Assembly (NCBI RefSeq): GCF_040712315.1
Contig: NC_134016.1
Location: 24,810,390-24,874,389, forward strand
Direction: 5' to 3'
Length of the DNA stretch: 64,000 nucleotides
Source: Castanea sativa
Lineage: Eukaryota > Streptophyta > Magnoliopsida > Fagales > Fagaceae
Every line of letters starts with the position of its first letter. Position 1 is the stretch's first letter. Below, one piece after another: positions 1 to 64,000 of the stretch. Under the pieces are notes generated by a model. The model worked only from the letters and a program-made list of their open reading frames with translations, searched no databases and was not told the origin of the DNA. Position numbers and translations under genes: made by a program.

Positions 1-968
1 TTCTTTTATCGTTCGAAATGATGATTGCATATATTTCTGTGATTTTTTAGTTTTCCACATTATATCTAAGTAGCGAGCTCGGTGCCAAAGCTTATTAAAA
101 TTGAGATAGTAGTGCAACTCATGGATTCATTTTAAAACCGTGTTTCATCGCAACAATCATGGCAAAAATTGGAGAGTGCTTCAGTCGACAATTCTGGTTT
201 TTCAAATCGAATGCTTATGGACTAAAATGATGGGTCATACACTATCCATTAATCCAGCTATGAATGTTGGCACTTACAAGAAGATGGGTTTGTCTTTAAT
301 GAAAAGGTTTAAGATAGAAAATTAGATAAAAAATGGAAGAAGCATGGGAGATCATTATAGCATGAAGTGGAATGCTTGGACGAGAGAACATAAAAAGCTT
401 TATTTAGATCTTATTAATGTCATTGATTAGCAGATGAATATCTTTTGAGTCAATCATATGTCTTGCGATCAGCACAAACGAGTTCCAAGTTCCAAGTTCC
501 AAGCTTCTTCTTCATTTAGAAAATCTGCCCTGACATCTTGATTGGTCAGCATTTGCCTACACACTTCTGATGATTGTCCTCTTAGTAGGATTGTAGTTGG
601 ATTGGTCATCGCCTTTTAGAATACCCACAAGGTCTAAATGAATTTTCCCAATAACAGTGAATGGATTGATTAGATGCCTATAGAAGCGAAGGGCTTTCTA
701 AGTAATAATTACAGTCCAAAACAAAGATCGGCATGAGATTGTAAATAATAAAGAGCTTAAGAATGGACGTTTAACTCAAGTCCGTAATTAGTAACAAAGA
801 AGACTTGGAAACGGAGAATAATTTGAAGATGAAGGTGGTGTTCTTCATTAGGGTATGTTCTATTTCTAGTTTAAATAGTTTATGGATACTGTAAATGAAG
901 TTACTAGACTTATTAGTATAATAGGCTTGGTATCGAGAAAAAATGTCAAACTTAACAAAGTTGGTATA
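1..968. other. AT-rich DNA, nothing recognised
   Basis: No domain, terminal repeat or credible gene was recognised. Short open frames here have no recognisable motif and are probably chance. Confidence 0.5.
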
Positions 969-976
969 TATTTATG

Positions 977-1135
977 TAGGGGTGTTTATCAAACTGCTTC
1001 AAACCACATAATTGCACCTAAATCGACTAAAACCGACTATAAAATAAAGTAACCGCACCGCAAGTGACAGTGACAAAACCACACCACATCGTGTAGTGTG
1101 TGGTTCTATGTTAAGAAAACCACACCACACTGCAC

Positions 1136-1189
<54 letters not shown>

Positions 1190-1507
1190 AAGAATAATAT
1201 TTTCACACCTAAAAACTTGTTGGGCTATTTTTAATCGGCCCAAAATAAAGAAAAAACAACTCAACATTTTAAAATTGGCCTAAAACAAAGGAAAAATAGC
1301 TTTGGGCTCGGTCAATCCAACCCAAAATTTTGAAAAATGTCCCAATTCAAAACCGACCAAACTGCACCGTGATGTACCACACTAAATCACATCACACTGC
1401 ACATGTGACAGCAAAATTGAGGTGTAGGGTGGTGATTTTTTTGGCCAAACCGCACCATGTAGTGCTGTGATAAAAATGGAGGCAAAACCGCATCATGAAC
1501 ACTCCTA
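977..1507. mobile_element. hAT-type MITE (non-autonomous)
   Basis: The left end reads TAGGGGTGTTTATCAAACTG and the right end, reverse-complemented, reads TAGGAGTGTTCATGATGCGG, so these are imperfect terminal inverted repeats with the TAGGGGTGT start common in hAT elements. The flanks are TATTTATG (969-976) and TATTTAGG (1508-1515), a 7/8 match to an 8-bp target duplication, the hAT length. The 531-bp body has no coding capacity. It holds GCACC/GGTGC-rich subterminal motifs and an (AT)n tract. hAT assignment rests on termini and duplication length only. Confidence 0.72.
1137..1186. repeat. (AT)n microsatellite
   Basis: An uninterrupted run of AT dinucleotides inside the hAT-type MITE. Confidence 0.95.
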
Positions 1508-1515
1508 TATTTAGG

Positions 1516-2183
1516 TTATGAGTAAGCACTTTAAAAATTGATACTATAGTTGCCTGGCACATATAATACTTATAGTTTTATGCTTTTGTCCAAGGTTAGC
1601 ACAAGAATGTTAGTTGCAAAGTTTGTTGTGCACCTATTTTTTACACTGGACATTTAGATCTTCGCTTACAATTTATATAAAAATTATATTTTGATGAAAG
1701 GAGCACCAAAATCATTTATGATTTACTTTTATATTTGAATTTTTGTTTTCAATTTGAATTTGGTTATTAATGTTTAGAACCATTATTAATGTTAAGGGTT
1801 CTAAGGGATTTAATTAGGTATTTTCTATATTGGTGTAATCACTGAACCTTATTAAACTAGTGCTCTTGTAACCATGAAAGACAATAATATTTGAAATAAG
1901 AATTAGGGTAATTTACAAAGTTGATCCCTATCCATTACATTATATTTCAATTTAGTTCATAACCCTTTTAATATTGTGTTAATATAGTCCATAACGTTAT
2001 CCCTGAGACGAAAATTACAAACTTGCAAACGGTCCAAATAAAAATTTGTTTTTTTGGCACATCAATGGACACCTTTACAGCCATGTCATATTACATTTAA
2101 AAAAAAAAAAAAACAACAACAACAACAACAATAACGACAAAAGAAACTTATGAATTTAATCATGTCTATTTGACTGTGAGTGC
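1516..2183. other. AT-rich DNA, nothing firm
   Basis: Non-coding. The stretch from about 1911 (phrases like 'aatttacaaagttgatccc') resembles non-coding dispersed plant repeats, but no termini were found. It ends in an A-rich tract and a CAA run around 2098-2130. Confidence 0.4.
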
Positions 2184-2186
2184 TAA

Positions 2187-3086
2187 GAGCAACCACATCA
2201 GTTCTTTCATTTTACACATTCATTTTTATACTAAAAATCTAATTTTTCTATTTTACACATCTACTTTTACAAAACACCCACATCAGTTCATCTATTTTAC
2301 ACATATTTTAATTAAATAATCAATTTCCTCACATTTTTTATTATTTCCCTAACTACCCGGATATATATACCCGCGTCTCTCTCTCTCTACCCATTTCTGT
2401 TTATTACTCTCTCTCTCTCTCTCTCTATACTCTCCCTCTCCTCAGAAAAATTCTCCCTCTCCCCTAAGCTCTCGATCAACTCTCCCTCTCCCTGAAAAAC
2501 TCTCCCTCTCCCCTGAGCTCTCGATCAACTCTCCCTCTACCCTGAAAAACTCTCCCGCTCGATCAACTCTCCCTATCTCCGATCTGCTCCGATCCACGAG
2601 CTCTGAACTCCGAGCTTCGATCCACGATCCACGAGCCATGAGCTTCGATCCGAGGTCCGATCCACGAGCTCCAATCCAGTCAAGCACCGATCGTTCCGAT
2701 CAAGCACCGATCTGTGTTTGTGTATCTCTTTTTTTTTTTTTTTTTTAGCAAGTGTATCTCTGTGTTGTGTTGATTTATCTGTGTGGATGTGTTTGTGTGT
2801 GGGTGTGTTTGTGTGCATCTGAGGAAAAAGAAGAAGATGAGCAGTTAACTGTTTGTTGAGCACGGAGAAGAGAGAAAAAAAAACGAGCGAACGGAAATTA
2901 ATAAACTAATGTATAAACGAGCTACAGTACCCGTGTATATTTACACGGGTACTGTAGCTCGTGTATGGATTTCCACATTTTTGCCCATTTATGCACCCAC
3001 TGATCTGGGTGTTTTTTGCATAAAATGTGTAAAAGTTGTACTTTCTTTTATTTTAGAAGACTTTACCTAAGCTGGTGTGGATGCTC
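2187..3086 (-). mobile_element. PIF/Harbinger-type large MITE, family copy 1
   Basis: The 900-bp element starts GAGCAACCACATCAG and its other end, reverse-complemented, starts GAGCATCCACACCAG. Both ends are flanked by TAA (2184-2186, 3087-3089), the 3-bp T-A-rich target duplication of PIF/Harbinger elements. The inside has an outer AT-rich zone, a CT microsatellite, a GC-rich core of short tandem units (variants of CTCTCGATCAACTCTCC and of GATCCACGAGCTC), and a 21-bp-arm palindrome at 2917-2962 containing ACAGTACCCGTGTA. The palindrome lies near the right end here but near the left end in the copies at 55095 and 62621, so this copy is inverted relative to them. No transposase is encoded. Long frames over the core look like repeat artefacts. 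Confidence 0.82.
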
Positions 3087-3117
3087 TAACTCTTTAGATA
3101 ATCACACACAGTTCCAA

Positions 3118-3131
3118 TAAGCATGCTCTCT

Positions 3132-3170
<39 letters not shown>

Positions 3171-3250
3171 TCTTGTGATTTCTCTCTCGGTTGAAATGGG
3201 TTTTACGTTTAGGGATTTGGTGATTTGGGTTTGGGGGGGGGGGGGGGGGT
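3118..3250. repeat. (CT)n microsatellite and poly-G tract
   Basis: A CT dinucleotide run spans about 3131-3167, and a run of about 19 G residues ends near 3250. The frame that follows (3251-3559) has biased composition and no recognisable motif. Confidence 0.85.
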
Positions 3251-3778
3251 TTGGAAATGGGATTTAATTTGGTTTTGGGTTTGTTTCAAGCTATACATAT
3301 TTTATGGCTTTGGTTGGGTTTGAAAAATGAGGGGTCATGTTTGATATGGATGTGTGTGTATGTTTTGTTTGGCCATGGGTTTGGTCATTGCTATTCTTGT
3401 GGGTATGTGGTCATGTATGTAGATGTGAATGAGTGTAATGTGTGCTATGTTTGTATATTTTTTATTTGGGATTTTGGGGATTTAGGGAATACTGTGGCTA
3501 TGGTTTCGTATTGCAAAGCAGAGGTTGTGAAAATAGATTTGCAGGAAGTTAAGGCTTGATGAAAATGTTAAAGCATTGAGGAATGAAATTGACACAATTA
3601 ATAGTCGAGGTAAGGGATAAGTACAAAATTGAAACTTACCTATGTGACCAAAAGTATAGTTAGCGCTGTTAGATTAAAACCACCAAAGCCTACATTGATA
3701 GTCTGCAACTAGCATCAAGTCCCCCATAGCATAATTTTGAAAAATATTCTTTTTAAAATGGGGCGTGTTTATTCTTGC

Positions 3779-3973
3779 TCAGTCTTCCTTGAGGAAAAGA
3801 GTGACCTTTGTTCCTCTACCTAAGGGATCGCCATTGACATCCCTAGTGATATTGAAAGAGCCACCAACATGAGACTCTGAGATGTACTCTTTGTCATCAT
3901 TGTGCTTACTAGTCACAATAACCTTGTTAGCAACAAGGTAAGCCAAGTAGAACCCAGCACCAAACTGCTTGAT
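3779..3973 (-). pseudogene. HSP90 N-terminal ATPase-domain fragment
   Basis: The minus strand translates without interruption for about 64 codons as a piece of cytosolic-type HSP90. Visible landmarks are [16 protein letters not shown], which matches the glycine-rich ATP-lid segment QFGVGFYSAYLV, then SKHNDD, GGSFNI, and [16 protein letters not shown] followed directly by a stop. HSP90 is about 700 residues, so this is roughly a tenth of the protein from the N-terminal ATPase domain. Neighbouring sequence on either side does not continue the family. It is a non-functional fragment, probably carried in by a transposon or by repair. The HSP90 identification is strong; the mechanism is unknown. 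Confidence 0.85.
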
Positions 3974-4066
3974 GAAAGTAAATGAATGACTTGGATGGTT
4001 TGGAGTGATGAATGCTGATCTAAAGAGTTGGGAATTTTTCCCTAGAGACTCACTTGAGAAACATGC

Positions 4067-4417
4067 TGATGTAGCGTGGATGTGTAGAAGCAGAATCTAT
4101 AACAGACAATTACTACAACTCTTCCACGAAACTTAAGTTCTACAAAAACATTAGGCTAGCAGGCAAAATAATAGAGAAAACCCTTTATAACAAGCTTTTA
4201 TTAATCAACACATAACCATAATCAACCTCTTTATAAAGAGTATATATAGTAATAGAATTTCTCCTACTCCTTTTAGGAAAAGAAATAATAAACCTACTTC
4301 TTCTTGAGAAATGAAAGATAATTTAACTAGGAAAAGAAAAACAATTAAAATCCTAATTCAACTAAGAAAAAGAAAATAACATAAAATATTTTATTCTTTC
4401 TTAACCAATCTACATCA
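4067..4417. mobile_element. possible solo LTR or small element (TGATGTAG...CTACATCA)
   Basis: The segment is bounded by an 8-bp perfect inverted repeat, TGATGTAG and CTACATCA, giving the TG...CA ends usual for LTRs. It contains AT-rich, promoter-like sequence with a TATATATAG box. No matching 5-bp target duplication was found (CATGC against CAAAC), so the call is tentative. Confidence 0.3.
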
Positions 4418-4719
4418 CAAACGTGATGAAGATTTTGTTTTTTTTTTTTAATTTTTAAAAATGTAATATGACGTGACAGGACATAGTTGATGTTGTATGA
4501 AAAATAATTTTTTTTATTATTCTGTTTGACACATCAATTTTTTCCATCAAAGAGATAACAACAGTGACTAAATTGACAAAACTTTGAAAATGTGTGTGCA
4601 ATTTATAATTGTTTTTTTTTTTATGATGAACAAATTAGTAATAAATTTTTAAAACAGTTATGCTATATTACATATATAACATTCTCCAAAATAATCTTAC
4701 ATAAAATATTACAATATTA

Positions 4720-4747
4720 TCCGTGCATCGCACGGGTAACTTACTAA
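4720..4747 (+). mobile_element. Helitron-type 3' terminus
   Basis: A short GC hairpin (CCGTGC-ATC-GCACGG, 4721-4735) is followed 12 bases later by CTAA and then T. This is the hairpin plus CTRR|T arrangement of Helitron 3' ends. The matching 5' end upstream was not located, so element length is unknown. Confidence 0.5.
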
Positions 4748-5015
4748 TTTAGTATTAAAAGATCAATTTACCCTTCTTTCCAAAATAGACAACTAAAAAG
4801 TAAATTGGTCTTTCAATACTAAATTCTATTATAGTTAACAGCAAAACAAACAGTAAGGGGTTCAGTATAACGTATATTTGAACACAAGGGGTTGATCAAG
4901 CGTTTTGATAATTTAGGGGGTTAAGTATGATGGAGGTGATAGTTTAGGATGAAAAATAGTAATTTTCTTTATAATTCACTATTTGTGTAGTTATATTTAG
5001 GTTTTGAGAGTCTTA

Positions 5016-6674
5016 GGGGCTGTTTGGTAAGAGTATTTAAATATAGTTTTTTTGTTTTACAATATATAAAATGGTGGGTCCCTCACTTGAATTTATTGTT
5101 TGGCTAATATTTTTTTAAATACAGTTTTTAAAACTTGTATCCTATTTTCTTTATTTAAAATAGGATTTTGAAAACGGCTCAGGGGGTGTTTTCAGGATAC
5201 AAAAAATGTTTTTAATGACATATTTGTAAATAAATTGAAAATAGTAGACCCTACATATTTGTCCAAACTCTTTTATCTTTTAAATTTAGGGGTTTATCTT
5301 TATCACAAAAAGAATTCTCACACTTTAAATTTAAAAATTATCATTAAAAAAAAAATGATGAGCTCTATTCCCTTATCATTATCCAAAAAAAAAAAAAAAT
5401 GTAATTTACAGATTCTAAACGTTACTTTTTTGTAAATATATATTTTTTTAAATCTCAAAAATAGAAATGGTCTCACAAACAATTATTTTTGTTTTTAGTA
5501 TTTTGAAAATCAATATATATATAAAAGTAGAGACCTCATGTTGGAGAGCATTGGGTTGTGCCAAGTGGCGCATTCCTTGAAATTCTTTTTATTTAGGCTT
5601 CTACTTCAAAGAGATTGCATTTATATCAAATTATTAGTTCATTAAATTAGCTAATAGAGTAAATGTATATACTAATTATCTATAGTTGTTCATTAATTAT
5701 TTATTTTAAATGAATTTATAAGATTATTTTTATAAACTTTATTTAAGAAATAATTTTTTTTTGGAATAAGAATATTAGATTTACAATATGACATTATTCC
5801 TCATATTTAGTTGATTTGACAATATTTTTTTTTTTTTGAGAAAGTGCTTTGACAAAAATTGACACAAAAATTAAAAAAATATTAAATATTTGTGAATTCA
5901 CTAAAAATTAATCTTAACCCTTTAAATTTCTTGATTCCTTTTAGTGACATGTGATACACACACACACACGTGTGTGTGTGTGTGTGTGTAACTGACATTG
6001 TAGTATTTATTCTTTGTAATTAGAAAGATAACATTGATTTTTTTTTTATGTGAGGAACAATTGATTGGAAATATGGTATTCTTACTAAAATTTTAGTTGT
6101 CTTTGCAATTATTGAAACGATGTCCAACAAAAAGGGGAAGAAAAAAACTTTACTAACACAAAATCCAGAATGTAAAAAACATAATTGAAGGATATTTGCA
6201 TTTTTTGTAGGCATGAAACATGCCTATTTATATGACCTAATATATCATGCAATTTTAAATTTAAAAACACATATATATACTATGATCAAATCACTACACT
6301 ATTCTTAGTGTCTTTCTATTTTGTTTATAAAAAAAAAACTAAAGATTACCTTTTTTTTTTTACAAGGAAAGTTATTGAAATTTTTTTTTTTTATACATTG
6401 ATAGTTGAAAGTGAGGGATCTGAATCTGAATGTCTCTATTAGAAATTGAGATGCCAACTAATTAAACTAAATCTTATTGAAATATTGGAAAAAACTAATA
6501 ATGAGTTGTACCGCACATCGTGCGGGAACTCAGCTAGTTGTTCTTAAAAGTGGGAGCCAAACACCTAAAATATAAAAATTATTATATGAAAACTAGTTTC
6601 AAGTTCAATTTTTTGAAAATTGTTTTTATACTGTTTTGAAAACAAAACTAAAAATCCTCATACCAATCAAGTCC
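5016..6674. mobile_element. Tourist-like (PIF/Harbinger) MITE, split by a Helitron
   Basis: The left end GGGGCTGTTTGGTAAGAG and the reverse-complemented right end GGACTTGATTGGTATGAG form an imperfect inverted repeat of the GGGCCTGTTTGGT type seen in Tourist MITEs. Both are flanked by TTA (5013-5015, 6675-6677). The element is 1659 bp, but 1028 bp of that is the Helitron at 5510-6537, leaving about 631 bp of MITE. No coding capacity. Confidence 0.65.
5510..6537 (+). mobile_element. Non-autonomous Helitron
   Basis: It begins with TC followed by AATATATATATAAAAGTAGA, then a GAGACCTCATG...GTGCCAAGTGGC segment typical of plant Helitron 5' ends. It ends with the hairpin CCGCAC-ATC-GTGCGG (6511-6525) and CTAG at 6534-6537. 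Insertion lies between A (5509) and T (6538), with no target duplication, as expected for Helitrons. No Rep/helicase is encoded. A (CA)n(TG)n palindrome lies at about 5954-5988. Confidence 0.75.
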
Positions 6675-6677
6675 TTA

Positions 6678-8140
6678 ATCAATTAACTTTCTTGTTTTCA
6701 TCTTTTATGTTAATTTATCTATAAATATTTATGTCATTTTAACTAGTTTCTTTCTGAAAAGTAGATTGGTAGCCATAGTTGGTAGCTTGAACTCTTCAGG
6801 ATCATAATTCCTTGCTTTAAAGTCGATAGCCATTGTCATTTCAAAGACAGCATATGTATTGAGTACTTAAAAGTTAAAGCATGGATTTCTCAAAAAAAAA
6901 GTTAAAACATGCTTTCCATTAGTTTTTCCCGCTTTCCATTTTCTTTCTCTTGACGATCATATAACTATATAAGCATCAAATTATATTTTTTATAAATGAA
7001 AAAATAAAAGGGGAATGGAAAGAGGCTTACCCGCACCTGTAGTAAAAGACGAAAGGAAAAACCTACACTTTAAAGGAGGAAAGGCAAGAGCATTCATATG
7101 AATCATGAATGCTCGGATTTGTGTTAAAACACAAGACCTTGTTTAGACCCCAAAATTATAAAAAAAAAAATGGCTCGGTTGATTTTACTCTAACTTAAAC
7201 TAAGTGCAGAATAAAGTAAATGCGAGCAAACAAACTATATAACTACTCTAAGCCATATTCATTAAAACACAGCAGTAAAATGAAAGCTAAAAGAGTAGGG
7301 AAGAAGAATGCAAACACAAGATAACACGCCAATGTGTTATCGAAGAGGAAACCGAAGAACTCGGCGAAAAACCTCTCCACCGCCCTCCAAGCGGTAAATC
7401 GATTCACTAGAGAATAAGTTGGAGTACACGAATAACAAAAGACCCTCCAAGCCTAGTCTACCACATGTACTTGAGCCCTCCAAGCTCCTGCTACCAACTG
7501 ACTTCGCCAAGCCTTGTTTTCTCTAGCTCTCTGGATCATGCAATTCAGTCTTATTGCATCCGCCAAACATATGGCTTCTTCCAACGCTTCCCAGCAGTAC
7601 CGAAACCTCACTTTACACTCAGTATGGGTGTGGTAAATGTTTGGGCTATCAACCTCTCAAGGATTTGGATATGAAAAGGTAGGAGGTAAGGAAAACCACA
7701 ATGGATTGTGTAGAGGATTGTGGGTATGACATTCTCTAACTCTCAAGGGTTTGTGGCTAGGGTTTTCTCTCTGAAAAACACTCCTCTTAATATGTGGGTA
7801 ATGATGGTATATATATTGTGTGTGTGTGAGGATGTAGTGAAGCAGATATGACAAAATAGCAAAACAAATTGTTTTGTGGGTATCTCGCGAGAAAACCTTA
7901 CCCGCGAGACACTCGCGAAAACCAGTTGTCACCATCTATCATGACTCTTCGCATTCTAGTCATGTACTGAGCACATGCTTCACTTTGCGGGAAGGCTACT
8001 CGCGAGCTACCCGCGAAAACTTCTTTAGTGTTCAATGTTGCCTTAAGTCTTCAACCTCTCTCTCACACATAATCCTTACAAATAAATCCTACATAAAATA
8101 CAGGGTACAAAATATTAAACAAAATTACAATCAAATTTGA
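6678..8140. repeat. Unclassified dispersed-repeat-like block
   Basis: No gene recognised. About 7290-7700 has a distinctive segment with several CCCTCCAAGC repeats (7382, 7442, 7475). Around 7887-8010 several CGCGAG / CTCGCGA motifs occur. The sequence has the look of a non-coding dispersed plant repeat, but no termini or target duplication could be fixed. Frames at 7465-8140 show no recognisable protein motif. Confidence 0.3.
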
Positions 8141-8149
8141 CACAGAATT

Positions 8150-8899
8150 AAAGTCAACACAAAATAGTTGTAAATCACAACTTTACAAATCACATCCAGT
8201 CTTTTCATGTAAACCCATTAATAGCCAAAAATAGAGAGCATTGTACATAAAATATTGTAAAATAGAGATATAGGTTAATTCTTTTCATGTAAATTTATTT
8301 ATTTAAAATGTTACTAGGAGATGAAGCTGTGTAATTTTAATTTCTTAGCTTGTATTTCGCAACAAAGCATTGTAATTTATTTTGTTTTAACATCTCATAT
8401 AATTTTTATGATTTATCAATAAAGTTTATTTTTGTAAGGTTTTCTTAATTTTACTTTAAATTAATTAAATGGTGATTCAATAATGTAAATCCCTAAACCA
8501 TGAGAATTATTCTTGTAGAATCTTTATCTTGGGATGCACAATTGAAAGTTTCACTAATGGCTAAAGAGAATGATGTTTGTTTTAACATGAAGCTATCCAA
8601 TTGACAAATTAGGCTCTTGGTGGTTCTATTGAAGTGAGATATTGATTTTGAGGAATTATGTTTGTATAGTTGGAAGTGAGATTTTGGCTTTAAGAGCGGG
8701 ATTCATCTGAAGGACTAGTTTGTCAGATTTTTACTACGGGATTTGTATTGATTACGAGAGAGTGGATTCAGTTTTTAAAAATTTTGGTGACGAAAGTGTT
8801 GTACAAATCCAAAACTGAGGAAAATAAAGCTACCCAATGCCATTTGTCATACTCATACCTATGGATGTCGTATATTACCGACATTTCTAACCATTGCAC

Positions 8900-8937
<38 letters not shown>

Positions 8938-9285
8938 GAAATTTGGAGAGTTAACCGGGAAGAAAAGAAAGAAAAAGTGAAAAACAATAGAAGAAAGAGA
9001 AGAGATAGATGATAGAAGGGGAAAAAAATTATGTAACTAGTACCACGCAAGATAAAAAAAAATTAAAAAATAAAATGCCATGTCAATATGTTGCTAGCCA
9101 CATCAAATTTAAATGAAAAAATAAATTATTATCTTTTAAAACCTTGAGGGACTAAATTCAAACATTTTAAATTTAAGAGACAAAAAACGAAATAATAAAT
9201 AAATTTAATGGAGCAAAGACATGGTTTACCCTAAAAAATTAATAGAAATTATTTTATGGCACATAAGTATACCAAACAAAGGGTA
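8150..9285. other. AT-rich DNA with a (GA)n microsatellite
   Basis: Nothing coding was recognised. A GA dinucleotide run lies at about 8902-8935. The stretch 9062-9240 is AT-rich and repeat-like without visible termini. Confidence 0.5.
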
Positions 9286-9295
9286 CCATTAGGTT

Positions 9296-9422
9296 GGGAA
9301 GGGCCTGTGTCCAGTGGAAGTTTCCACTGGACACGTCGGGATTCGGACACATGTCCTAGAGTGGACATGTGTCCGCAATCCAATGTGTCCAGTGGAAACT
9401 TCCACTGGACACAAGCCGCACC
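9296..9422. mobile_element. Fold-back MULE-like MITE
   Basis: The 127-bp element is almost entirely inverted repeats. Two near-palindromes with GTGTCCAGTGGAA arms (about 9310-9337 and about 9385-9412) are inverted copies of each other. Between them is a third palindrome, GGACACATGTCC...GGACATGTGTCC. The flanks CCATTAGGTT (9286-9295) and CCATTAGGCT (9423-9432) match at 9 of 10 positions, a Mutator-length target duplication. No coding capacity. Superfamily is inferred from duplication length. Confidence 0.6.
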
Positions 9423-9432
9423 CCATTAGGCT

Positions 9433-9702
9433 GCCCTTAACTATAATAGAAGGGTGGCCAAAAGCCGAGCTCAAAGGCCACCATCCCCATGGACTCATGT
9501 GTGCCTTTCCATTTTGTCTTTTCTTTAAAAAAAATAAATTATAGTAATTACTTATCAACTCCAAAATATTAACCAATTAACTCGGATCAAGAGAGGAAAT
9601 AGAGCGCAATTGGTTCACCATGGGTGCTGGTCAATCAGCCAGGTGCACGTGAAGGTTGTTGAACCTTGGTTCATCTTCAACCTCCAATGATGAAGCCCTA
9701 GG
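9433..9702. other. Spacer between fold-back element and Copia element
   Basis: Nothing recognised. Confidence 0.5.
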
Positions 9703-9707
9703 CTAGG

Positions 9708-10152
9708 TATTGAAGATATTTCAGAATCACAGAGACAGAGCCATGCATCAAGCATACGTTCCTTGAATCAAGCAATCACACCAAAGAGCCAAAGTCAAAT
9801 ACGTAACAATAAGGAAATGCCTCATTAGGATATTTACATTTAATATAGATATTATAATCCGGAGCCATGCATCAAGCATACGTGAATTAAGCTCCTTGAA
9901 TCAACCAATCACACCAAAGAGCCAAAGTCAAATATGTAACAATAAGGAAATGCCTCATTAGGATATTTACATTTAATATAGATATTATAATCCCTCAATA
10001 GGATATTTACATTTAATGTAAATATTATAATGGCTGATTTGTTGCCTTGTATTGTGTACAAACTCAATATATATATATGAAAGCCCCAGCACACATAGGT
10101 AGTGCGTGGGAATTCAAAACTACTCTGTTTTCTTTACTACTCTGTTTCTATA
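9708..10152 (+). repeat. Copia 5' LTR
   Basis: 445 bp, starting TATTGAAGATAT and ending GTTTCTATA, so the termini are TA...TA and not TG...CA. It holds an internal direct duplication of about 145 bp (the block with CCATGCATCAAGCATACG and CTCATTAGGATATTTACATT occurs twice). The AT-rich TATATATATA stretch near 10065 is the likely TATA region. Confidence 0.9.
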
Positions 10153-10164
10153 TGGTATCAGAGC
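10153..10164 (+). other. Copia primer-binding site
   Basis: TGGTATCAGAGC directly follows the 5' LTR. It is the usual plant Copia primer site complementary to initiator tRNA-Met. Confidence 0.9.
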
Positions 10165-10238
10165 CATAAAGGCTTTAACGCCATCTTTTTTTTTTTTCAA
10201 ATATTCCTCACTAGCCAACCTTCCCTCTACTTTTATCA

Positions 10239-11162
10239 ATGGCCTCTTCGAGTGTGTCGACAGTTCCTACCCAGCCCTCACAATCAGAGCCTACTACTCC
10301 TGTAACTGTTCTTAATCATCGTATCACCATCAGACTTTCTGACGACAACTTTCTACTTTGGAAAGCCCAACTCACTCCCTTTCTCAGAGGACATAATTTT
10401 TTCGGCTATGTGGATGGCTCTATCCCTCCACCACCTTACTTTTATCATACTACCTCCACTGATTCATCTGAACAGCAAATGCTACCCAATCCAGCCTTTG
10501 ATTTATGGCTTCAACAAGACCAAATGATCTTGTCTACTCTGCTCTCGTCCCTTTCAGAAAAAGTTATGGCTCATGTGGTGGGCCTTGCCACTTCCCATGA
10601 AGTATGGACCACTCTAGATCGTCTTTTTTCATCTCAATCTCAGGCTCGTATTCTTAGAATTCGATATCAACTCTCCACCTTGCAGAGAGGCAACCTCTCC
10701 ATTTCCGACTATTACCAAAGGGCCAAAACACTTGCGTCGATACCTTAGCCGCCATTGGCCAACCTCTACAGACTCGAGGTGGTTTCTTACATCTTGGGTG
10801 GCCTAGATTCCACCTATGACTCCTTGGTCACATCAATTACCACCCGAGTCGACCCCATCTCATTGGAAGACCTTTTCAGTCATCTTCTCAGCCATGAACA
10901 ACGCATTGAGCGAAACCATGCTGCCCTAGATATCCCATTCCCCTCAGCAAATGCTACCACCCGCTCCTCTAATTCTTGTGGACGCAGTACTCGATCTCCA
11001 CCACACTCTCAGTCCTCTCATCAAGGACCATCTTATCATGGACATAACCATAATCGTGGTCGGGGGCGTGGACGTAATCCAGGTAATGGCAACTCACGTC
11101 CGATCCGTCGTGTGTGCAAGAAACTCCGGACATATTGCTCTCACTTGCTACCATCGCTTTGA
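10239..11162 (+). pseudogene. Copia Gag (capsid/nucleocapsid), interrupted
   Basis: Starts at an ATG 75 bases after the primer site. The first part shows the plant Copia Gag pattern (RLSDDNFLLWKAQLTPFLRG, then LSTLQRGNLSISDYYQRAKTL). An in-frame TAG at 10746-10748 interrupts it. Around it the family sequence runs briefly in another frame, so two compensating indels flank about 10735-10775. After that the original frame resumes with SYILGGLDSTYDSLVTSI. The nucleocapsid zinc knuckle near 11110-11150 is damaged: only the second half (GHIALTC) is readable, in a different frame. Gag would package the RNA in cytoplasmic particles; this copy cannot make a full protein. Confidence 0.88.
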
Positions 11163-14100
11163 TCATTCCTTTCAAGGTGTATCTCCCAATATGGCTGCCT
11201 TTGTTGCTAGTCCTCCATCTCAATTTGATGCTAATTGGTATCCAGATTCGGGGTCCACCAATCATCTGACACCTGATCTGCATAATCTCAATTTACATGC
11301 TGAAGAATATCAAGGACCAGACCAAATTCGCGTTGGGGATGGAACAGGTTTGGATATCAAACATATTGGTTCTTCAAAATTGCTTACTTCCTCCACCTCT
11401 TTCCCTTTAAAGCATGTTCTCCATGTTCCTGACATTCAAAAAAATTTAGTTTCTGTCAGTCAATTTACTCGTGACCATGATGTTTTCATTGAATTTCATG
11501 CTAACTATTTTTGTGTTAAGGACGAAACCACGGGGAGACTTCTTCTTCGCGGTCGATGTGAACATGGACTCTACCCATTCCCTTCCTCACTTCCATCTCG
11601 CCGATCCCCTCAAGCCTTTCTTGGAGTACGTGTTCCTCCTGATGTGTGGCACTGTCGCTTTGGACATCCTGCTCATCGCACTGTTCAACACATTATCTCC
11701 CGTTTCTCATTACCAGTTGTCAAGAATAAAACTCATGCTGTTTGTGGTGCTTGTCAACAAGCTAAAAGCCAGCAACTTCCCTTTCATGATTCTACTTTTC
11801 ATTCCAAGGCTCCTTTAGATTTAATATTCTCTGATGTTTGGGGACCTTCTCCCCTTTTCTCAATTAATGGACATCGATATTATGTTAGCTTTGTGGATCA
11901 TTTTTCCAAATTTACTTGGTTGTTTCCTATTAAGCTTAAATCTGATGTTATGAATGTATTCAAAGTTTTTCAGTTGCATGTTGAGCGTTTATTTGACAGA
12001 AAAATAAAAGCCATTCAAACTGATTGGGGTGGTGAATATCGCTCCCTTCAGAAGTATTTCTCCTCCCTTGGTATTCTTCATCGCTTATCATGTCCTCATA
12101 CCCATGAACAAAATGGTACCGTTGAACGAAAACATCGCCATTTGGTTGAGACTGGTTTATCTTTATTGGCCAAAGCTTCACTACCTCAATGTTATTGGGA
12201 TGAAGCATTTACTACTGCATGTTTTCTAGTAAATCGTTTACCTTCTCCAGTCTTGAACAATGTTTCTCCATTTGAAAAATTGTTTAAGGTTCAACCTGAT
12301 TACTCTTTTTTACGAACATTTGGATGTGCTTGTTGGCCATATCTTCGGCCTTATAATACCCACAAAATGGACTTTCGCTCAAAATTGTGTGTCTTTTTAG
12401 GCTATAGTTCTTCTCATCGAGGCTACAAATGCCTCCATGTTCCTTCCGGCCGTCTCTACATATCTAAGCATGTTATATTTGATGAGAATCTTTTTCCCTT
12501 TGCATCTAATATTTTTTCTCCCGTTGTTGGACAGGATGCCCTTCGTACACATGTGCCCACATCTATCTCTCCTTCGCCATCTCGTCCATCTTCCTCACCC
12601 AAGGTGTCTCATCATCCTTCCCGTGGTTCTCTCCCTTGTGTCCCACCATCTCCATTAGTGCCTTCTCATGTGCCTCACTCTCCTCCTCCACATACTCACT
12701 CCTCTACCTCACCATCTGCTCCTTCCTCCTCTCCTCCATTGCCCGAGGCTGAACAAACCACTAGCACCATTGGCATGGCACCATCTTCCAATGCATCTCC
12801 TCCTCCTCCTTCTCCTGTGCGCACACACCCTATGGTCACTCGGCTACAACACAATATCACTAAACCAAAAGTGTTCTCTGATGGTACTGTCAAATACCCT
12901 CTTTCTAAAGCTCTTATTGCTGTGTGTTCAAGCAAGAATGATGAACCAACTTGTTTTTCTGAAGTTGTTAAACATGCCCCATGGCGTACAGCCATGAATG
13001 TCGAATTTGATGCTCTTTTACGTAATGGCACTTGGTCCCTAGTTCCTGCCCATCCTTCCATGAATATTGTGGGCTGTAAATGAGTTTTTAAACTCAAACA
13101 CAAGCCTGATGGCTCTATTGATCGCCACAAAGCCCGCCTTGTTGCTAAAGGCTTCAATCAACTGCCTGGCATCGACTATGCGGATACCTTCAGCCCTGTG
13201 GTTAAGCCCATCACAATTCGCACCATTCTTGCTCTTGCCGTGTATTGCAGATGGTCCATTAAACAAATTGATATCCAAAATGCATTCCTACATGGGTTTT
13301 TAGATAAAGAAGTCTACATGAAACAACCACTGTGCTTTGTTCATCCTCAATATCCTCATCATGTTTGCAAGCTACACAAAGCACTATATTGGCCGAAGCA
13401 AGCCCCTCGCGCTTGGTTTTCTCGCTTAGTTCGAAATTGCTTGAGTTGGGTTTTCATGGCTCTCTCTCAGACACATCGTTGTTCATTTCTCACTAGGAAA
13501 AGTTTCATTTATATGTTCTCATTTATGTCGATGACATCATCATCACTGGGTCCTCCTCTCAAGCCGTTGACTCTCTCATATTAGCTCTTGGCTCCGACTT
13601 TGCTGTCAAAAATTTGGGTGACTTACACTATTTTTTGGGCATTGAGGCCCACCGTTCACAAGATGGGCTATTTTTATGTCAAAAGAGGTATGTTCTTTCT
13701 CTACTCAAAAGGACCAACATGCTCCATGCCAAACCAATCAGTTCGCCTTTATGTCTACGCCCCACGCTCTCATTATTTGAAGGCAGTCCACTCTCTGATG
13801 TCACTCAATACCGCAGCACCGTTGGGGCTCTCCAATATCTATCTCTCACAAGACCTGACATCTCTTTTGCTGTTAATAAAGTTTGTCAATTCATACATAA
13901 GCCAACAGATCTTCATTGGACTGCTGTCAAACGCATCTTGCACTACCTTAAACATTCCTTGGATTATGGTCTTCTTCTTTGGTGCAACCCCTCTCCTCAA
14001 CTTAGCGCCTACTCTGATGCTGATTGGGTTGGTTGCCCCGATGATCGACGCTCTACTAGCGCATTTTGTATCTTTTTAGGGCCTAATCTCATCTCCTGGA

Positions 14101-14480
14101 ATTCAAGGAAACAACCCACTGTGGCTCGTTCTAGCACTGAGGCGGAGTACAAAGCCTTGGCCAATACTACTGCAGAATTGATTTGGCTTCAATCTCTACT
14201 CCGGGAACTTGGTCTTTTCCTTCCCAACTCGCCCATTCTCTGGTGCGACAACATTGGTGCCACTTACCTCTCCGCTAATCCCATGTTTCATGCGCGCACC
14301 AAACATGTGGAAATTGATTATCATTTTGTCCATGAAAAAGTTGCTCGTCCTGATCTTGATGTTCGCTTCTTATCTAGTAAAGACCAACTTGCAGATGCTC
14401 TCACAAAGCCCCTGCCTTCCATCCGGTTCTCCTTTCTTCGCTCCAAGCTTAACGTCCAGCCCCTCCCGTTGAGCTTGCGG
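11113..14480 (+). pseudogene. Copia Pol polyprotein, interrupted
   Basis: Domains in order: protease (WYPDSGSTNHLT, 11240 region), the GAG-pre-integrase zinc region (WHCRFGHPAHRT ... CGACQQAK), integrase with D (SDVWGP), D (QTDWGGEY) and E (NGTVERKHRH), a Ser/Pro-rich linker, reverse transcriptase ([24 protein letters not shown] at 13524-13535) and RNase H ([29 protein letters not shown]). The lesions are a TGA at 13081-13083 where the family has Trp, a frameshift near 13430, and a TAG about 10 codons before YVDD. The catalytic residues themselves are present. Together these make the copy non-functional. Confidence 0.93.
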
Positions 14481-14485
14481 GGGAG

Positions 14486-14944
14486 TATTGAAGATATTTT
14501 AGAATCACAGAGACAGGGCCATGGATCAAGCATACATTCCTTGAATCAAGCAATCACACCAAAGAGCCAAAGTCAAATACGTAACAATAAGAAAATGCCT
14601 CATTAGGATATTTACATTTAATATAGATATTATAATCCGGAGCCATGCATCAAGCATACGTGAATTAAGCTCCTTGAATCAAGCAATCACACCAAAGAGT
14701 CAAAGTCAAATATGTAACAATAAGGAAATGCCTCATTAGGATATTTACATTTAATATAGATATTATAATCCCTCAATAGGATATTTACATTTAATGTAAA
14801 TATTATAATGGCTGATTTGTTGCCTTGTATTGTGTACAAACTCAATATATATATATATATATATATATATGAAAGCCCCAGCACACATAGGCAGTGCGTG
14901 GGAATTCAAAACTACTCTGTTTTCTTTACTACTCTGTTTCTATA
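14486..14944 (+). repeat. Copia 3' LTR
   Basis: 459 bp, starting TATTGAAG and ending CTATA, preceded by the purine-rich tract GCTTGCGGGGGAG (14473-14485). It is 14 bp longer than the 5' LTR, explained by a longer (AT)n run near 14845-14870. Confidence 0.9.
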
Positions 14945-14949
14945 CTAGG

Positions 14950-15290
14950 CCTAGTGGTCACCTCAATTTTCAAGACTCATTATCTCTTTACATTGCTCCA
15001 TTCATGTGAGATTGTTGTGTCTATTATTAAATCCTTGTACAATATGCTACAATTTTAATCAAGAATCACAAAAAATAATAATAATAAAATAAAGTTTGAA
15101 TGTGAAAATCATGTAACTCTTCAAACCAAACGTAAATACATGACCTCTCATTGCACATACACCAAATCTCGTATTGTCAGTCTCCTTTGAATCCTAGCGA
15201 TGAAAGAAAATTATCGGTGTTAGTTGTGTTACTAGAAACTTGTAAAAAAAAAAAAAATGTAATCCGGATGTTGTTTTACTTAAAGCTTCT
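14950..15290. other. AT-rich spacer
   Basis: Nothing recognised apart from a short AAT run near 15070. Confidence 0.5.
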
Positions 15291-16003
15291 TTAAAAATGT
15301 AATCCAAATCACATCCCATATCTTCAAATTATTCTATTTTACCATCATAAAAATTACTTTATCTATTATACTAAATCATTTTACAATACATCTGACATCC
15401 CAACTTTTATTTTACAATACAACACATTAAAAAAAATATAAATTATACAATAAGATAATTAAAAAATTATCTCACTCTCCTCTCTCTCTCATTTCTGTCC
15501 TACCTCTTTGTCACTCTCTCAACAACCACACAACCCAATCACCACCACACCAACACCATCCCACCACTACCCACCAAAATCCCAGCAGAACCAAAAACCC
15601 AATTTAAAAAAATAAAATAAAAAAATAAAAAAAACCAGCAAATCCATTAAACATACCCAACAAACCCAGCAAACCCATTAAAATACGCTGTAAACCCAGC
15701 AAATCCAGCACCCGATTTGATGTTGTAGCCCCACACCTCAAGCTTCTCCATAATGCAAGTGAACTCACACAATGGTACCAACATAGAAGCCAGAGATCCG
15801 GTATGTGAACTCGCGCAAAGCATTTTTGAGGTTGCCATGTGGGAGTGGTGGTGATAGAGATTTGGTACTGTGCATTGTTGAGAAGCTAGAGAGAGATGTG
15901 AGAGAGGGAGAGGAGATGAGAGTGACTGTGTGAGACACTGAAGAGAGACAAAACATCAGATATTTTGGAAAAAAAAATATTATTTGGGATTGTGCTACAA
16001 TAC

Positions 16004-16467
16004 TAATGATGAAAGAAATCACCAGTTGAGCTCCTCGTCGTAGCAGATGGACGAAGCTGTGATTGGTGTCGTCTCTGTTGGAGGAAAACCTGCAAAATAA
16101 ACTGGGTGGAAGAGTACCACGCCGATGTGGTGTCAGCCAAACCACCTCCAATGCTTAAGTCAGTAAAGGAGAAAGATTTTAGAGAGAATTGACTGGAGAG
16201 TGATTTCCGTTGAGTATTTGTGTGTACCTTTAACTTATGTTGCTTTATCTTTTATAGTTGTGCGCCTCATTAATGGGTGATGAATAGCTGTATTTATGCT
16301 CAACGGCTAATGCGTTACAAAATCTTTGTCTGACATTCACAGCTCATTCTGTGACCGTTGCTCCGTCCGTTACGTTTTGTCATTACTGAGCATAATAAAT
16401 GTGTGTCGTCTTCTCTTGGTTAATGACGATCTTAGCTAAATGATGATCATAAATTTCTGACTCATCA
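16004..16467 (-). repeat. Gypsy 3' LTR
   Basis: 464 bp, downstream of pol on the coding (minus) strand. It is nearly colinear with the LTR at 26151-26612, with scattered substitutions. The adjacent purine-rich CAAGGGCGCAAC (reverse complement of 16468-16479) is a possible polypurine tract. Confidence 0.88.
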
Positions 16468-16771
16468 GTTGCGCCCTTGTTTGAATTTCATCTGTTAAAT
16501 GAGATGAAAACATAGCCATCTGACGCTTCATATTCTGTGTAAGGCGCATTTATGATGAGTTGATGTTTGATTCGTTGATGGCCACATGTACAATCAGGAT
16601 GTGTCTGAAGTGCAAATGTTTCTCGGTTTTCCTACACGTGTTTTGGCCACTTATTTTGCATTTTTTCCTCCTATTTTCTTTCATCTGTAATCTTTCCTTG
16701 TTCAGTTTTCATTTAGGGTTTGTTTCTTCTTCAAGCTTCCTTTTTCTGTTCTGTGTTCCCTGTTAAGTTCT

Positions 16772-18921
16772 TTGTGCTCCTGTCTCTTTTTCTGTTCTTC
16801 CATGGTAGATTATTCTTCTGTTAGGGTTGATTGTCCTTCAGTAGCCTTTTTTTTTGCTCGTTTAGGTTGTCTACTTGAGGTTGTGGAGGGAGAGTGTCTT
16901 GAATGGGTTAGCTTCTTCGTGTGGGAGGACTATCCATATAGGTTTGTCCTTTCCTCTCTATTTCCTCTAGTTTCTTGTTCTACTAAAGTAGCTAAGTTTC
17001 TAAAGATGTCTGGGGAGGCTAGGTCCAGTGAGTTGGAAATGGGGTTATCCTCGTCTAATGATCGCGAGGTTCACAAAGTTACTTCCCCTTCTACTCCTTA
17101 TAAAGCTTGGAACATACCTTGTGCCTTCTCAGGTTAAGATGAGAAGCGGATCAGGGACAGGTTTCAATTTCTTAATTCAATTAAGATTAGGATTCCGAGT
17201 GACGAGGATAGGGCATGTCACTCTTACGCTGATGAAGTTTGTTTCTACGAGGCAAATTTCACTAGCGATCTTCGTCTTCCCATTCACCCTTTTATTAGGG
17301 AACTTTTTGAGTATTTGCACCTTGGTCCGGCACAGTTAGTGCCTAATTCTTGGCGGATCGTCATTTCTTGTATGATGGTGTGGATGTCCGCCAATGACGG
17401 GAATGTCATCAAGAAAGACGAATTTCTTCATTTTTATCGTCTGAGCAAGTACAAAGACCTTGGCTACTATGAGTTTAAGCCATGGGATAGTGCTTCTAGG
17501 TTAATACTTGACTATCCTTCTTCCCTCCAAAATTGGAAACCAAATTTCTTTTTTGTTTCTAGCAATGGTTAGGAGTTCGTCCCTGGTGAGGACCTAGACG
17601 ATGCCCCAAAGCTTTTTCGTAGTTAAGGAACCTTGTGTCTGGTGCATCTTTCTCATCTGTTCTTTCTGTTTTTTATTTGATCTTTGTGAGTGACGATGAT
17701 ATGTAATATACTTGTTTTTTGTAGTTCCTCAACACCCTTGTCTGAAGAAAAGATACCACATTCGTATTGAGAAGGTGAGGGAATATTTGGAGATCGTTAA
17801 AGATTTTGTTGAGCTCATTTCTCCCCAATCACTGTTCCTTCACTTTTTGGGTCCAAAATTGTCTACTAAGGTTGGAGAAATCTTGAAGTTGTGAAGAAGA
17901 GTGAGTGTTCCATCTTCTTTCTCCCTTGAAATCTTGAACTCTTTTTTTTTTCTTCCTTTCAGAAATGACGACCAGATTTAGTAAGCAAAAGTTATCTGAA
18001 GTTCAAGAGAATAAGGCCAAAAGTGGCCTCATTGGTGGCCTCCTATCCAAGATACGTTCGAAGACCGGTGATGCCTCCTGCCTATTCACCTACTAAGCGT
18101 CCTACCTCCCCTACCTCATCTTTGGAGGTGATTGCCTCAAAGGAAGAAACCAAGAAGAAGAAGAAGGTGGCTGGTAAGTCTTTTTTCCCAACTTTCTGGG
18201 ATGATGCTGATGCTGCTGCTCTGAAGGCTCATGAGGCGCTTTTTGTGGATGACCTAAGTCCTTTGATGGCAAAGTCATCCAGCTAGGTGATGACGTCTCA
18301 TATTCAGAAGCTAGTGCAAGTATACGTTGATAATGAAGGTTGCCTTTTCTCTTTTACTTTGCTTTCGCTAAGAGAGATTTTTTGTAGGTTTTAGGGGAGT
18401 CATTATTTGTCTCTGGAAAGCTTCTGGATTTGGAGAAGAAGGTGGCCACGTCTGAGCTTGTGATCAAATCCCTTTCTACTAAGAATGAGACACTTAAGAA
18501 CAAGGTTTCCATCCTTACTGTCGAAGCTGAAAACGACAAAGAACATGTGGCAGCTTTGGAGAAGAGCCTATAAGTGGAGATGGACTTTTGCAAGCTAAAG
18601 GACAAGAAGATTGGTGATCTAGAGTTGAAGCTGCAGAAAGCTGGGGCCATGGCGGTGCAGGAGTTCAAGGACTCTGACTCTTACTTAGACGAGTTGTGTG
18701 AGTATTATGTGGAGGGCTTTGAACTCTTTAGGAAATGGATGGCCAAGCATCACTCGGATTTGGACCTCTTTGACCTTGTCATGGGTGAGGTTGAGAAGGA
18801 ACTACTTGATCGTCCCTCCGAGGTCACAACCAAGAATGTGATGGAAGCTGTGACCATAGCCGAGGTAATAGAAGAGGCCGCAACCACAACTCCTGTAAAT
18901 CCTATCCTTGACAAACAGTAA
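16772..18921 (+). pseudogene. Antisense ORF of the Tat element (putative gypsy-type transposon family)
   Basis: The plus strand, opposite to gag-pol, encodes pieces in several frames. A central piece about 17140-17570 carries DEVCFYEANF, IHPFIRELFEYLHLGPAQL, PNSWRIVISCM and WKPNFFFVSS. These match the plant family annotated as 'putative gypsy type transposon' (PF04195 style), found in Tat-lineage elements. Later pieces (17712-17894, 18023-18286, about 18390-18921) include a lysine-rich stretch and a heptad-like coiled-coil segment (KLKDKKIGDLELKLQKAG) ending at 18921. Pyrimidine tracts ending in AG before three pieces (near 17723, 17962 and 18388) suggest introns. Function is unknown even in intact relatives. 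Exon joins and the start codon are uncertain. Confidence 0.6.
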
Positions 18922-19109
18922 CTTTTTTTTTTCTTTCCATTTCTCTTTTTTTTTTTTTTTGTAAGATAAAAAAAATATCTTTCATGGCTTGTTGTTTTTA
19001 GCAATGGAACAATTTCTTTGGGCCCCGTTTGTTTTGGGCATGCATTTCCTTATTGACAATGACAACTTTTCTTATGAATTGCTGACATGTAGTTTTTTTT
19101 ATAAGTAAA

Positions 19110-20300
19110 TCTCTGCTGTGTTTGTATGACGACCATGGTTGTGTTTGGGATACCTTCATGCTTTAGTTGTGTTTGAAACAACTTTCCATACTTTCATTGA
19201 GTCATGTTTGTATGGTAACAGCTTTTTTACGTTCAGCTATGTTTGACCAGCTTTTTGTTAAGTCACATTTGAATGACGATTTCAGTTGTGTTTAAACAAC
19301 TTTTTATGTTTAGCTGTGTTTGAACAACTTTTTATGTTTAGCTGTGTTTGAACAACTTTTTATTAAGTCATGTTTAAATGACGATGTTAATTGTGTTTCA
19401 ACAACTTTTTATGTTTAGCTGTGTTCAAACAGCTTTTTATGTTTAGTTGTGTTTGAACAGTTTTTTATTGAGTCATGTTTGAATGAAGATGTTAATTGTG
19501 TTTGAACAACTTTTTATGTTTAGCTGTGTTTGAATAGCTTTTTATTGAGTCATGTTTGAATGATGATGTTAGTTGTGTTTCAAAACTTTTTATGTTTAGT
19601 TGTGTTTGAACAGCTTTTTATGTTTAGATGTATTTGAATAGCTTTTTATTAAGTCATGTTTGAATGACAACGTTAGTTGTGTTTCAACAATTTTTGATGT
19701 TTAGCTGTGTTTGAACAGCTTTTTATGTTTGGCTGTGTTTGAATAGTTTTTTATGTTTAGCTGTGTTTGAACAACTTTTTATTGGGTCATGTTTGCATGA
19801 TGACGTTAGTTGTGTTTCAACAACTTTTTATGTTTAGCTATGTTTGAACAGCTTTTTATGTTTAGCTGTATTTGAATAGCTTTTTATTGAGTCATGTTTG
19901 AATGAAGACGTTAGTTGAGTTTGAACAACTTCTTTAGCTGTGTTTGAACAGCTTTTTATGTTTGGCTGTGTTTGAACAAATTTTTATGTTTAGTTGTGTT
20001 TGAACAGCTTTTTATTGAGTCATGTTTGAATGACGATGTTAGTTTTGTTTCAACAACTTTTTATGTTTAGCTGTGTTTGAACAGTTTTTAATTGAGTCAT
20101 ATTTGAATGGCAATGTTGCGTTATGTGTACGACTTAAAGTCATGCTATTGGAGCGTCTTTAGGTTAACCATTTTTTGTTCGTTCATGTTTGAATGACAAT
20201 CATAATAGTTGTGTTTAAACAACTTTTGATTATTCGACTTTGGTAGTTGTGTATTGACAACTTTAATGGCTATGATGATGTTGGCAGTGTATAAACAGCT
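19110..20300. repeat. Minisatellite array in the Gypsy 3' region
   Basis: About 1.1 kb of degenerate tandem units built on a ~28-bp core (TTTAGCTGTGTTTGAACAGC plus TTTTTATG). It alternates with a longer unit containing GAGTCATGTTTGAATGACG and GTTAGTTGTGTTTCAACAAC. Each core contains the short dyad AGCTGTGTTTGAACAGCT. It has no coding role. Tat-lineage elements are known to carry variable tandem repeats in their 3' untranslated region. Confidence 0.92.
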
Positions 20301-20515
20301 CTTTATTTGGAGTGATAATGACAGAGATTCTTGAGACGTCTCCCAAGAATGATCTCCTAAATATTCATGCTATTGGTGGTAAATAACTCAGAAAATTATT
20401 GAAAAATACGCATGGACAATGCTCTGTGTATTATTGATCTATGAATGACGAAAGTAATAACTGACGTACATATTGAGATGAAGATTGGGCAACTTGAAAT
20501 GTAAAAGATTGCTTA

Positions 20516-23500
20516 CTAGTAGTACTTCTTCAAATGTTCTATGTTCCATGGTGGAGGCAGTTCCAGACCGTCTAAAGACTTTAGGTAGTAGAAGCCTTCT
20601 CTAGAGTGACGGTTTACTTCGTAGGGGCCTTCCAAGGCTGGTCCCAATTTTTCTAAGGATGGTTCCTTCGTTGCCTGTGATGTTTTCCTGAGGACGAGGT
20701 CTCTTGTGTTGAACCTTCCTACCTTGACCTTTCTGCTGTAGTATCTGGCCATTGCTTCCTTGTGTTTCGCCTTCGCTTCATGGCCTCCTCTCTAACTTCA
20801 TCAATCAGATCTAAGTTGCTATTAAGCTCTTGCTGGTTCTTCTGTCATTCATAAGTTTTGACTCGGAGGCTTGTCAATCCCACTTCCATTTGTATGACGG
20901 CCTAAGTGCCAAATGTCAGTCTGAATGGCGTTTCTCTTGTTGGAACTCTTGTGGTCGTCCTGTATGCCCAAAGAATGTTTGGTAGTTCTTCAGACCATGC
21001 CCCATTCGCCCCCTCAAGCCGAGTTTTGATAATTTTGAGCAGGCTTCTGTTCGTCACTTATGTCTGACCATTGGCTTGAAGATGTCTTCGAGAAGAGTAA
21101 TGGTTCTTGATTCCTAAGTCTTAGTAAAATTTTCGAAACTTAGGACTGTCGAACTGCTTTCCATTATCTGATATTATGACGCATGGGACTCCAAACCTGC
21201 AAATGATGTTTTGAAACACAAAACTTGTGATTTTAGCCTTTGTTATCGTTGCTACTGGTTTTGCTTCTACCCATTTTGTGAAGTAATCAACTACAATGAT
21301 CAAAAATTTGAGTTGCTTCTTCCCTAAAGGGAATGGCCCCATAATGTCAATCCCCCATTGGGTGAAGGGCTATGGCAAAGATATGGGTGCCATCATCTCT
21401 CCTGGTCTCGTCTGGACATTTGCAAAACTTTGACACTTATCGCATGCTTTGATGAGGTCGTGTGCGTCCTTCTATAAAGTCGGCCAATAGTATCTTGCTC
21501 TGAGTGTCTTTCCTGCTAAAGACCTTGCTCCAGCATGATTTCCCCAAATTCCTTCGTGTATATTGCGGAGCACATAATCCGCTTCTTCTAAGTTAGCACA
21601 TCTTAAGAATAAGAGTGAATAACCTCGTCTATACAGTATATCGTCAATAATGACAAAGCGGGCTGCTCTGATTTGTATCTTCCTTGCCTCTGTTTATCTT
21701 CTGGGAGCCATCCTTCTTTCAAATACCGGATGATGGGAGTCATCCACTCGTCTTGCTCTTTTATCTTCAGAACCTGCTCACCTTCTGTGCTTAGTTGCCC
21801 CCTTATCTCAATACATAGCTCGGAGGGCACATTATAGTCGTTTGACGAGGCCAATTTGGCTATGAAGTCAGCTTTTGCGTTTTTGGCCCGAGGGATTTGC
21901 ACAAAGTCTAAGCTGTCAAAGTGCTGCAAGAGTTGTTGGACGATCTTTAGGTACTTCTGCATTCTCTCTTCTTTGGCTTCATAATCTCCCTTCGCCTGTC
22001 CAATTATGAGCTGAGAATCAGCTTGGACGATAAGATTCTTTGCTCCAAGAGCTTTTGCCAAACTTAATCTTGTTAGCAATGCTTCGTACTCAGTCTCATT
22101 ATTTGTTACGGAGAATTGCAGTCTAACTGCATACTTCAATGTTTCTTTTTCTAGAGATATGAGCACTACTTCTACCCTCCTACTTTCTTCATGACAGACC
22201 CATCTGTTTGAACCGTCCATGTTTCCATGGGGAGTTCTTCTTCCTTATAGGGGTAGGTGAGTTCTGCGATGAAGTCAACCAGTACTTGGGCTTTGATTGC
22301 TACTCAAAGCCGATATTTGATGTCGAATTGGCCCAGTTCAATTGCCCATTGGATGAGTTGTCTTGCTGCATCTATCTTGTTCATTGTCTTTCTTATTGGT
22401 TGGTCTGTCATGACGATGATGGAGTGTGCTTAGAAGTAAGAACAGAGTTTCCTAGAAGTGACCACCAATGCGAAAGCTATCTTTTCCATCCTTGGGTAAT
22501 TTGCCTCTGCTCCCTAGAATGCTTGGCTGGTTAAGTAGACCGGCTTTTGGACATTTGTTCTTCCTTGATCAGTGCCAAACTTACTGCAGTGTTAGACACT
22601 GCTAAGTAGAGGTACAATTCTTCTCCCATCACGAAGGGACTTAGCAATGGTGGCTTCGTCTGATACTCTTTTAATTTTGTAAGGGCTTCTTCGCATTAGT
22701 CAGTCCACTGAAAGGCCTTTTTCAAGACCTTGAAGAATGGCATGCACTTATCCGTTGCCCTGAAGACGAATTTGTTTAGAGCTGCAACCTTTCTTGTCAA
22801 GCTCTGAACCTCCTTCACTGTTTTTGGTTATTTGAGCTCAATTATTGCCTTAACTTTGTCTGGATTTCCCTCTATGCCTCGTTGGGACACCATGATCCCA
22901 AGAATTTTCCTAAAGAAACAGCAAAAACACACTTTGCAGGGTTAATTTCATATTGAACTCACGTAGTGTGCTGAAGGTTTCTTTACGTTAGTCCAAGTGG
23001 TTGGCTTCTTCTCTGATCAGTGCTGAACTTACTGCAGTGTTAGACACTGCTAAGTAGAGGTACAGTTCTTCTCCCATCACGGAGGGACTTAGCAATGATG
23101 GCTTTGTTAGATACTCGTTTAATTTTGTAAGGGCTTCTTCGCATTAGTCAGTCCATTGAAAGGCCTTTTTCAAGACCTTGAAGAATGGCATGCACTTATC
23201 CGTTGCCCTGAAGACGAATCTATTTAGAGCTGCAACCTTTCTTGTCAAGCTCTAAACCTCCTTCATTTTTTTTGGTTATTTGAGCTCAATTATTGCCTTA
23301 ACTTTTTCTGGATTTGCCTCTATGCCTCATTGGGACACCATGAATCCCAATAATTTTCCTAAAGAAATAGCAAAAACACACTTGGCAGGGTTTAATTTCA
23401 TATTGTACTCACATAGTGTGTTGAAGGTTTCTTTCAGTTCGTCCAAGTGGTTGGCTTCATCCTTGATTTTCACCAGCATATCATCTAAGTATACTTTCAC

Positions 23501-24300
23501 ATTCCTTCCGATTTGGTGAGAGAACATACGGTTCACCAATCTTTGGTATGTGGCCCCTACGTTCTTCAAACCAAAGGGTATAACTTTGTAGCAGTACAAC
23601 CCTTGGTTGGTGACGAATAAGGTCTTCTCTTGATCTCCTTCATCCAAGGATTTGATTGTATCCAGAAAATGCGACCATGAAACTTAAGAGCTTGTGCCCA
23701 GCGGTTGAGTATACCAGTTGATCAATCCTTGGTAAGGGGAAGCTATCCTTCGGGCAGGCCTAGTTCAAGTCTGTGAAATCAACACACATCCTCCATTTGC
23801 CATTGCTCTTTTTTACCATTACCACGTTTGCTAGCCAATCTAGGTAGAAGACTTCCCTGATGAAACTAGCTTCTAGTAGCTTCTCTACTTCTTCCGTTAC
23901 TGCTCTGTTGCGTTCTAGTGCAAATATTCTCCTCTTCTGCTGCACAGGTCTGCATTCTGTGTTGACGTTGAGACGATGTTGTATGATCTTCCTATCAATC
24001 CCTAGCATATCCTCGTGTTTCCACACGAACACATCTTGATGATCCTATCTTCAATACTTTTAACGAATCTCCTGGGACAACCTCAACTTCTTGTAATGTT
24101 TCTAATGGTTCGGAGATGGGCTCTAGTTCCTTGATCACCCACGTGTGGTTCTCCCCAGATGCTAAGGCAGCTTGGTAGCACTCTCTTGCCAGAACTTGAT
24201 CTCCTCTGATTTCTCCTACCCCATGGGCTGTTGAAAATTTCACTTTCAAGTAATATGTTAACGTCGCTGCTCTCAGCCTGTTAAGTGCAAGTCGTCCCAA
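20516..24300 (-). pseudogene. Gypsy Pol (protease-RT-RNase H-integrase), interrupted
   Basis: In coding order (descending coordinates): the protease C-terminal part ([17 protein letters not shown] ... [10 protein letters not shown], 24300-24100); RT fingers (WLANVVMVKKSNGKWRMCVD, 23840-23770) ending at a TAG just after DFTDLN; RT palm (KTLFVTNQGLYCYKVIPFG ... VYLDDMLVK, 23620-23460); RNase H (NNETEYEALLTRLSLAKALG ... ADSQLIIGQ, 22130-21990); integrase core (VVDYFTKWVEAKPV, GVPCVIISDNGKQF, 21290-21160) and the integrase C-terminus ending WNIEHLKKYY (20520). The RT/RNase H junction is further broken by a ~450-bp tandem duplication. The RT YLDD box and integrase catalytic Asp residues are present, but many stops make it inactive. 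Confidence 0.92.
22567..23466 (-). repeat. ~449-bp tandem duplication inside pol
   Basis: The block beginning GATCAGTGC(C/T)(A/G)AACTTACTGC at 22567 recurs at 23015, and GTCCAAGTGGTTGGCTTC at 22991 recurs at 23441. The offsets of 448 and 450 bases fit a tandem duplication with small indels. It covers the RT C-terminal / RNase H-connection region and destroys colinearity of Pol. Confidence 0.88.
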
Positions 24301-24466
24301 GACGATGTTGTACGTTGAAGGGCAGTCAACTATGAGGAAGTCAATTTCCTTGGTGACCTGTGCTGGGTAAGTGCCTGCAATTACTGTTAGAGTGACGATG
24401 CCCCTAGGGACGATTTAATCCCCAGTAAAGCTTACTAGAGGAGAAGTGAAAGGCCTGATCCTTTTC

Positions 24467-25615
24467 TTATCCATTTTCATTCATTGAAACGCAGGTAAGT
24501 GGATGACATCTGCTAAGCTTCTGTTGTACCCGGTGGATGTTGAATTCCTCTACTCTGAGCATGATTACCAATGGATCGTCATGGGGTTGTCTAATGCCGC
24601 GACTGCCTCTCTCTGAGAAGATGATATCAGGTTCTTCATTCCTTGGCATCTTCACTGGAGGGAGTCGTGAATGGACACTATTTATTTCTTTCTCATGGGC
24701 TTTTTTTAAGGACTTCAGCGTTCCGCCTGCTATCAATCCTCCTATGATCGTCTTTATCTCCCCTGCAGGAGGTTTGCTATCTCCTAATTCTTGATTTTTG
24801 TCTTTATCGTCCTTCCATTGGTACCCGTTGGGCTTCGTTTTCCTAACATACTTTTGTAACTTCCCTTGCCGGATTAAAGTCTCCACCTGGTCTTTCAAAT
24901 GTCTACACTCGTTAGTGCGATGCCCATGGTCCTGGTGGAATCTATGTTACTTGTTCTTGTCTCTTCTTTCTACTGGAGCACTGATTGGCTTCAACCATTG
25001 CAAGGTGGGATCTTTCCTTATCTGCATTAGGACTTGCTCAATTGGCATTATTAGAGGGGTAAAGTTAGTGAACTTTGGCTTCCTATCTAGAAGTTCCTTC
25101 TTTTTCCCTATGGTCTGCCCAACACTTCGTGTCTTTTTCTTCTTATCGTGATTACTACTCGTTCCTTCGGCTCTCTTCCTTTTTCCTTTCATTTCTTTTG
25201 CAAGCACCGCGTCTTTTGCATTCATGTACCTTTGAGCTTTGTGGAGTAATTTTGCAACTATTTTAGGCGGGCTTTTAGTGATGGAGAAGAAAAAATTCCC
25301 GAGTAGCAACCCTACTTGGAAAGTTGTCAAGATGACTTGGTCTTCAGCTTCTTCTACTTGCAGTAACTCCTTATTGAATCGGGTCACGTACTGTCTTAGT
25401 GATTCTCCTTCTGCCTGCTGAATGTTAAGCAGATGACCAGATGTCTTCTTGTGTCTCTGTCCCCCAATGAAATGACGAACAAAGCCCTTACTGAGTTGCT
25501 CAAAATTTGCAATAGTTCCTAAAGGTATCTTGCTAAACCATACTTTGGCTGCTCCTTTCAGCGTCATTGGGAATGCCCTGCACATCACCTCGTTTGGAGT
25601 CATTTGTAGCAGCAT
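24467..25615 (-). pseudogene. Gypsy Gag and gag-pol linker, interrupted
   Basis: Frame 25615-24947 shows the retrotransposon Gag capsid pattern (LKGAAKVWFSKIPLGTIANF, LRQYVTRFNKELLQVEEA). After a stop, frame 24898-24467 continues with the linker typical of Tat elements (LKDQVETLIRQGKLQKYV, GEIKTIIGGLIAGGTLKS). Upstream, 25620-26130 is leader sequence with a few broken coding-like pieces. Gag would form the particle core; this copy is split by stops. Confidence 0.87.
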
Positions 25616-26130
25616 CAGTGCCTTGAATGATTTAATGCGATCTAAGGGATCCTTGGATTCATTTTACGATTCCAACTATGGGAGATAGAATTTTGGTGGG
25701 AGGGGATGGTTCAACACTTTAGTGGTGAATGGTGAGTCCGTCCTTCAAATCATCCCATCCAAATTCTCCCCACCTTTGTCCTTCATGGCACTTCTTAATT
25801 CGTCCATCTCCTTCCTTATGTTGCGAAGGTCATTCTCCATCTTGGAGGAATCTTCTCCAGAGGTCCTATCTCGCCCGTTGGCTTGGTTTGATTCATCTTG
25901 GAGGAATCTTTTTCATTTTGGTTTTCACCTGTTCACAAACGTTCTGCGTTTTGGGACTCCATTGTTTTTCACAGCTCTTCATTCTAGCGAGTCCGCTCTT
26001 CCACATTAGCCAGGAGGGCCTGGATTTGTTGCTGTTGCATAGCTTCTAGCTGTTGTACAATTTTTGTTTCCATCTCGTACTTCAAAGAACTCTTTCGTCA
26101 CTAGCAAAGATGGCTTGAATGATTAGCGTT

Positions 26131-26149
26131 CCCCATAGATGGCGCCAAA
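26131..26149 (-). other. Gypsy primer-binding site
   Basis: On the minus strand, just inside the 5' LTR, the sequence is TTGGCGCCATCTATGGGGA. TGGCGCC is a common start of Gypsy primer sites. I do not assign the tRNA. Confidence 0.75.
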
Positions 26150-26150
26150 C

Positions 26151-26612
26151 TGATGATGCAAGAAATCAGCAGTTGAGCTTCTCGTCGTAGCGGATGGACG
26201 AAGTTGTGATTGGTGTCATCTCTGTTGGAGGAAAACCTGCAAAATGAACTAAGTAGAAGAGTAACACGCCGGTGTAGCGTCAGCCAAACCGCCTCCGATG
26301 CTTAAGTCAGTAAAGGAGAAAGATTTTAGAGAGAATTGACTAGAGAGTGATTTTTGTAGAGTATTTATGTGTACCTTTAACTTCTGTTGCTTTATCTTTT
26401 ATAGTTGTGTGCCTCATTAATGGGTGGTGAATAACTGTATTTATGCTCAACGGCTAGTGCATTACAAAATCTTTGTCTGACTTCACAACTCATTTTGTGA
26501 CCGTTGCTCCGTCCGTTACTTTTTTCATTACTAAGCGTAGTAAATGCGTGCCATCTTCTCTTGGTTAATGACGATCTTAGCTAAATGACGATCATAAATT
26601 TCTAACTCATCA
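26151..26612 (-). repeat. Gypsy 5' LTR
   Basis: 462 bp, upstream of gag on the coding strand, with ends TGATGATG and ACTCATCA. It is bounded by the primer site on one side and the AGTAC target duplication on the other. Confidence 0.88.
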
Positions 26613-26757
26613 AGTACCATCATATATTTGGGATGGTATTGTAGCACAATTGTAAATTTTTTTGGGTTTACAAGTCCGGGTAATGGGGCGTTTGGGGGGT
26701 TTGATTGTAAAATATACTAACATATGCCATATACCAGTGCGGGTGCGAATGCTCTAA

Positions 26758-27330
26758 GGTATCTCCAAATATAAAAGGCATTAGTCAATACTCAATACCT
26801 TATTTATTCCAAATCCCCCCCCCCCATGAACTCTACAATTAAGAGATTGTTGAAGAGATAAACACATTAGAGAGAGATTTGAGTAAATATATAACATATA
26901 GAGACACCGCTTGACTCAAAAGGCTTAAGTCCAATGGGTATTAGCTCAACTATGTTATATTAACTGCTCATTCTTCTCAGAATTATGTAATGTGGAACTT
27001 TACTCACACGTATGTATACACCTAATAATAGAAATATATATTAATTAGGAGGCTAGGATTTCTCCTTATAGTGGCTGTTACATACGTTAGGGAGGTAATA
27101 GTGAAGGTGTAAAGGCAATGCTATTCTACAAGATTTCCTTCAAGGGCCATTGTTTGACTATAGTATAGAAAGTGAGATTTGCCGTTTGCTATATTGACTT
27201 CGAGACTCAAAATGCCTTATTTTATCCACTTTTGAACAAAAACATCACTACCGCATTATTTTTCTTGGATGATTCTTTCAAGTTTTGCAAGTACTTCCAA
27301 ACAAAATTTTTTGAATAAGATTACACATAC
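26758..27330. other. AT-rich spacer between the Harbinger-type element and the MULE
   Basis: Nothing recognised apart from a short poly-C run near 26816-26824. It ends at the MULE target duplication TGAACTACA (27331-27339). Confidence 0.5.
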
Positions 27331-27339
27331 TGAACTACA

Positions 27340-27815
27340 GGCCAAAATGGCCATTTACCACCTTTTTTCAAAATTTTTAGCCAAAAAACACTGTTTCGAA
27401 AATAATTGGTGATCTACCACTTTTTCCAGTACTCGAGCTTGGTGAGCTCGAGTACCGGATTTTCTAGTTCCACCGTGGCATGCCAGCATGGCATTTCGAA
27501 TTTAAAAAATGAGCTTAGTACTCGAGTTTCGTGAACTCGAGTACCGTATAGTGTGGTACCCGAGTCCACTAAACTCGGGTACCAATCTGGGTTGGCCGTA
27601 ATTTATTGAGTGTATCATGCCATTTGATACTCAAGTTTCGTGGACCCGGGTACTGTTAACATAGTACCCGAGTCCATGAAACTCGAGTATCAATCTAGGT
27701 TGGCCGCCACTTATTCAGCGTATCATGCCATTTGATACTCGAGCTTCGTGGACTCGGGTACTGTGTTAACAGTACCCGGGTCCACGAAGCTCGAGTATCA
27801 ATCTGTGTTGGCCTT
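27340..27815 (+). repeat. MULE left terminal inverted repeat
   Basis: About 90 bp of AT-rich end sequence (ACCACCTTTTTTCAAAATTT, AACACTGTTTCG, GATCTACCACTTTTT) is followed by several short palindromes of the form (G)TACTCGAG...CTCGAGTAC or the CCCGAG/CTCGGG variant. These are separated by conserved links such as CCACCGTGGCATGCCAGCAT and GGTTGGCC. The same elements occur in the same order, inverted, at the right end. Confidence 0.85.
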
Positions 27816-28048
27816 AATTTCTGGAGTGTTTTAATCATGCAGCTCGAATTTTTACGTCCATTTGCATGAGGTTCTCGCTTATTACACACTCTTAAAATCC
27901 ATTTGATTTTTAGTGAACATTTTTTAGTGCTCTTTATTTAGGAAAGAGTTAATGAGGTGCTGCCATCTCCAGGCTCCCGGGTTTGTACGGGAAGACATCA
28001 CATAATGGAGAGTGGAGAAGTGTAGGGGAAAATCTCTCCAAGTTGTGG

Positions 28049-28428
28049 TGTGTAAGCTAGCTTTAGGATCAATCTATGATATTTGGCATCGGAGAAATGC
28101 AATTATCCTTGGAAAGGGCATTTTGAAATATGAAGGCTCTCTCTCGAACAGAGTCATTGCAATACTTGGAGTTTCAGCTTGAAGATTTTGCAGTGCATTT
28201 CTTAAATGGGGTTTGTTTAGATTTTGGTTACAGGTAGGGTGGTTTTACAAAGGCTACCTCTTCCTTATGTGTGTTTTTTGTCCTTTACTGTGACATGCAA
28301 TTGTATAGCTGCTCTTTACTAGGACTAGGAGTTCTTTTGCTCTGTGAGTTGAGATAGTAACTGTACATTGTTTTTTAGTTTTTAGTAGTTTATAAATATA
28401 TTTCTCATTCATCTTTAAAAAAAAAGCA
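28049..28428 (+). pseudogene. LINE reverse-transcriptase C-terminal remnant
   Basis: About 28066-28180 translates as KLALGSIYDIWHRRNAII, resembling the zinc-binding C-terminal region of plant LINE reverse transcriptases (consensus like LAATVYHIWRERN). The upstream frame has stops. The segment ends near 28428 in an A-run after TTCTCATTCATCTTT, consistent with a LINE 3' end. It is a short 5'-truncated, dead copy nested in the MULE. Similarity is weak but patterned. Confidence 0.5.
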
Positions 28429-28759
28429 TCGAAAGGAACATCTAGAATGCAAAAAGCGATTTCAAAGATAAAACTAACATATGCATGGCTGATCCACATC
28501 AAGATTATCACATATCTTGCAATCTTCTTTGTCACACAATTCCTTTTGCCTAAAATGATGTGAATATAAAAATCCATGTAAGAAAAATCACCTGTCGTGG
28601 AAGATAATTGAAGTAAGAAGTGAAAGGATTCTGTTGTTTTTAAATGACCAAAACAAGGAGAATGAATAAAAATTGGTTCTTGTACAAGTCAGCTATCTTC
28701 TTGGTATGCAGAACAGAAGATTATATAAATATTACTAGCAAACCTTTTTGATACTCTAT

Positions 28760-31700
28760 TTTGTGATAATAATATGGTTCTTATACAAGTCAACTATCTT
28801 CTTGGTCTGTAGAGAAGTCAGGCTCTTCTGGCTTAAACAACAGGCATTTTGTATTCTTCCTCATTATGAAATTGCTTGTGAAGTGAAACATTGCGAGGAA
28901 CAGAATTTGGATCAACAATTGACTCTGACAAAGATTTTCTTCCAGAACCATGTTGTTCAATGGCCGATGCTAGATTTTGTCAGGCAACATCAGAGCTGCT
29001 GTTACTTTTCCAGTGGTAGATCTTTGTCCCTTGGATGATTCACTCTTTTCCATTAGTAGGACCTCAACCTGCAACAAAACAACAAATGGTTAGAAAATAA
29101 TCATTAGTCAATGATCGAATGCAAGTCAACAAATGCGCAAATACATGATTTCTATATCCAACCTGATTTGACGGCTCCTTTTTGGATCCCCCAAAGGCAA
29201 CAAGAAAATCCTTTTCCTTGTGCTGTACAAGAACTAGGCTGAAACCCTGAGAATACAACAATCTTTAGACAAATAATTTCATCTTGCCAAGAAGAATGCT
29301 ACTAAGACTACACACATCATTTCAAAATGATATCAAATAACAAATATCATAGCAACTATGGACTAATCACATCGGCTCAGGCAACCCATAAGGTCAAATG
29401 TCATCTTTATGCAGTATTCCCATAAGCTCAATAGTGAAAGTGAAAGCCATACAAAGGCTATGCACAATTTGAGATGGCATTAGCTTACCACGAGGGTGTG
29501 GCATCAATATGGACTTCCCGACGTAAAGCTTAAAGCCAGAATATTAGCTTTTAGTTCCAATGTTAAACTAACAGCTAAAATGGATGATAAGTTTTGACTA
29601 ATTTGAAAAAGTAATCAAAGAACCAATAGATAAATCCAAGCCTTCAAGGATAAAATAGAAAGTTCATGGATTTACGGCCATTAAAAAGTGTATTACTTTT
29701 ATAGAGATATCAAAAAAATAAATTGATGCATAAGTTTGGCACATCATATGGCATGAGGCTAGCATTTAAAAGATTTGCGATACTTGATGATGCAAAGAAC
29801 AAAATCTATATGACTCACCTTGTTGGTGGTGATGGAAGATGGCAGTGATGCAACAGCCACAGACCACTCAACCTTTAAAACATCAAAGACCACATGTCCT
29901 GGAATAATTATAAATAAAAAGTTCATAAATGAATGTTAAAAAACAATTAGTGAAACTAGAAAATTGCTCAAAGCTGCACTGCATTTGATCCACATCAGAA
30001 CTCAACTCCCAGGCTAGTGAGACATTGAAGATTGCTCAAAGCTGCAAAGCAGGACAGCTATGGACCTCACCACTTTAGTCTCAGCAAAACATATTGTGTA
30101 AGCTGCCTTAAGAGTTAAGAGTTAGGTTGTACATTATGTAACTATACATGGTATCCCCTATTTAGATCATTCTTTCTAACAAATTGCAATTGAACAAGGA
30201 AGGACACACAGATGTGATATACCTTATCTAAAGTGCTTTTTGACATTTTTGGTCCCCGATAAAAGCCTGGCATGGGTGTAGCTTTGAAGTTAAGACTCTG
30301 TCTTAACATTCTGATTTCTGCCTCTTTTTGCTCCTGTGTCAAGCATAGGGAGTTCAGACATGCCATTTGTGTAGACTGAATAAAGTAATCTTCTGATGAA
30401 CTAATGACGGTATTGTTTGAGAACATCTTTGAAACTGTATTATTCATTATGAGAAAGTGCAGCTATAGAACAAACTATGATGGAAAGGAAAGACATGCCC
30501 TTTTTAAAGAGAACTACTAAAGTAAGTGTACCTTTGATTTTGATTGAAGGCGTGTCTTCTCTACCTCTTTAGCATTAGACTTTTCCTCCAATTTCTTTAA
30601 AAACTAAAAATAACCAAATATGAGGTCAGTAGAAGACAACATTGAAACTTCATCAAGATATAGAAAGAAATTATGTGCTTGCATAATAAAGATTTTATTT
30701 GGGGGGAGGGGGGGATCATGTTGGTTTTAATGGGTACCTCCTTTCTTTTTTCTGCCCTTTCATCACTTTTCAAGCCAAAAGAAGAAGGGGCTGCCTTAAT
30801 ACTTCTTTTATCCACACCGCCTGCTTTAAGTGACCTACTCCAGCATAGCAATGCAATATTGAACTTTCCATAATAGTGGATCAAAGATTTCAAAATTCAA
30901 CTGAGCAGCCCTAATAATTTTATTAATGCAAAACAAATCAAGGAACTATAATTTGGTGATTTGCGTAACAGCAGGCTAAAGGCATTCAAAAGTATTCTTT
31001 CAGAATTGTTTCTTTATTGAATTGGAATGAATTGATGAATCTGATGAATTATTTTTCACATTATGCTTAGTTCATTTAGACCTTTGTTAAAAGGAAATTT
31101 ATGTACATTGATATGAACAAAAGCCGTGCCACACGTAGATCAATGTTGGACAGACAAGAAACAAAATTTTCATAGAAAGGAGATAATTAGAGTGAGAACA
31201 TTGAGATAATTGAATTAAAAGACAAAAATGGATAGAATTGAATCTCCTTGTTTTGGTGAGGAAGTGGCAGCACCTACAGTTAAGACTGGACAATCAATAT
31301 AATTGGACGCTAACAATCACATATAAAATATGAGAAACTCTTCATATCTCACCCCCTATTCCACTTGCACTACCCTCCTTGTTCCGTTTTTGTTTAGCTT
31401 AGATAAAATAATCGGTTCAAACCAAAAACTAATTAACTAGGACATAGTGATAGTAAACATATAGAACCAAACAGTGTTAAAATTCAAGTATCACATGGAC
31501 TTAAGCCAAAATAAACTACAATACATGATTACATAGCAGTATGCAATGGAAAATAGTGTGGAGCCAAAACATTACCCTCCATTCTCTTTTTGTGGAGTAA
31601 TAGAAGTGCAAACCATTGGTTCTGTCCCCTTTGTAGCCACCTATTCAAAAAAAGAAAGTTCCACAAATCTCAGGGGAGGACACCATTGGTTATATGCATT

Positions 31701-32111
31701 ATGCTTGATTCAAGGGAGGACAAAGAAGTGCACACAAATCTCAACTGACATACATACAGGGGAGTGGCATTAAAAAACTTCTGCAGGGTGCAAACCATGG
31801 TGCACACCAACCTTTTGCACCCACAAAATAACAATTGTTCATACGTCTTTGCTTGAGCAGTGGGTGTTCATAGATCCTCAGAAATAGAACCCTAAATTTT
31901 CTCATCCATTACATACAATATCCCAATATTGAAAATTCTCAAATAAAAAACAATTCAGCTACAAAACAAACCAAAACAAAATAGTAGTTGAGACATATAA
32001 TAATACCAGACTATGGCCCTTGCAAGCAGGAATCTTTAGTGGCAGACTGCTTGGTGACAAGTAAATCTTTGATGATGTTGTTGACCAGGTAAATCTATCA
32101 AAATCAAGCAC
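28760..32111 (-). pseudogene. Kelch-type acyl-CoA-binding protein gene fragment (ACBP4/5/6-like)
   Basis: Exons in descending order: 32007-32111 (VLDFDRFTWSTTSSKIYL ... ACKGHSLV, kelch motif), about 29820-29898 (WSVAVASLPSSITTNK), about 29163-29250 (FSLVLVQHKEKDFLVAFGG, SKKEPSNQ) and about 28800-29070 (VEVLLMEKSESSK, then NLASAIEQHGSGRKSLSES and NVSLHKQFHN). This matches the kelch and post-kelch part of plant kelch acyl-CoA-binding proteins, which bind acyl-CoA esters in the cytosol. The N-terminal acyl-CoA-binding domain and the C-terminal coiled coil are absent. A TGA interrupts the last exon just before QNLASAIEQ. Exon/intron structure is kept, so it was captured as genomic DNA. Exons of an unrelated TPX2-type gene lie between its exons. 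Confidence 0.78.
30225..30870 (-). pseudogene. TPX2/WVD2-like (WDL) gene fragment
   Basis: Three exon-like pieces in descending order: about 30737-30870 (IKAAPSSFGLKSDERAEKRK), about 30532-30602 (FLKKLEEKSNAKEVEKTRLQ) followed by a GT donor, and about 30225-30345 (QEQKEAEIRMLRQSLNFKAT then PMPGFYRGP). These are the charged KLEEK / AEIRMLRQSL.FKATPMP.FY signatures of the TPX2 C-terminal domain in plant WVD2-like microtubule-binding proteins. Only this domain is present. The pieces lie between exons of the kelch-ACBP fragment, giving a chimeric arrangement on one strand. The family call is strong; the family member is not determined. Confidence 0.78.
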
Positions 32112-32725
32112 CTGAAAATACACGTGAAAAATAATAACATGTATATCATGCATTTATGGTATGAAACTAAATTAAAAATCTAATTTAATCAATTACTTTG
32201 ATGTTAAACATAAATAATCTGGTGTCCTCCCCCCCACCCCCCTCTCCTTTTTTTGAACAACTTAAATCTATTGGTGTTGCCACTTTGAATGTAAAGTTTT
32301 TAAGGAAAAAGGAACATTCCCTACCTGTACATCATCCAATAATCCATTCCCAGATTCACCACCAACCACTATCAAACTTAGCGTACCTAGTCCGCGAGAC
32401 CACCACTCGTCAAGGCCTCGTTCCGCTTAAGGCATGTTCTTCGGTTATGCCCCCCTTGGTCACACAACCCGCATTGCACCTTCCTCCCCCCCTCCTTCCA
32501 TGGTGTGGTTCTAGGCCGTTTCCCGCCCTCGTCCATCTCATTCCTGATTCATGTTGAGACAGGGCGACCTTTCTCTCGGATCAATTGGGGGTTAGGGAGG
32601 ACCCTTCGAGATTCTTTAGGATCCGACCATGATAATTTATCTTTCAACGCAGGGAAAATGGGAGCATAGCTCCGGAACAATGCATCCACGCTATAACATA
32701 GGTCAATGTACTGTTCTGCATCATG
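32112..32725. other. Spacer between cargo and transposase
   Basis: No gene recognised. The GC-rich stretch 32380-32640 has no motif I can name. It may be 3' flank of the transposase gene. Confidence 0.4.
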
Positions 32726-35374
32726 TCAATACCTAATACAAACTGCAATGACATGTGAACACGGTATCTTATACAATTTCCATTTCTGACATGTGCAAGT
32801 TCTTTGCAGCAGATTAACTCCATGTGTGTGATCCCCATGTCCAGCAGTCCCTGGATTATGCGGTGTATCTACTTGATATGATTGTTGTTGCGCGCTCAAT
32901 CTCGTCACCCTGTGATGCTCTACCTTCTCCTTATTTCTCATGAAGATATCCAAGGCATATTTACACCATTTTTTTTCCTGAATTCAACTGCTCTATGCTC
33001 TTATTGTGACGATCATCAAAATAAGCATTCAGTTTGAACCATGTGTATTTCACCATTGCTGTAATGGGTAGGCTACGAGCACCCTTTAGAAAACCATTAA
33101 AGCACTTAGAGACATTTGTAGTCATCACCCCATAACGGTAACCCTCGTCAAAAGTTAGAGCCCATTTCTCTTTCGGCACATCCTTCAGATATTGGTGCAC
33201 ATCTCGGTTCACATTCTCAATTAAATCGAATGTGGCATTGAACTTTCGCTCCTGGGTAGCACTTGCTGCCCTCCATACTAGATTCTTTAAAGTTTCATTG
33301 TTCCATCTAGTGTTCACGTTACTGCATAGATGACGAAGGCAGTAACGATGTTCTATCATGGGAGGCTGCAAATAGTCTCGATTAGTGTCTCTGAAGATAG
33401 CTTGTATCCCAGGGTGTCTGTCAGATATGACACACAGGTGTCTCCGGTCAGCAACACACCTTCTTATACAAGCCAAGAACCAACCCCAAGTCTCTGTGCT
33501 CTCGCTCTCGACAACGGCGAAGGCTAGTGGATAAATCTTATTATTAGCATCTGTCGCCATTGCAATCATCAATTTCCCTTTATATTTTCCATAGAGGTGG
33601 GTTGCATCAATACTAATCACAGGCCTACAGTTCTTGAACCCAATAATACATGGACGAAACGCCCAAAATACGGACTTGAATGTACAGGTTCCCTGTTCAT
33701 AATTATCGTTCACTAATAACTTATACTTTGTACCCGGACTTGCATCCTTAAGTCCTGCCAAAAAACGCGGCAACTCTGCATAAGACTCCTTAAAATCCCC
33801 GTATATATCTGCAACGGCCTTTTGTTTGGCATCCCAAACCTTGTATGTGAACCATAATGATTACGTTAGAAATGAATAGAAGTTAAATAATTATAGTTGA
33901 TGAAAACAAATCAAGACTTGTAAGGCTATAAGATGAAGATAATATTTCTTTCTCTTTATTCCTTTGTTCTTTTCTTTTTTTCAATTTCATTTTTCATAAC
34001 ATCAGGTATTCATGGGTTTTGGGAAAAAATATCATGCTTATACTTCCATGAAGACTGATGTCTCTACATTGTATTGAAAAAAGAATGCAAGTTAAAGAAT
34101 ACCTTGTAGTGAGATACTTCGTGTTTTAAGTCTGCCAAAGCAACGTGGCGTAAGTTCTTTATCTTATACGCGGGGTCTTCTCGCATATAGCGCTCAAGTA
34201 CGTATGCTAGGAACACCGAATCAATCATCCGACCATCATGAGCATTCTGAATTTTGTCGCATGTGTGGGGGCCCTTGCATTTTGCAATCTTCCAGACATT
34301 GTCTCCCTTGCAACAGATCGCACGGACTGACCATGGACAGGAATCATCCTCACAACTCACCATAAGCCTCTCTGAGTCCGAATGCCCAGTTTTGAACTTA
34401 AAATTCTCTCGCAGTGCGTACCAAGTCAACGCATGTCGCACCACAAATTTAGTCGTGAAGACCATTCCTTTCATTAGCTACTCCCCAGGCGTCCAACTTG
34501 ATACTTCCTCTTGCATAATCGGTGATGGATCAAACATATTATCCCAAGTGTTTTTGGTGAACCATTCCGGTGTAGGATCGGGACCAGGGCATGTGTCTCT
34601 ATTCTCTTCTACAACCACATCCTCGATATGATCAACATCCTCGTGTTCACCCATGGTATCTAGGAGCTCCTCGAAGTCATCCCTAGTAACATCAATATGG
34701 GTTGCATCGTCACCAAGTCCGTGATCACCTTCACTTTCAGATGTGCCCCCATGCAGCTCATCATGAGATAAATGCTCTCCTGCATGCACTTCCTAGGGCC
34801 CTTACTCCTCCTCAATGTGTGAAGCATGGGGAAATGTTTACCACGGTTTAGTACCATACCCATCTCCTGTGTTTTTTGCACACCCTTGATAAGACTGTAA
34901 TGGTATTGAGTCAATGTGCTCATCTACAGTTCCATCCAAAACAGTATGTTGTGAACCCTCTCCAACCTCTACTATGGTGGTCTCAACAGTGACATAGAGA
35001 TCCGAACCAACAAATCCTTTCACCACCATTTGCTCAACAATTTCCCACATCATCTTCACTTGGGCGGCACTCAATAATTGTAGTGAATTGTAGAAAAAAT
35101 GGGTGTCTAGAACCCGTTGAGGTGCTCGATACACAATGGAAATGTTATGCCTAGAGTGATCTAACCTCATCACCTTCAATATTCTTTGTTGCAATTTCAT
35201 AAGGCCTATCCCACGCTTCACCCTAACACAATTTTGCTTTTGGTTCGAGCCTTGGTATGACAACCCATGCAAGTCATGATAATACATCTCTCCATCGTAG
35301 TACACATAGAAAAAGTGAAAATCCATCACCGACATGTTATTAACAATATAAAAGTTGTCATAATGTATAACCAC
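32726..35374 (-). pseudogene. mudrA-like: MUDRA-type MULE transposase, broken
   Basis: Coding order: an N-terminal domain (35374-34838, VMDFHFFYVYYDGEMYYHDL); an acidic linker (34789-34480); a MuDR-type DNA-binding zinc domain (34474-34103, FVVRHALTWYALRENFKFK, CEDDSCPWSVRAICC, THTCDK-like HTCDK); an intron with GT-AG ends (33840-34102); the MULE catalytic domain (33839-32961, PVISIDATHLYGKYKG, CVISDRHPGIQAIFRD, HRYCLRHLCSN); and a SWIM zinc finger (CTCQKWKLYKIPCSHVIAVC, about 32735-32795). Breaks: stops near 34838-34790, a TAG at 34478-34480, and a frameshift at an A-run (about 32968-32975) just before the SWIM part, where the family sequence continues in another frame. It would act in the nucleus on the element ends. 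As read, no full protein can be made. Confidence 0.9.
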
Positions 35375-36296
35375 TTACATAAATTTGGCGTATGATAAAA
35401 ACAATTTATATTCAAACTCAATCATAGACATATAAGCAATTGAATAATTGAATTTATAAAAACAATTAATAGTATATCGAGGTCTGCGTTCTAGTTGACT
35501 CAATTTATAAAATTTCTCTCATACAAAAAATTATAAAAAAATTTTAGTGTTTTGACATAATTAAGAACCATAATCAAACGAACAATTCAAATACAATCAT
35601 ATTTACATTTAAAAAAAAATTAGGTTAAAACAACATTGTGTTATGAGTTATTATTACCATATAACTAAGGCAATGGACTACCACACAAACTGACATCATG
35701 TTCATGTCCAACAACCGTTGGAGGTACTGCCATATGACTGTAGCAAAATAGACTATGCATTAATCTTAAGGATCCGGTTTACTAGTGTTGGTGTGCATTG
35801 GCTATGGTTAAGTTTTTTTTTTTTGATACATATATAGTTTGCTCTCCTTATTCTTCTTTTGTTTCTCTTTTATACTATTTCAGACTTGTAGCTAGTATAT
35901 AACATGTAAAACGTATGTATAAAAAACTTAGAAGAAAAAAATAATAATAATAACAGTAAAGTTCTTTTAAAATTGATAAAAATATATAATATAATATAGT
36001 AAAACACTAAAATGTGTAAATCGTTATTTGATTCGATCTATTTTTAATGCATTTAATTTCAAGCATTTTTTTGAGGGGAACATTTATTAATTTCAAGCAT
36101 TGATAAAAATAATAAAATAAAAAAGTAATTTTTTAGCCATTAATTATACTTAATGTATTATAATTTAACTTTCAAATATAATTCCATAGGCAAGTTAAAA
36201 ACTAATGATATTTTAGAAAATAATACTATATTTTTGGATTTTAACGTTGAGTTATTAAGCAATTTAAAATATGAATATAATACTTATAAACAAGGA

Positions 36297-36341
<45 letters not shown>

Positions 36342-36688
36342 CTTGTTTTTCATTTGGCCTGCCAAAGGCAAATTCCAAGCTTGGCCACTACTTAAGTTTC
36401 TTAATGACTAGTTGCTATTACAATCATGTTACTCCTTATCATTAAGGACAGAAAGTTGTGTGCAAGTTGTTGATTCTGATGTTGTGTTCCACTGTAACTA
36501 TAACTGCATGACATTTCTCTTTCGTGCAACAAAGCCCTCCTAGTTTCTCCCAAGTTTTCTTGTAAGTTTTTTCAGTACCCCAAATATGTCTAATATGTCA
36601 CCTTCGCTTCTATACATAATAAAAAAAATCTTAATATGCATGTTCTCTATTTGCTATCATATGGTCAACCTTGATTATTAGCATTTTC

Positions 36689-36755
<67 letters not shown>

Positions 36756-37360
36756 GATACATTACGGTTTAAAATCTATATGCCTTATTCCATGAGTTTA
36801 TTCTTTACTATTAGGCCAACACTTTTATTATAGACATGGTTAAGTTAGATTAAAATAAATTATATAGAATGTAAGTTTATTAAAAGTAGAAACCTAGCTG
36901 ACTCGTCACATGCGACCGATTCTATTTAATATGTCGTACATCTATAATTGACTAGAAAAATTTGAAATTAATGTTTGTTTTTGTTGGGGATATGATAGGG
37001 TTCAAAATTTATGGTGTCTTACACAGTAATTGCATGCCTTTCACTAAGTTTTTATATTTTGGTGTAGATAAAATCCAGACGTAAAAAATTTCTTATTTGA
37101 GTATAAAATACTATATTAGTTGAGTTAATTAAAACACCAATTGAAACTATTCTAACATACTACATTATTGCTCCCTACATTATTGGAGATTAAATTTTTT
37201 TAAAAAAATATGCAGCTGATGCAACATAAAAAGAAATCTATTTTATTAACAAGTTACAATAGAGCATTTTGTAGAAATTTTAGATTACTTTTGAATTTTA
37301 TGTTCGTGAAGACAAGCTCTGAAACTTCAATTCAAATGTGTGAATATCAGCAGTTGTACA
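35375..37360. other. AT-rich DNA with microsatellites
   Basis: No gene recognised. An (AT)n tract lies at about 36301-36338 and a long (TTA)n tract at about 36690-36754. The frames at 37210-37431 and 37364-37762 have no recognisable motif. The latter includes a tandem 23-bp duplication (about 37381-37428). Confidence 0.5.
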
Positions 37361-37727
37361 TAGTTAATATTGAAAAACTAGGGAGTACAAAAACACCTCA
37401 TGCATGGAGTACAAAAACACCTCATGCATAAAAATCTCATACGAAGACATACAAACACAATTTGAAACTAAGCACTTAACTATTACCTCTGTGTTCTGGT
37501 CACGGCAGGGTTGACCCAAAGGATAAATGGACAGCACATTGGTCTTGGATGGAGAACTGACATACAAACTCAAGGACTTGCAGATGGTGACCCAACTACC
37601 AGTAGCTTCTGCGTCCACATAGCGTTCTAACTCGTCACGTGGAGTTGGGAAGATAGGTACGCGAGTAGAGTTCAAAAGATCCTTAACTAAAAATAGATGA
37701 AAGGTGATGGGGTCTGTTTTGTGAAGA

Positions 37728-38145
37728 GGTACTCGAGTTCCGTGAAATCGAGTACCATTCATTATGCATTAATCGTAGTGGTTGCCGCCAGGAAAGTCGG
37801 TGCGTGCAATAAGTATGGAACTTATTACTCGAGTTTAAAGGACTCGAGTATTGTGTTAGAAGTACCCGAGTCCAGTAAACTCGAGTATGGCTCGGGTATA
37901 ATATAGTAAATCATACAGATTAGTACTCGAGCTTACAAGACTCGAGTACTGTTAGAAGTACCCGAGTCCAGTAAGCTCGAGTATGGCTCGGGTAATCTGT
38001 ACTTACTCTACTCGAGTACTGTGTTCTAGTACCCGAGTCCAGTATGCTCGAGTATGGCTCGGGTATAACATATAGATTAGTACTCGAGTTTGTCGGACTC
38101 GAGTACTGTGTTACGGTACTCGAGTTCATTAAACTCGAGTACTAA
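37728..38145. repeat. Internal CTCGAG palindrome array
   Basis: At least eight TACTCGAG / CTCGAGTA / ACCCGAG motifs form a chain of short hairpins (for example TACTCGAGCTTACAAGACTCGAGTAC) with links such as GTATGGCTCGGGTA. They are of the same kind as those in both MULE terminal repeats, but without the GGCCAAA...ACCACC outer end. It directly abuts the plastid-derived ndhF segment. Confidence 0.85.
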
Positions 38146-38189
38146 TCTGTTTTTTTAGTTTCATCCAAGGTAATACTGTTGTATTTTTA

Positions 38190-39208
38190 TTTTTCCCCTC
38201 TTTACCCCATAGAGACATTGAATAAAACGAGTTATTTGTTTTTCCATTGTAATTTTGAAAATTAACATTTAAATATCCTTCAAAAGTAAGTAAATAAATA
38301 CGAAACATATAAAATGCAGTTAATCCTGCTGTAGAACAAGCAATTATTGCAAAAATCGGTGAATACAACCAAATATAATTAAGAATTTCATCTTTGGACC
38401 AAAAACAGGCAAGGGGTGGAATACCGCAAAGAGACAGTATACCTAATAAAAAAGCAGTTTTTGTGATTGGTACATGTTTTGTTAAACCCCCCATAAGGAC
38501 CATATTCTGACTTTTATCTGGAGAATATCCAACAACCGCTTCCATTGAGTGGATGATTGATCCGGATCCTAAAAACAACAATGCTTTTGAATAAGCATGA
38601 GTAATCAAATGAAATAAAGCGGATCGATAAGACCCAATACCTAGAGCTAACATCATATAACCCAATTGAGACATTGTAGAATAGGCTAAACCTCTCTTAA
38701 TATCTTTTTGAGCAAGGGCTAAAGTAGCTCCTAATAGTAATGTTATTATCCCTATCAAAGCTATTATGTTCATTATGTAAGGTACAACTATGAAAAGAGG
38801 AAGAAGCCGAGCTACAAGAAAAATCCCTGCTGCTACCATAGTAGCAGCATGTATAAGAGCCGAAATAGGAGTAGGTCCTTCCATAGCATCGGGTAACCAT
38901 ACATGAAGGGGAAATTGGGCGGATTTGGCAATTGCACCAGAAAATAATAAAAGAGCACACAAAGTAACAAATAAAAAATTAACTTCATTAGTAGAAATCA
39001 ATCTATTGACTATTTCAAACAAACCCCGAAATTCGAAACTGCCCGTTATCCAATAAAAACCTAAAATTCCTAATAATAAACCAAAATCTCCTACACGATT
39101 AGTGACAAACGCTTTTTGACAAGCATTCCCAGCGATAGGTCGTGTGAACCAAAAACCTATTAATAGATAAGAGCATACTCCAACTAATTCCCAAAAAATA
39201 TAAATTTG
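38190..39208 (-). pseudogene. ndhF: Nuclear copy of plastid ndhF (middle part)
   Basis: The minus strand translates with no stop over about 340 codons as NdhF, the NADH-dehydrogenase-like complex subunit 5 of the thylakoid membrane. Landmarks: [94 protein letters not shown] and [20 protein letters not shown]. Intact NdhF is about 740 residues, so both ends are missing; it stops matching after [11 protein letters not shown]. Its plastid codon use and transmembrane pattern differ from its neighbours. The open frame suggests recent transfer or weak decay. It is not expected to function in the nucleus. Confidence 0.95.
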
Positions 39209-39339
39209 TATAAAATACCCTCGAGGTTTTTTTGTTTTTTTTTAGTACTCTCAAGTTTATAGAAGTATAATGGGAGGGCAATCAAATAATAATATCTGGG
39301 AAATTCTCTAATTTATCAATGGTCTAGATTGTAGATATC

Positions 39340-40330
39340 ATCACAATTTAGGGGGAAGAAAATGCCGGGGTACACTTCACTGTGTAGTAACCTTAGATAT
39401 CTTACTGGGGTTGTTACAAAATAGGGGGAAAAAATTATAATCAAGATCACAGAATGTGATTTTAATTTACATGCATACTTCACTGTGTAGTAACCTTAGA
39501 TATCTTACTGGGGTTGTTACAAAATAGGGGGAAAAAATTATAATCAAGATCACAGAATGTGATTTTAATTTACATGCAATTAAGATGTATAGGTTTGATT
39601 TTTTTTTTTAAATAATCATTGAAAGGCTAAGAGTATACACCAGTTAAAATTACAGTTGCAAGTTGATCTTCTCAAACCATTTGAAGATGTCAGAGTAAAC
39701 CCGATCACCCCCCAAGTCTTCCCCTGTAGCTCCAGCAACCACCCTTAAAATGTCCTCAATCAAAGCAAAATTTCCCATTATATCAACATGAGCTCCACTT
39801 TGGGTGTCCCATTTCCCATTATATCAACAGGCACAGTCTCATCACCATCCACATGATAGACTCCATCTTTCAGACAACCATCACAATTTAGGGGGAAGAA
39901 AATGCCGATGTACACTTCACTATGTAGTAACCTTAGATATCTTACTGGGGTTGTTACAAAATAGGGGGAAAAAATTATAATCAAGATCACAGAATGTGAT
40001 TTTAATTTACATGCGTATAAGATGTATAGGTTTGATTTTTTTTTTAAATAATCATTGAAAGGCTAAGAGTATACACCAGTTAAAATTACAGTTGCAAGTT
40101 GATCTTCTCAAACCATTTGAAGATGTCAGAGTAAACCCGATCACCCCCCAAGTCTTCCCCTGTAGCTCCAGCAACCACCCTTAAAATGTCCTCAATCAAA
40201 GCAAAATTTCCCATTATATCAACATGAGCTCCACTTTGGGTGTCCCATTTCCCATTATATCAACAGGCACAGTCTCATCACCATCCACATGATAGACTCC
40301 ATCTTTCAGACAGCCATCTTCATCTTCACT
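39340..40330. repeat. ~436-bp tandem duplication with shorter internal repeats
   Basis: TACAGTTGCAAGTTGATCTT recurs at 39651 and 40087 (436-bp offset). The segment with TAACCTTAGATATCTTACTG occurs three times (about 39390, 39490 and 39929), so a ~105-bp piece was duplicated in addition. The copies are nearly identical, so the event is recent relative to the captured PDAT fragment it contains. Confidence 0.9.
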
Positions 40331-40420
40331 ATCAGCCGAAGTATCAATGTGAAATGGAATGTTGCATTCAGCAATGGGGGATAAATTGTAAACATAAGAT
40401 CTTTTAGAGATGATTCCACA
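39650..40420 (-). pseudogene. PDAT1 gene 3' fragment, tandemly duplicated
   Basis: The minus strand carries the C-terminal part of phospholipid:diacylglycerol acyltransferase, an ER enzyme that makes triacylglycerol from phospholipid and diacylglycerol. About 40420-40230 reads SYVYNLSP ... IPFHIDTSADSEDEDGCLKD, then GVYHVDGDETVPV. A second stretch in each repeat copy reads SGAHVDIMGNFALIEDILRV, then GATGEDLGGDRVYSDIF and ends with a stop. The sequence between DETVPV and the C-terminus is deleted, joining VPV to DIMGN. Catalytic serine and aspartate regions upstream are absent. Two copies of the terminal piece lie about 436 bp apart. Confidence 0.87.
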
Positions 40421-40610
40421 ATCAAATAAGGTTTTTTAAGAATTCCACAATCAAATTACCCTACAAAAAATGATAAAAGATGCTATCTTGAGCTACCATA
40501 TAAAAGTATTCTTTTCCAAACACAATGTCACACTACACCATTCACTTTCACATAACCCCAAAAAACTCACAAACTCACACGCACAACCAAACCATAAATT
40601 TAGTACAAAA

Positions 40611-40676
40611 AGCTAACCTGGCACTTCCTCTCCATACAAGTTCTAGGAGGTGGGTGAGGTTATGCAATCAAAGCCT
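40611..40676 (+). mobile_element. Partial tRNA-derived SINE
   Basis: AGCTAACCTGGCACTTCCTC followed by GTTCTAGGAGGTGGGTGAGG parallels the better-preserved SINE at 45236-45355. It is short and diverged. Confidence 0.4.
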
Positions 40677-40779
40677 ATTTTTTGCAAGATGACTCTAACT
40701 AACAAAAGTACAAATGTATAGATATAAAATTAACACAGAAATATAAAAATAAGAACCTTGGTGACAATGAACTTACAAT

Positions 40780-41190
40780 AAATATAATCACGTACCAGCT
40801 TAAATGAATATGAGAGAGACTCCACTGATGTGTATGCCAGATAAAGAAGAGCGCTTTTATAGAAGTCAGCAAATTGTTGACGAAATTTGTAGTACTGAGA
40901 TGAAACCCAGTAATAGTTAGCATAGACAGTTGGATCAATATCCGTCATGCTGTCAAGGGTACTCTTCCCATCTTCTAGAAGCTTCTTGCACTCTTTTTGG
41001 TCACCTTGCTCTAGTTTAAATATGGCTATTTGCAACTTAATGTAAAGGATTGGTTCTTTAATTCGCTGCTCTCTACTTGCTTGAAGTTTCTCAATCACTC
41101 CTTCTAGATAATTAATAGCAGCTTCTTTCTCTGAATATTGCCTAGAAACTATGACAGCAAAATGTGCAAGCTTGAGAAGATTGACACCAT
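40780..41190 (-). pseudogene. 26S proteasome subunit RPN9 (PSMD13) gene fragment
   Basis: About 130 codons run uninterrupted on the minus strand as RPN9, a lid subunit of the 26S proteasome. It reads NLLKLAHFAVIVSRQYSEKE, YLEGVIEKL, EPILYIKLQIAIFKLEQGDQ, KECKKLLEDGKSTLDSMTDI and SALLYLAYTSVESLS. The match starts at NLLK and ends at a GT splice donor after SYSFKL. That is about a third of the ~385-residue protein. The N-terminal part and the C-terminal PCI domain are missing. Sequence upstream of NLLK does not match the family, marking the capture junction. No lesion is visible inside the piece. Confidence 0.88.
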
Positions 41191-41199
41191 ACAACATTT

Positions 41200-42890
41200 T
41201 ATAAACAAATCTACCCAAAGAAGAGAAATTGGTCTCAGTCCCACCTAGCATTTAACCAGGCAACATTATTTTTGCAAGTTTCATCCATCACAACCTCCTT
41301 TTAACTGGTTAATATGATTAGCATCAAATTTAATATTCTTCCATCAAACCACGGCCCATAGTTCTGCAGAAAAACAGAGATAGAAGAGCTTTAGAATCCT
41401 GACATGAAGAAAGCAAGATCCACAATAGAAAAATTAGATAGTTTATAATTGCTCCACAAATAATGTAGTTTAAGCAAGTAGACCATCCCACCCTAAACTA
41501 TCATCTTGCTAGAAGTATCTTCAGAATTAGCCATAATATGTATCATATTAGTGTCATTGTAGTGTAAAAATGGGTAGTCTGCTGAAATTTGTAAGGCTTC
41601 CATTTGTGTTTTAAGTAGCTTGTAACAAACACTAACATATGGTTTTCCTATATATGTTCAAGCAGCTCTAGCAGATTATAAATACATAATTCCCTTATTC
41701 AAAGATATATCAAGTCATCAATTAGCCAACAAGGAGAGAAGAAACAATAGCTTAAGCCTATAAAGAAATGTTTTCAATATGATGCACTCATCAGTCTCAT
41801 CGTATTTCAGTAATATGTTCTTGTTGCATTTCAGGCACATAGCTAATTTTTGCATAATATGCACATTGAAATTCAGCCTGTTTCTGACTGATTATACCAG
41901 TTTTCAATGGAAAACAACCAAATGTTATACTGAGAGCAGACTATTAGCCTCTCTTTATATTATTTTTTGGACTACCTATTGATATATCTTGCTCTTGGGT
42001 GATAAACACTACACATGAAGATGAAGCATTATGAACAACCATGTCGAAACTAATTTTAATTCGTAATCTGCATGTATAACTTCTTATAGCCATCAAGTAG
42101 CAGTTCTCAATTTGGGGAGAATTCAAATGTAGGAAAAATATATCAGAGTCCACGATCATTTTATTGAGAATGGAGGTCCACTAATGGATAGGCTAGAAAT
42201 TCCAGCAGACTGATTCCTATATGTTCAGAAGCTCATTTCACAGAAACAAAACATAAAAAGCATCCACACAAGATAACAGTATTTAATGTGGTTAAGCCAA
42301 CTCAATTTACAACCATAAACAATGTTAACCAAAATCCACTACAATTTGGATATAATCACTAACATACTCTCACCAAAAACGCTCAGAAACCTCACAAATA
42401 CTTAATAACCTTACAAAATGAACACTCTCACAGTCCATAGCCCCAATACACCCAATAGTGCTCTCTCACTCAACAAATAAACAAATTATCAACTCACATA
42501 CATGGGTGTCTTTCAATCCCCAAAGAACTACCAAACTGCCCTTTTAAAAAACCTCACTCCGTACTTTCTAAAAGTCTTCTCCTTTCTGTAGATGGGAGGA
42601 CCTCTTAGGCCAATACTACCAAACCCTTTACAGGACTATTTATATGTAAGACTCCAACTTCTCTTCAGTGGTGGACAAGAAATACTAAATCTCCGGTCAT
42701 TGACAAGGAACAAACTTTCCTTCCCCACACAAAGAATACTTAATAGATAACCAAGTCTAAATAGGATTTTGAGTCAATCTGTAGCACTATCTTTGTGTAA
42801 AAACTAAAACTAAATACAACACACAGAAAAGATGATGCATATGTGCAAGATATTGGTCAAGGTGATATTATGAAGTGAGGAAAATTTATA
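41200..42890. other. AT-rich spacer with a dispersed-repeat-like segment
   Basis: No gene recognised. About 42250-42760 (AAGATAACAGTATTTAATGT ... CCTCACAAATACTTAATAAC) resembles the segment at 59140-59350 and looks like a non-coding dispersed repeat, with no termini found. Confidence 0.4.
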
Positions 42891-42894
42891 TACC

Positions 42895-43200
42895 TGTAGA
42901 CCAATCATCATACTCAGAATATCCAGAGTATTGTGTCCATGGTGAAAAGTAATTTTCTTTGTGAGGTTGAAGCTTTCATCCTCATGATTACCATATCCAA
43001 ATCCTGCATTATATTCCATATACAATGTTATCAATCATTATATTACACACACACACACACAGTAAAACAGTTTCCAAATCTGCAGTCCAACTGGAAACAT
43101 TGTAAGTAAATAGTAGATGGACATAATTATGAACCTTGAAGCCTTTTGTTTACAAAAAGCTCATTAACACTGGAGGCATGGGCAGATGATATAACTTGAA
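42895..43200 (-). pseudogene. Beta-galactosidase 3' exon fragments
   Basis: Two exon-like pieces on the minus strand: about 43140-43200 (SSAHASSVNELFVNKR) and about 42895-43010 (YGNHEDESFNLTKKITFHHG, HNTLDILSMMIGLQ). They resemble the galactose-binding-like region of plant GH35 beta-galactosidases (pattern HAFVNGKLVG ... GxNTIDLLSLMVGLQNYG). They continue, in order and orientation, the beta-galactosidase fragment at 47211-49220. AP-4 beta exons lie between the two parts. Confidence 0.65.
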
Positions 43201-44015
43201 GATTTCTTTGTGCAACAACCTAGAATCATAGCCATTGTTGCAAGAAACAAACTTAATAGATATGACATATTCAAACAGTTTAAAACATAAATTCTGAGAA
43301 ACATCTGACAAAGATGAGTGAGAGAACGAAGATTGAGGTAAAAAAAATTATTCAAGTGATGTATATAGAGTCAATTATATGTATCTCCAATCTGGTAAGA
43401 CAAACTAATTTAAGCCATGTCTCCTACTTGGGTCATTGGAATTTGAGAGTGTACATCAGTTGTAGGTTCAATAAATCCTATAACATATTTTCTGTGCTAA
43501 AATAAATGCAAATTTCTCATACAGGAAAAGTACAGAAGTCTGAAAGAAAAAACATCTTCATGCATCTAGAAAAGTTCACTCACCAAAAAAAGGAAAAAGA
43601 AAACCTTCCAGGAAATTTCTGATACAAGGAAAAGTACAGAAGTTCAGGCCAGCTCCACATCATGGTACAGAGGGGAAAAAAAACTTACTAGAAAAGGTAA
43701 AGAAAAACAAAAAGAAAGACTAACCTAAATGCATAACTGAAACAATTGACACGTGTTCCTACAAGACAATGTCCTGTGATCAAGATTGAGAGAGGTATAC
43801 AGCAACTATGGTGTGGGAGGAAAAACAAAAACAGAGAATTCTCATCTTCAATTACATTATACAATGATCTACTGCTAAAGAGTAAGGTTCTTCTACCACT
43901 CTCTTTCATTTCATATTATTTCATTTCCAACCTCTCTGGAGAGTGGGAGGATTTTTCAATAAATATAGGAAATAACCAATTTTCTGCTGGGCCCTGAAGG
44001 GATATAATTAAATCC
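43201..44015. other. AT-rich spacer downstream of AP-4 beta fragment
   Basis: Nothing recognised. The frames at 43314 and 43746 show no motif. Confidence 0.45.
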
Positions 44016-45235
44016 TTAAGGCACACCGAATTTGGAGAGAGCTGATTGGAACAAAGCTGAGAATGCCTGGGATGCACTTTGATCATCAGCTTTGATCTTT
44101 ATTTGTGCTTTGGCCGATGATGTGTTAATTATACTCTACAAGAAATGTGGAAAATTCCTCTGCCTTTTGTGCAAAGAAGAAGAACTTAAAATTAGGGGAT
44201 TGTCCACCTGATGCAATGCAGTGGATGGAATGGCCTTGCATGTGCCGGAGGAGGGCCTCAGATGTCGTCAATGCTGCGATTCCTTGAGGACTAATAGATA
44301 TTCCTGCACCAGATTAAATAATATGATCTATGAGAACTGTTGATAATACAAAAGCTGGTAGAAATACCTCTAGAGGCCAAAAGTGACATATTGGTAGGCC
44401 AGAGGTGAATAGGTATGGTTCTTGTTTTCAATTCCTATTGTTTCCCAAGGATATAGAATCAAACCACAACTCAGACTAATATAGAAGCACTTTATAGAGG
44501 AGTTGTGCTACCAATGTAAAAATCACTAACACAACATTTGTTACAAAGTGAAAAAGGAGCATCAATAAAAACAAACAGAGAATTATCAAAGTAATGCCAT
44601 AATTTAGGAGTAAACCTGTGATAATGATATTGGAAGTTGGCGCCATTTTTGCTGAAAAGTGCCTGGATCTAGAACAGCTTTTGAATTAAGCTTCAAAAGA
44701 GGAGGTGAAGGAGCAGGTGCAGGTGAAGGGATTTCTGGTAGACCTAATCCAAGGAGATCATCAATTGCCAAGCTAGATTGTGGAGCAAGCCCTGGTACAC
44801 TGGGGTTTAAAATGGTCAACTCTGATAATGCCTGTGATGCAGCAGATACAGCTGAACCATCATATGAAGGAGCACTATATGCAGCTCCATTGTTACTAGG
44901 ACCTCTAATTTCCTCCTTCTCTGAAGTACTTAAAAGTAGATCCTTGTCATTTGCCTCAACTCTGTGAGCTGGAACAACAGTACCTGCTGCAGATTCTGCC
45001 CCAATAGATAGATTTCCAAGTTCGTCTGAAACTCAAAAGGCCCCCGGTGCTCCTTATCAGTAAACATGTAGGAAGGCTGCAAAATTATGTGGATCAGTCA
45101 ATTTGCACCTCACCCTAATCCATTGTAGACAAGCTAAATGTGATCACTGCCAATAAAGAGCACTTACATATACAGTGGGAAGGGGTGATCTTTTGGAATT
45201 AAGGTATCTCAATTGATAATGAAGTAAATAATGTT

Positions 45236-45355
45236 GCCAATGAGCTCTAGCTCAACTGGCACCTCCTCCCCTTGCAAGTGTTTGGTGGAGGGTAAGTTTG
45301 TGGGTTCAACACCCACCGGGTGCTTGTGTGACTCACCAATGAAATAAATAAAAAT
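45236..45355 (+). mobile_element. tRNA-derived SINE
   Basis: It has A-box-like TAGCTCAACTGGCACC (45248-45263) and B-box-like GGGTTCAACACCC (45302-45314) at tRNA-like spacing, then an A-rich tail (AATAAATAAAAA). It is nested in an intron of the AP-4 beta fragment. Confidence 0.7.
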
Positions 45356-45847
45356 CATGTCAATGTGTTCCAATATTTTTTGCTTGGCACTTTTTAACTG
45401 ATAATGAAGCAGAATGAACCAGTGACATCACTGTTAACCCCATGTTTAAAGGGAGGAGATGCCATTGTTGTGTCCCATAAATGTGGAATATGAAACAAAT
45501 TATTGTGAGAAGATTATCCACTGCAGTTACCTTCTGGTACACAACAGAAAAACTGTTAAATTCGTCAAATATGCGATCTTTGATTTCACTGCTCTGAGTA
45601 TCAGCAAAGACAGAAACAGCTTGTTTTGGAGGGTTCACCACACGTTCTGCTACTGAGACATTGTGTTGCAAAAGCCTGTAGTAGAACAAGGCTCTATCAT
45701 GAACATCCTGCAATCAACTAAAACTTTTAATTTAACATTTTATACAAACTAATCAAAAACTTAGTTAAGTACTGATAACATTTAAGTAAAATTTTATCAT
45801 CTCAAAAAGAAAAAGTCTTAAATATTGTGAGAAGATTATCTCCTTAA

Positions 45848-45952
45848 AAATAATAATAATAATACCAATGATGATTATGATAATGGTGATAATGATAATG
45901 ACATTAGTGATGATGATGATAGTACTAATCATGATAACAATAACAATACAGA
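45848..45952. repeat. Trinucleotide/degenerate low-complexity tract
   Basis: AAT, GAT and ATG triplets in runs, with interruptions. Confidence 0.85.
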
Positions 45953-46278
45953 TCAACAAGACCTGGTGGAAATCAGCAAGACCTGCAGCCAGTGCAGCTC
46001 CCAAGGCTTTTTGAGTCTCAGGTGGCCTCTTGAAAAAACACTTCATTACTGCTGTGAGAAGATGTAAACGAACCTGAGCAATGTGATAGCCCATCACTAA
46101 ACAAGTAAATGAAGTAATCAAAAGCACAACACTATAAATTCCATCTTTACAATTAGTCAGACAAGAAATTATCTAAGATTTTTTTATTTGCCAAGCATTT
46201 TGTCAAAACCCAATTTAAATATCTTTATCCAATACCCATAGTGCTCATCAAATATCAAGATGATTGGAGATTAAAAAT

Positions 46279-46445
46279 CATGGTTTTAAAAATCGGACTG
46301 GGGCAAAAACCATTTTTGCCTCCGGTTCCTGGTTCAGCCTGGTTTTGGCCACTTTTCACTTTTTTGAGGGTTTTTACTGGACTGTACTGCTGCCCGGTTC
46401 CCAGTTGAACCAATCAGACCGGCCAGTCCAGTTTCTAAAATCATG
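46279..46445. mobile_element. Short MITE with CATGGTTTTAAAAATCGG ends
   Basis: The left end CATGGTTTTAAAAATCGGAC and the reverse-complemented right end CATGATTTTAGAAACTGGAC form an imperfect inverted repeat around a GC-richer body (CCGGTTCC, CCGGCC). The target duplication is unclear. Confidence 0.5.
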
Positions 46446-46605
46446 TTAGAAATCATCTCATCTATAAAGTATAGATGAGATGATTTTTAACATGATTTTT
46501 ATGGATTTACTTTCAGATGGCGAGAACATCATCTCATCTGATGTCATTTACTTTCAAATCTATAAAAATCATCTCATAAAATAATTTTAGGGATTTGAAA
46601 GTAAA
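46446..46605. repeat. Fold-back repeat pair
   Basis: AAATCATCTCATCTATA, then three bases, then its reverse complement gives a 17-bp-arm hairpin at about 46450-46486. Further on, GGATTTACTTTCAGATG and GGATTTGAAAGTAAAG form a second, looser inverted pair ending near 46605. No coding. Confidence 0.6.
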
Positions 46606-47205
46606 GTAGGACATTAGGTTGGCCCACATTGCATCATATTTCATGAATAGAATAAGATCATCATATCCTTTTGTGAATGGATGAAGGTTAATAGGTAGTC
46701 AGCTAGACACCAATAGAAAGGCTAAACACTGTGCATATAAGAATCTATCAGCCCATAGGTAGTCAGATGACTTCAATCTTATTTTCTTGAGACAGCATCA
46801 TATACATATAATTTTATGTTCTCCATTGTATCAAAAGGTTTACATTTAAATGCAATACCAGCATCAATGGAGTAAAAGTGAATATCAACTTTACACACCA
46901 GGAGAACAGAAACATCAAGCTTGCATTACAAGAAGAATGCAGAGATTTGCGTACTCTACAATACTTTGTAAATAAGGATGTTCTTCATTTTTTTTTCTTT
47001 AGGAACTTTGAATATTTTTTAAATTGATTAAACCGTCCCCCTAGTCTTATACAATGTCTTTCTTCTATTGTTCAATGTCACTCATACTAGGACTTTTCAT
47101 ATCAGTTTAGACTAGAGAAGAACTGCTAGAGCTGCAAGAATCACTGCTTAGAATTTAATTTGATGGTTTCTTTCAATTGTACATAGACCAGTTACATTTA
47201 GAAAT
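46606..47205. other. Spacer between AP-4 beta and beta-galactosidase fragments
   Basis: Nothing recognised. Confidence 0.45.
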
Positions 47206-47210
47206 TTATA

Positions 47211-49220
47211 ACATGTTACATACCTCTAGATTAGTGCCAAGTTGCACTTGAATTGGATCTGAGCTGATCAAATGTTCTTCACACAGCTTTATTGCCTTGT
47301 GCAAATCACGTAGGTGACTCCACTCTGGTTGTCTAATATAACCTAAATACAGTATTTCAGCCATTAAAAAATAAATAAATGCATAAAACCTACATATAGT
47401 ACACTTCACAAGATGAACATCTTCAGGTACCTGTAAGGTAGTTCTGAACTTAGCCATTGCAAAAGGTTGTCAACTGAAATTCACATTGCCTCTAAAGGTT
47501 GTACACATGAAGTGTCATAGAAATTGCATTGCTTAAAAATGGGAGGCATATTCTTTACAGTCAAGGCCATAACATTACATTACTCAGTTGGATTGTCATT
47601 TATAAGATTCTCGACTACTTGGTAGTTCTGCTAAAGATTAAAAACTATTCTAAGGAAAAAACATTAAAATGCAGCCCAACCAGTTGATTTACCGGTTGAA
47701 CGATCTGCCAATTTTGAAAGCGCATAAAATTTTAAATTTCAGGCGCTGCAAAAGGTACCATATTCATCTATTGGAGCATCATAATCATAGCTTGTTGCTA
47801 CCAGAGGGCCTCCAGCCGTTCGTCCAAAGTTGGTCCCACCAAAACACTGCAAGGAAAAATCAGCAGAAAATCATAATGATGTTGATGAAGTTTTTACAAA
47901 TTTGAAATAGAGAAGTTGTAGCTTACCATATAATAATTTTGAAAAGTGCCTCCTGTTTCAAAAAACCGTGCAACAGCAAAAGCAAGGTACTGAGAGCAGG
48001 TCGATAAGGATTTGCATTGCCAAATGCAAGGAACCTATAACACTAGATAGGATACTTAACACTATCTCAGATGAATCAAAAGCTAGAAATCTCGGCTACA
48101 TTAATACATAAACAAACAAGCCAATTTAACTAAAGTCCATTACCATCCACTGTAATTCTCTATCCACATTTTAGGTTTGGAAGGGGAATTTGGGGAAAAT
48201 CGATCACAATAAAATCCATTGCATGTGTTTATCTGCAGGTAAATTTTAGTTAGAGAAGAATTGAACACAAATATTGGAAAACAAGAACATCAAGGAGAAG
48301 AAAACTTGATGCATTGTATGTTCAAGGATAATACATGTTAAAATGATGAGCAACAGCCAGCAGCTTTAGTCCATGACAAATTAATTTAATCACTTACAAT
48401 TGGATCAGGTGCATCGTGTTGTGCGCACATCACCCAAGGTACAGTCGTGTTCAAATTAACAGCAGTTTCTGCTGCCCATTTGACATATAACTCTCCACCA
48501 ACTCCATATGACCCCTCAACATTTCCATATTCATTCTCAACCTGTCACAGCACATATGAGATGTGAAATTAAAATAATAATAATAATAAATATCCCTAAA
48601 ACAATTTTTTTTTTTAAATTCTGACAATTAATTATCATAAACATGAACTGGAATGCTTAAGATGACAAATCATGCAAGCAATTGTGCAGCTAAGCGGAAA
48701 TGAAGCAGTTGTGCAGCTTAGTGAAACTGGGTAGATCAAACCAACTTATCTCTTAAAAATGCAGCAGGCAATATGCAACTTTAAAGCTTACACAAATTTA
48801 TGAATCTATTAATAGGTGATCTCTCAAGTATCCAAACTCTCTCAATTCCAGATATGTTATTAAGATAGAATATATATCCTTACTTTCTCTATAAAAAAAA
48901 TCCCATTTTTACAACTATGTTCATTCTTGTAGTTTAAGCTGGTATATTACATTGACTTAACAAGTCGCTGTCAGCCATGTTGAAACTTTGTCAATTCAAA
49001 CAAATAATAGATTATCCTATAATCTTTTATTCAAAACTAGAAGCACTGTTTCCATCAGAAATTGAAAAGCTCCCTCAAAATCAAGCAGTTAAGGTTTTAT
49101 CACTTATTTAAATGACAAGTGCATTTATAACCTATTTCATGGAAAGGGATTACAGTTCACATACACAACTGAATTTAAAGATTCTTACCAGGCGCTGCCT
49201 GTTAATTAATTTGCTTATAT
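47211..49220 (-). pseudogene. GH35 beta-galactosidase gene fragment (catalytic region)
   Basis: Exons in descending order: about 48405-48543 (VENEYGNVEGSYGVGGELYV, WVMCAQHDAPDPI), about 48150-48237 ([30 protein letters not shown]), about 47935-48040 (LAFAVARFFETGGTFQNYYM), about 47755-47850 ([29 protein letters not shown]) and about 47224-47341 (YIRQPEWSHLRDLHKAIKLC). VENEYG contains the acid/base Glu, and IENYSGW aligns with the family's nucleophile segment (normally TENW/TENYSGW). This is the catalytic barrel of a plant cell-wall beta-galactosidase. N-terminal signal and early exons are not seen. A short piece at about 49190-49240 is only partly family-like. At about 48000 the piece PYRPALS precedes an apparent frame change. 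Further exons lie at 42895-43200. Confidence 0.9.
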
Positions 49221-49755
49221 CCATAGGTATGTCAACTGCAAAAAAGAAAAAAAAAAAATAGGAACTTGAGTAGGAGACAGGTGTTAACTGTTAACAGCAC
49301 GAAGACGTACTTTAAAAAAAAAATAATAATGCTGTCCTATTCTCTCCCAAATGCATTTTCAACCTTCCATATTCTTGGTCACTTACCCCCATCTTCTGCT
49401 ACTCTGCCGTTGAACTAACTGAAACAACAACAACAACAAGAGAAATCTTAGAGGGAACAAAAAATTTAAAAATTAAAAATTAAAAAAAGTTTAGACACAA
49501 TTTTTCATAACCACAATCCACCATTGAGATAATAATGTAACTATGGCTCGCAGATTATGAAATAGAAGATTCAAGTAGATCATAAACAACAATATTCAAG
49601 GTTGGATTCTAAAACCTTTGACTAGTCTCACCTTTTGGTTCTACCGATGCGAATTGACCATCGAAAATCATCCCCGTTTTCTTCTCCTCACTGGTTCCTT
49701 GACTGGCCTCACCTTGCCTAAAAAGAACACAAGCAAATACTAAGATTCAAATCAT

Positions 49756-52340
49756 TTAAGCATAAAGAGATGCATATGTAATCGGTATAAGAGGGGGAGT
49801 ACCATGTCCAGTCCCACAGTCAGGAGGATGTGTCCGTGTCCGTTGCGGCCTTCGCGGCCGATCCTCAATGTGTGAAGCCCCTGGTGGGGGGGTGGGTATC
49901 TCTGTCTGGATGGCACCAAGGATGGGTAGCCCCCGATCCTCATTGTGTGAAGCCTCTGGTGAGGGGGTGGGACACACAGGTGTCTGGATGGCACCAGGGG
50001 TGGGTAGCCCAGGGATGGGCATGAATCTCATCTCATCTCTACCACATACATTTGCGGGGATAGTGTCAGTAGTCGGTGGGGGAGAGGATGTGGGTGGGTA
50101 GGTATCATCGCGAACGATGGATGGGGACCGACATGTCTCACCATGGGCAAAGGAATGGGATGGACCCGCATCATCATGTGCCATGGAGCTCATGTCATAA
50201 CTAGTGTCCAAACACATCTCATCTGATGTCTGACTTGCCTCCTCCATGGTGTGGTCATGCACGGGTGTGTGATGCCCACCAGCTGTGTGATTGCGACTAG
50301 TTGTAGGACGCCGACTAGATGTATGATGCTGACTAGATTGACGACCTCTATGCCCTTGACGTCCACCTGCTTGCCGACCACGCCCTACAGCCGGTTCACT
50401 TGCGTTGCCCACAGTGCGTGCATCGTCCAAGGTCAATCGACTGATCTCTTCAATAGATTGCAAGGCATTAATACATTCGGTGTAGATCTCAGACCCTGGT
50501 TCGAACTTTGCCATAATCCTCAACTGTGATTCAACCTGTCACAAGTATACATGAGTAGTGTTAGGATTTGGAACTAAACTATGCAAAGCGAGGTACATTT
50601 ATAACAAAACAGTCTTTGTAAACTTACCAAAGTGTCCCAGTACGAGGTCTCTTTTGTAATATGCCGAACAGTGATGGGATGATACCACACCATATACTCA
50701 TCATTGTAGCTCATTACCCCATGAAAGGGCGGTACTTCGGCAATTGTGGCGTGTGCAGCCCATCTAGCAATATGAGTGGCATGTTCTTGAACCCAGTTTT
50801 TTTCGTGCTTGCCCTGGAGTGTTATCTTGTGAAGTTCAATTGAAGTATCAACATTGTCCAATACGCCTTGCTTCATCCCAAACTGTCGAAGAACACGTTC
50901 GGGGTGATGGCCTTCAACCACCCAAAAATGTATGAGCGGCACAATAGACCTTCATATGTGTTGGCCTGCCGTACAATATGCGGGCAGCGAACCCAAATAA
51001 TCTCTATATGGCTCCCAGACAATCTACAATGATCCAACAAATGCAAATAACCATATTAACTATATAATTAGAAAAAAATGTGTAACGAATGTGACCAATA
51101 CATGCCAAAGTGGTTCCCACTCGTAAGGCACGATACCTGATTTGGCCGGAGCGAAGCAAGCAACACACGATAGGCGCGTAAGACGTGCATTGGATGGTCA
51201 GTTGTTATCTTAGCCCCTTTCCATCTACCAAACAACACAGACATAACCTTCATATTAGTTACTTACATAATTCCCATGCGAACAAAATTAATGCGGAAAT
51301 GTAAAACGATAACTAAGATAAAGATCCTACATACCTGATAGCAAGTGGACTTGGGGGCAGTGCCTGGTGTGGATGCCTCATCATAGGACAAATGTGTGGA
51401 AACCTCGCCCACGCCCACAACTGCACTAATAGCAGTGCACCACCAATTTGCTTGACTGTCTTCTCTGATGCCTTACAGAGGTATCTATATAGCCAACTTA
51501 GTGTTGCACTACCCCAACTATAATTATTTCCATTGCTGATTGGATTGAAAATTTTTAGATACATGATTGAAAGCTGTTCACCAGACTTGTCCATAAACAA
51601 TATACTACCCAACATTTAGAGTATGTAAAACTGAGCATACTGCTGCACACGCACCTAAATGGCGTCAGTAGGAAGAGGGTTGCAAAACTGCTCCTCCAAC
51701 CATTTGGCTTTTATCCTCGGCCCTTCCAACACTGCAGTGTTCTTTTTCGTACCCACTGGTCTGTCCGGTGGAGGGGGGGTACCTAGCAATTCGATGCAAA
51801 AGTCACGCCAGTTGTCCATATGGGTAAATCCCACCACCGGCAAGCCATGTACAAGTACCCCCATTATGACCTCTATGTCTTGTAGCGTGATGGTCATCTC
51901 ACCGTGGGCAAGTGGAATGAGTGCGTCTCTAGCCGCCGTCTCTCCACTAAGGCTGTGAACAGTGCATGGTCAAGGTCCATATATGGGACCCAAAGTAGCC
52001 CATCTAACCCCGCATCTGTGATATAAGTGGCAATCTATGAATCTAACCCACCATCAAACAGACTTTTATCTCGGTGACGACAAGTCAGTACACCTGGCAC
52101 TTCCTGCAAACAAAGTAGCTTAGTATTAATAATAGCATTCACTAACCACGTAATAATTACACTTCAAACATAAATGCCCAAAATCTTTCTACTGCATATA
52201 TTGACTACAATTTTGGACACAAGTGCATACCTTGCCTACCAAAGGAGCATCCCAAAGCAAACTTGAACGGTGCATAAGTTGCCTCGTCAAGACAGTCCCT
52301 ATAGAGGGTCCTGCTCAGTATGGGTCCATATCTGGCATAA
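49756..52340 (-). pseudogene. Plant mobile domain (PMD) / MAIN-like gene, broken
   Basis: Descending order: about 52237-52340 (MHRSSLLWDAPLVGK), about 51900-52105 (TYITDAGLDGLLWVPYMDLD, ALVERRRLETHSFHLP), 51897-51655 (MTITLQDIEVIMGVLVHGLP, MDNWRDFC), 51615-51313 (YSWGSATLSWLYRYLCKAS, IGGALLLVQLWAWARFPHI), 51253-51068 (RWKGAKITTDHPMHVLRAYR), 50942-50574 (HHPERVLRQFGMKQG) and a 255-codon Ser/Pro/His-rich tail ending at 49756. This is the plant-mobile-domain fold of MAIN/MAIL1-type nuclear proteins, a domain also common inside transposons. Breaks: a stop after GGLDS, and a one-base slip between FHLP and MTITLQD. It sits at the opposite end of the MULE from the transposase, on the same strand, as a second element-borne gene would. 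Confidence 0.85.
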
Positions 52341-54190
52341 ATTAAAGGTGATTAATGGCTCATTAGCATATTCATCAAATACCCATAAGCATTCAGTTTA
52401 ATACATACACATATATATATACACACACAAAGAAAGGAGATACATTTTATGGCCTCATTCCTAAGCCACTTGCATTAGATATTAAAATGAACGAATACAA
52501 ATATATTTTTCTTTTCTCAAGTTCAACAAGTCTACACACAACTACCAATTTAATAAATAAAGAAACATAATTCAACACCCCCTTCACAACCCCACCACCA
52601 CCATTAAAATCAGTCCTACCAGTTTGGTTCAACAAGGATCCCATCAACCAACCACACTTATCCCAAAACTCTAATAAGGAAACTGTTCAAAGTATTTTGT
52701 TTTCCCAAATCTCTAAAGCAACCAAATCAAACAAAGCATTACAAAGCCAAACTAGCATTACAAAGCCAAAAGCATTACAAAACCATAAATAGGAAAAAAT
52801 AGTAGAGAATCTGAGATGCGTTACAGCAACCTCTTACAATTTTTCTTCAACCACACAACAATCACCTATGACCTATCAAGTAATCCAGCCACATCTTTCA
52901 TGGTCAAACTTAAAAAAACGTAAAAATCTAAGACTATACTCAAAAACGTAAAAACCCACCTAATAAAAACGTAATTTTTAAAACCCGCATAAAGTCTTCA
53001 ACTTAAAATTTTGTAATCTTAAACAGAAGTGTAATTTAAAAACTTATGGAAGTGTAAACCAGAAAGAAACATCAAGCAATTTTTTAAAACATATTATTAT
53101 AATCTAAACCAACCCTAATCCAAAAACATATCACAAAAAAAATGTAAAAGATAAGAAATCAATTAGAAAAGGGATTAAAGCTTCTCACATTAAACAGCCA
53201 GACCTTACCTACATAACCAGGTTTTTTTAGCTTTTCTTTCTTTATTTATTTGTTTTTATTTAAACAAGACATCAATCCAGTGGTCTCCTACATAAAAATT
53301 ACAAGAAATTTTTTTTATAATATTAGATGCAATGCAAGGCTCAAAAAAATTTCCAATGCCCCTGATTAAAAATCCTTTCATTTGCTTCAAAAAAGGCCAA
53401 AGATAAACTGCTGATCAGGCCCTTCAGTGTATGACTACCGGGCTTCTAGAGGAACTAAAAGAACAAAAGAAGAACAAGCTTCACAAACACAAATTGCATG
53501 CTCAAAATTGTGTTCAGATAATCTTTTTTTGATAATTGGGTAGTTGGGGGAGGGCGGATTTGGATTTGAACCTTGGATGTTTGCATTTGAAACACCAAGA
53601 GGTGCCAACCAATTGAGCTACAAGGATCTTTGCATGTGTTCAAATATTCAGAGCTAACAAATATTTATCTTTTGTAGCCCATGGTGCACAAAACTAGTTC
53701 TTTTTTTTATTATTATTTTTTTTAAAGTAAAACTAGTTCAAAGATTGTTAGATTGTTGATTGCATATCCAGGATAGTAGAAAATGAAATGCAAATATAAA
53801 ACTAAATACAAATAGAACCCACACAATCAATCACCATGAAAGCTAGCATGATGGTCTAAAATCATCAAGCTTTAATATAAATATTTAGAAGAGCATATAG
53901 ACCATATCAATATTTGTTCCTGTTGTTTTAGTTGCGGCTTTACTAATAACAGTAGGAGTTAAAACTTAAAATCAAGAGTTTTTTAATTATTCAAACACAA
54001 CTTTTCCTATCAAATATTGAAAAATTCTTCTGGTCATTTTAAGTCCAACCACAAAAGCTAAAAACCTATGCATGTCATTTGCAAGATATTCAATTTAAAT
54101 CACAGTTTGTGGAATTTACATTTGTAAAACACCAGCCATCATCAAAGATGTTAGATTACATGATTAAATTCACAATTTCCTAACTTAAAC
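52341..54190. other. AT-rich spacer near the right end of the MULE
   Basis: No gene recognised. It contains several short direct repeats (GCATTACAAAGCCAAA at about 52736-52772) and a minus-strand SINE (53522-53634). Confidence 0.45.
53522..53634 (-). mobile_element. tRNA-derived SINE
   Basis: Read on the minus strand, it has A-box-like TAGCTCAATTGGTTGGC and B-box-like GGTTCAAATCC, then a T/A-rich end (poly-T on the plus strand at 53524-53530). Box spacing is tRNA-like. Confidence 0.75.
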
Positions 54191-54276
54191 CTTTTGGGAA
54201 ATTTTGTAATCTTAAACAAAAGTGTAATTTAAAAACTCATGGAAAGAAAGAAAAAAAATACCAAAATGTTAATCTT

Positions 54277-54500
54277 TGAGTGCGAGAACGCCGACGAGAG
54301 GAGAGTTCTTGTTTTCCGCCGCCAATGAGATGTGCTTGTCTCCGATGGAGTGAGTGCGAGGTCGCCAGCGAGAGGACAAATTTCTGCCGCCGATGAAATG
54401 GGCTTGTCTCCGGTGGAGTGAGTGCGAGGTCGCCAGCGAGAGGAGAGATTTCTACCGCCGATGAAATGGGCTTGTCTCCAATGGAGTAAGGGTTTGGGGT
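54277..54500. repeat. GC-rich subterminal tandem repeat of the MULE
   Basis: TGAGTGCGAG starts units at 54277, 54351 and 54419 (74- and 68-bp offsets). Each unit contains (G)CGCCAGCGAGAGGA and GCCGCCGATGAAATGGGCTTGTCTCC or variants. GC content is well above the surroundings. It lies just inside the right terminal repeat and upstream of the PMD gene on its coding strand. Confidence 0.85.
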
Positions 54501-54589
54501 TTGTACGTTTGGGTGTGAAGAGTGAGAGCGTGTTCAAGTATGTGAGTGGTGAATGAGAAATGAGAGACAAAATTTGAACTTTCTGTGGT

Positions 54590-54949
54590 TTTAGTGAGCA
54601 ATACTCGAGTTTTATGGACTAAGGTACTGTGTTAACAGTACTCGAGTCCAGGAAACTCGAGTATAATGGGCATGATAAGATGGTGGCCAACCCAGAATGG
54701 TACCCGAGTTTACTGGACTCGGGTACCACAGTATACAGTACTCGAGTCCAGAAAACTCGAGTACTAAGTGCTTTTTTTTTTTTTTAATCCGAGATGCCAT
54801 GCTGGCATGCCACGGTGGAACTACAAAATCCGATACTCGAGTTTGGCGAGCTCGAGTACTTGAAAAAGTGGTAGATCACCCATTATTTCCGAAACAGTGT
54901 TTTTTGGCTAAAAAATTTGAAAAAAGGTGGTATTTGGCCGATTTGGCCC
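54590..54949 (-). repeat. MULE right terminal inverted repeat
   Basis: Read on the minus strand it repeats the left end: GGGCCAAATCGGCC, ACCACCTTTTTTC, AACACTGTTTCG, GATCTACCACTTTTTC, a CTCGAG palindrome, CCACCGTGGCATGCCAGCAT, then further CTCGAG / CCCGAG palindromes. It is followed by the target duplication at 54950-54958. Confidence 0.87.
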
Positions 54950-55094
54950 TGAACTACATAGTCCATAAAATTTTTACAAAATGCCAATTGCCAAGACAAT
55001 GGTTTTGTTTCTTCAAAAAGGAATTTGGAATTTACAATAAAAAAAAAATAGAGTAATTTACTTATTTTATGATTATGTTCTTGAAGAAGCATTA

Positions 55095-55961
55095 AAGCAA
55101 TTGCATCAGTTGGTGTATAAGTGTGTATAATAAAAGAAATGCTCAAATTTACACATTTTTTATCAAAAACAGCCCACATCAGCTCGTGCATAACTGTCTA
55201 TATTTTACATTCTCCTTCAAATTGCTACAGTACTGTGTAAATTTACACGGGTACTGTAGCATGTGTATTTGATTTTTTAATAATTTTTTCTCTCTCCTCC
55301 TACTGACTCTCACCTCTCTCTCTCTCTCTCTGACACAGCACAACTCTCTTTCTCTCATCTCATCCATTTTTCTTCCTCTAGCCGCCGATCACCATCGCCG
55401 CCGATAAGAACAAGATCGAGCAAGCTGAGTCGCCGGACGGCCATCGCGAGGAGGTGGCGGTGCTGCGAGGCGTCAATCTTGCTCCGATTGGATGGGCGAT
55501 GAATGGGTTTGGGTGTGGGTGAGGCTCGACGGAGTGAGCTCAACGGAGAAGACGCAGTGAGAGAGACGCAATGAGGGAGACGGAGAAGACGCAGTGAGGG
55601 AGGGAGAGTGGGTTGACGGAGAAGACGCAGTGAGGCTCGACGGAGAAGACGCTCGACGGAGAAGACGCTCGCCGAAGAAGACGCAGTGAGGCTCGACAGA
55701 GAAAACACAGTGAGGCTCGACGGAGAAGACGCTCGCCGGAGAAGACGCTCACCGGAGAAGACGCAGTGAGCTCAACGGAGAAGACGCAGTGAGGAGGAAA
55801 AGAAATAATAAAAAAATGTAAAAGAAGGAATATTTTATTAAATAAATATGTAGAATAGATAAACTGATGTGGGTGTTTTGTAAAAGTGAAAGTGTAAAAT
55901 AGAAAAAGTAAGTTTTTTCGTGTAAAATAGACAAATTATAAACGAGCTGATGTGGTTGCTC
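55095..55961 (+). mobile_element. PIF/Harbinger-type large MITE, family copy 2
   Basis: The left end AAGCAATTGCATCAG and the reverse-complemented right end GAGCAACCACATCAG are imperfect inverted repeats, flanked by TTA (55092-55094, 55962-55964). The 867-bp body has the hairpin (55223-55260, CTACAGTACTGTGTAAATTT...), a CT microsatellite, a GC-rich core (55377-55520), and many ~18-23-bp units of GACGGAGAAGACGCTCG / GACGCAGTGAGGCTCGACGG. Long open frames over the core are compositional. The GC-rich core could be captured host sequence, but I do not recognise a protein. Confidence 0.8.
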
Positions 55962-55964
55962 TTA

Positions 55965-56336
55965 TGAACTTACAATTAAAATATTTTAGTATTTGTTTTT
56001 AAAAAAAAATAAATTGTAAGCGACTACTTTGACTTAGCATAAGAATGTAACTTGTACCCTTAAAAAAAATGTAACTTGAAGCTATTGCTTATTGCTGGAT
56101 CTTTGTATTACACGAGGAGGTAACTAGCGTCACAAAGTATAAAGATAATTTTTTTTCTAATTAGAACTTCGCACGTAAGCAACGACATATGAGGAGTCTA
56201 TGGGGTTTGATTGCCATGGACATTTGATAGCAATGATACCACCAAAAAAAAAAAAACTCAAAAACATCATAAAATGAAATTTTTATTCTTCTTGTAATTG
56301 CTTCATGGTTTGATGCATATTAATGAGGTATGTTCA
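55965..56336. other. AT-rich spacer
   Basis: Nothing recognised. It forms the 3' flank of the small cysteine-rich gene on the minus strand. Confidence 0.45.
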
Positions 56337-56975
56337 TCAGTTTGTGGTATTATTCTGAAGGAAGCAGTAGCATGAAAACCAACGATTACGATATTCTCCA
56401 CAACTAGCATTCTCCATGTTCTTGCATTGCATGTCACATTTATACTGATTGAAGAATGGCCCAGCCCATGTGTGGATTTTAAACAATTGATAACCGAGCA
56501 CCTCCTTCTTTACAGCTGATTTCATATATATGAAAACATGAATTAATTGTTGAAAATAAACAAAATGAAATCAAGTTGTAGAAAATTGAGAAACATCAAT
56601 TTCCTTCAATTTTTAGTAAGAATCCAGTACTGCCTAAAACAAAATAATTAGAATAAAATCACAGCACAACATTTTCAAAACAAATCTTAAGTGACAAATT
56701 GTTAATAATAGATAAAAAAATGATCACAATTGTGAAATCAAATAAAAATCAATAAAACTTTTTTGTGAAATATTATGCCTGTAGCACTGCTCAAATAATT
56801 ATACCTTACAAGTAACAATATATGATATATTCTCTAAAGGTTATAAGATAAGTTGGGTTGCAAAAGTATGGTAATTATAATAAAGGTCTACAACTGCTTA
56901 GTGCTTACCTGCCATAAAGAAGAGGATGAAAGTAATGTAGGCAAATAAGAAAACATATTTAGTAGTAATACCCAT
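56337..56975 (-). CDS. Small secreted cysteine-rich (defensin-like) peptide, two exons
   Basis: Exon 1 (56909-56975) encodes a hydrophobic signal peptide starting MGITTKYVFLFAYITFILFF. It ends at a GTAAG donor. Exon 2 (56337-56515) begins after an AG acceptor and restores the frame, giving 81 residues with a TGA stop at 56337-56339. The mature part holds five cysteines as C-x3-C-x7-C-x9-C-x-C. The C-x3-C and C-x-C pair fits the cysteine-stabilised alpha-beta core of plant defensin-like peptides, though one cysteine of the usual six is missing. An intron right after the signal peptide is the usual structure for this family. Its likely place is the apoplast, in defence or reproductive signalling (inference). 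It is the only intact-looking host gene in the window. Expression is unknown. Confidence 0.68.
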
Positions 56976-58470
56976 GCTTTTTTTCTGGCTTGTCTTCCGA
57001 AAAGATGACAACTATTTTTTTTTTTTTTTTGAGAAGGAAAAAAGATGACAACTAGGTTGTATATATAGCATTAGTGCATAGATTGGAGGAAACTCTGTAG
57101 CATGCTGTCATAACTTCAACCATTGGATGCATCTAGCTGTTTTGAACAAAAGAAGGCTAGCGGCAAATGCTTTGTAAATTTTATTAGTATTATTATTAGT
57201 ATTTTTTGGGTATGATACAAGTCAAAAATAGATTAAAAGACAGGATCAGACTCACTAAGCTTATAAATCAAAGCATTGACCAATGCATTGTAAGGTTAGT
57301 GAACCTGATAGGTCATAAACAAAAAACAAACAAAAAAAATTTATATTATATCTTCACTTTTGGCTCAGAATTTTAATATTATTAGCAAATGCTTTGTAAG
57401 CTACTAGTAAGTTTAATGAGTCTAATAGGTCATAATAATAATATTAATAAAATCATATTATATTTTCACTTTAAGCTCAGACTTTTCGTATTATATTTTC
57501 GCTTTTATAGCCCCCTTTTTTAAAAATCTAACATACCCTTAAACCTAATTTAAGCATATAGTATTTTGAAAATAAAATACCCATTAATTCAATTTCTTTT
57601 AAATCAAAAGTAGAAAATTTTAATTTCCATCATATAAACCATATATTCTCACATAATTAAGGCATGGAATTGGATAAATGATTATTATACACTTATCATT
57701 GCACGTACATGATCCATACACACTCCTTTGAAATCATGTTTTTTATATTGTGTAAATTGACAAGTGTGTAACAAGATTTAACCTCTTATATATATATATT
57801 GCATTTTAATTTTATTATTTTTACCTGAAAGTGTCACCATATGTAATGAAACAACACAAGCATGTTTCAAATCCATTAACGTGAAGAGCCTTTGGACAAA
57901 ATCAAAAGGCAAATTAAAGAAAGATACTTTTTTTTTTTTTTTCAAATGTGTCTCTAATTAATTTTCATGAATACAAACTTGTGATGTGTATATAAACTAT
58001 AATTACTTACAAGTTACAAGGAACTACGCCTAGATTTTTCGTTTTATTTGATTTTCTAGAACCTTTTGCGGCCGAGTAAGCATTTTGAGTTTGATTAATA
58101 TAACGCTTGTAAAGTTGTAATTAATGTGAATATTAAGCACGGAAATTGGAAATTCTTTTTTTTTTTTTTTTTTGAGAAATTAAATTGGAAATTGGATATT
58201 TGATATTTGTTATGATCCCATAGTCAATCATAAGAGTTATAGGATATCAATATAATATAAAGTTCAAAGAAGGATTATTTTCGTTTTATAAATCTCATAG
58301 AATATAATTGTCTATTCTTTTACTCCTAAGAGTAGTATAATTCGAAAATCTCATCAGACTATTTTCAAGCTAGGTTCAAACTATTTTTCTTTTTTATAGT
58401 ATTAATAACTTCTTAGGCTTTCTGATCAAAAAATAAAAAAATAAAAACTTTTTAGGCTTTAGTAGAGACT
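56976..58470. other. AT-rich DNA with a degenerate direct repeat
   Basis: No gene recognised. A diverged direct repeat of about 100 bp (GCATTGTAAGGTTAGTG ... CTCAGAATTTT at 57283-57372, and GCTTTGTAAGCTACTAG ... CTCAGACTTTT at 57394-57485) shares AATAGGTCATAA and TATATTTTCACTTT-like phrases. Confidence 0.45.
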
Positions 58471-59088
58471 GATCAATGAAGCTATCCGACAGGATGTATG
58501 TTGTGGATGACAGTAGAATTATGAAACTGATCCAACTGTTGTCCATCTGGAGTTGGCCAGTCTTCTTTATAACAGAAGTTATCACAAATATCTGGGATAA
58601 CCATTCAAGTTATTTAATGCTTAATAGCTTCTTTGGAGAAACAAACCATAAGCAAGCTTTGGATTACCTTAAAACTAGATCATTAACTTCGACTTGTGTT
58701 GATATGAGTTGTCTTGAATTAAAAGTTGATGTTATTCTTATTAATGTAGCATTTACTTACTTTTTCTAGGATACAAATTTTGACAAATTAAACTTTAGAT
58801 TACACATCTTCACATATCATCAATTCTAATGAAATACTAAGATAATCGGATACAAGCAACCATCTTCTTTAAAATGTGTGAATTTTAAGGGTTTTCTTTT
58901 ATTTGTAATTTAAAATGTTCAAATTTATAGGAAGAGTTTAACTAATCACTCTTATCAAACTACTACTCAGTAACTTTGAATGTTATTATGAGAAATTGCG
59001 ACCTTGGGATTCCGAGTGAATGGGCTAGGCCATGAATTAATGTTTTCAAAATGACAGTTCAACTGATAATATTTTTATTTGTTGTGGT
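58471..59088. other. AT-rich DNA, nothing firm
   Basis: An open frame at 58476-58769 has no recognisable motif and no visible gene context, so it is not called. Confidence 0.4.
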
Positions 59089-59089
59089 T

Positions 59090-59350
59090 TTAAGGTTAGC
59101 GGAATCGTATTCATACAAACAAGAAAATAAAATATACACACAAGAAAAAAATATGTTTAACATGGTTCAACCAACTCTAGCCTATGTCGACGGGCCATGC
59201 TAGTCAAATTTCAATATCAATAATATAGATTACAATTATCGTCAATCAAACCTCACACCCCCCCCCCCCCCACCCCACCCCACCCCACCCCACACACACA
59301 CACACACACACAGCCATAATCCCAAAGCCTAAATACACAACTCTCGCTAA
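59090..59350. repeat. Dispersed-repeat-like segment with C-rich and CA microsatellites
   Basis: TTTAACATGGTTCAACCAAC near 59155 parallels the segment near 42280. A poly-C run (about 59258-59271), (CCCCA)n and (CA)n tract (to about 59312) follow. Confidence 0.6.
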
Positions 59351-60340
59351 ACAACAGACAAACACAAATTATTTTTCAAAAAAACTTACTCCATGTTCAT
59401 CTAAGAGTCTTTCTCATCTTCCCATGTGGGATGTATTGGTATTTAAGGTGGATGCAAATCCTGTTAGGGTACTGATCACATTCAAACTTGTTTATGAAGA
59501 GAGAATAAACAATTGTGTCTTAAATAAATGTCCTGGTATTTATAGACAAACTTGCACCCCTTAGGAATAGGAAAATCTATTTATGAACAAATAGATCAAC
59601 ACCAAGAGTTACAACCTTACCCAAATACTAGTTTTTCCCTACTGAAACAATTTTGCTTTTTGTGAAGTAACACTAGCTACCAAGTAGGGTTATTTTCTAT
59701 GTCATGATACAACATATTATGATGTGATCACCCATTGTTTATGTGTGGGTCAACCAATAATGGTGGATCCATCTATGATCCTCATATGCCAATTATCTAT
59801 ATATAGATGAACTTTGTAAGTGGACAACTAGACAGAATAGCGATCTATGATTGAGCCCAATAAAATGATGACCTCAAAGGTAAGGACGACCTCTGCATAG
59901 AAATGTACATATTATTTGTACAACTTTTTATGTTCTACTTTATATTCCATTAATCCTAGCTTGTCAAGTTATTTTCTAACCAAAGGTTAAAATGAAAAGA
60001 TAAAAAAAAATCAAACAAATGACAAGTTGTAATTGGTATAATATAAATGAAAAACAAAAAGTGATATGGAGGGTTTGTATCCGGCCAAAAGTATGAGATA
60101 ATGAATACAATATATAAAAGTAGTTCTTGGCACACACCTAGGCATGAGGCTCTCTTCAAACAGAGCGAGGAAGCAAGAATTTTTGATGAGGAGATTATTG
60201 GCATTTATCCTTACTTGCGAGATTGTGTCATTTCAAGTAGAGCTATAGAACGAAAAAGGGAAATCAGTTGCACCATAAAGCTTATTTTCCCAAACAGAAA
60301 CTAGATTCATAGGTTCTAATTACCTCACTTCCATGGGCCT
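59351..60340. other. AT-rich DNA, nothing firm
   Basis: The frame at 60101-60304 (67 codons) has ordinary-looking composition (FDEEIIGIYPYLRDCVISSR) but no family I recognise. It may be a decayed exon. Confidence 0.35.
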
Positions 60341-60341
60341 C

Positions 60342-60345
<4 letters not shown>

Positions 60346-60380
<35 letters not shown>
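60346..60380. repeat. (GA)n microsatellite
   Basis: An uninterrupted GA dinucleotide run. Confidence 0.95.
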
Positions 60381-60382
<2 letters not shown>

Positions 60383-62617
60383 CCTGAAATGCAATCTTAT
60401 ATGAAGACAAAATCATTCATAGAATAATATGGTAGAGAAAGAGAAGGTAGTGAGGGGAATGAAGCCTGGTCCGAGAAACTCTCTCAAACTCATGATCAGT
60501 CAGTTTATTATATAGTGGCCTCGAGCCAGACTACGTTCCCCACATGCACCTTCACTTTTCATCCTCCTCCATATATAGAATCCTTTGCTTCAACTGCAAC
60601 AGAAATAATACAAATCGCATTTTCTTGGAGGACTGCCTTAATTAAAGTGCTTAATTTCTTCATGATGCAGTAGTTTGGAAACAGCACGAGTGGGATGTCC
60701 ACTCTAGCATATATGGGAATGGGAAGATGTCTTCATTGGCTTGTTGACTTTAGATCAACTCACCATGTGAGAGACCGAGAGTAGGTGGCTCTCTCTTTGT
60801 CGTTAAGACTTGCCAACATTGAGTTATATTTGCTTGCAAACGAGGCTATTCCATTGGAATACTGTTATTTTTTATTATTATAACTGCTACTATTATATTT
60901 TATAATTATTAATGAGATATGAACTTATCACCATTTTAACCTATTTATGTTAGCTCCCCATAATTTTATGTACATAATAAGATTTAAACTTATACGTTCT
61001 TTCTATATATGACTATTTTTCTTTACCAACTTAATCTATTAACGAATTTGTCAAGAATTTACTTAATGTTTTTAACAGAGACAATAATAATTCAATTATT
61101 TTCCCTCATAGTATAATTATCATTTTTTTTAAAGCATTAATAGTTTTAATTTTTTTTTAGTTAGGGTTCGATCCTATATTCCTATAAATCACTTTAAGAA
61201 TTAAATTAACTGGATGCCACAAGTTGGTTGTTGTTAAACTTGGTAGGGTTCTATCAAAATACAAAACTGAATTAGAACTCCAATATTATACTTTGAATTA
61301 CAACTTCATTATTGTACTGTAAATAATCTACTTCCTATGCTTGCTAGCTAAATAGAGTTCCCTTACACGCGTGCACTGAAACCAGAGTCTGTAATAACAA
61401 CAAGAACTAAGTTTTACGCTAAGAAAAAAGTGTTGGGGTTGGCCTTGGATTTTCAACAGACTAGTTTGGGTTAGTCATGTCATTCTGTTTCATTATTCTA
61501 TTTTAATTGATGTCATGTTTATCAGATATTTCTTAATTGACATATCTTTTCCATTATTCTATTTTCATTTGTATCAATATGCCATCGTTTAATCATGATC
61601 GAGGTTTTTAAATTTTTTACCCTATACAATGACAGTTTGTTTGGCTAGTTTTTCAATGTTTTGGCAATATCTTGCTCGTTTTAAGTCTGATATATAGGTC
61701 CATGATCAATCTTTTTAAAGGGGATTTATTGTCTTTCATAAGAACTTGAATTTTTCTCTCTCAAACGATTGAATTTTTGTTCAACTATGGTCAAACCTTG
61801 CCAAACTTGGTCAATTTGTTTCAGGAGATGTATTTGAGTGTGAAAAAAATGGAATTCAGTGTTTAGATGAATTTTTGGTCATGTATGACTATTTGTTAAA
61901 GTTTTGTCAAAGAGGGTAATTTGGCTCCCAATTCATGAAATTGGTAAATTCAACCCTTACACTTTAATTTCCTTGATCTTGGAGTTAATAATGTGTTTTT
62001 TTAATAGATTTTTCGGGCTTAATTTGTGAATTTGTGTACAAAAATCAAGGGTGGAAAAAAATCAAGATTGAAATGAATTTTTTAACAGCTATGAGTATAT
62101 CCTAAATTTATCAATGAAATGATTTGGTGTGTGGAGCAATCCGTCCCCAAACCTTCATGGCGTCATAGTTGAAGCACGTGCATTTGCTTCTCCTTTTTAT
62201 TGATTGAGATAGGCTTGTAAACGAAATGAACCAAACCAAAGCCAAGTATTAAAAGTTATAGATTATTTGCTTAATTTTATTTTGAACATCATGAGCTAAG
62301 TCATTAACCAACTCATTTTCTATTTTTCTTCAAATGATAACTCTATTACGAAAACTAACACATTATCCTTTTTTTTTTAATCTAAAACATTAATTAATTT
62401 GAATCCAATTTCTAAGAAAAAGAAAAAAAGCTTCTCCTTTGGGTAAACAGAAATTCGTAGCTCAAGTCCTAGTAAAGTTAAAAGACTCTTACATCCTAGT
62501 TTAGTTTTAAGGCATTAGGCTAAGAAAAAAGAGAAAGAAACCCTTAGGCCCAAACTCTCTCAAAAATCCCAACCTGTTACCGTGCAGTGTGTGATTGAAC
62601 TTTTTGAAGATGGCAGC
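60381..62617. other. AT-rich DNA, nothing recognised
   Basis: No coding motif, terminal repeat or RNA gene recognised across 2.2 kb. Confidence 0.5.
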
Positions 62618-62620
62618 TAA

Positions 62621-63529
62621 GAGCAGTTACACCAGCTCAGTTAAAAATTTGTAAAATAAAAGAAAGTAAAATTTTTACACATTTTATGCAAAAAAAACAC
62701 CCACATCAGTGGGTGTATAAATAGCCAAAAATGTGGAAATCCATACACGAGCTACAGTACCGTGTAAATATACACGGGTATTGTAGCTCGTGCATGGATT
62801 ATTTTATTCCAGAAGTAGTTCACTCCATTTTTCCTCTCTCTTCTCCGTTCTCAACGAACTCAACAAATTCAGTATCATCCACAGAGAAATTAACACAGAT
62901 ACTCAGTAATAAACTCAGACATACACTTGCTCCAAAAAAAAAAAAAAACACACACACACACACAGATACACAAACACACCCACGATGCTTTGGTCGGCGG
63001 AGCTGCGAATCGGAGCTGGGATCGGTGGTGTTGGGGATCGGAGATCGGAACTGGGATCGGTGGTGTGTGGATCGGAGATCTCGGCTTGGCTCAGTGGTGC
63101 GTGGATCGGAGATCGCGGCTGGGCTCGACGTTGCGTGGATCGGAGATCGCGGCTGGGCTCGGTGTGGATTGGAGATCGCAGCTAGGCTCGGCGGTGTGTG
63201 GATCGGAGATCGGTGCGTGGATCGGAGATCGCGGCTGGGATCGGAGATCGGTGCTGTAGATCGGAGATCGGAGCTGGAAAATGGGTAGAGAGAGCGAAAG
63301 AGAAATGAAGAGAGAGAGAGAGAGAGAAATTACCAAAAAATGAAGAGAAGGTGCACTGCAGTTGGAGAGGAATAATAAAAAAAAGTGAGGAAATTATTAT
63401 TTAATTAATAGAGGTGGTAGGATAGATGAATTGATGTGAGTGATTTGTAAAAATGAATGTGTAAAATTTTAAAAGGAGATTTTTTATGTAAAATAGAAGA
63501 AATTTTTATACAAACTGATGTGGTTGCTC
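62621..63529 (+). mobile_element. PIF/Harbinger-type large MITE, family copy 3
   Basis: The left end GAGCAGTTACACCAG and the reverse-complemented right end GAGCAACCACATCAG are flanked by TAA (62618-62620, 63530-63532). The body is 909 bp. It carries the family hairpin (about 62747-62791, ACGAGCTACAGTACCGTGTA arm) near the left end. A GC-rich core (about 62980-63275) follows, made of ~35-bp units GATCGGAGATCGCGGCTGGG / CTCGGTGGTGTGTG. A GA microsatellite lies at 63309-63326. The long frame 62731-63288 reads across repeats (WIGDRGW..., RRSRLGS) and is compositional. Confidence 0.83.
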
Positions 63530-63674
63530 TAAGGAAATGGTTAATTAAATTGAACCTTCTTTTTCTTTTATGTCTTTTAGGGTTATTTAATGTTTCAGTT
63601 GAGAGTAAATTACTGTTGTATCCCTATCCCTAATTTTAGGGATAACCAATCATTTTTCAACCCCTGCCTTTATG

Positions 63675-63743
63675 ACTCCTAAATGGGGAGAGAGAGTTGT
63701 GTGTGAAAGTTCAAACACACAACTCTCTCTCCCTTGTAGGAGT
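63675..63743. repeat. Long near-perfect hairpin
   Basis: ACTCCTAAATGGGGAGAGAG and the following TTGTGTGT pair, after an ~11-base loop, with ACACACAACTCTCTCTCCC and TAGGAGT. The central 19 bp of the stem are perfect, with a small mismatch zone outside. It could be a small fold-back MITE or a hairpin-RNA source. Confidence 0.7.
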
Positions 63744-64000
63744 ATTTCTCTCTCGGAAGATGCGAGCTCTGTCTCTCTCCAGTAGATTCAGGTATAGGAG
63801 ATATCCCTTGGATTACTCTTCCCACTGAGGAGAATCCACACAAATATTAGAATGGAACAAAGAATCGTTGAGAGCCTACAAAATCTACAACTTACAAAAG
63901 AGGAGGAAGAAGATATCCCTATATCAGCCACAAGTAAACCAGAGCTGCTTGAGGAATGTTCGCTGAGCTTATTTGGGCGTTTACTATCAAAACGATAGCC
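63744..64000. other. Window edge, nothing recognised
   Basis: Non-coding as far as can be seen. Confidence 0.4.

Follow-up and report, generated by a model that had tools for sequence, protein, structure and literature searches.

In plants, TIR-MULE or MuDR-type elements combine a MULE-domain transposase with long terminal inverted repeats (TIRs) and target duplications of ~9 to 10 bp. The FARE elements of Arabidopsis are foldback elements that have a strong secondary structure, end in palindromes, and reach 16.7 kb. Tm1 of root-knot nematodes has modular inverted ends, duplications of the 9-bp class, and a Mutator-type transposase, according to an excerpt of its description (PMC3169594). Pack-MULEs carry host gene fragments between MULE ends; an excerpt describes those of Jiang 2004 as never longer than 7 kb, mostly 1 to 2 kb, and served by transposase in trans (PMC6431247). 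KI-MULEs and Ulp1 MULEs hold one recurrent kind of captured extra gene (PMC2528002, in excerpt), and MULEs of grasses and Amborella have a plant mobile domain (PMD) fused to the transposase (PMC5418596, in excerpt). The pick-up of host genes by MULEs is described as still not understood in an excerpt of another report (PMC3310237).

The 64,000-nt stretch of chestnut DNA analyzed here (the window) contains an element of this known TIR-MULE and foldback kind, in a new variant that is giant, loads cargo into slots, and is biased in the orientation of that cargo. A transposase domain, a duplication within the range of 8 to 11 bp, and long TIRs place it with the MuDR type, but its transposase is not functional, and the chestnut family differs from that type in reaching 20 to 27.6 kb in several copies, in its PMD partner gene, and in its foldback-like ends. 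The preliminary description of a Mutator-like element with a MUDRA remnant is borne out by the MULE transposase domains, long TIRs, and 10-bp duplication. Compared by description rather than by sequence, the family shares with Tm1 its modular inverted ends, 9-bp-class duplications, and Mutator-type transposase, and with FARE its secondary structure and palindromic termini. The chestnut elements are larger than both and carry host-gene and plastid cargo. Host gene fragments between MULE ends also recall Pack-MULEs, but the chestnut giants contain MURA and PMD sequences and are not transposase-free. Like KI-MULEs and Ulp1 MULEs (PMC2528002, in excerpt) they have captured extra genes, but many different fragments rather than one recurrent kind. 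PMD is coupled to a MULE transposase as in the grass and Amborella elements (PMC5418596, in excerpt), whereas the Fagaceae PMD and MURA stand apart with a cargo slot between them.

The element is 27,609 bp long and is bounded by a perfect direct repeat. The window holds exactly two copies of the 9-bp duplication claimed earlier, TGAACTACA, one at 27331 and one at 54950, but an extra outer base matches too, and CTGAACTACA is present in the window only at 27330-27339 and 54949-54958 (both on the + strand). We prefer a 10-bp reading of the duplication, because both inverted ends then begin symmetrically (GGCCAAA), and this length also fits several sister copies. From base composition, the chance of the 9-mer or the 10-mer at one place is 6e-6 or 1e-6, respectively, and in this repeat-rich window 86 of 2,000,000 random position pairs gave a 9-bp match. 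Inside the duplications, 27340-27690 pairs with 54601-54948 as inverted ends of ~350 bp, with 300 of 357 alignment columns identical (87.7% without gaps), so that inverted identity extends far beyond 30 bp. The ordered motifs noticed earlier in both ends are 26-bp palindromes. The left TIR, with further 108-bp units of these palindromes, spans 27340-27813 (+), and the right TIR (54601-54948, -) consists of a palindrome array; a GGCC(5)GGCC imperfect palindrome is present at both termini. The left TIR folds far better than its shuffles (z -17.3), as does the right at 54596-54949 (z -9.5). The ends are foldback-like palindrome arrays, modular and with extensive secondary structure, and the terminal imperfect palindromes are a further feature that we associate with FARE. 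Sister copies support the boundaries: on the left many of their BLAST alignments start at 27339-27341, while others reach up to 50 bp outward (27290-27334), and on the right, with permissive scoring, alignments end between 54947 and 54976.

A MURA transposase pseudogene lies at 32399-35326 (-), with a PF03108 DNA-binding domain (3e-12), a PF10551 MULE domain (9e-20), and, by homology, a SWIM finger; Fagaceae MURA homologs score up to 1234 bits. It contains five in-frame stops and one frameshift, and the window copy could therefore move only in trans. It also has a lysine where relatives have a glutamate, at what is presumably the third catalytic residue. The four family transposases counted contain 5, 6, 2, and 2 in-frame stops, and no intact or active transposase was found among the copies compared. 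A decayed PMD gene (PF10536) occupies 49759-52329 (-) as three ORFs, one slightly below the Pfam cut-off; the 49759-50538 part is likely its C-terminal portion. In Lithocarpus, the proteins P0023 and P0024 each come from a single gene model that holds both PMD and MURA.

Between MURA and PMD, at 37730-38142, is an array of TIR-type palindromes that folds well (z -13.8) and has no terminal TIR segment. Such an array could be the relic of the inner ends if two neighboring family members had been mobilized through their outer ends, taking the intervening host DNA along. An excerpt of PMC8903248 proposes acquisition of this sort for other DNA transposons, and some MULEs are known to have additional TIRs inside them (PMC3310237, in excerpt). 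However, the array is at the same position in the sister copies C8a, C9b, and C1a and was thus inherited, it lacks the terminal segment of an end, and the cargo reads as a succession of different gene fragments with no single evident host stretch. A composite origin is therefore quite improbable.

The genome search for copies with the same ends found sister copies. Including the window element (WIN), there are five collinear elements with MURA and PMD, and the other four measure 20.0, 21.6, 21.8, and 25.3 kb. The exceptional size in the preliminary description holds in that 27.6 kb is the largest of the Castanea family found, but it is in line with the other members. MURA and PMD have the same order and direction in all five, the array is matched in four, and the family layout is TIR, cargo slot 1, MURA, palindrome array, cargo slot 2, PMD, TIR. 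Three of the five giants have target duplications (WIN 10/10, C8a 9/10, and C9b 9/10, the latter two read by eye from the flanks); C1a has none and one damaged end, and C8c, outside this trio, has 8/10 bp by eye. Among 15 loci with paired ends, nine have perfect duplications of at least 9 bp, two have 9/10, and four have none or an unresolved one. The two 290-bp flanks of WIN have no match at sister flanks, with two short matches elsewhere in one sister region. The outer 181 bp of the left TIR has 40 long matches in the genome, its own ends included, and the TIR search gave 11 other single ends besides the loci examined. Candidate TIR places number 586. At one locus, C7, the 20 kb examined held neither a second end nor any match to MURA, PMD, or cargo. 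The TIR pattern had 0 matches in general genome contigs and 0 in viral contigs, sets that are uninformative for a plant. These giants have the marks of a mobile family, with copies at unrelated sites and with their own duplications. The analysis rests on an assembly rather than on reads, and unrelated pieces could in principle have been joined, but both ends and the internal order recur in sister copies on other contigs, which makes an artefact barely credible.

All cargo fragments named by searches, TPX2, chloroplast ndhF, PSMD13, beta-adaptin A, and beta-galactosidase, are on the same (-) strand as MURA and PMD. In slot 1, downstream of MURA, is a TPX2-domain gene fragment at 30145-30896 (-; Pfam 1e-10, and 5.8e-15 with two pieces joined). 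Near 28.4 kb there is also a candidate LINE insertion with a poly-A and no duplication found. Slot 2 contains a chloroplast ndhF fragment at 38171-39214 (-), an open frame for residues 144-490 (Pfam 1e-92) that is identical at 337 of 348 positions to a C. mollissima protein from a 77.6-Mb contig. It is followed by a sequence at 39653-40435 (-) that we take to be a PDAT C-terminus, with a 98% tandem duplication at 39471-40318, and for which PDB, Pfam, and NCBIfam searches gave no support. A PSMD13/RPN9 proteasome subunit fragment is found at 40733-41251 (-; Pfam 1e-32, PDB 1.6e-66), the 3' part of a beta-adaptin-like protein A (residues ~501-846) with introns kept at 44019-46073 (-), and a GH35 beta-galactosidase (BGAL) fragment at 47209-48544 (-; Pfam 1.3e-6, PDB 3.6e-6). 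The beta-adaptin fragment differs from C. mollissima P0124 by two Leu-to-Phe changes over ~328 aligned residues, counted by hand with exon edges excluded. When the cargo proteins were searched jointly for fusions, the best 120 of 1409 matches contained none and were of beta-adaptin type by domains. The nine or so coding remnants expected earlier come to about eight, seven identified by tools plus the putative PDAT fragment.

Helitrons too pick up gene fragments, for the most part in a single direction, and several fragments in one orientation could mean a Helitron nested in the MULE. A strict scan of both strands of 35400-50600 found no hairpin with a CTRR-T 3' end (20 shuffles also gave none, so this negative carries little weight), and the slots differ between copies by replacement, leaving a nested Helitron very improbable.

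The replacements have sharp edges and are not clean insertions. The ndhF segment of WIN, 38194-39283, stands in place of 682 other bases of C8a, and C1a has part of the ndhF version. The beta-adaptin and BGAL segment, 41226-48716, stands in place of 2,056 other bases of C8a; C1a matches this segment over the initial 121 bp and in two more pieces. Because C1a has the WIN sequence past the 41226 breakpoint, C8a and C9b rather than WIN may carry the replacement there. Replacement in place of clean insertion suggests that host DNA was captured by a repair-type process. PDAT and PSMD13 have identical placement in WIN, C8a, and C9b on three contigs, and the order array, ndhF edge, PSMD13, beta-adaptin is common to WIN and C1a, which indicates that elements at different loci have carried this cargo. 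Movement as one unit, raised in the preliminary description, is therefore supported for PDAT with PSMD13 (three elements) and for ndhF with PSMD13 and beta-adaptin (two), but not so far for BGAL and TPX2, which have no match in the 14 sister loci compared.

That BGAL and TPX2 are known only from the window copy, and that the cargo has few changes, would also fit an ordinary MULE that grew where it stood, through nested insertions and rearrangement, and never moved at 27.6 kb. Against this are the shared cargo orders at other loci, the replacements in sister slots, and the best 120 self-matches, which contain no LTR-like pair and thus no nested LTR retrotransposon. A scan for further TIRs with duplications (20 bp, up to three mismatches, perfect 8 to 10 bp repeat) gave, among the matches listed, only AT repeats and unit pairs of the element's own ends and array; it was too strict to list the window element itself, and its reversed-sequence control was uninformative by symmetry. 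Enlargement in place is unlikely. We favor, with a probability of roughly 0.8, a single dead MuDR-type MULE that arrived by one insertion, with slots loaded by repair-type capture, and that moved with part of its cargo.

Under this reading, the 27,609-bp foldback-ended element would have inserted once at a single 10-bp target, as the structure of the sequence indicates, and was probably mobilized in trans by MURA from better copies. A gap left by excision or breakage was probably repaired from an unrelated template, filling the slots with host-gene and plastid DNA fragments whose introns, where checked in beta-adaptin, were kept. Loaded copies would then have transposed with part of their cargo, consistent with the recurrence of cargo at loci whose flanks are unrelated. 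Residues private to the window copy (10 of 717 in MURA, ~2 of 328 in beta-adaptin) give no sign of much younger cargo, frequent MURA stops notwithstanding. Gaps aside, the two TIRs diverge by 12%, whereas the cargo has changed much less, and so either the ends were already different when the element inserted or the cargo was acquired afterwards. Once donors are identified, the different sharp-edged sequences that sister copies have in the same slots allow capture events to be put in order and their repair signature to be read. The family indicates that a plant element of the cut-and-paste type, even at 20 kb or more, is able to bring several gene fragments to new loci, a cargo-carrying size well beyond the 7 kb given for early Pack-MULEs.

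Pfam-recognized cargo follows the direction of MURA and PMD. Of the ORFs in the slot regions of seven elements, the 111 in sense gave 21 Pfam families, CAF1 among them (element of origin unassigned), and the 77 in antisense gave 0. An RFC1-like candidate (1.8e-4) fell beneath Pfam's own cut-off. The count leaves aside the PDAT-like cargo and what we likewise take to be ALA-type ATPase-, SINA-like RING-, dynamin-, and NUP98-like cargo, none of which had a Pfam match at 1e-3. Sense cargo may be better tolerated, or capture may be directional. The stronger proposal, that the family captures host DNA directionally and its slots accept fragments almost only in the transposase reading direction, is tentative, with the odds somewhat against it. 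Either capture would be coupled to transcription or nascent RNA in gap repair, or antisense cargo, pairing with host mRNA and silencing the element, would be purged. All 12 of the 12 recognized cargo genes are oriented with the transposase, a one-way rule that any Fagaceae genome could put to the test.

The 27,609-bp insertion at 27340-54948 in the window (which corresponds to C4:24810390-24874389 in the genome) is a real, giant, dead Mutator-like element (MULE) with foldback-like ends, and its relatives in Castanea form a family whose members have loading slots. The 9-bp target duplication in the preliminary description, TGAACTACA, was found two times in the window, at both places claimed for it. 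One more base agrees, giving a 10-bp match (CTGAACTACA) between 27330-27339 and 54949-54958. With the 10-bp reading, both inverted ends start with GGCCAAA. The long inverted-repeat ends were also borne out: aligning 27340-27690 in inverted orientation with 54601-54948 gives identity in 300 of 357 columns, or 87.7% when gaps are disregarded. These ends are built from 26-bp palindromes, and the same units, without the terminal segment, form an internal array at 37730-38142. Single-strand folding compared with shuffled sequences gave z scores of -17.3 for the left end, -13.8 for the array, and -9.5 for the right end, with 0 of 100 shuffles folding as well in each case.

Every gene and cargo fragment of the element lies on the minus strand. 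The proposed MUDRA transposase remnant is present as a MURA pseudogene, with DNA-binding and MULE domains found by Pfam and a SWIM finger identified by homology. Its five best matches are all from Fagaceae (81-91% identity across 43-87% of the query), and it is interrupted by in-frame stops, four in the first exon part and five across 823 residues, and by one frameshift between adjoining aligned pieces. The pseudogene has lysine at a column where all 17 relatives with a residue there have glutamate (19 aligned, two gapped), which we take to be the third catalytic residue. The plant-mobile-domain (PMD) gene is represented by PF10536 in three open reading frames (ORFs), one of them slightly below Pfam's cut-off. 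In two Lithocarpus gene models (P0023 and P0024) PMD precedes MURA within one protein, and PMD therefore belongs to the element family. In Quercus suber, gene model P0021 includes 50149-50526 as read on the plus strand, opposite PMD, and joins it to MURA.

The cargo consists of fragments of TPX2, PSMD13, and beta-galactosidase (BGAL), chloroplast ndhF residues 144-490 in a single open frame, beta-adaptin A from approximately residue 501 through its end with introns kept, and a tandemly duplicated fragment that is presumably PDAT, an identity for which no database support was found. Counting MURA, PMD, and the presumed PDAT, there are eight coding remnants, close to the nine or so originally described. 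A Castanea mollissima protein from a 77.6-Mb contig (P0243) contains a long ndhF-derived frame 97% like the fragment in the element.

A TIR search of the genome (716 Mb, 13 contigs), in which 40 of 586 candidate places were scored, gave at least 40 long matches, including the element's own two ends, and five short ones. Ten loci were assembled by eye by pairing inverted ends on the same contig, and partner ends for four further regions were located by blast, giving 15 loci with paired ends, the window element included. Nine of the 15 are flanked by perfect duplications 9 bp or longer: the window element and C10, C12, C5a, C9a, C3x, C11x, C1x, and C5x (numbers denote contigs). Duplications read by eye in the flanks match at 9 of 10 positions for C8a (AGACTACAGC/ACACTACAGC) and C9b (CATTTTGCCC/CATTTTTCCC), while in the remaining four the duplication is absent or not settled (C8b, C1a, C1b, where the script missed the right end, and C8c, 8/10 by eye). 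Multiplied ends make element length ambiguous for C1x and C5x, and a sixteenth locus, C7, had no partner end within the 20 kb examined. At C5:67985971-68008332 (L037-L039) the left TIR occurs three times in tandem. A common TTGTATAGCAG flank precedes each copy, and the copies are separated by ORFs that look retrotransposon-like by eye. A PMD-bearing member at C1:70568983-70598982 (L034-L036) has three left ends, each preceded by ACTTTCTTC; here end and duplication appear to have multiplied together.

MURA and PMD occur in common order and direction in five elements: the window element (27.6 kb), C1a (25.3 kb), C8c (21.8 kb), C8a (21.6 kb), and C9b (20.0 kb). C8b (13.1 kb) has PMD and, of MURA, just 249 bp from its end; C5x and C1x have PMD but gave no MURA match. 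C11x (11.0 kb), flanked by a perfect 10-bp duplication, contains MURA but gave no match to PMD. The window element and C8a are 95% identical across 27340-30032, 96% in the MURA region, and 94% across 48716-54962.

Cargo differs at two places. Slot 1, downstream of MURA, contains TPX2 in the window element, a Kelch gene in C8a, a kinase in C8c, and an XH-domain gene with the same reading frame text in C1a and C11x; XH has three members among the sense-ORF Pfam matches. Slot 2, between MURA and PMD, contains ndhF, PDAT-like, PSMD13, beta-adaptin, and BGAL sequences in the window element, RPB1 in C8c (4e-40), and a weak RFC1-like match in C1a (1.8e-4). The ndhF segment (38194-39283) lies where C8a has 682 bp, and 41226-48716 lies where C8a has 2,056 bp, with C9b sharing the C8a version. 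Past both breakpoints C1a partly follows the window version, over 39073-39263, as far as 41347, and in two pieces further on. At the second block, therefore, either version may be older, and the C8a filling there may itself be cargo. The alignments indicate that copies differ by replacement at slots, whichever version is older; repair with template switching would leave such replacement.

The PDAT-like and PSMD13 sequences occupy one common position in the window element, C8a, and C9b, on three contigs. In C1a the array is followed by the ndhF edge, PSMD13, and a beta-adaptin piece, in that order. Past the array its pieces are 92-99% identical to the window element, and C1a has the appearance of a form with deletions. 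The flanks of the window element did not match sister flanks, with two short matches elsewhere in the C1x region. From this shared cargo and these unlike flanks, sequence comparison indicates that host and plastid cargo has been in elements at different loci, and that the PDAT and PSMD13 set has been in elements bearing their own duplications. The suggestion that the cargo moved as one unit thus has support for parts of the cargo but falls short of the full 27.6 kb, because BGAL and TPX2 had no match in 14 sister loci (blastn for ten, tblastn for five of those and four more).

For cargo orientation, every stop-to-stop ORF 60 residues or longer from 12 slot regions in seven elements was taken, because choice by eye was to be avoided. 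None of the 77 ORFs opposite to MURA and PMD matched Pfam at E 1e-3, whereas the 111 in their direction matched 21 families, including PMD itself. The distinct cargo genes were ndhF, PSMD13, TPX2, beta-adaptin, RPB1, kinase, Kelch, XH, OST-HTH-associated, RFC1-like, and CAF1, with BGAL added although its ORF is shorter. All 12 are in the sense direction, with a two-sided probability of 0.0005 if independent, a figure that is indicative because XH and OST-HTH could stem from one capture, one event may have brought several fragments, and slot regions were chosen after part of the cargo had been seen. Helitrons also favour one orientation.

Ten of 717 MURA residues are private to the window element, plus two stops in columns where relatives agree; private residues amount to 0 to 4% in 14 relatives, with one relative at 15%. 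Its beta-adaptin has two Leu-to-Phe changes from C. mollissima in ~328 aligned residues (counted by hand without exon edges), and its ndhF differs from another chestnut copy at 11 of 348 residues, a count that includes changes of both copies. These changes are comparable in order, against a 12% difference between the two TIRs. Probably the ends were already unlike each other before insertion, but the cargo may be later than insertion.

Published work addresses Pack-MULE size limits (PMC6431247), coding MULEs with nested insertions and a search range of 2-30 kb (PMC3903597), PMD in MULEs (PMC5418596), and the foldback-Mutator Tm1 (PMC3169594), with further literature in PMC2528002, PMC8903248, PMC3310237, and PMC13317346. 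Titles and abstract openings, with most subscription papers outside this scope, yielded no description of this family. The element belongs to a kind already known, and what sets it apart as a variant is its size, the loading of its slots, the plastid cargo, and the one-way orientation.

Within the element, a short ORF at 28006-28440, LINE-like by eye and followed by poly-A, had no Pfam match, and no target duplication was found when looked for. Elsewhere in the window, a Copia-type LTR retrotransposon at 9707-14944 has LTRs 95% identical and CTAGG on both sides. A probable gypsy-type element at 16002-26612 has LTR-like ends 91% identical and contains ORFs resembling gag and RNase H, and a 450-bp unit stands twice in tandem within it (22558-23467); a large minisatellite with a 105-bp unit spans 19119-20230. 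Another repeat family, with a CTACAGTAC...GTACTGTAG hairpin, occurs at 2169-3087, 55116-55980, and 62620-63536, with matching pieces ~72-84% alike, one copy inverted, and one beginning ~160 bp outside the giant element.
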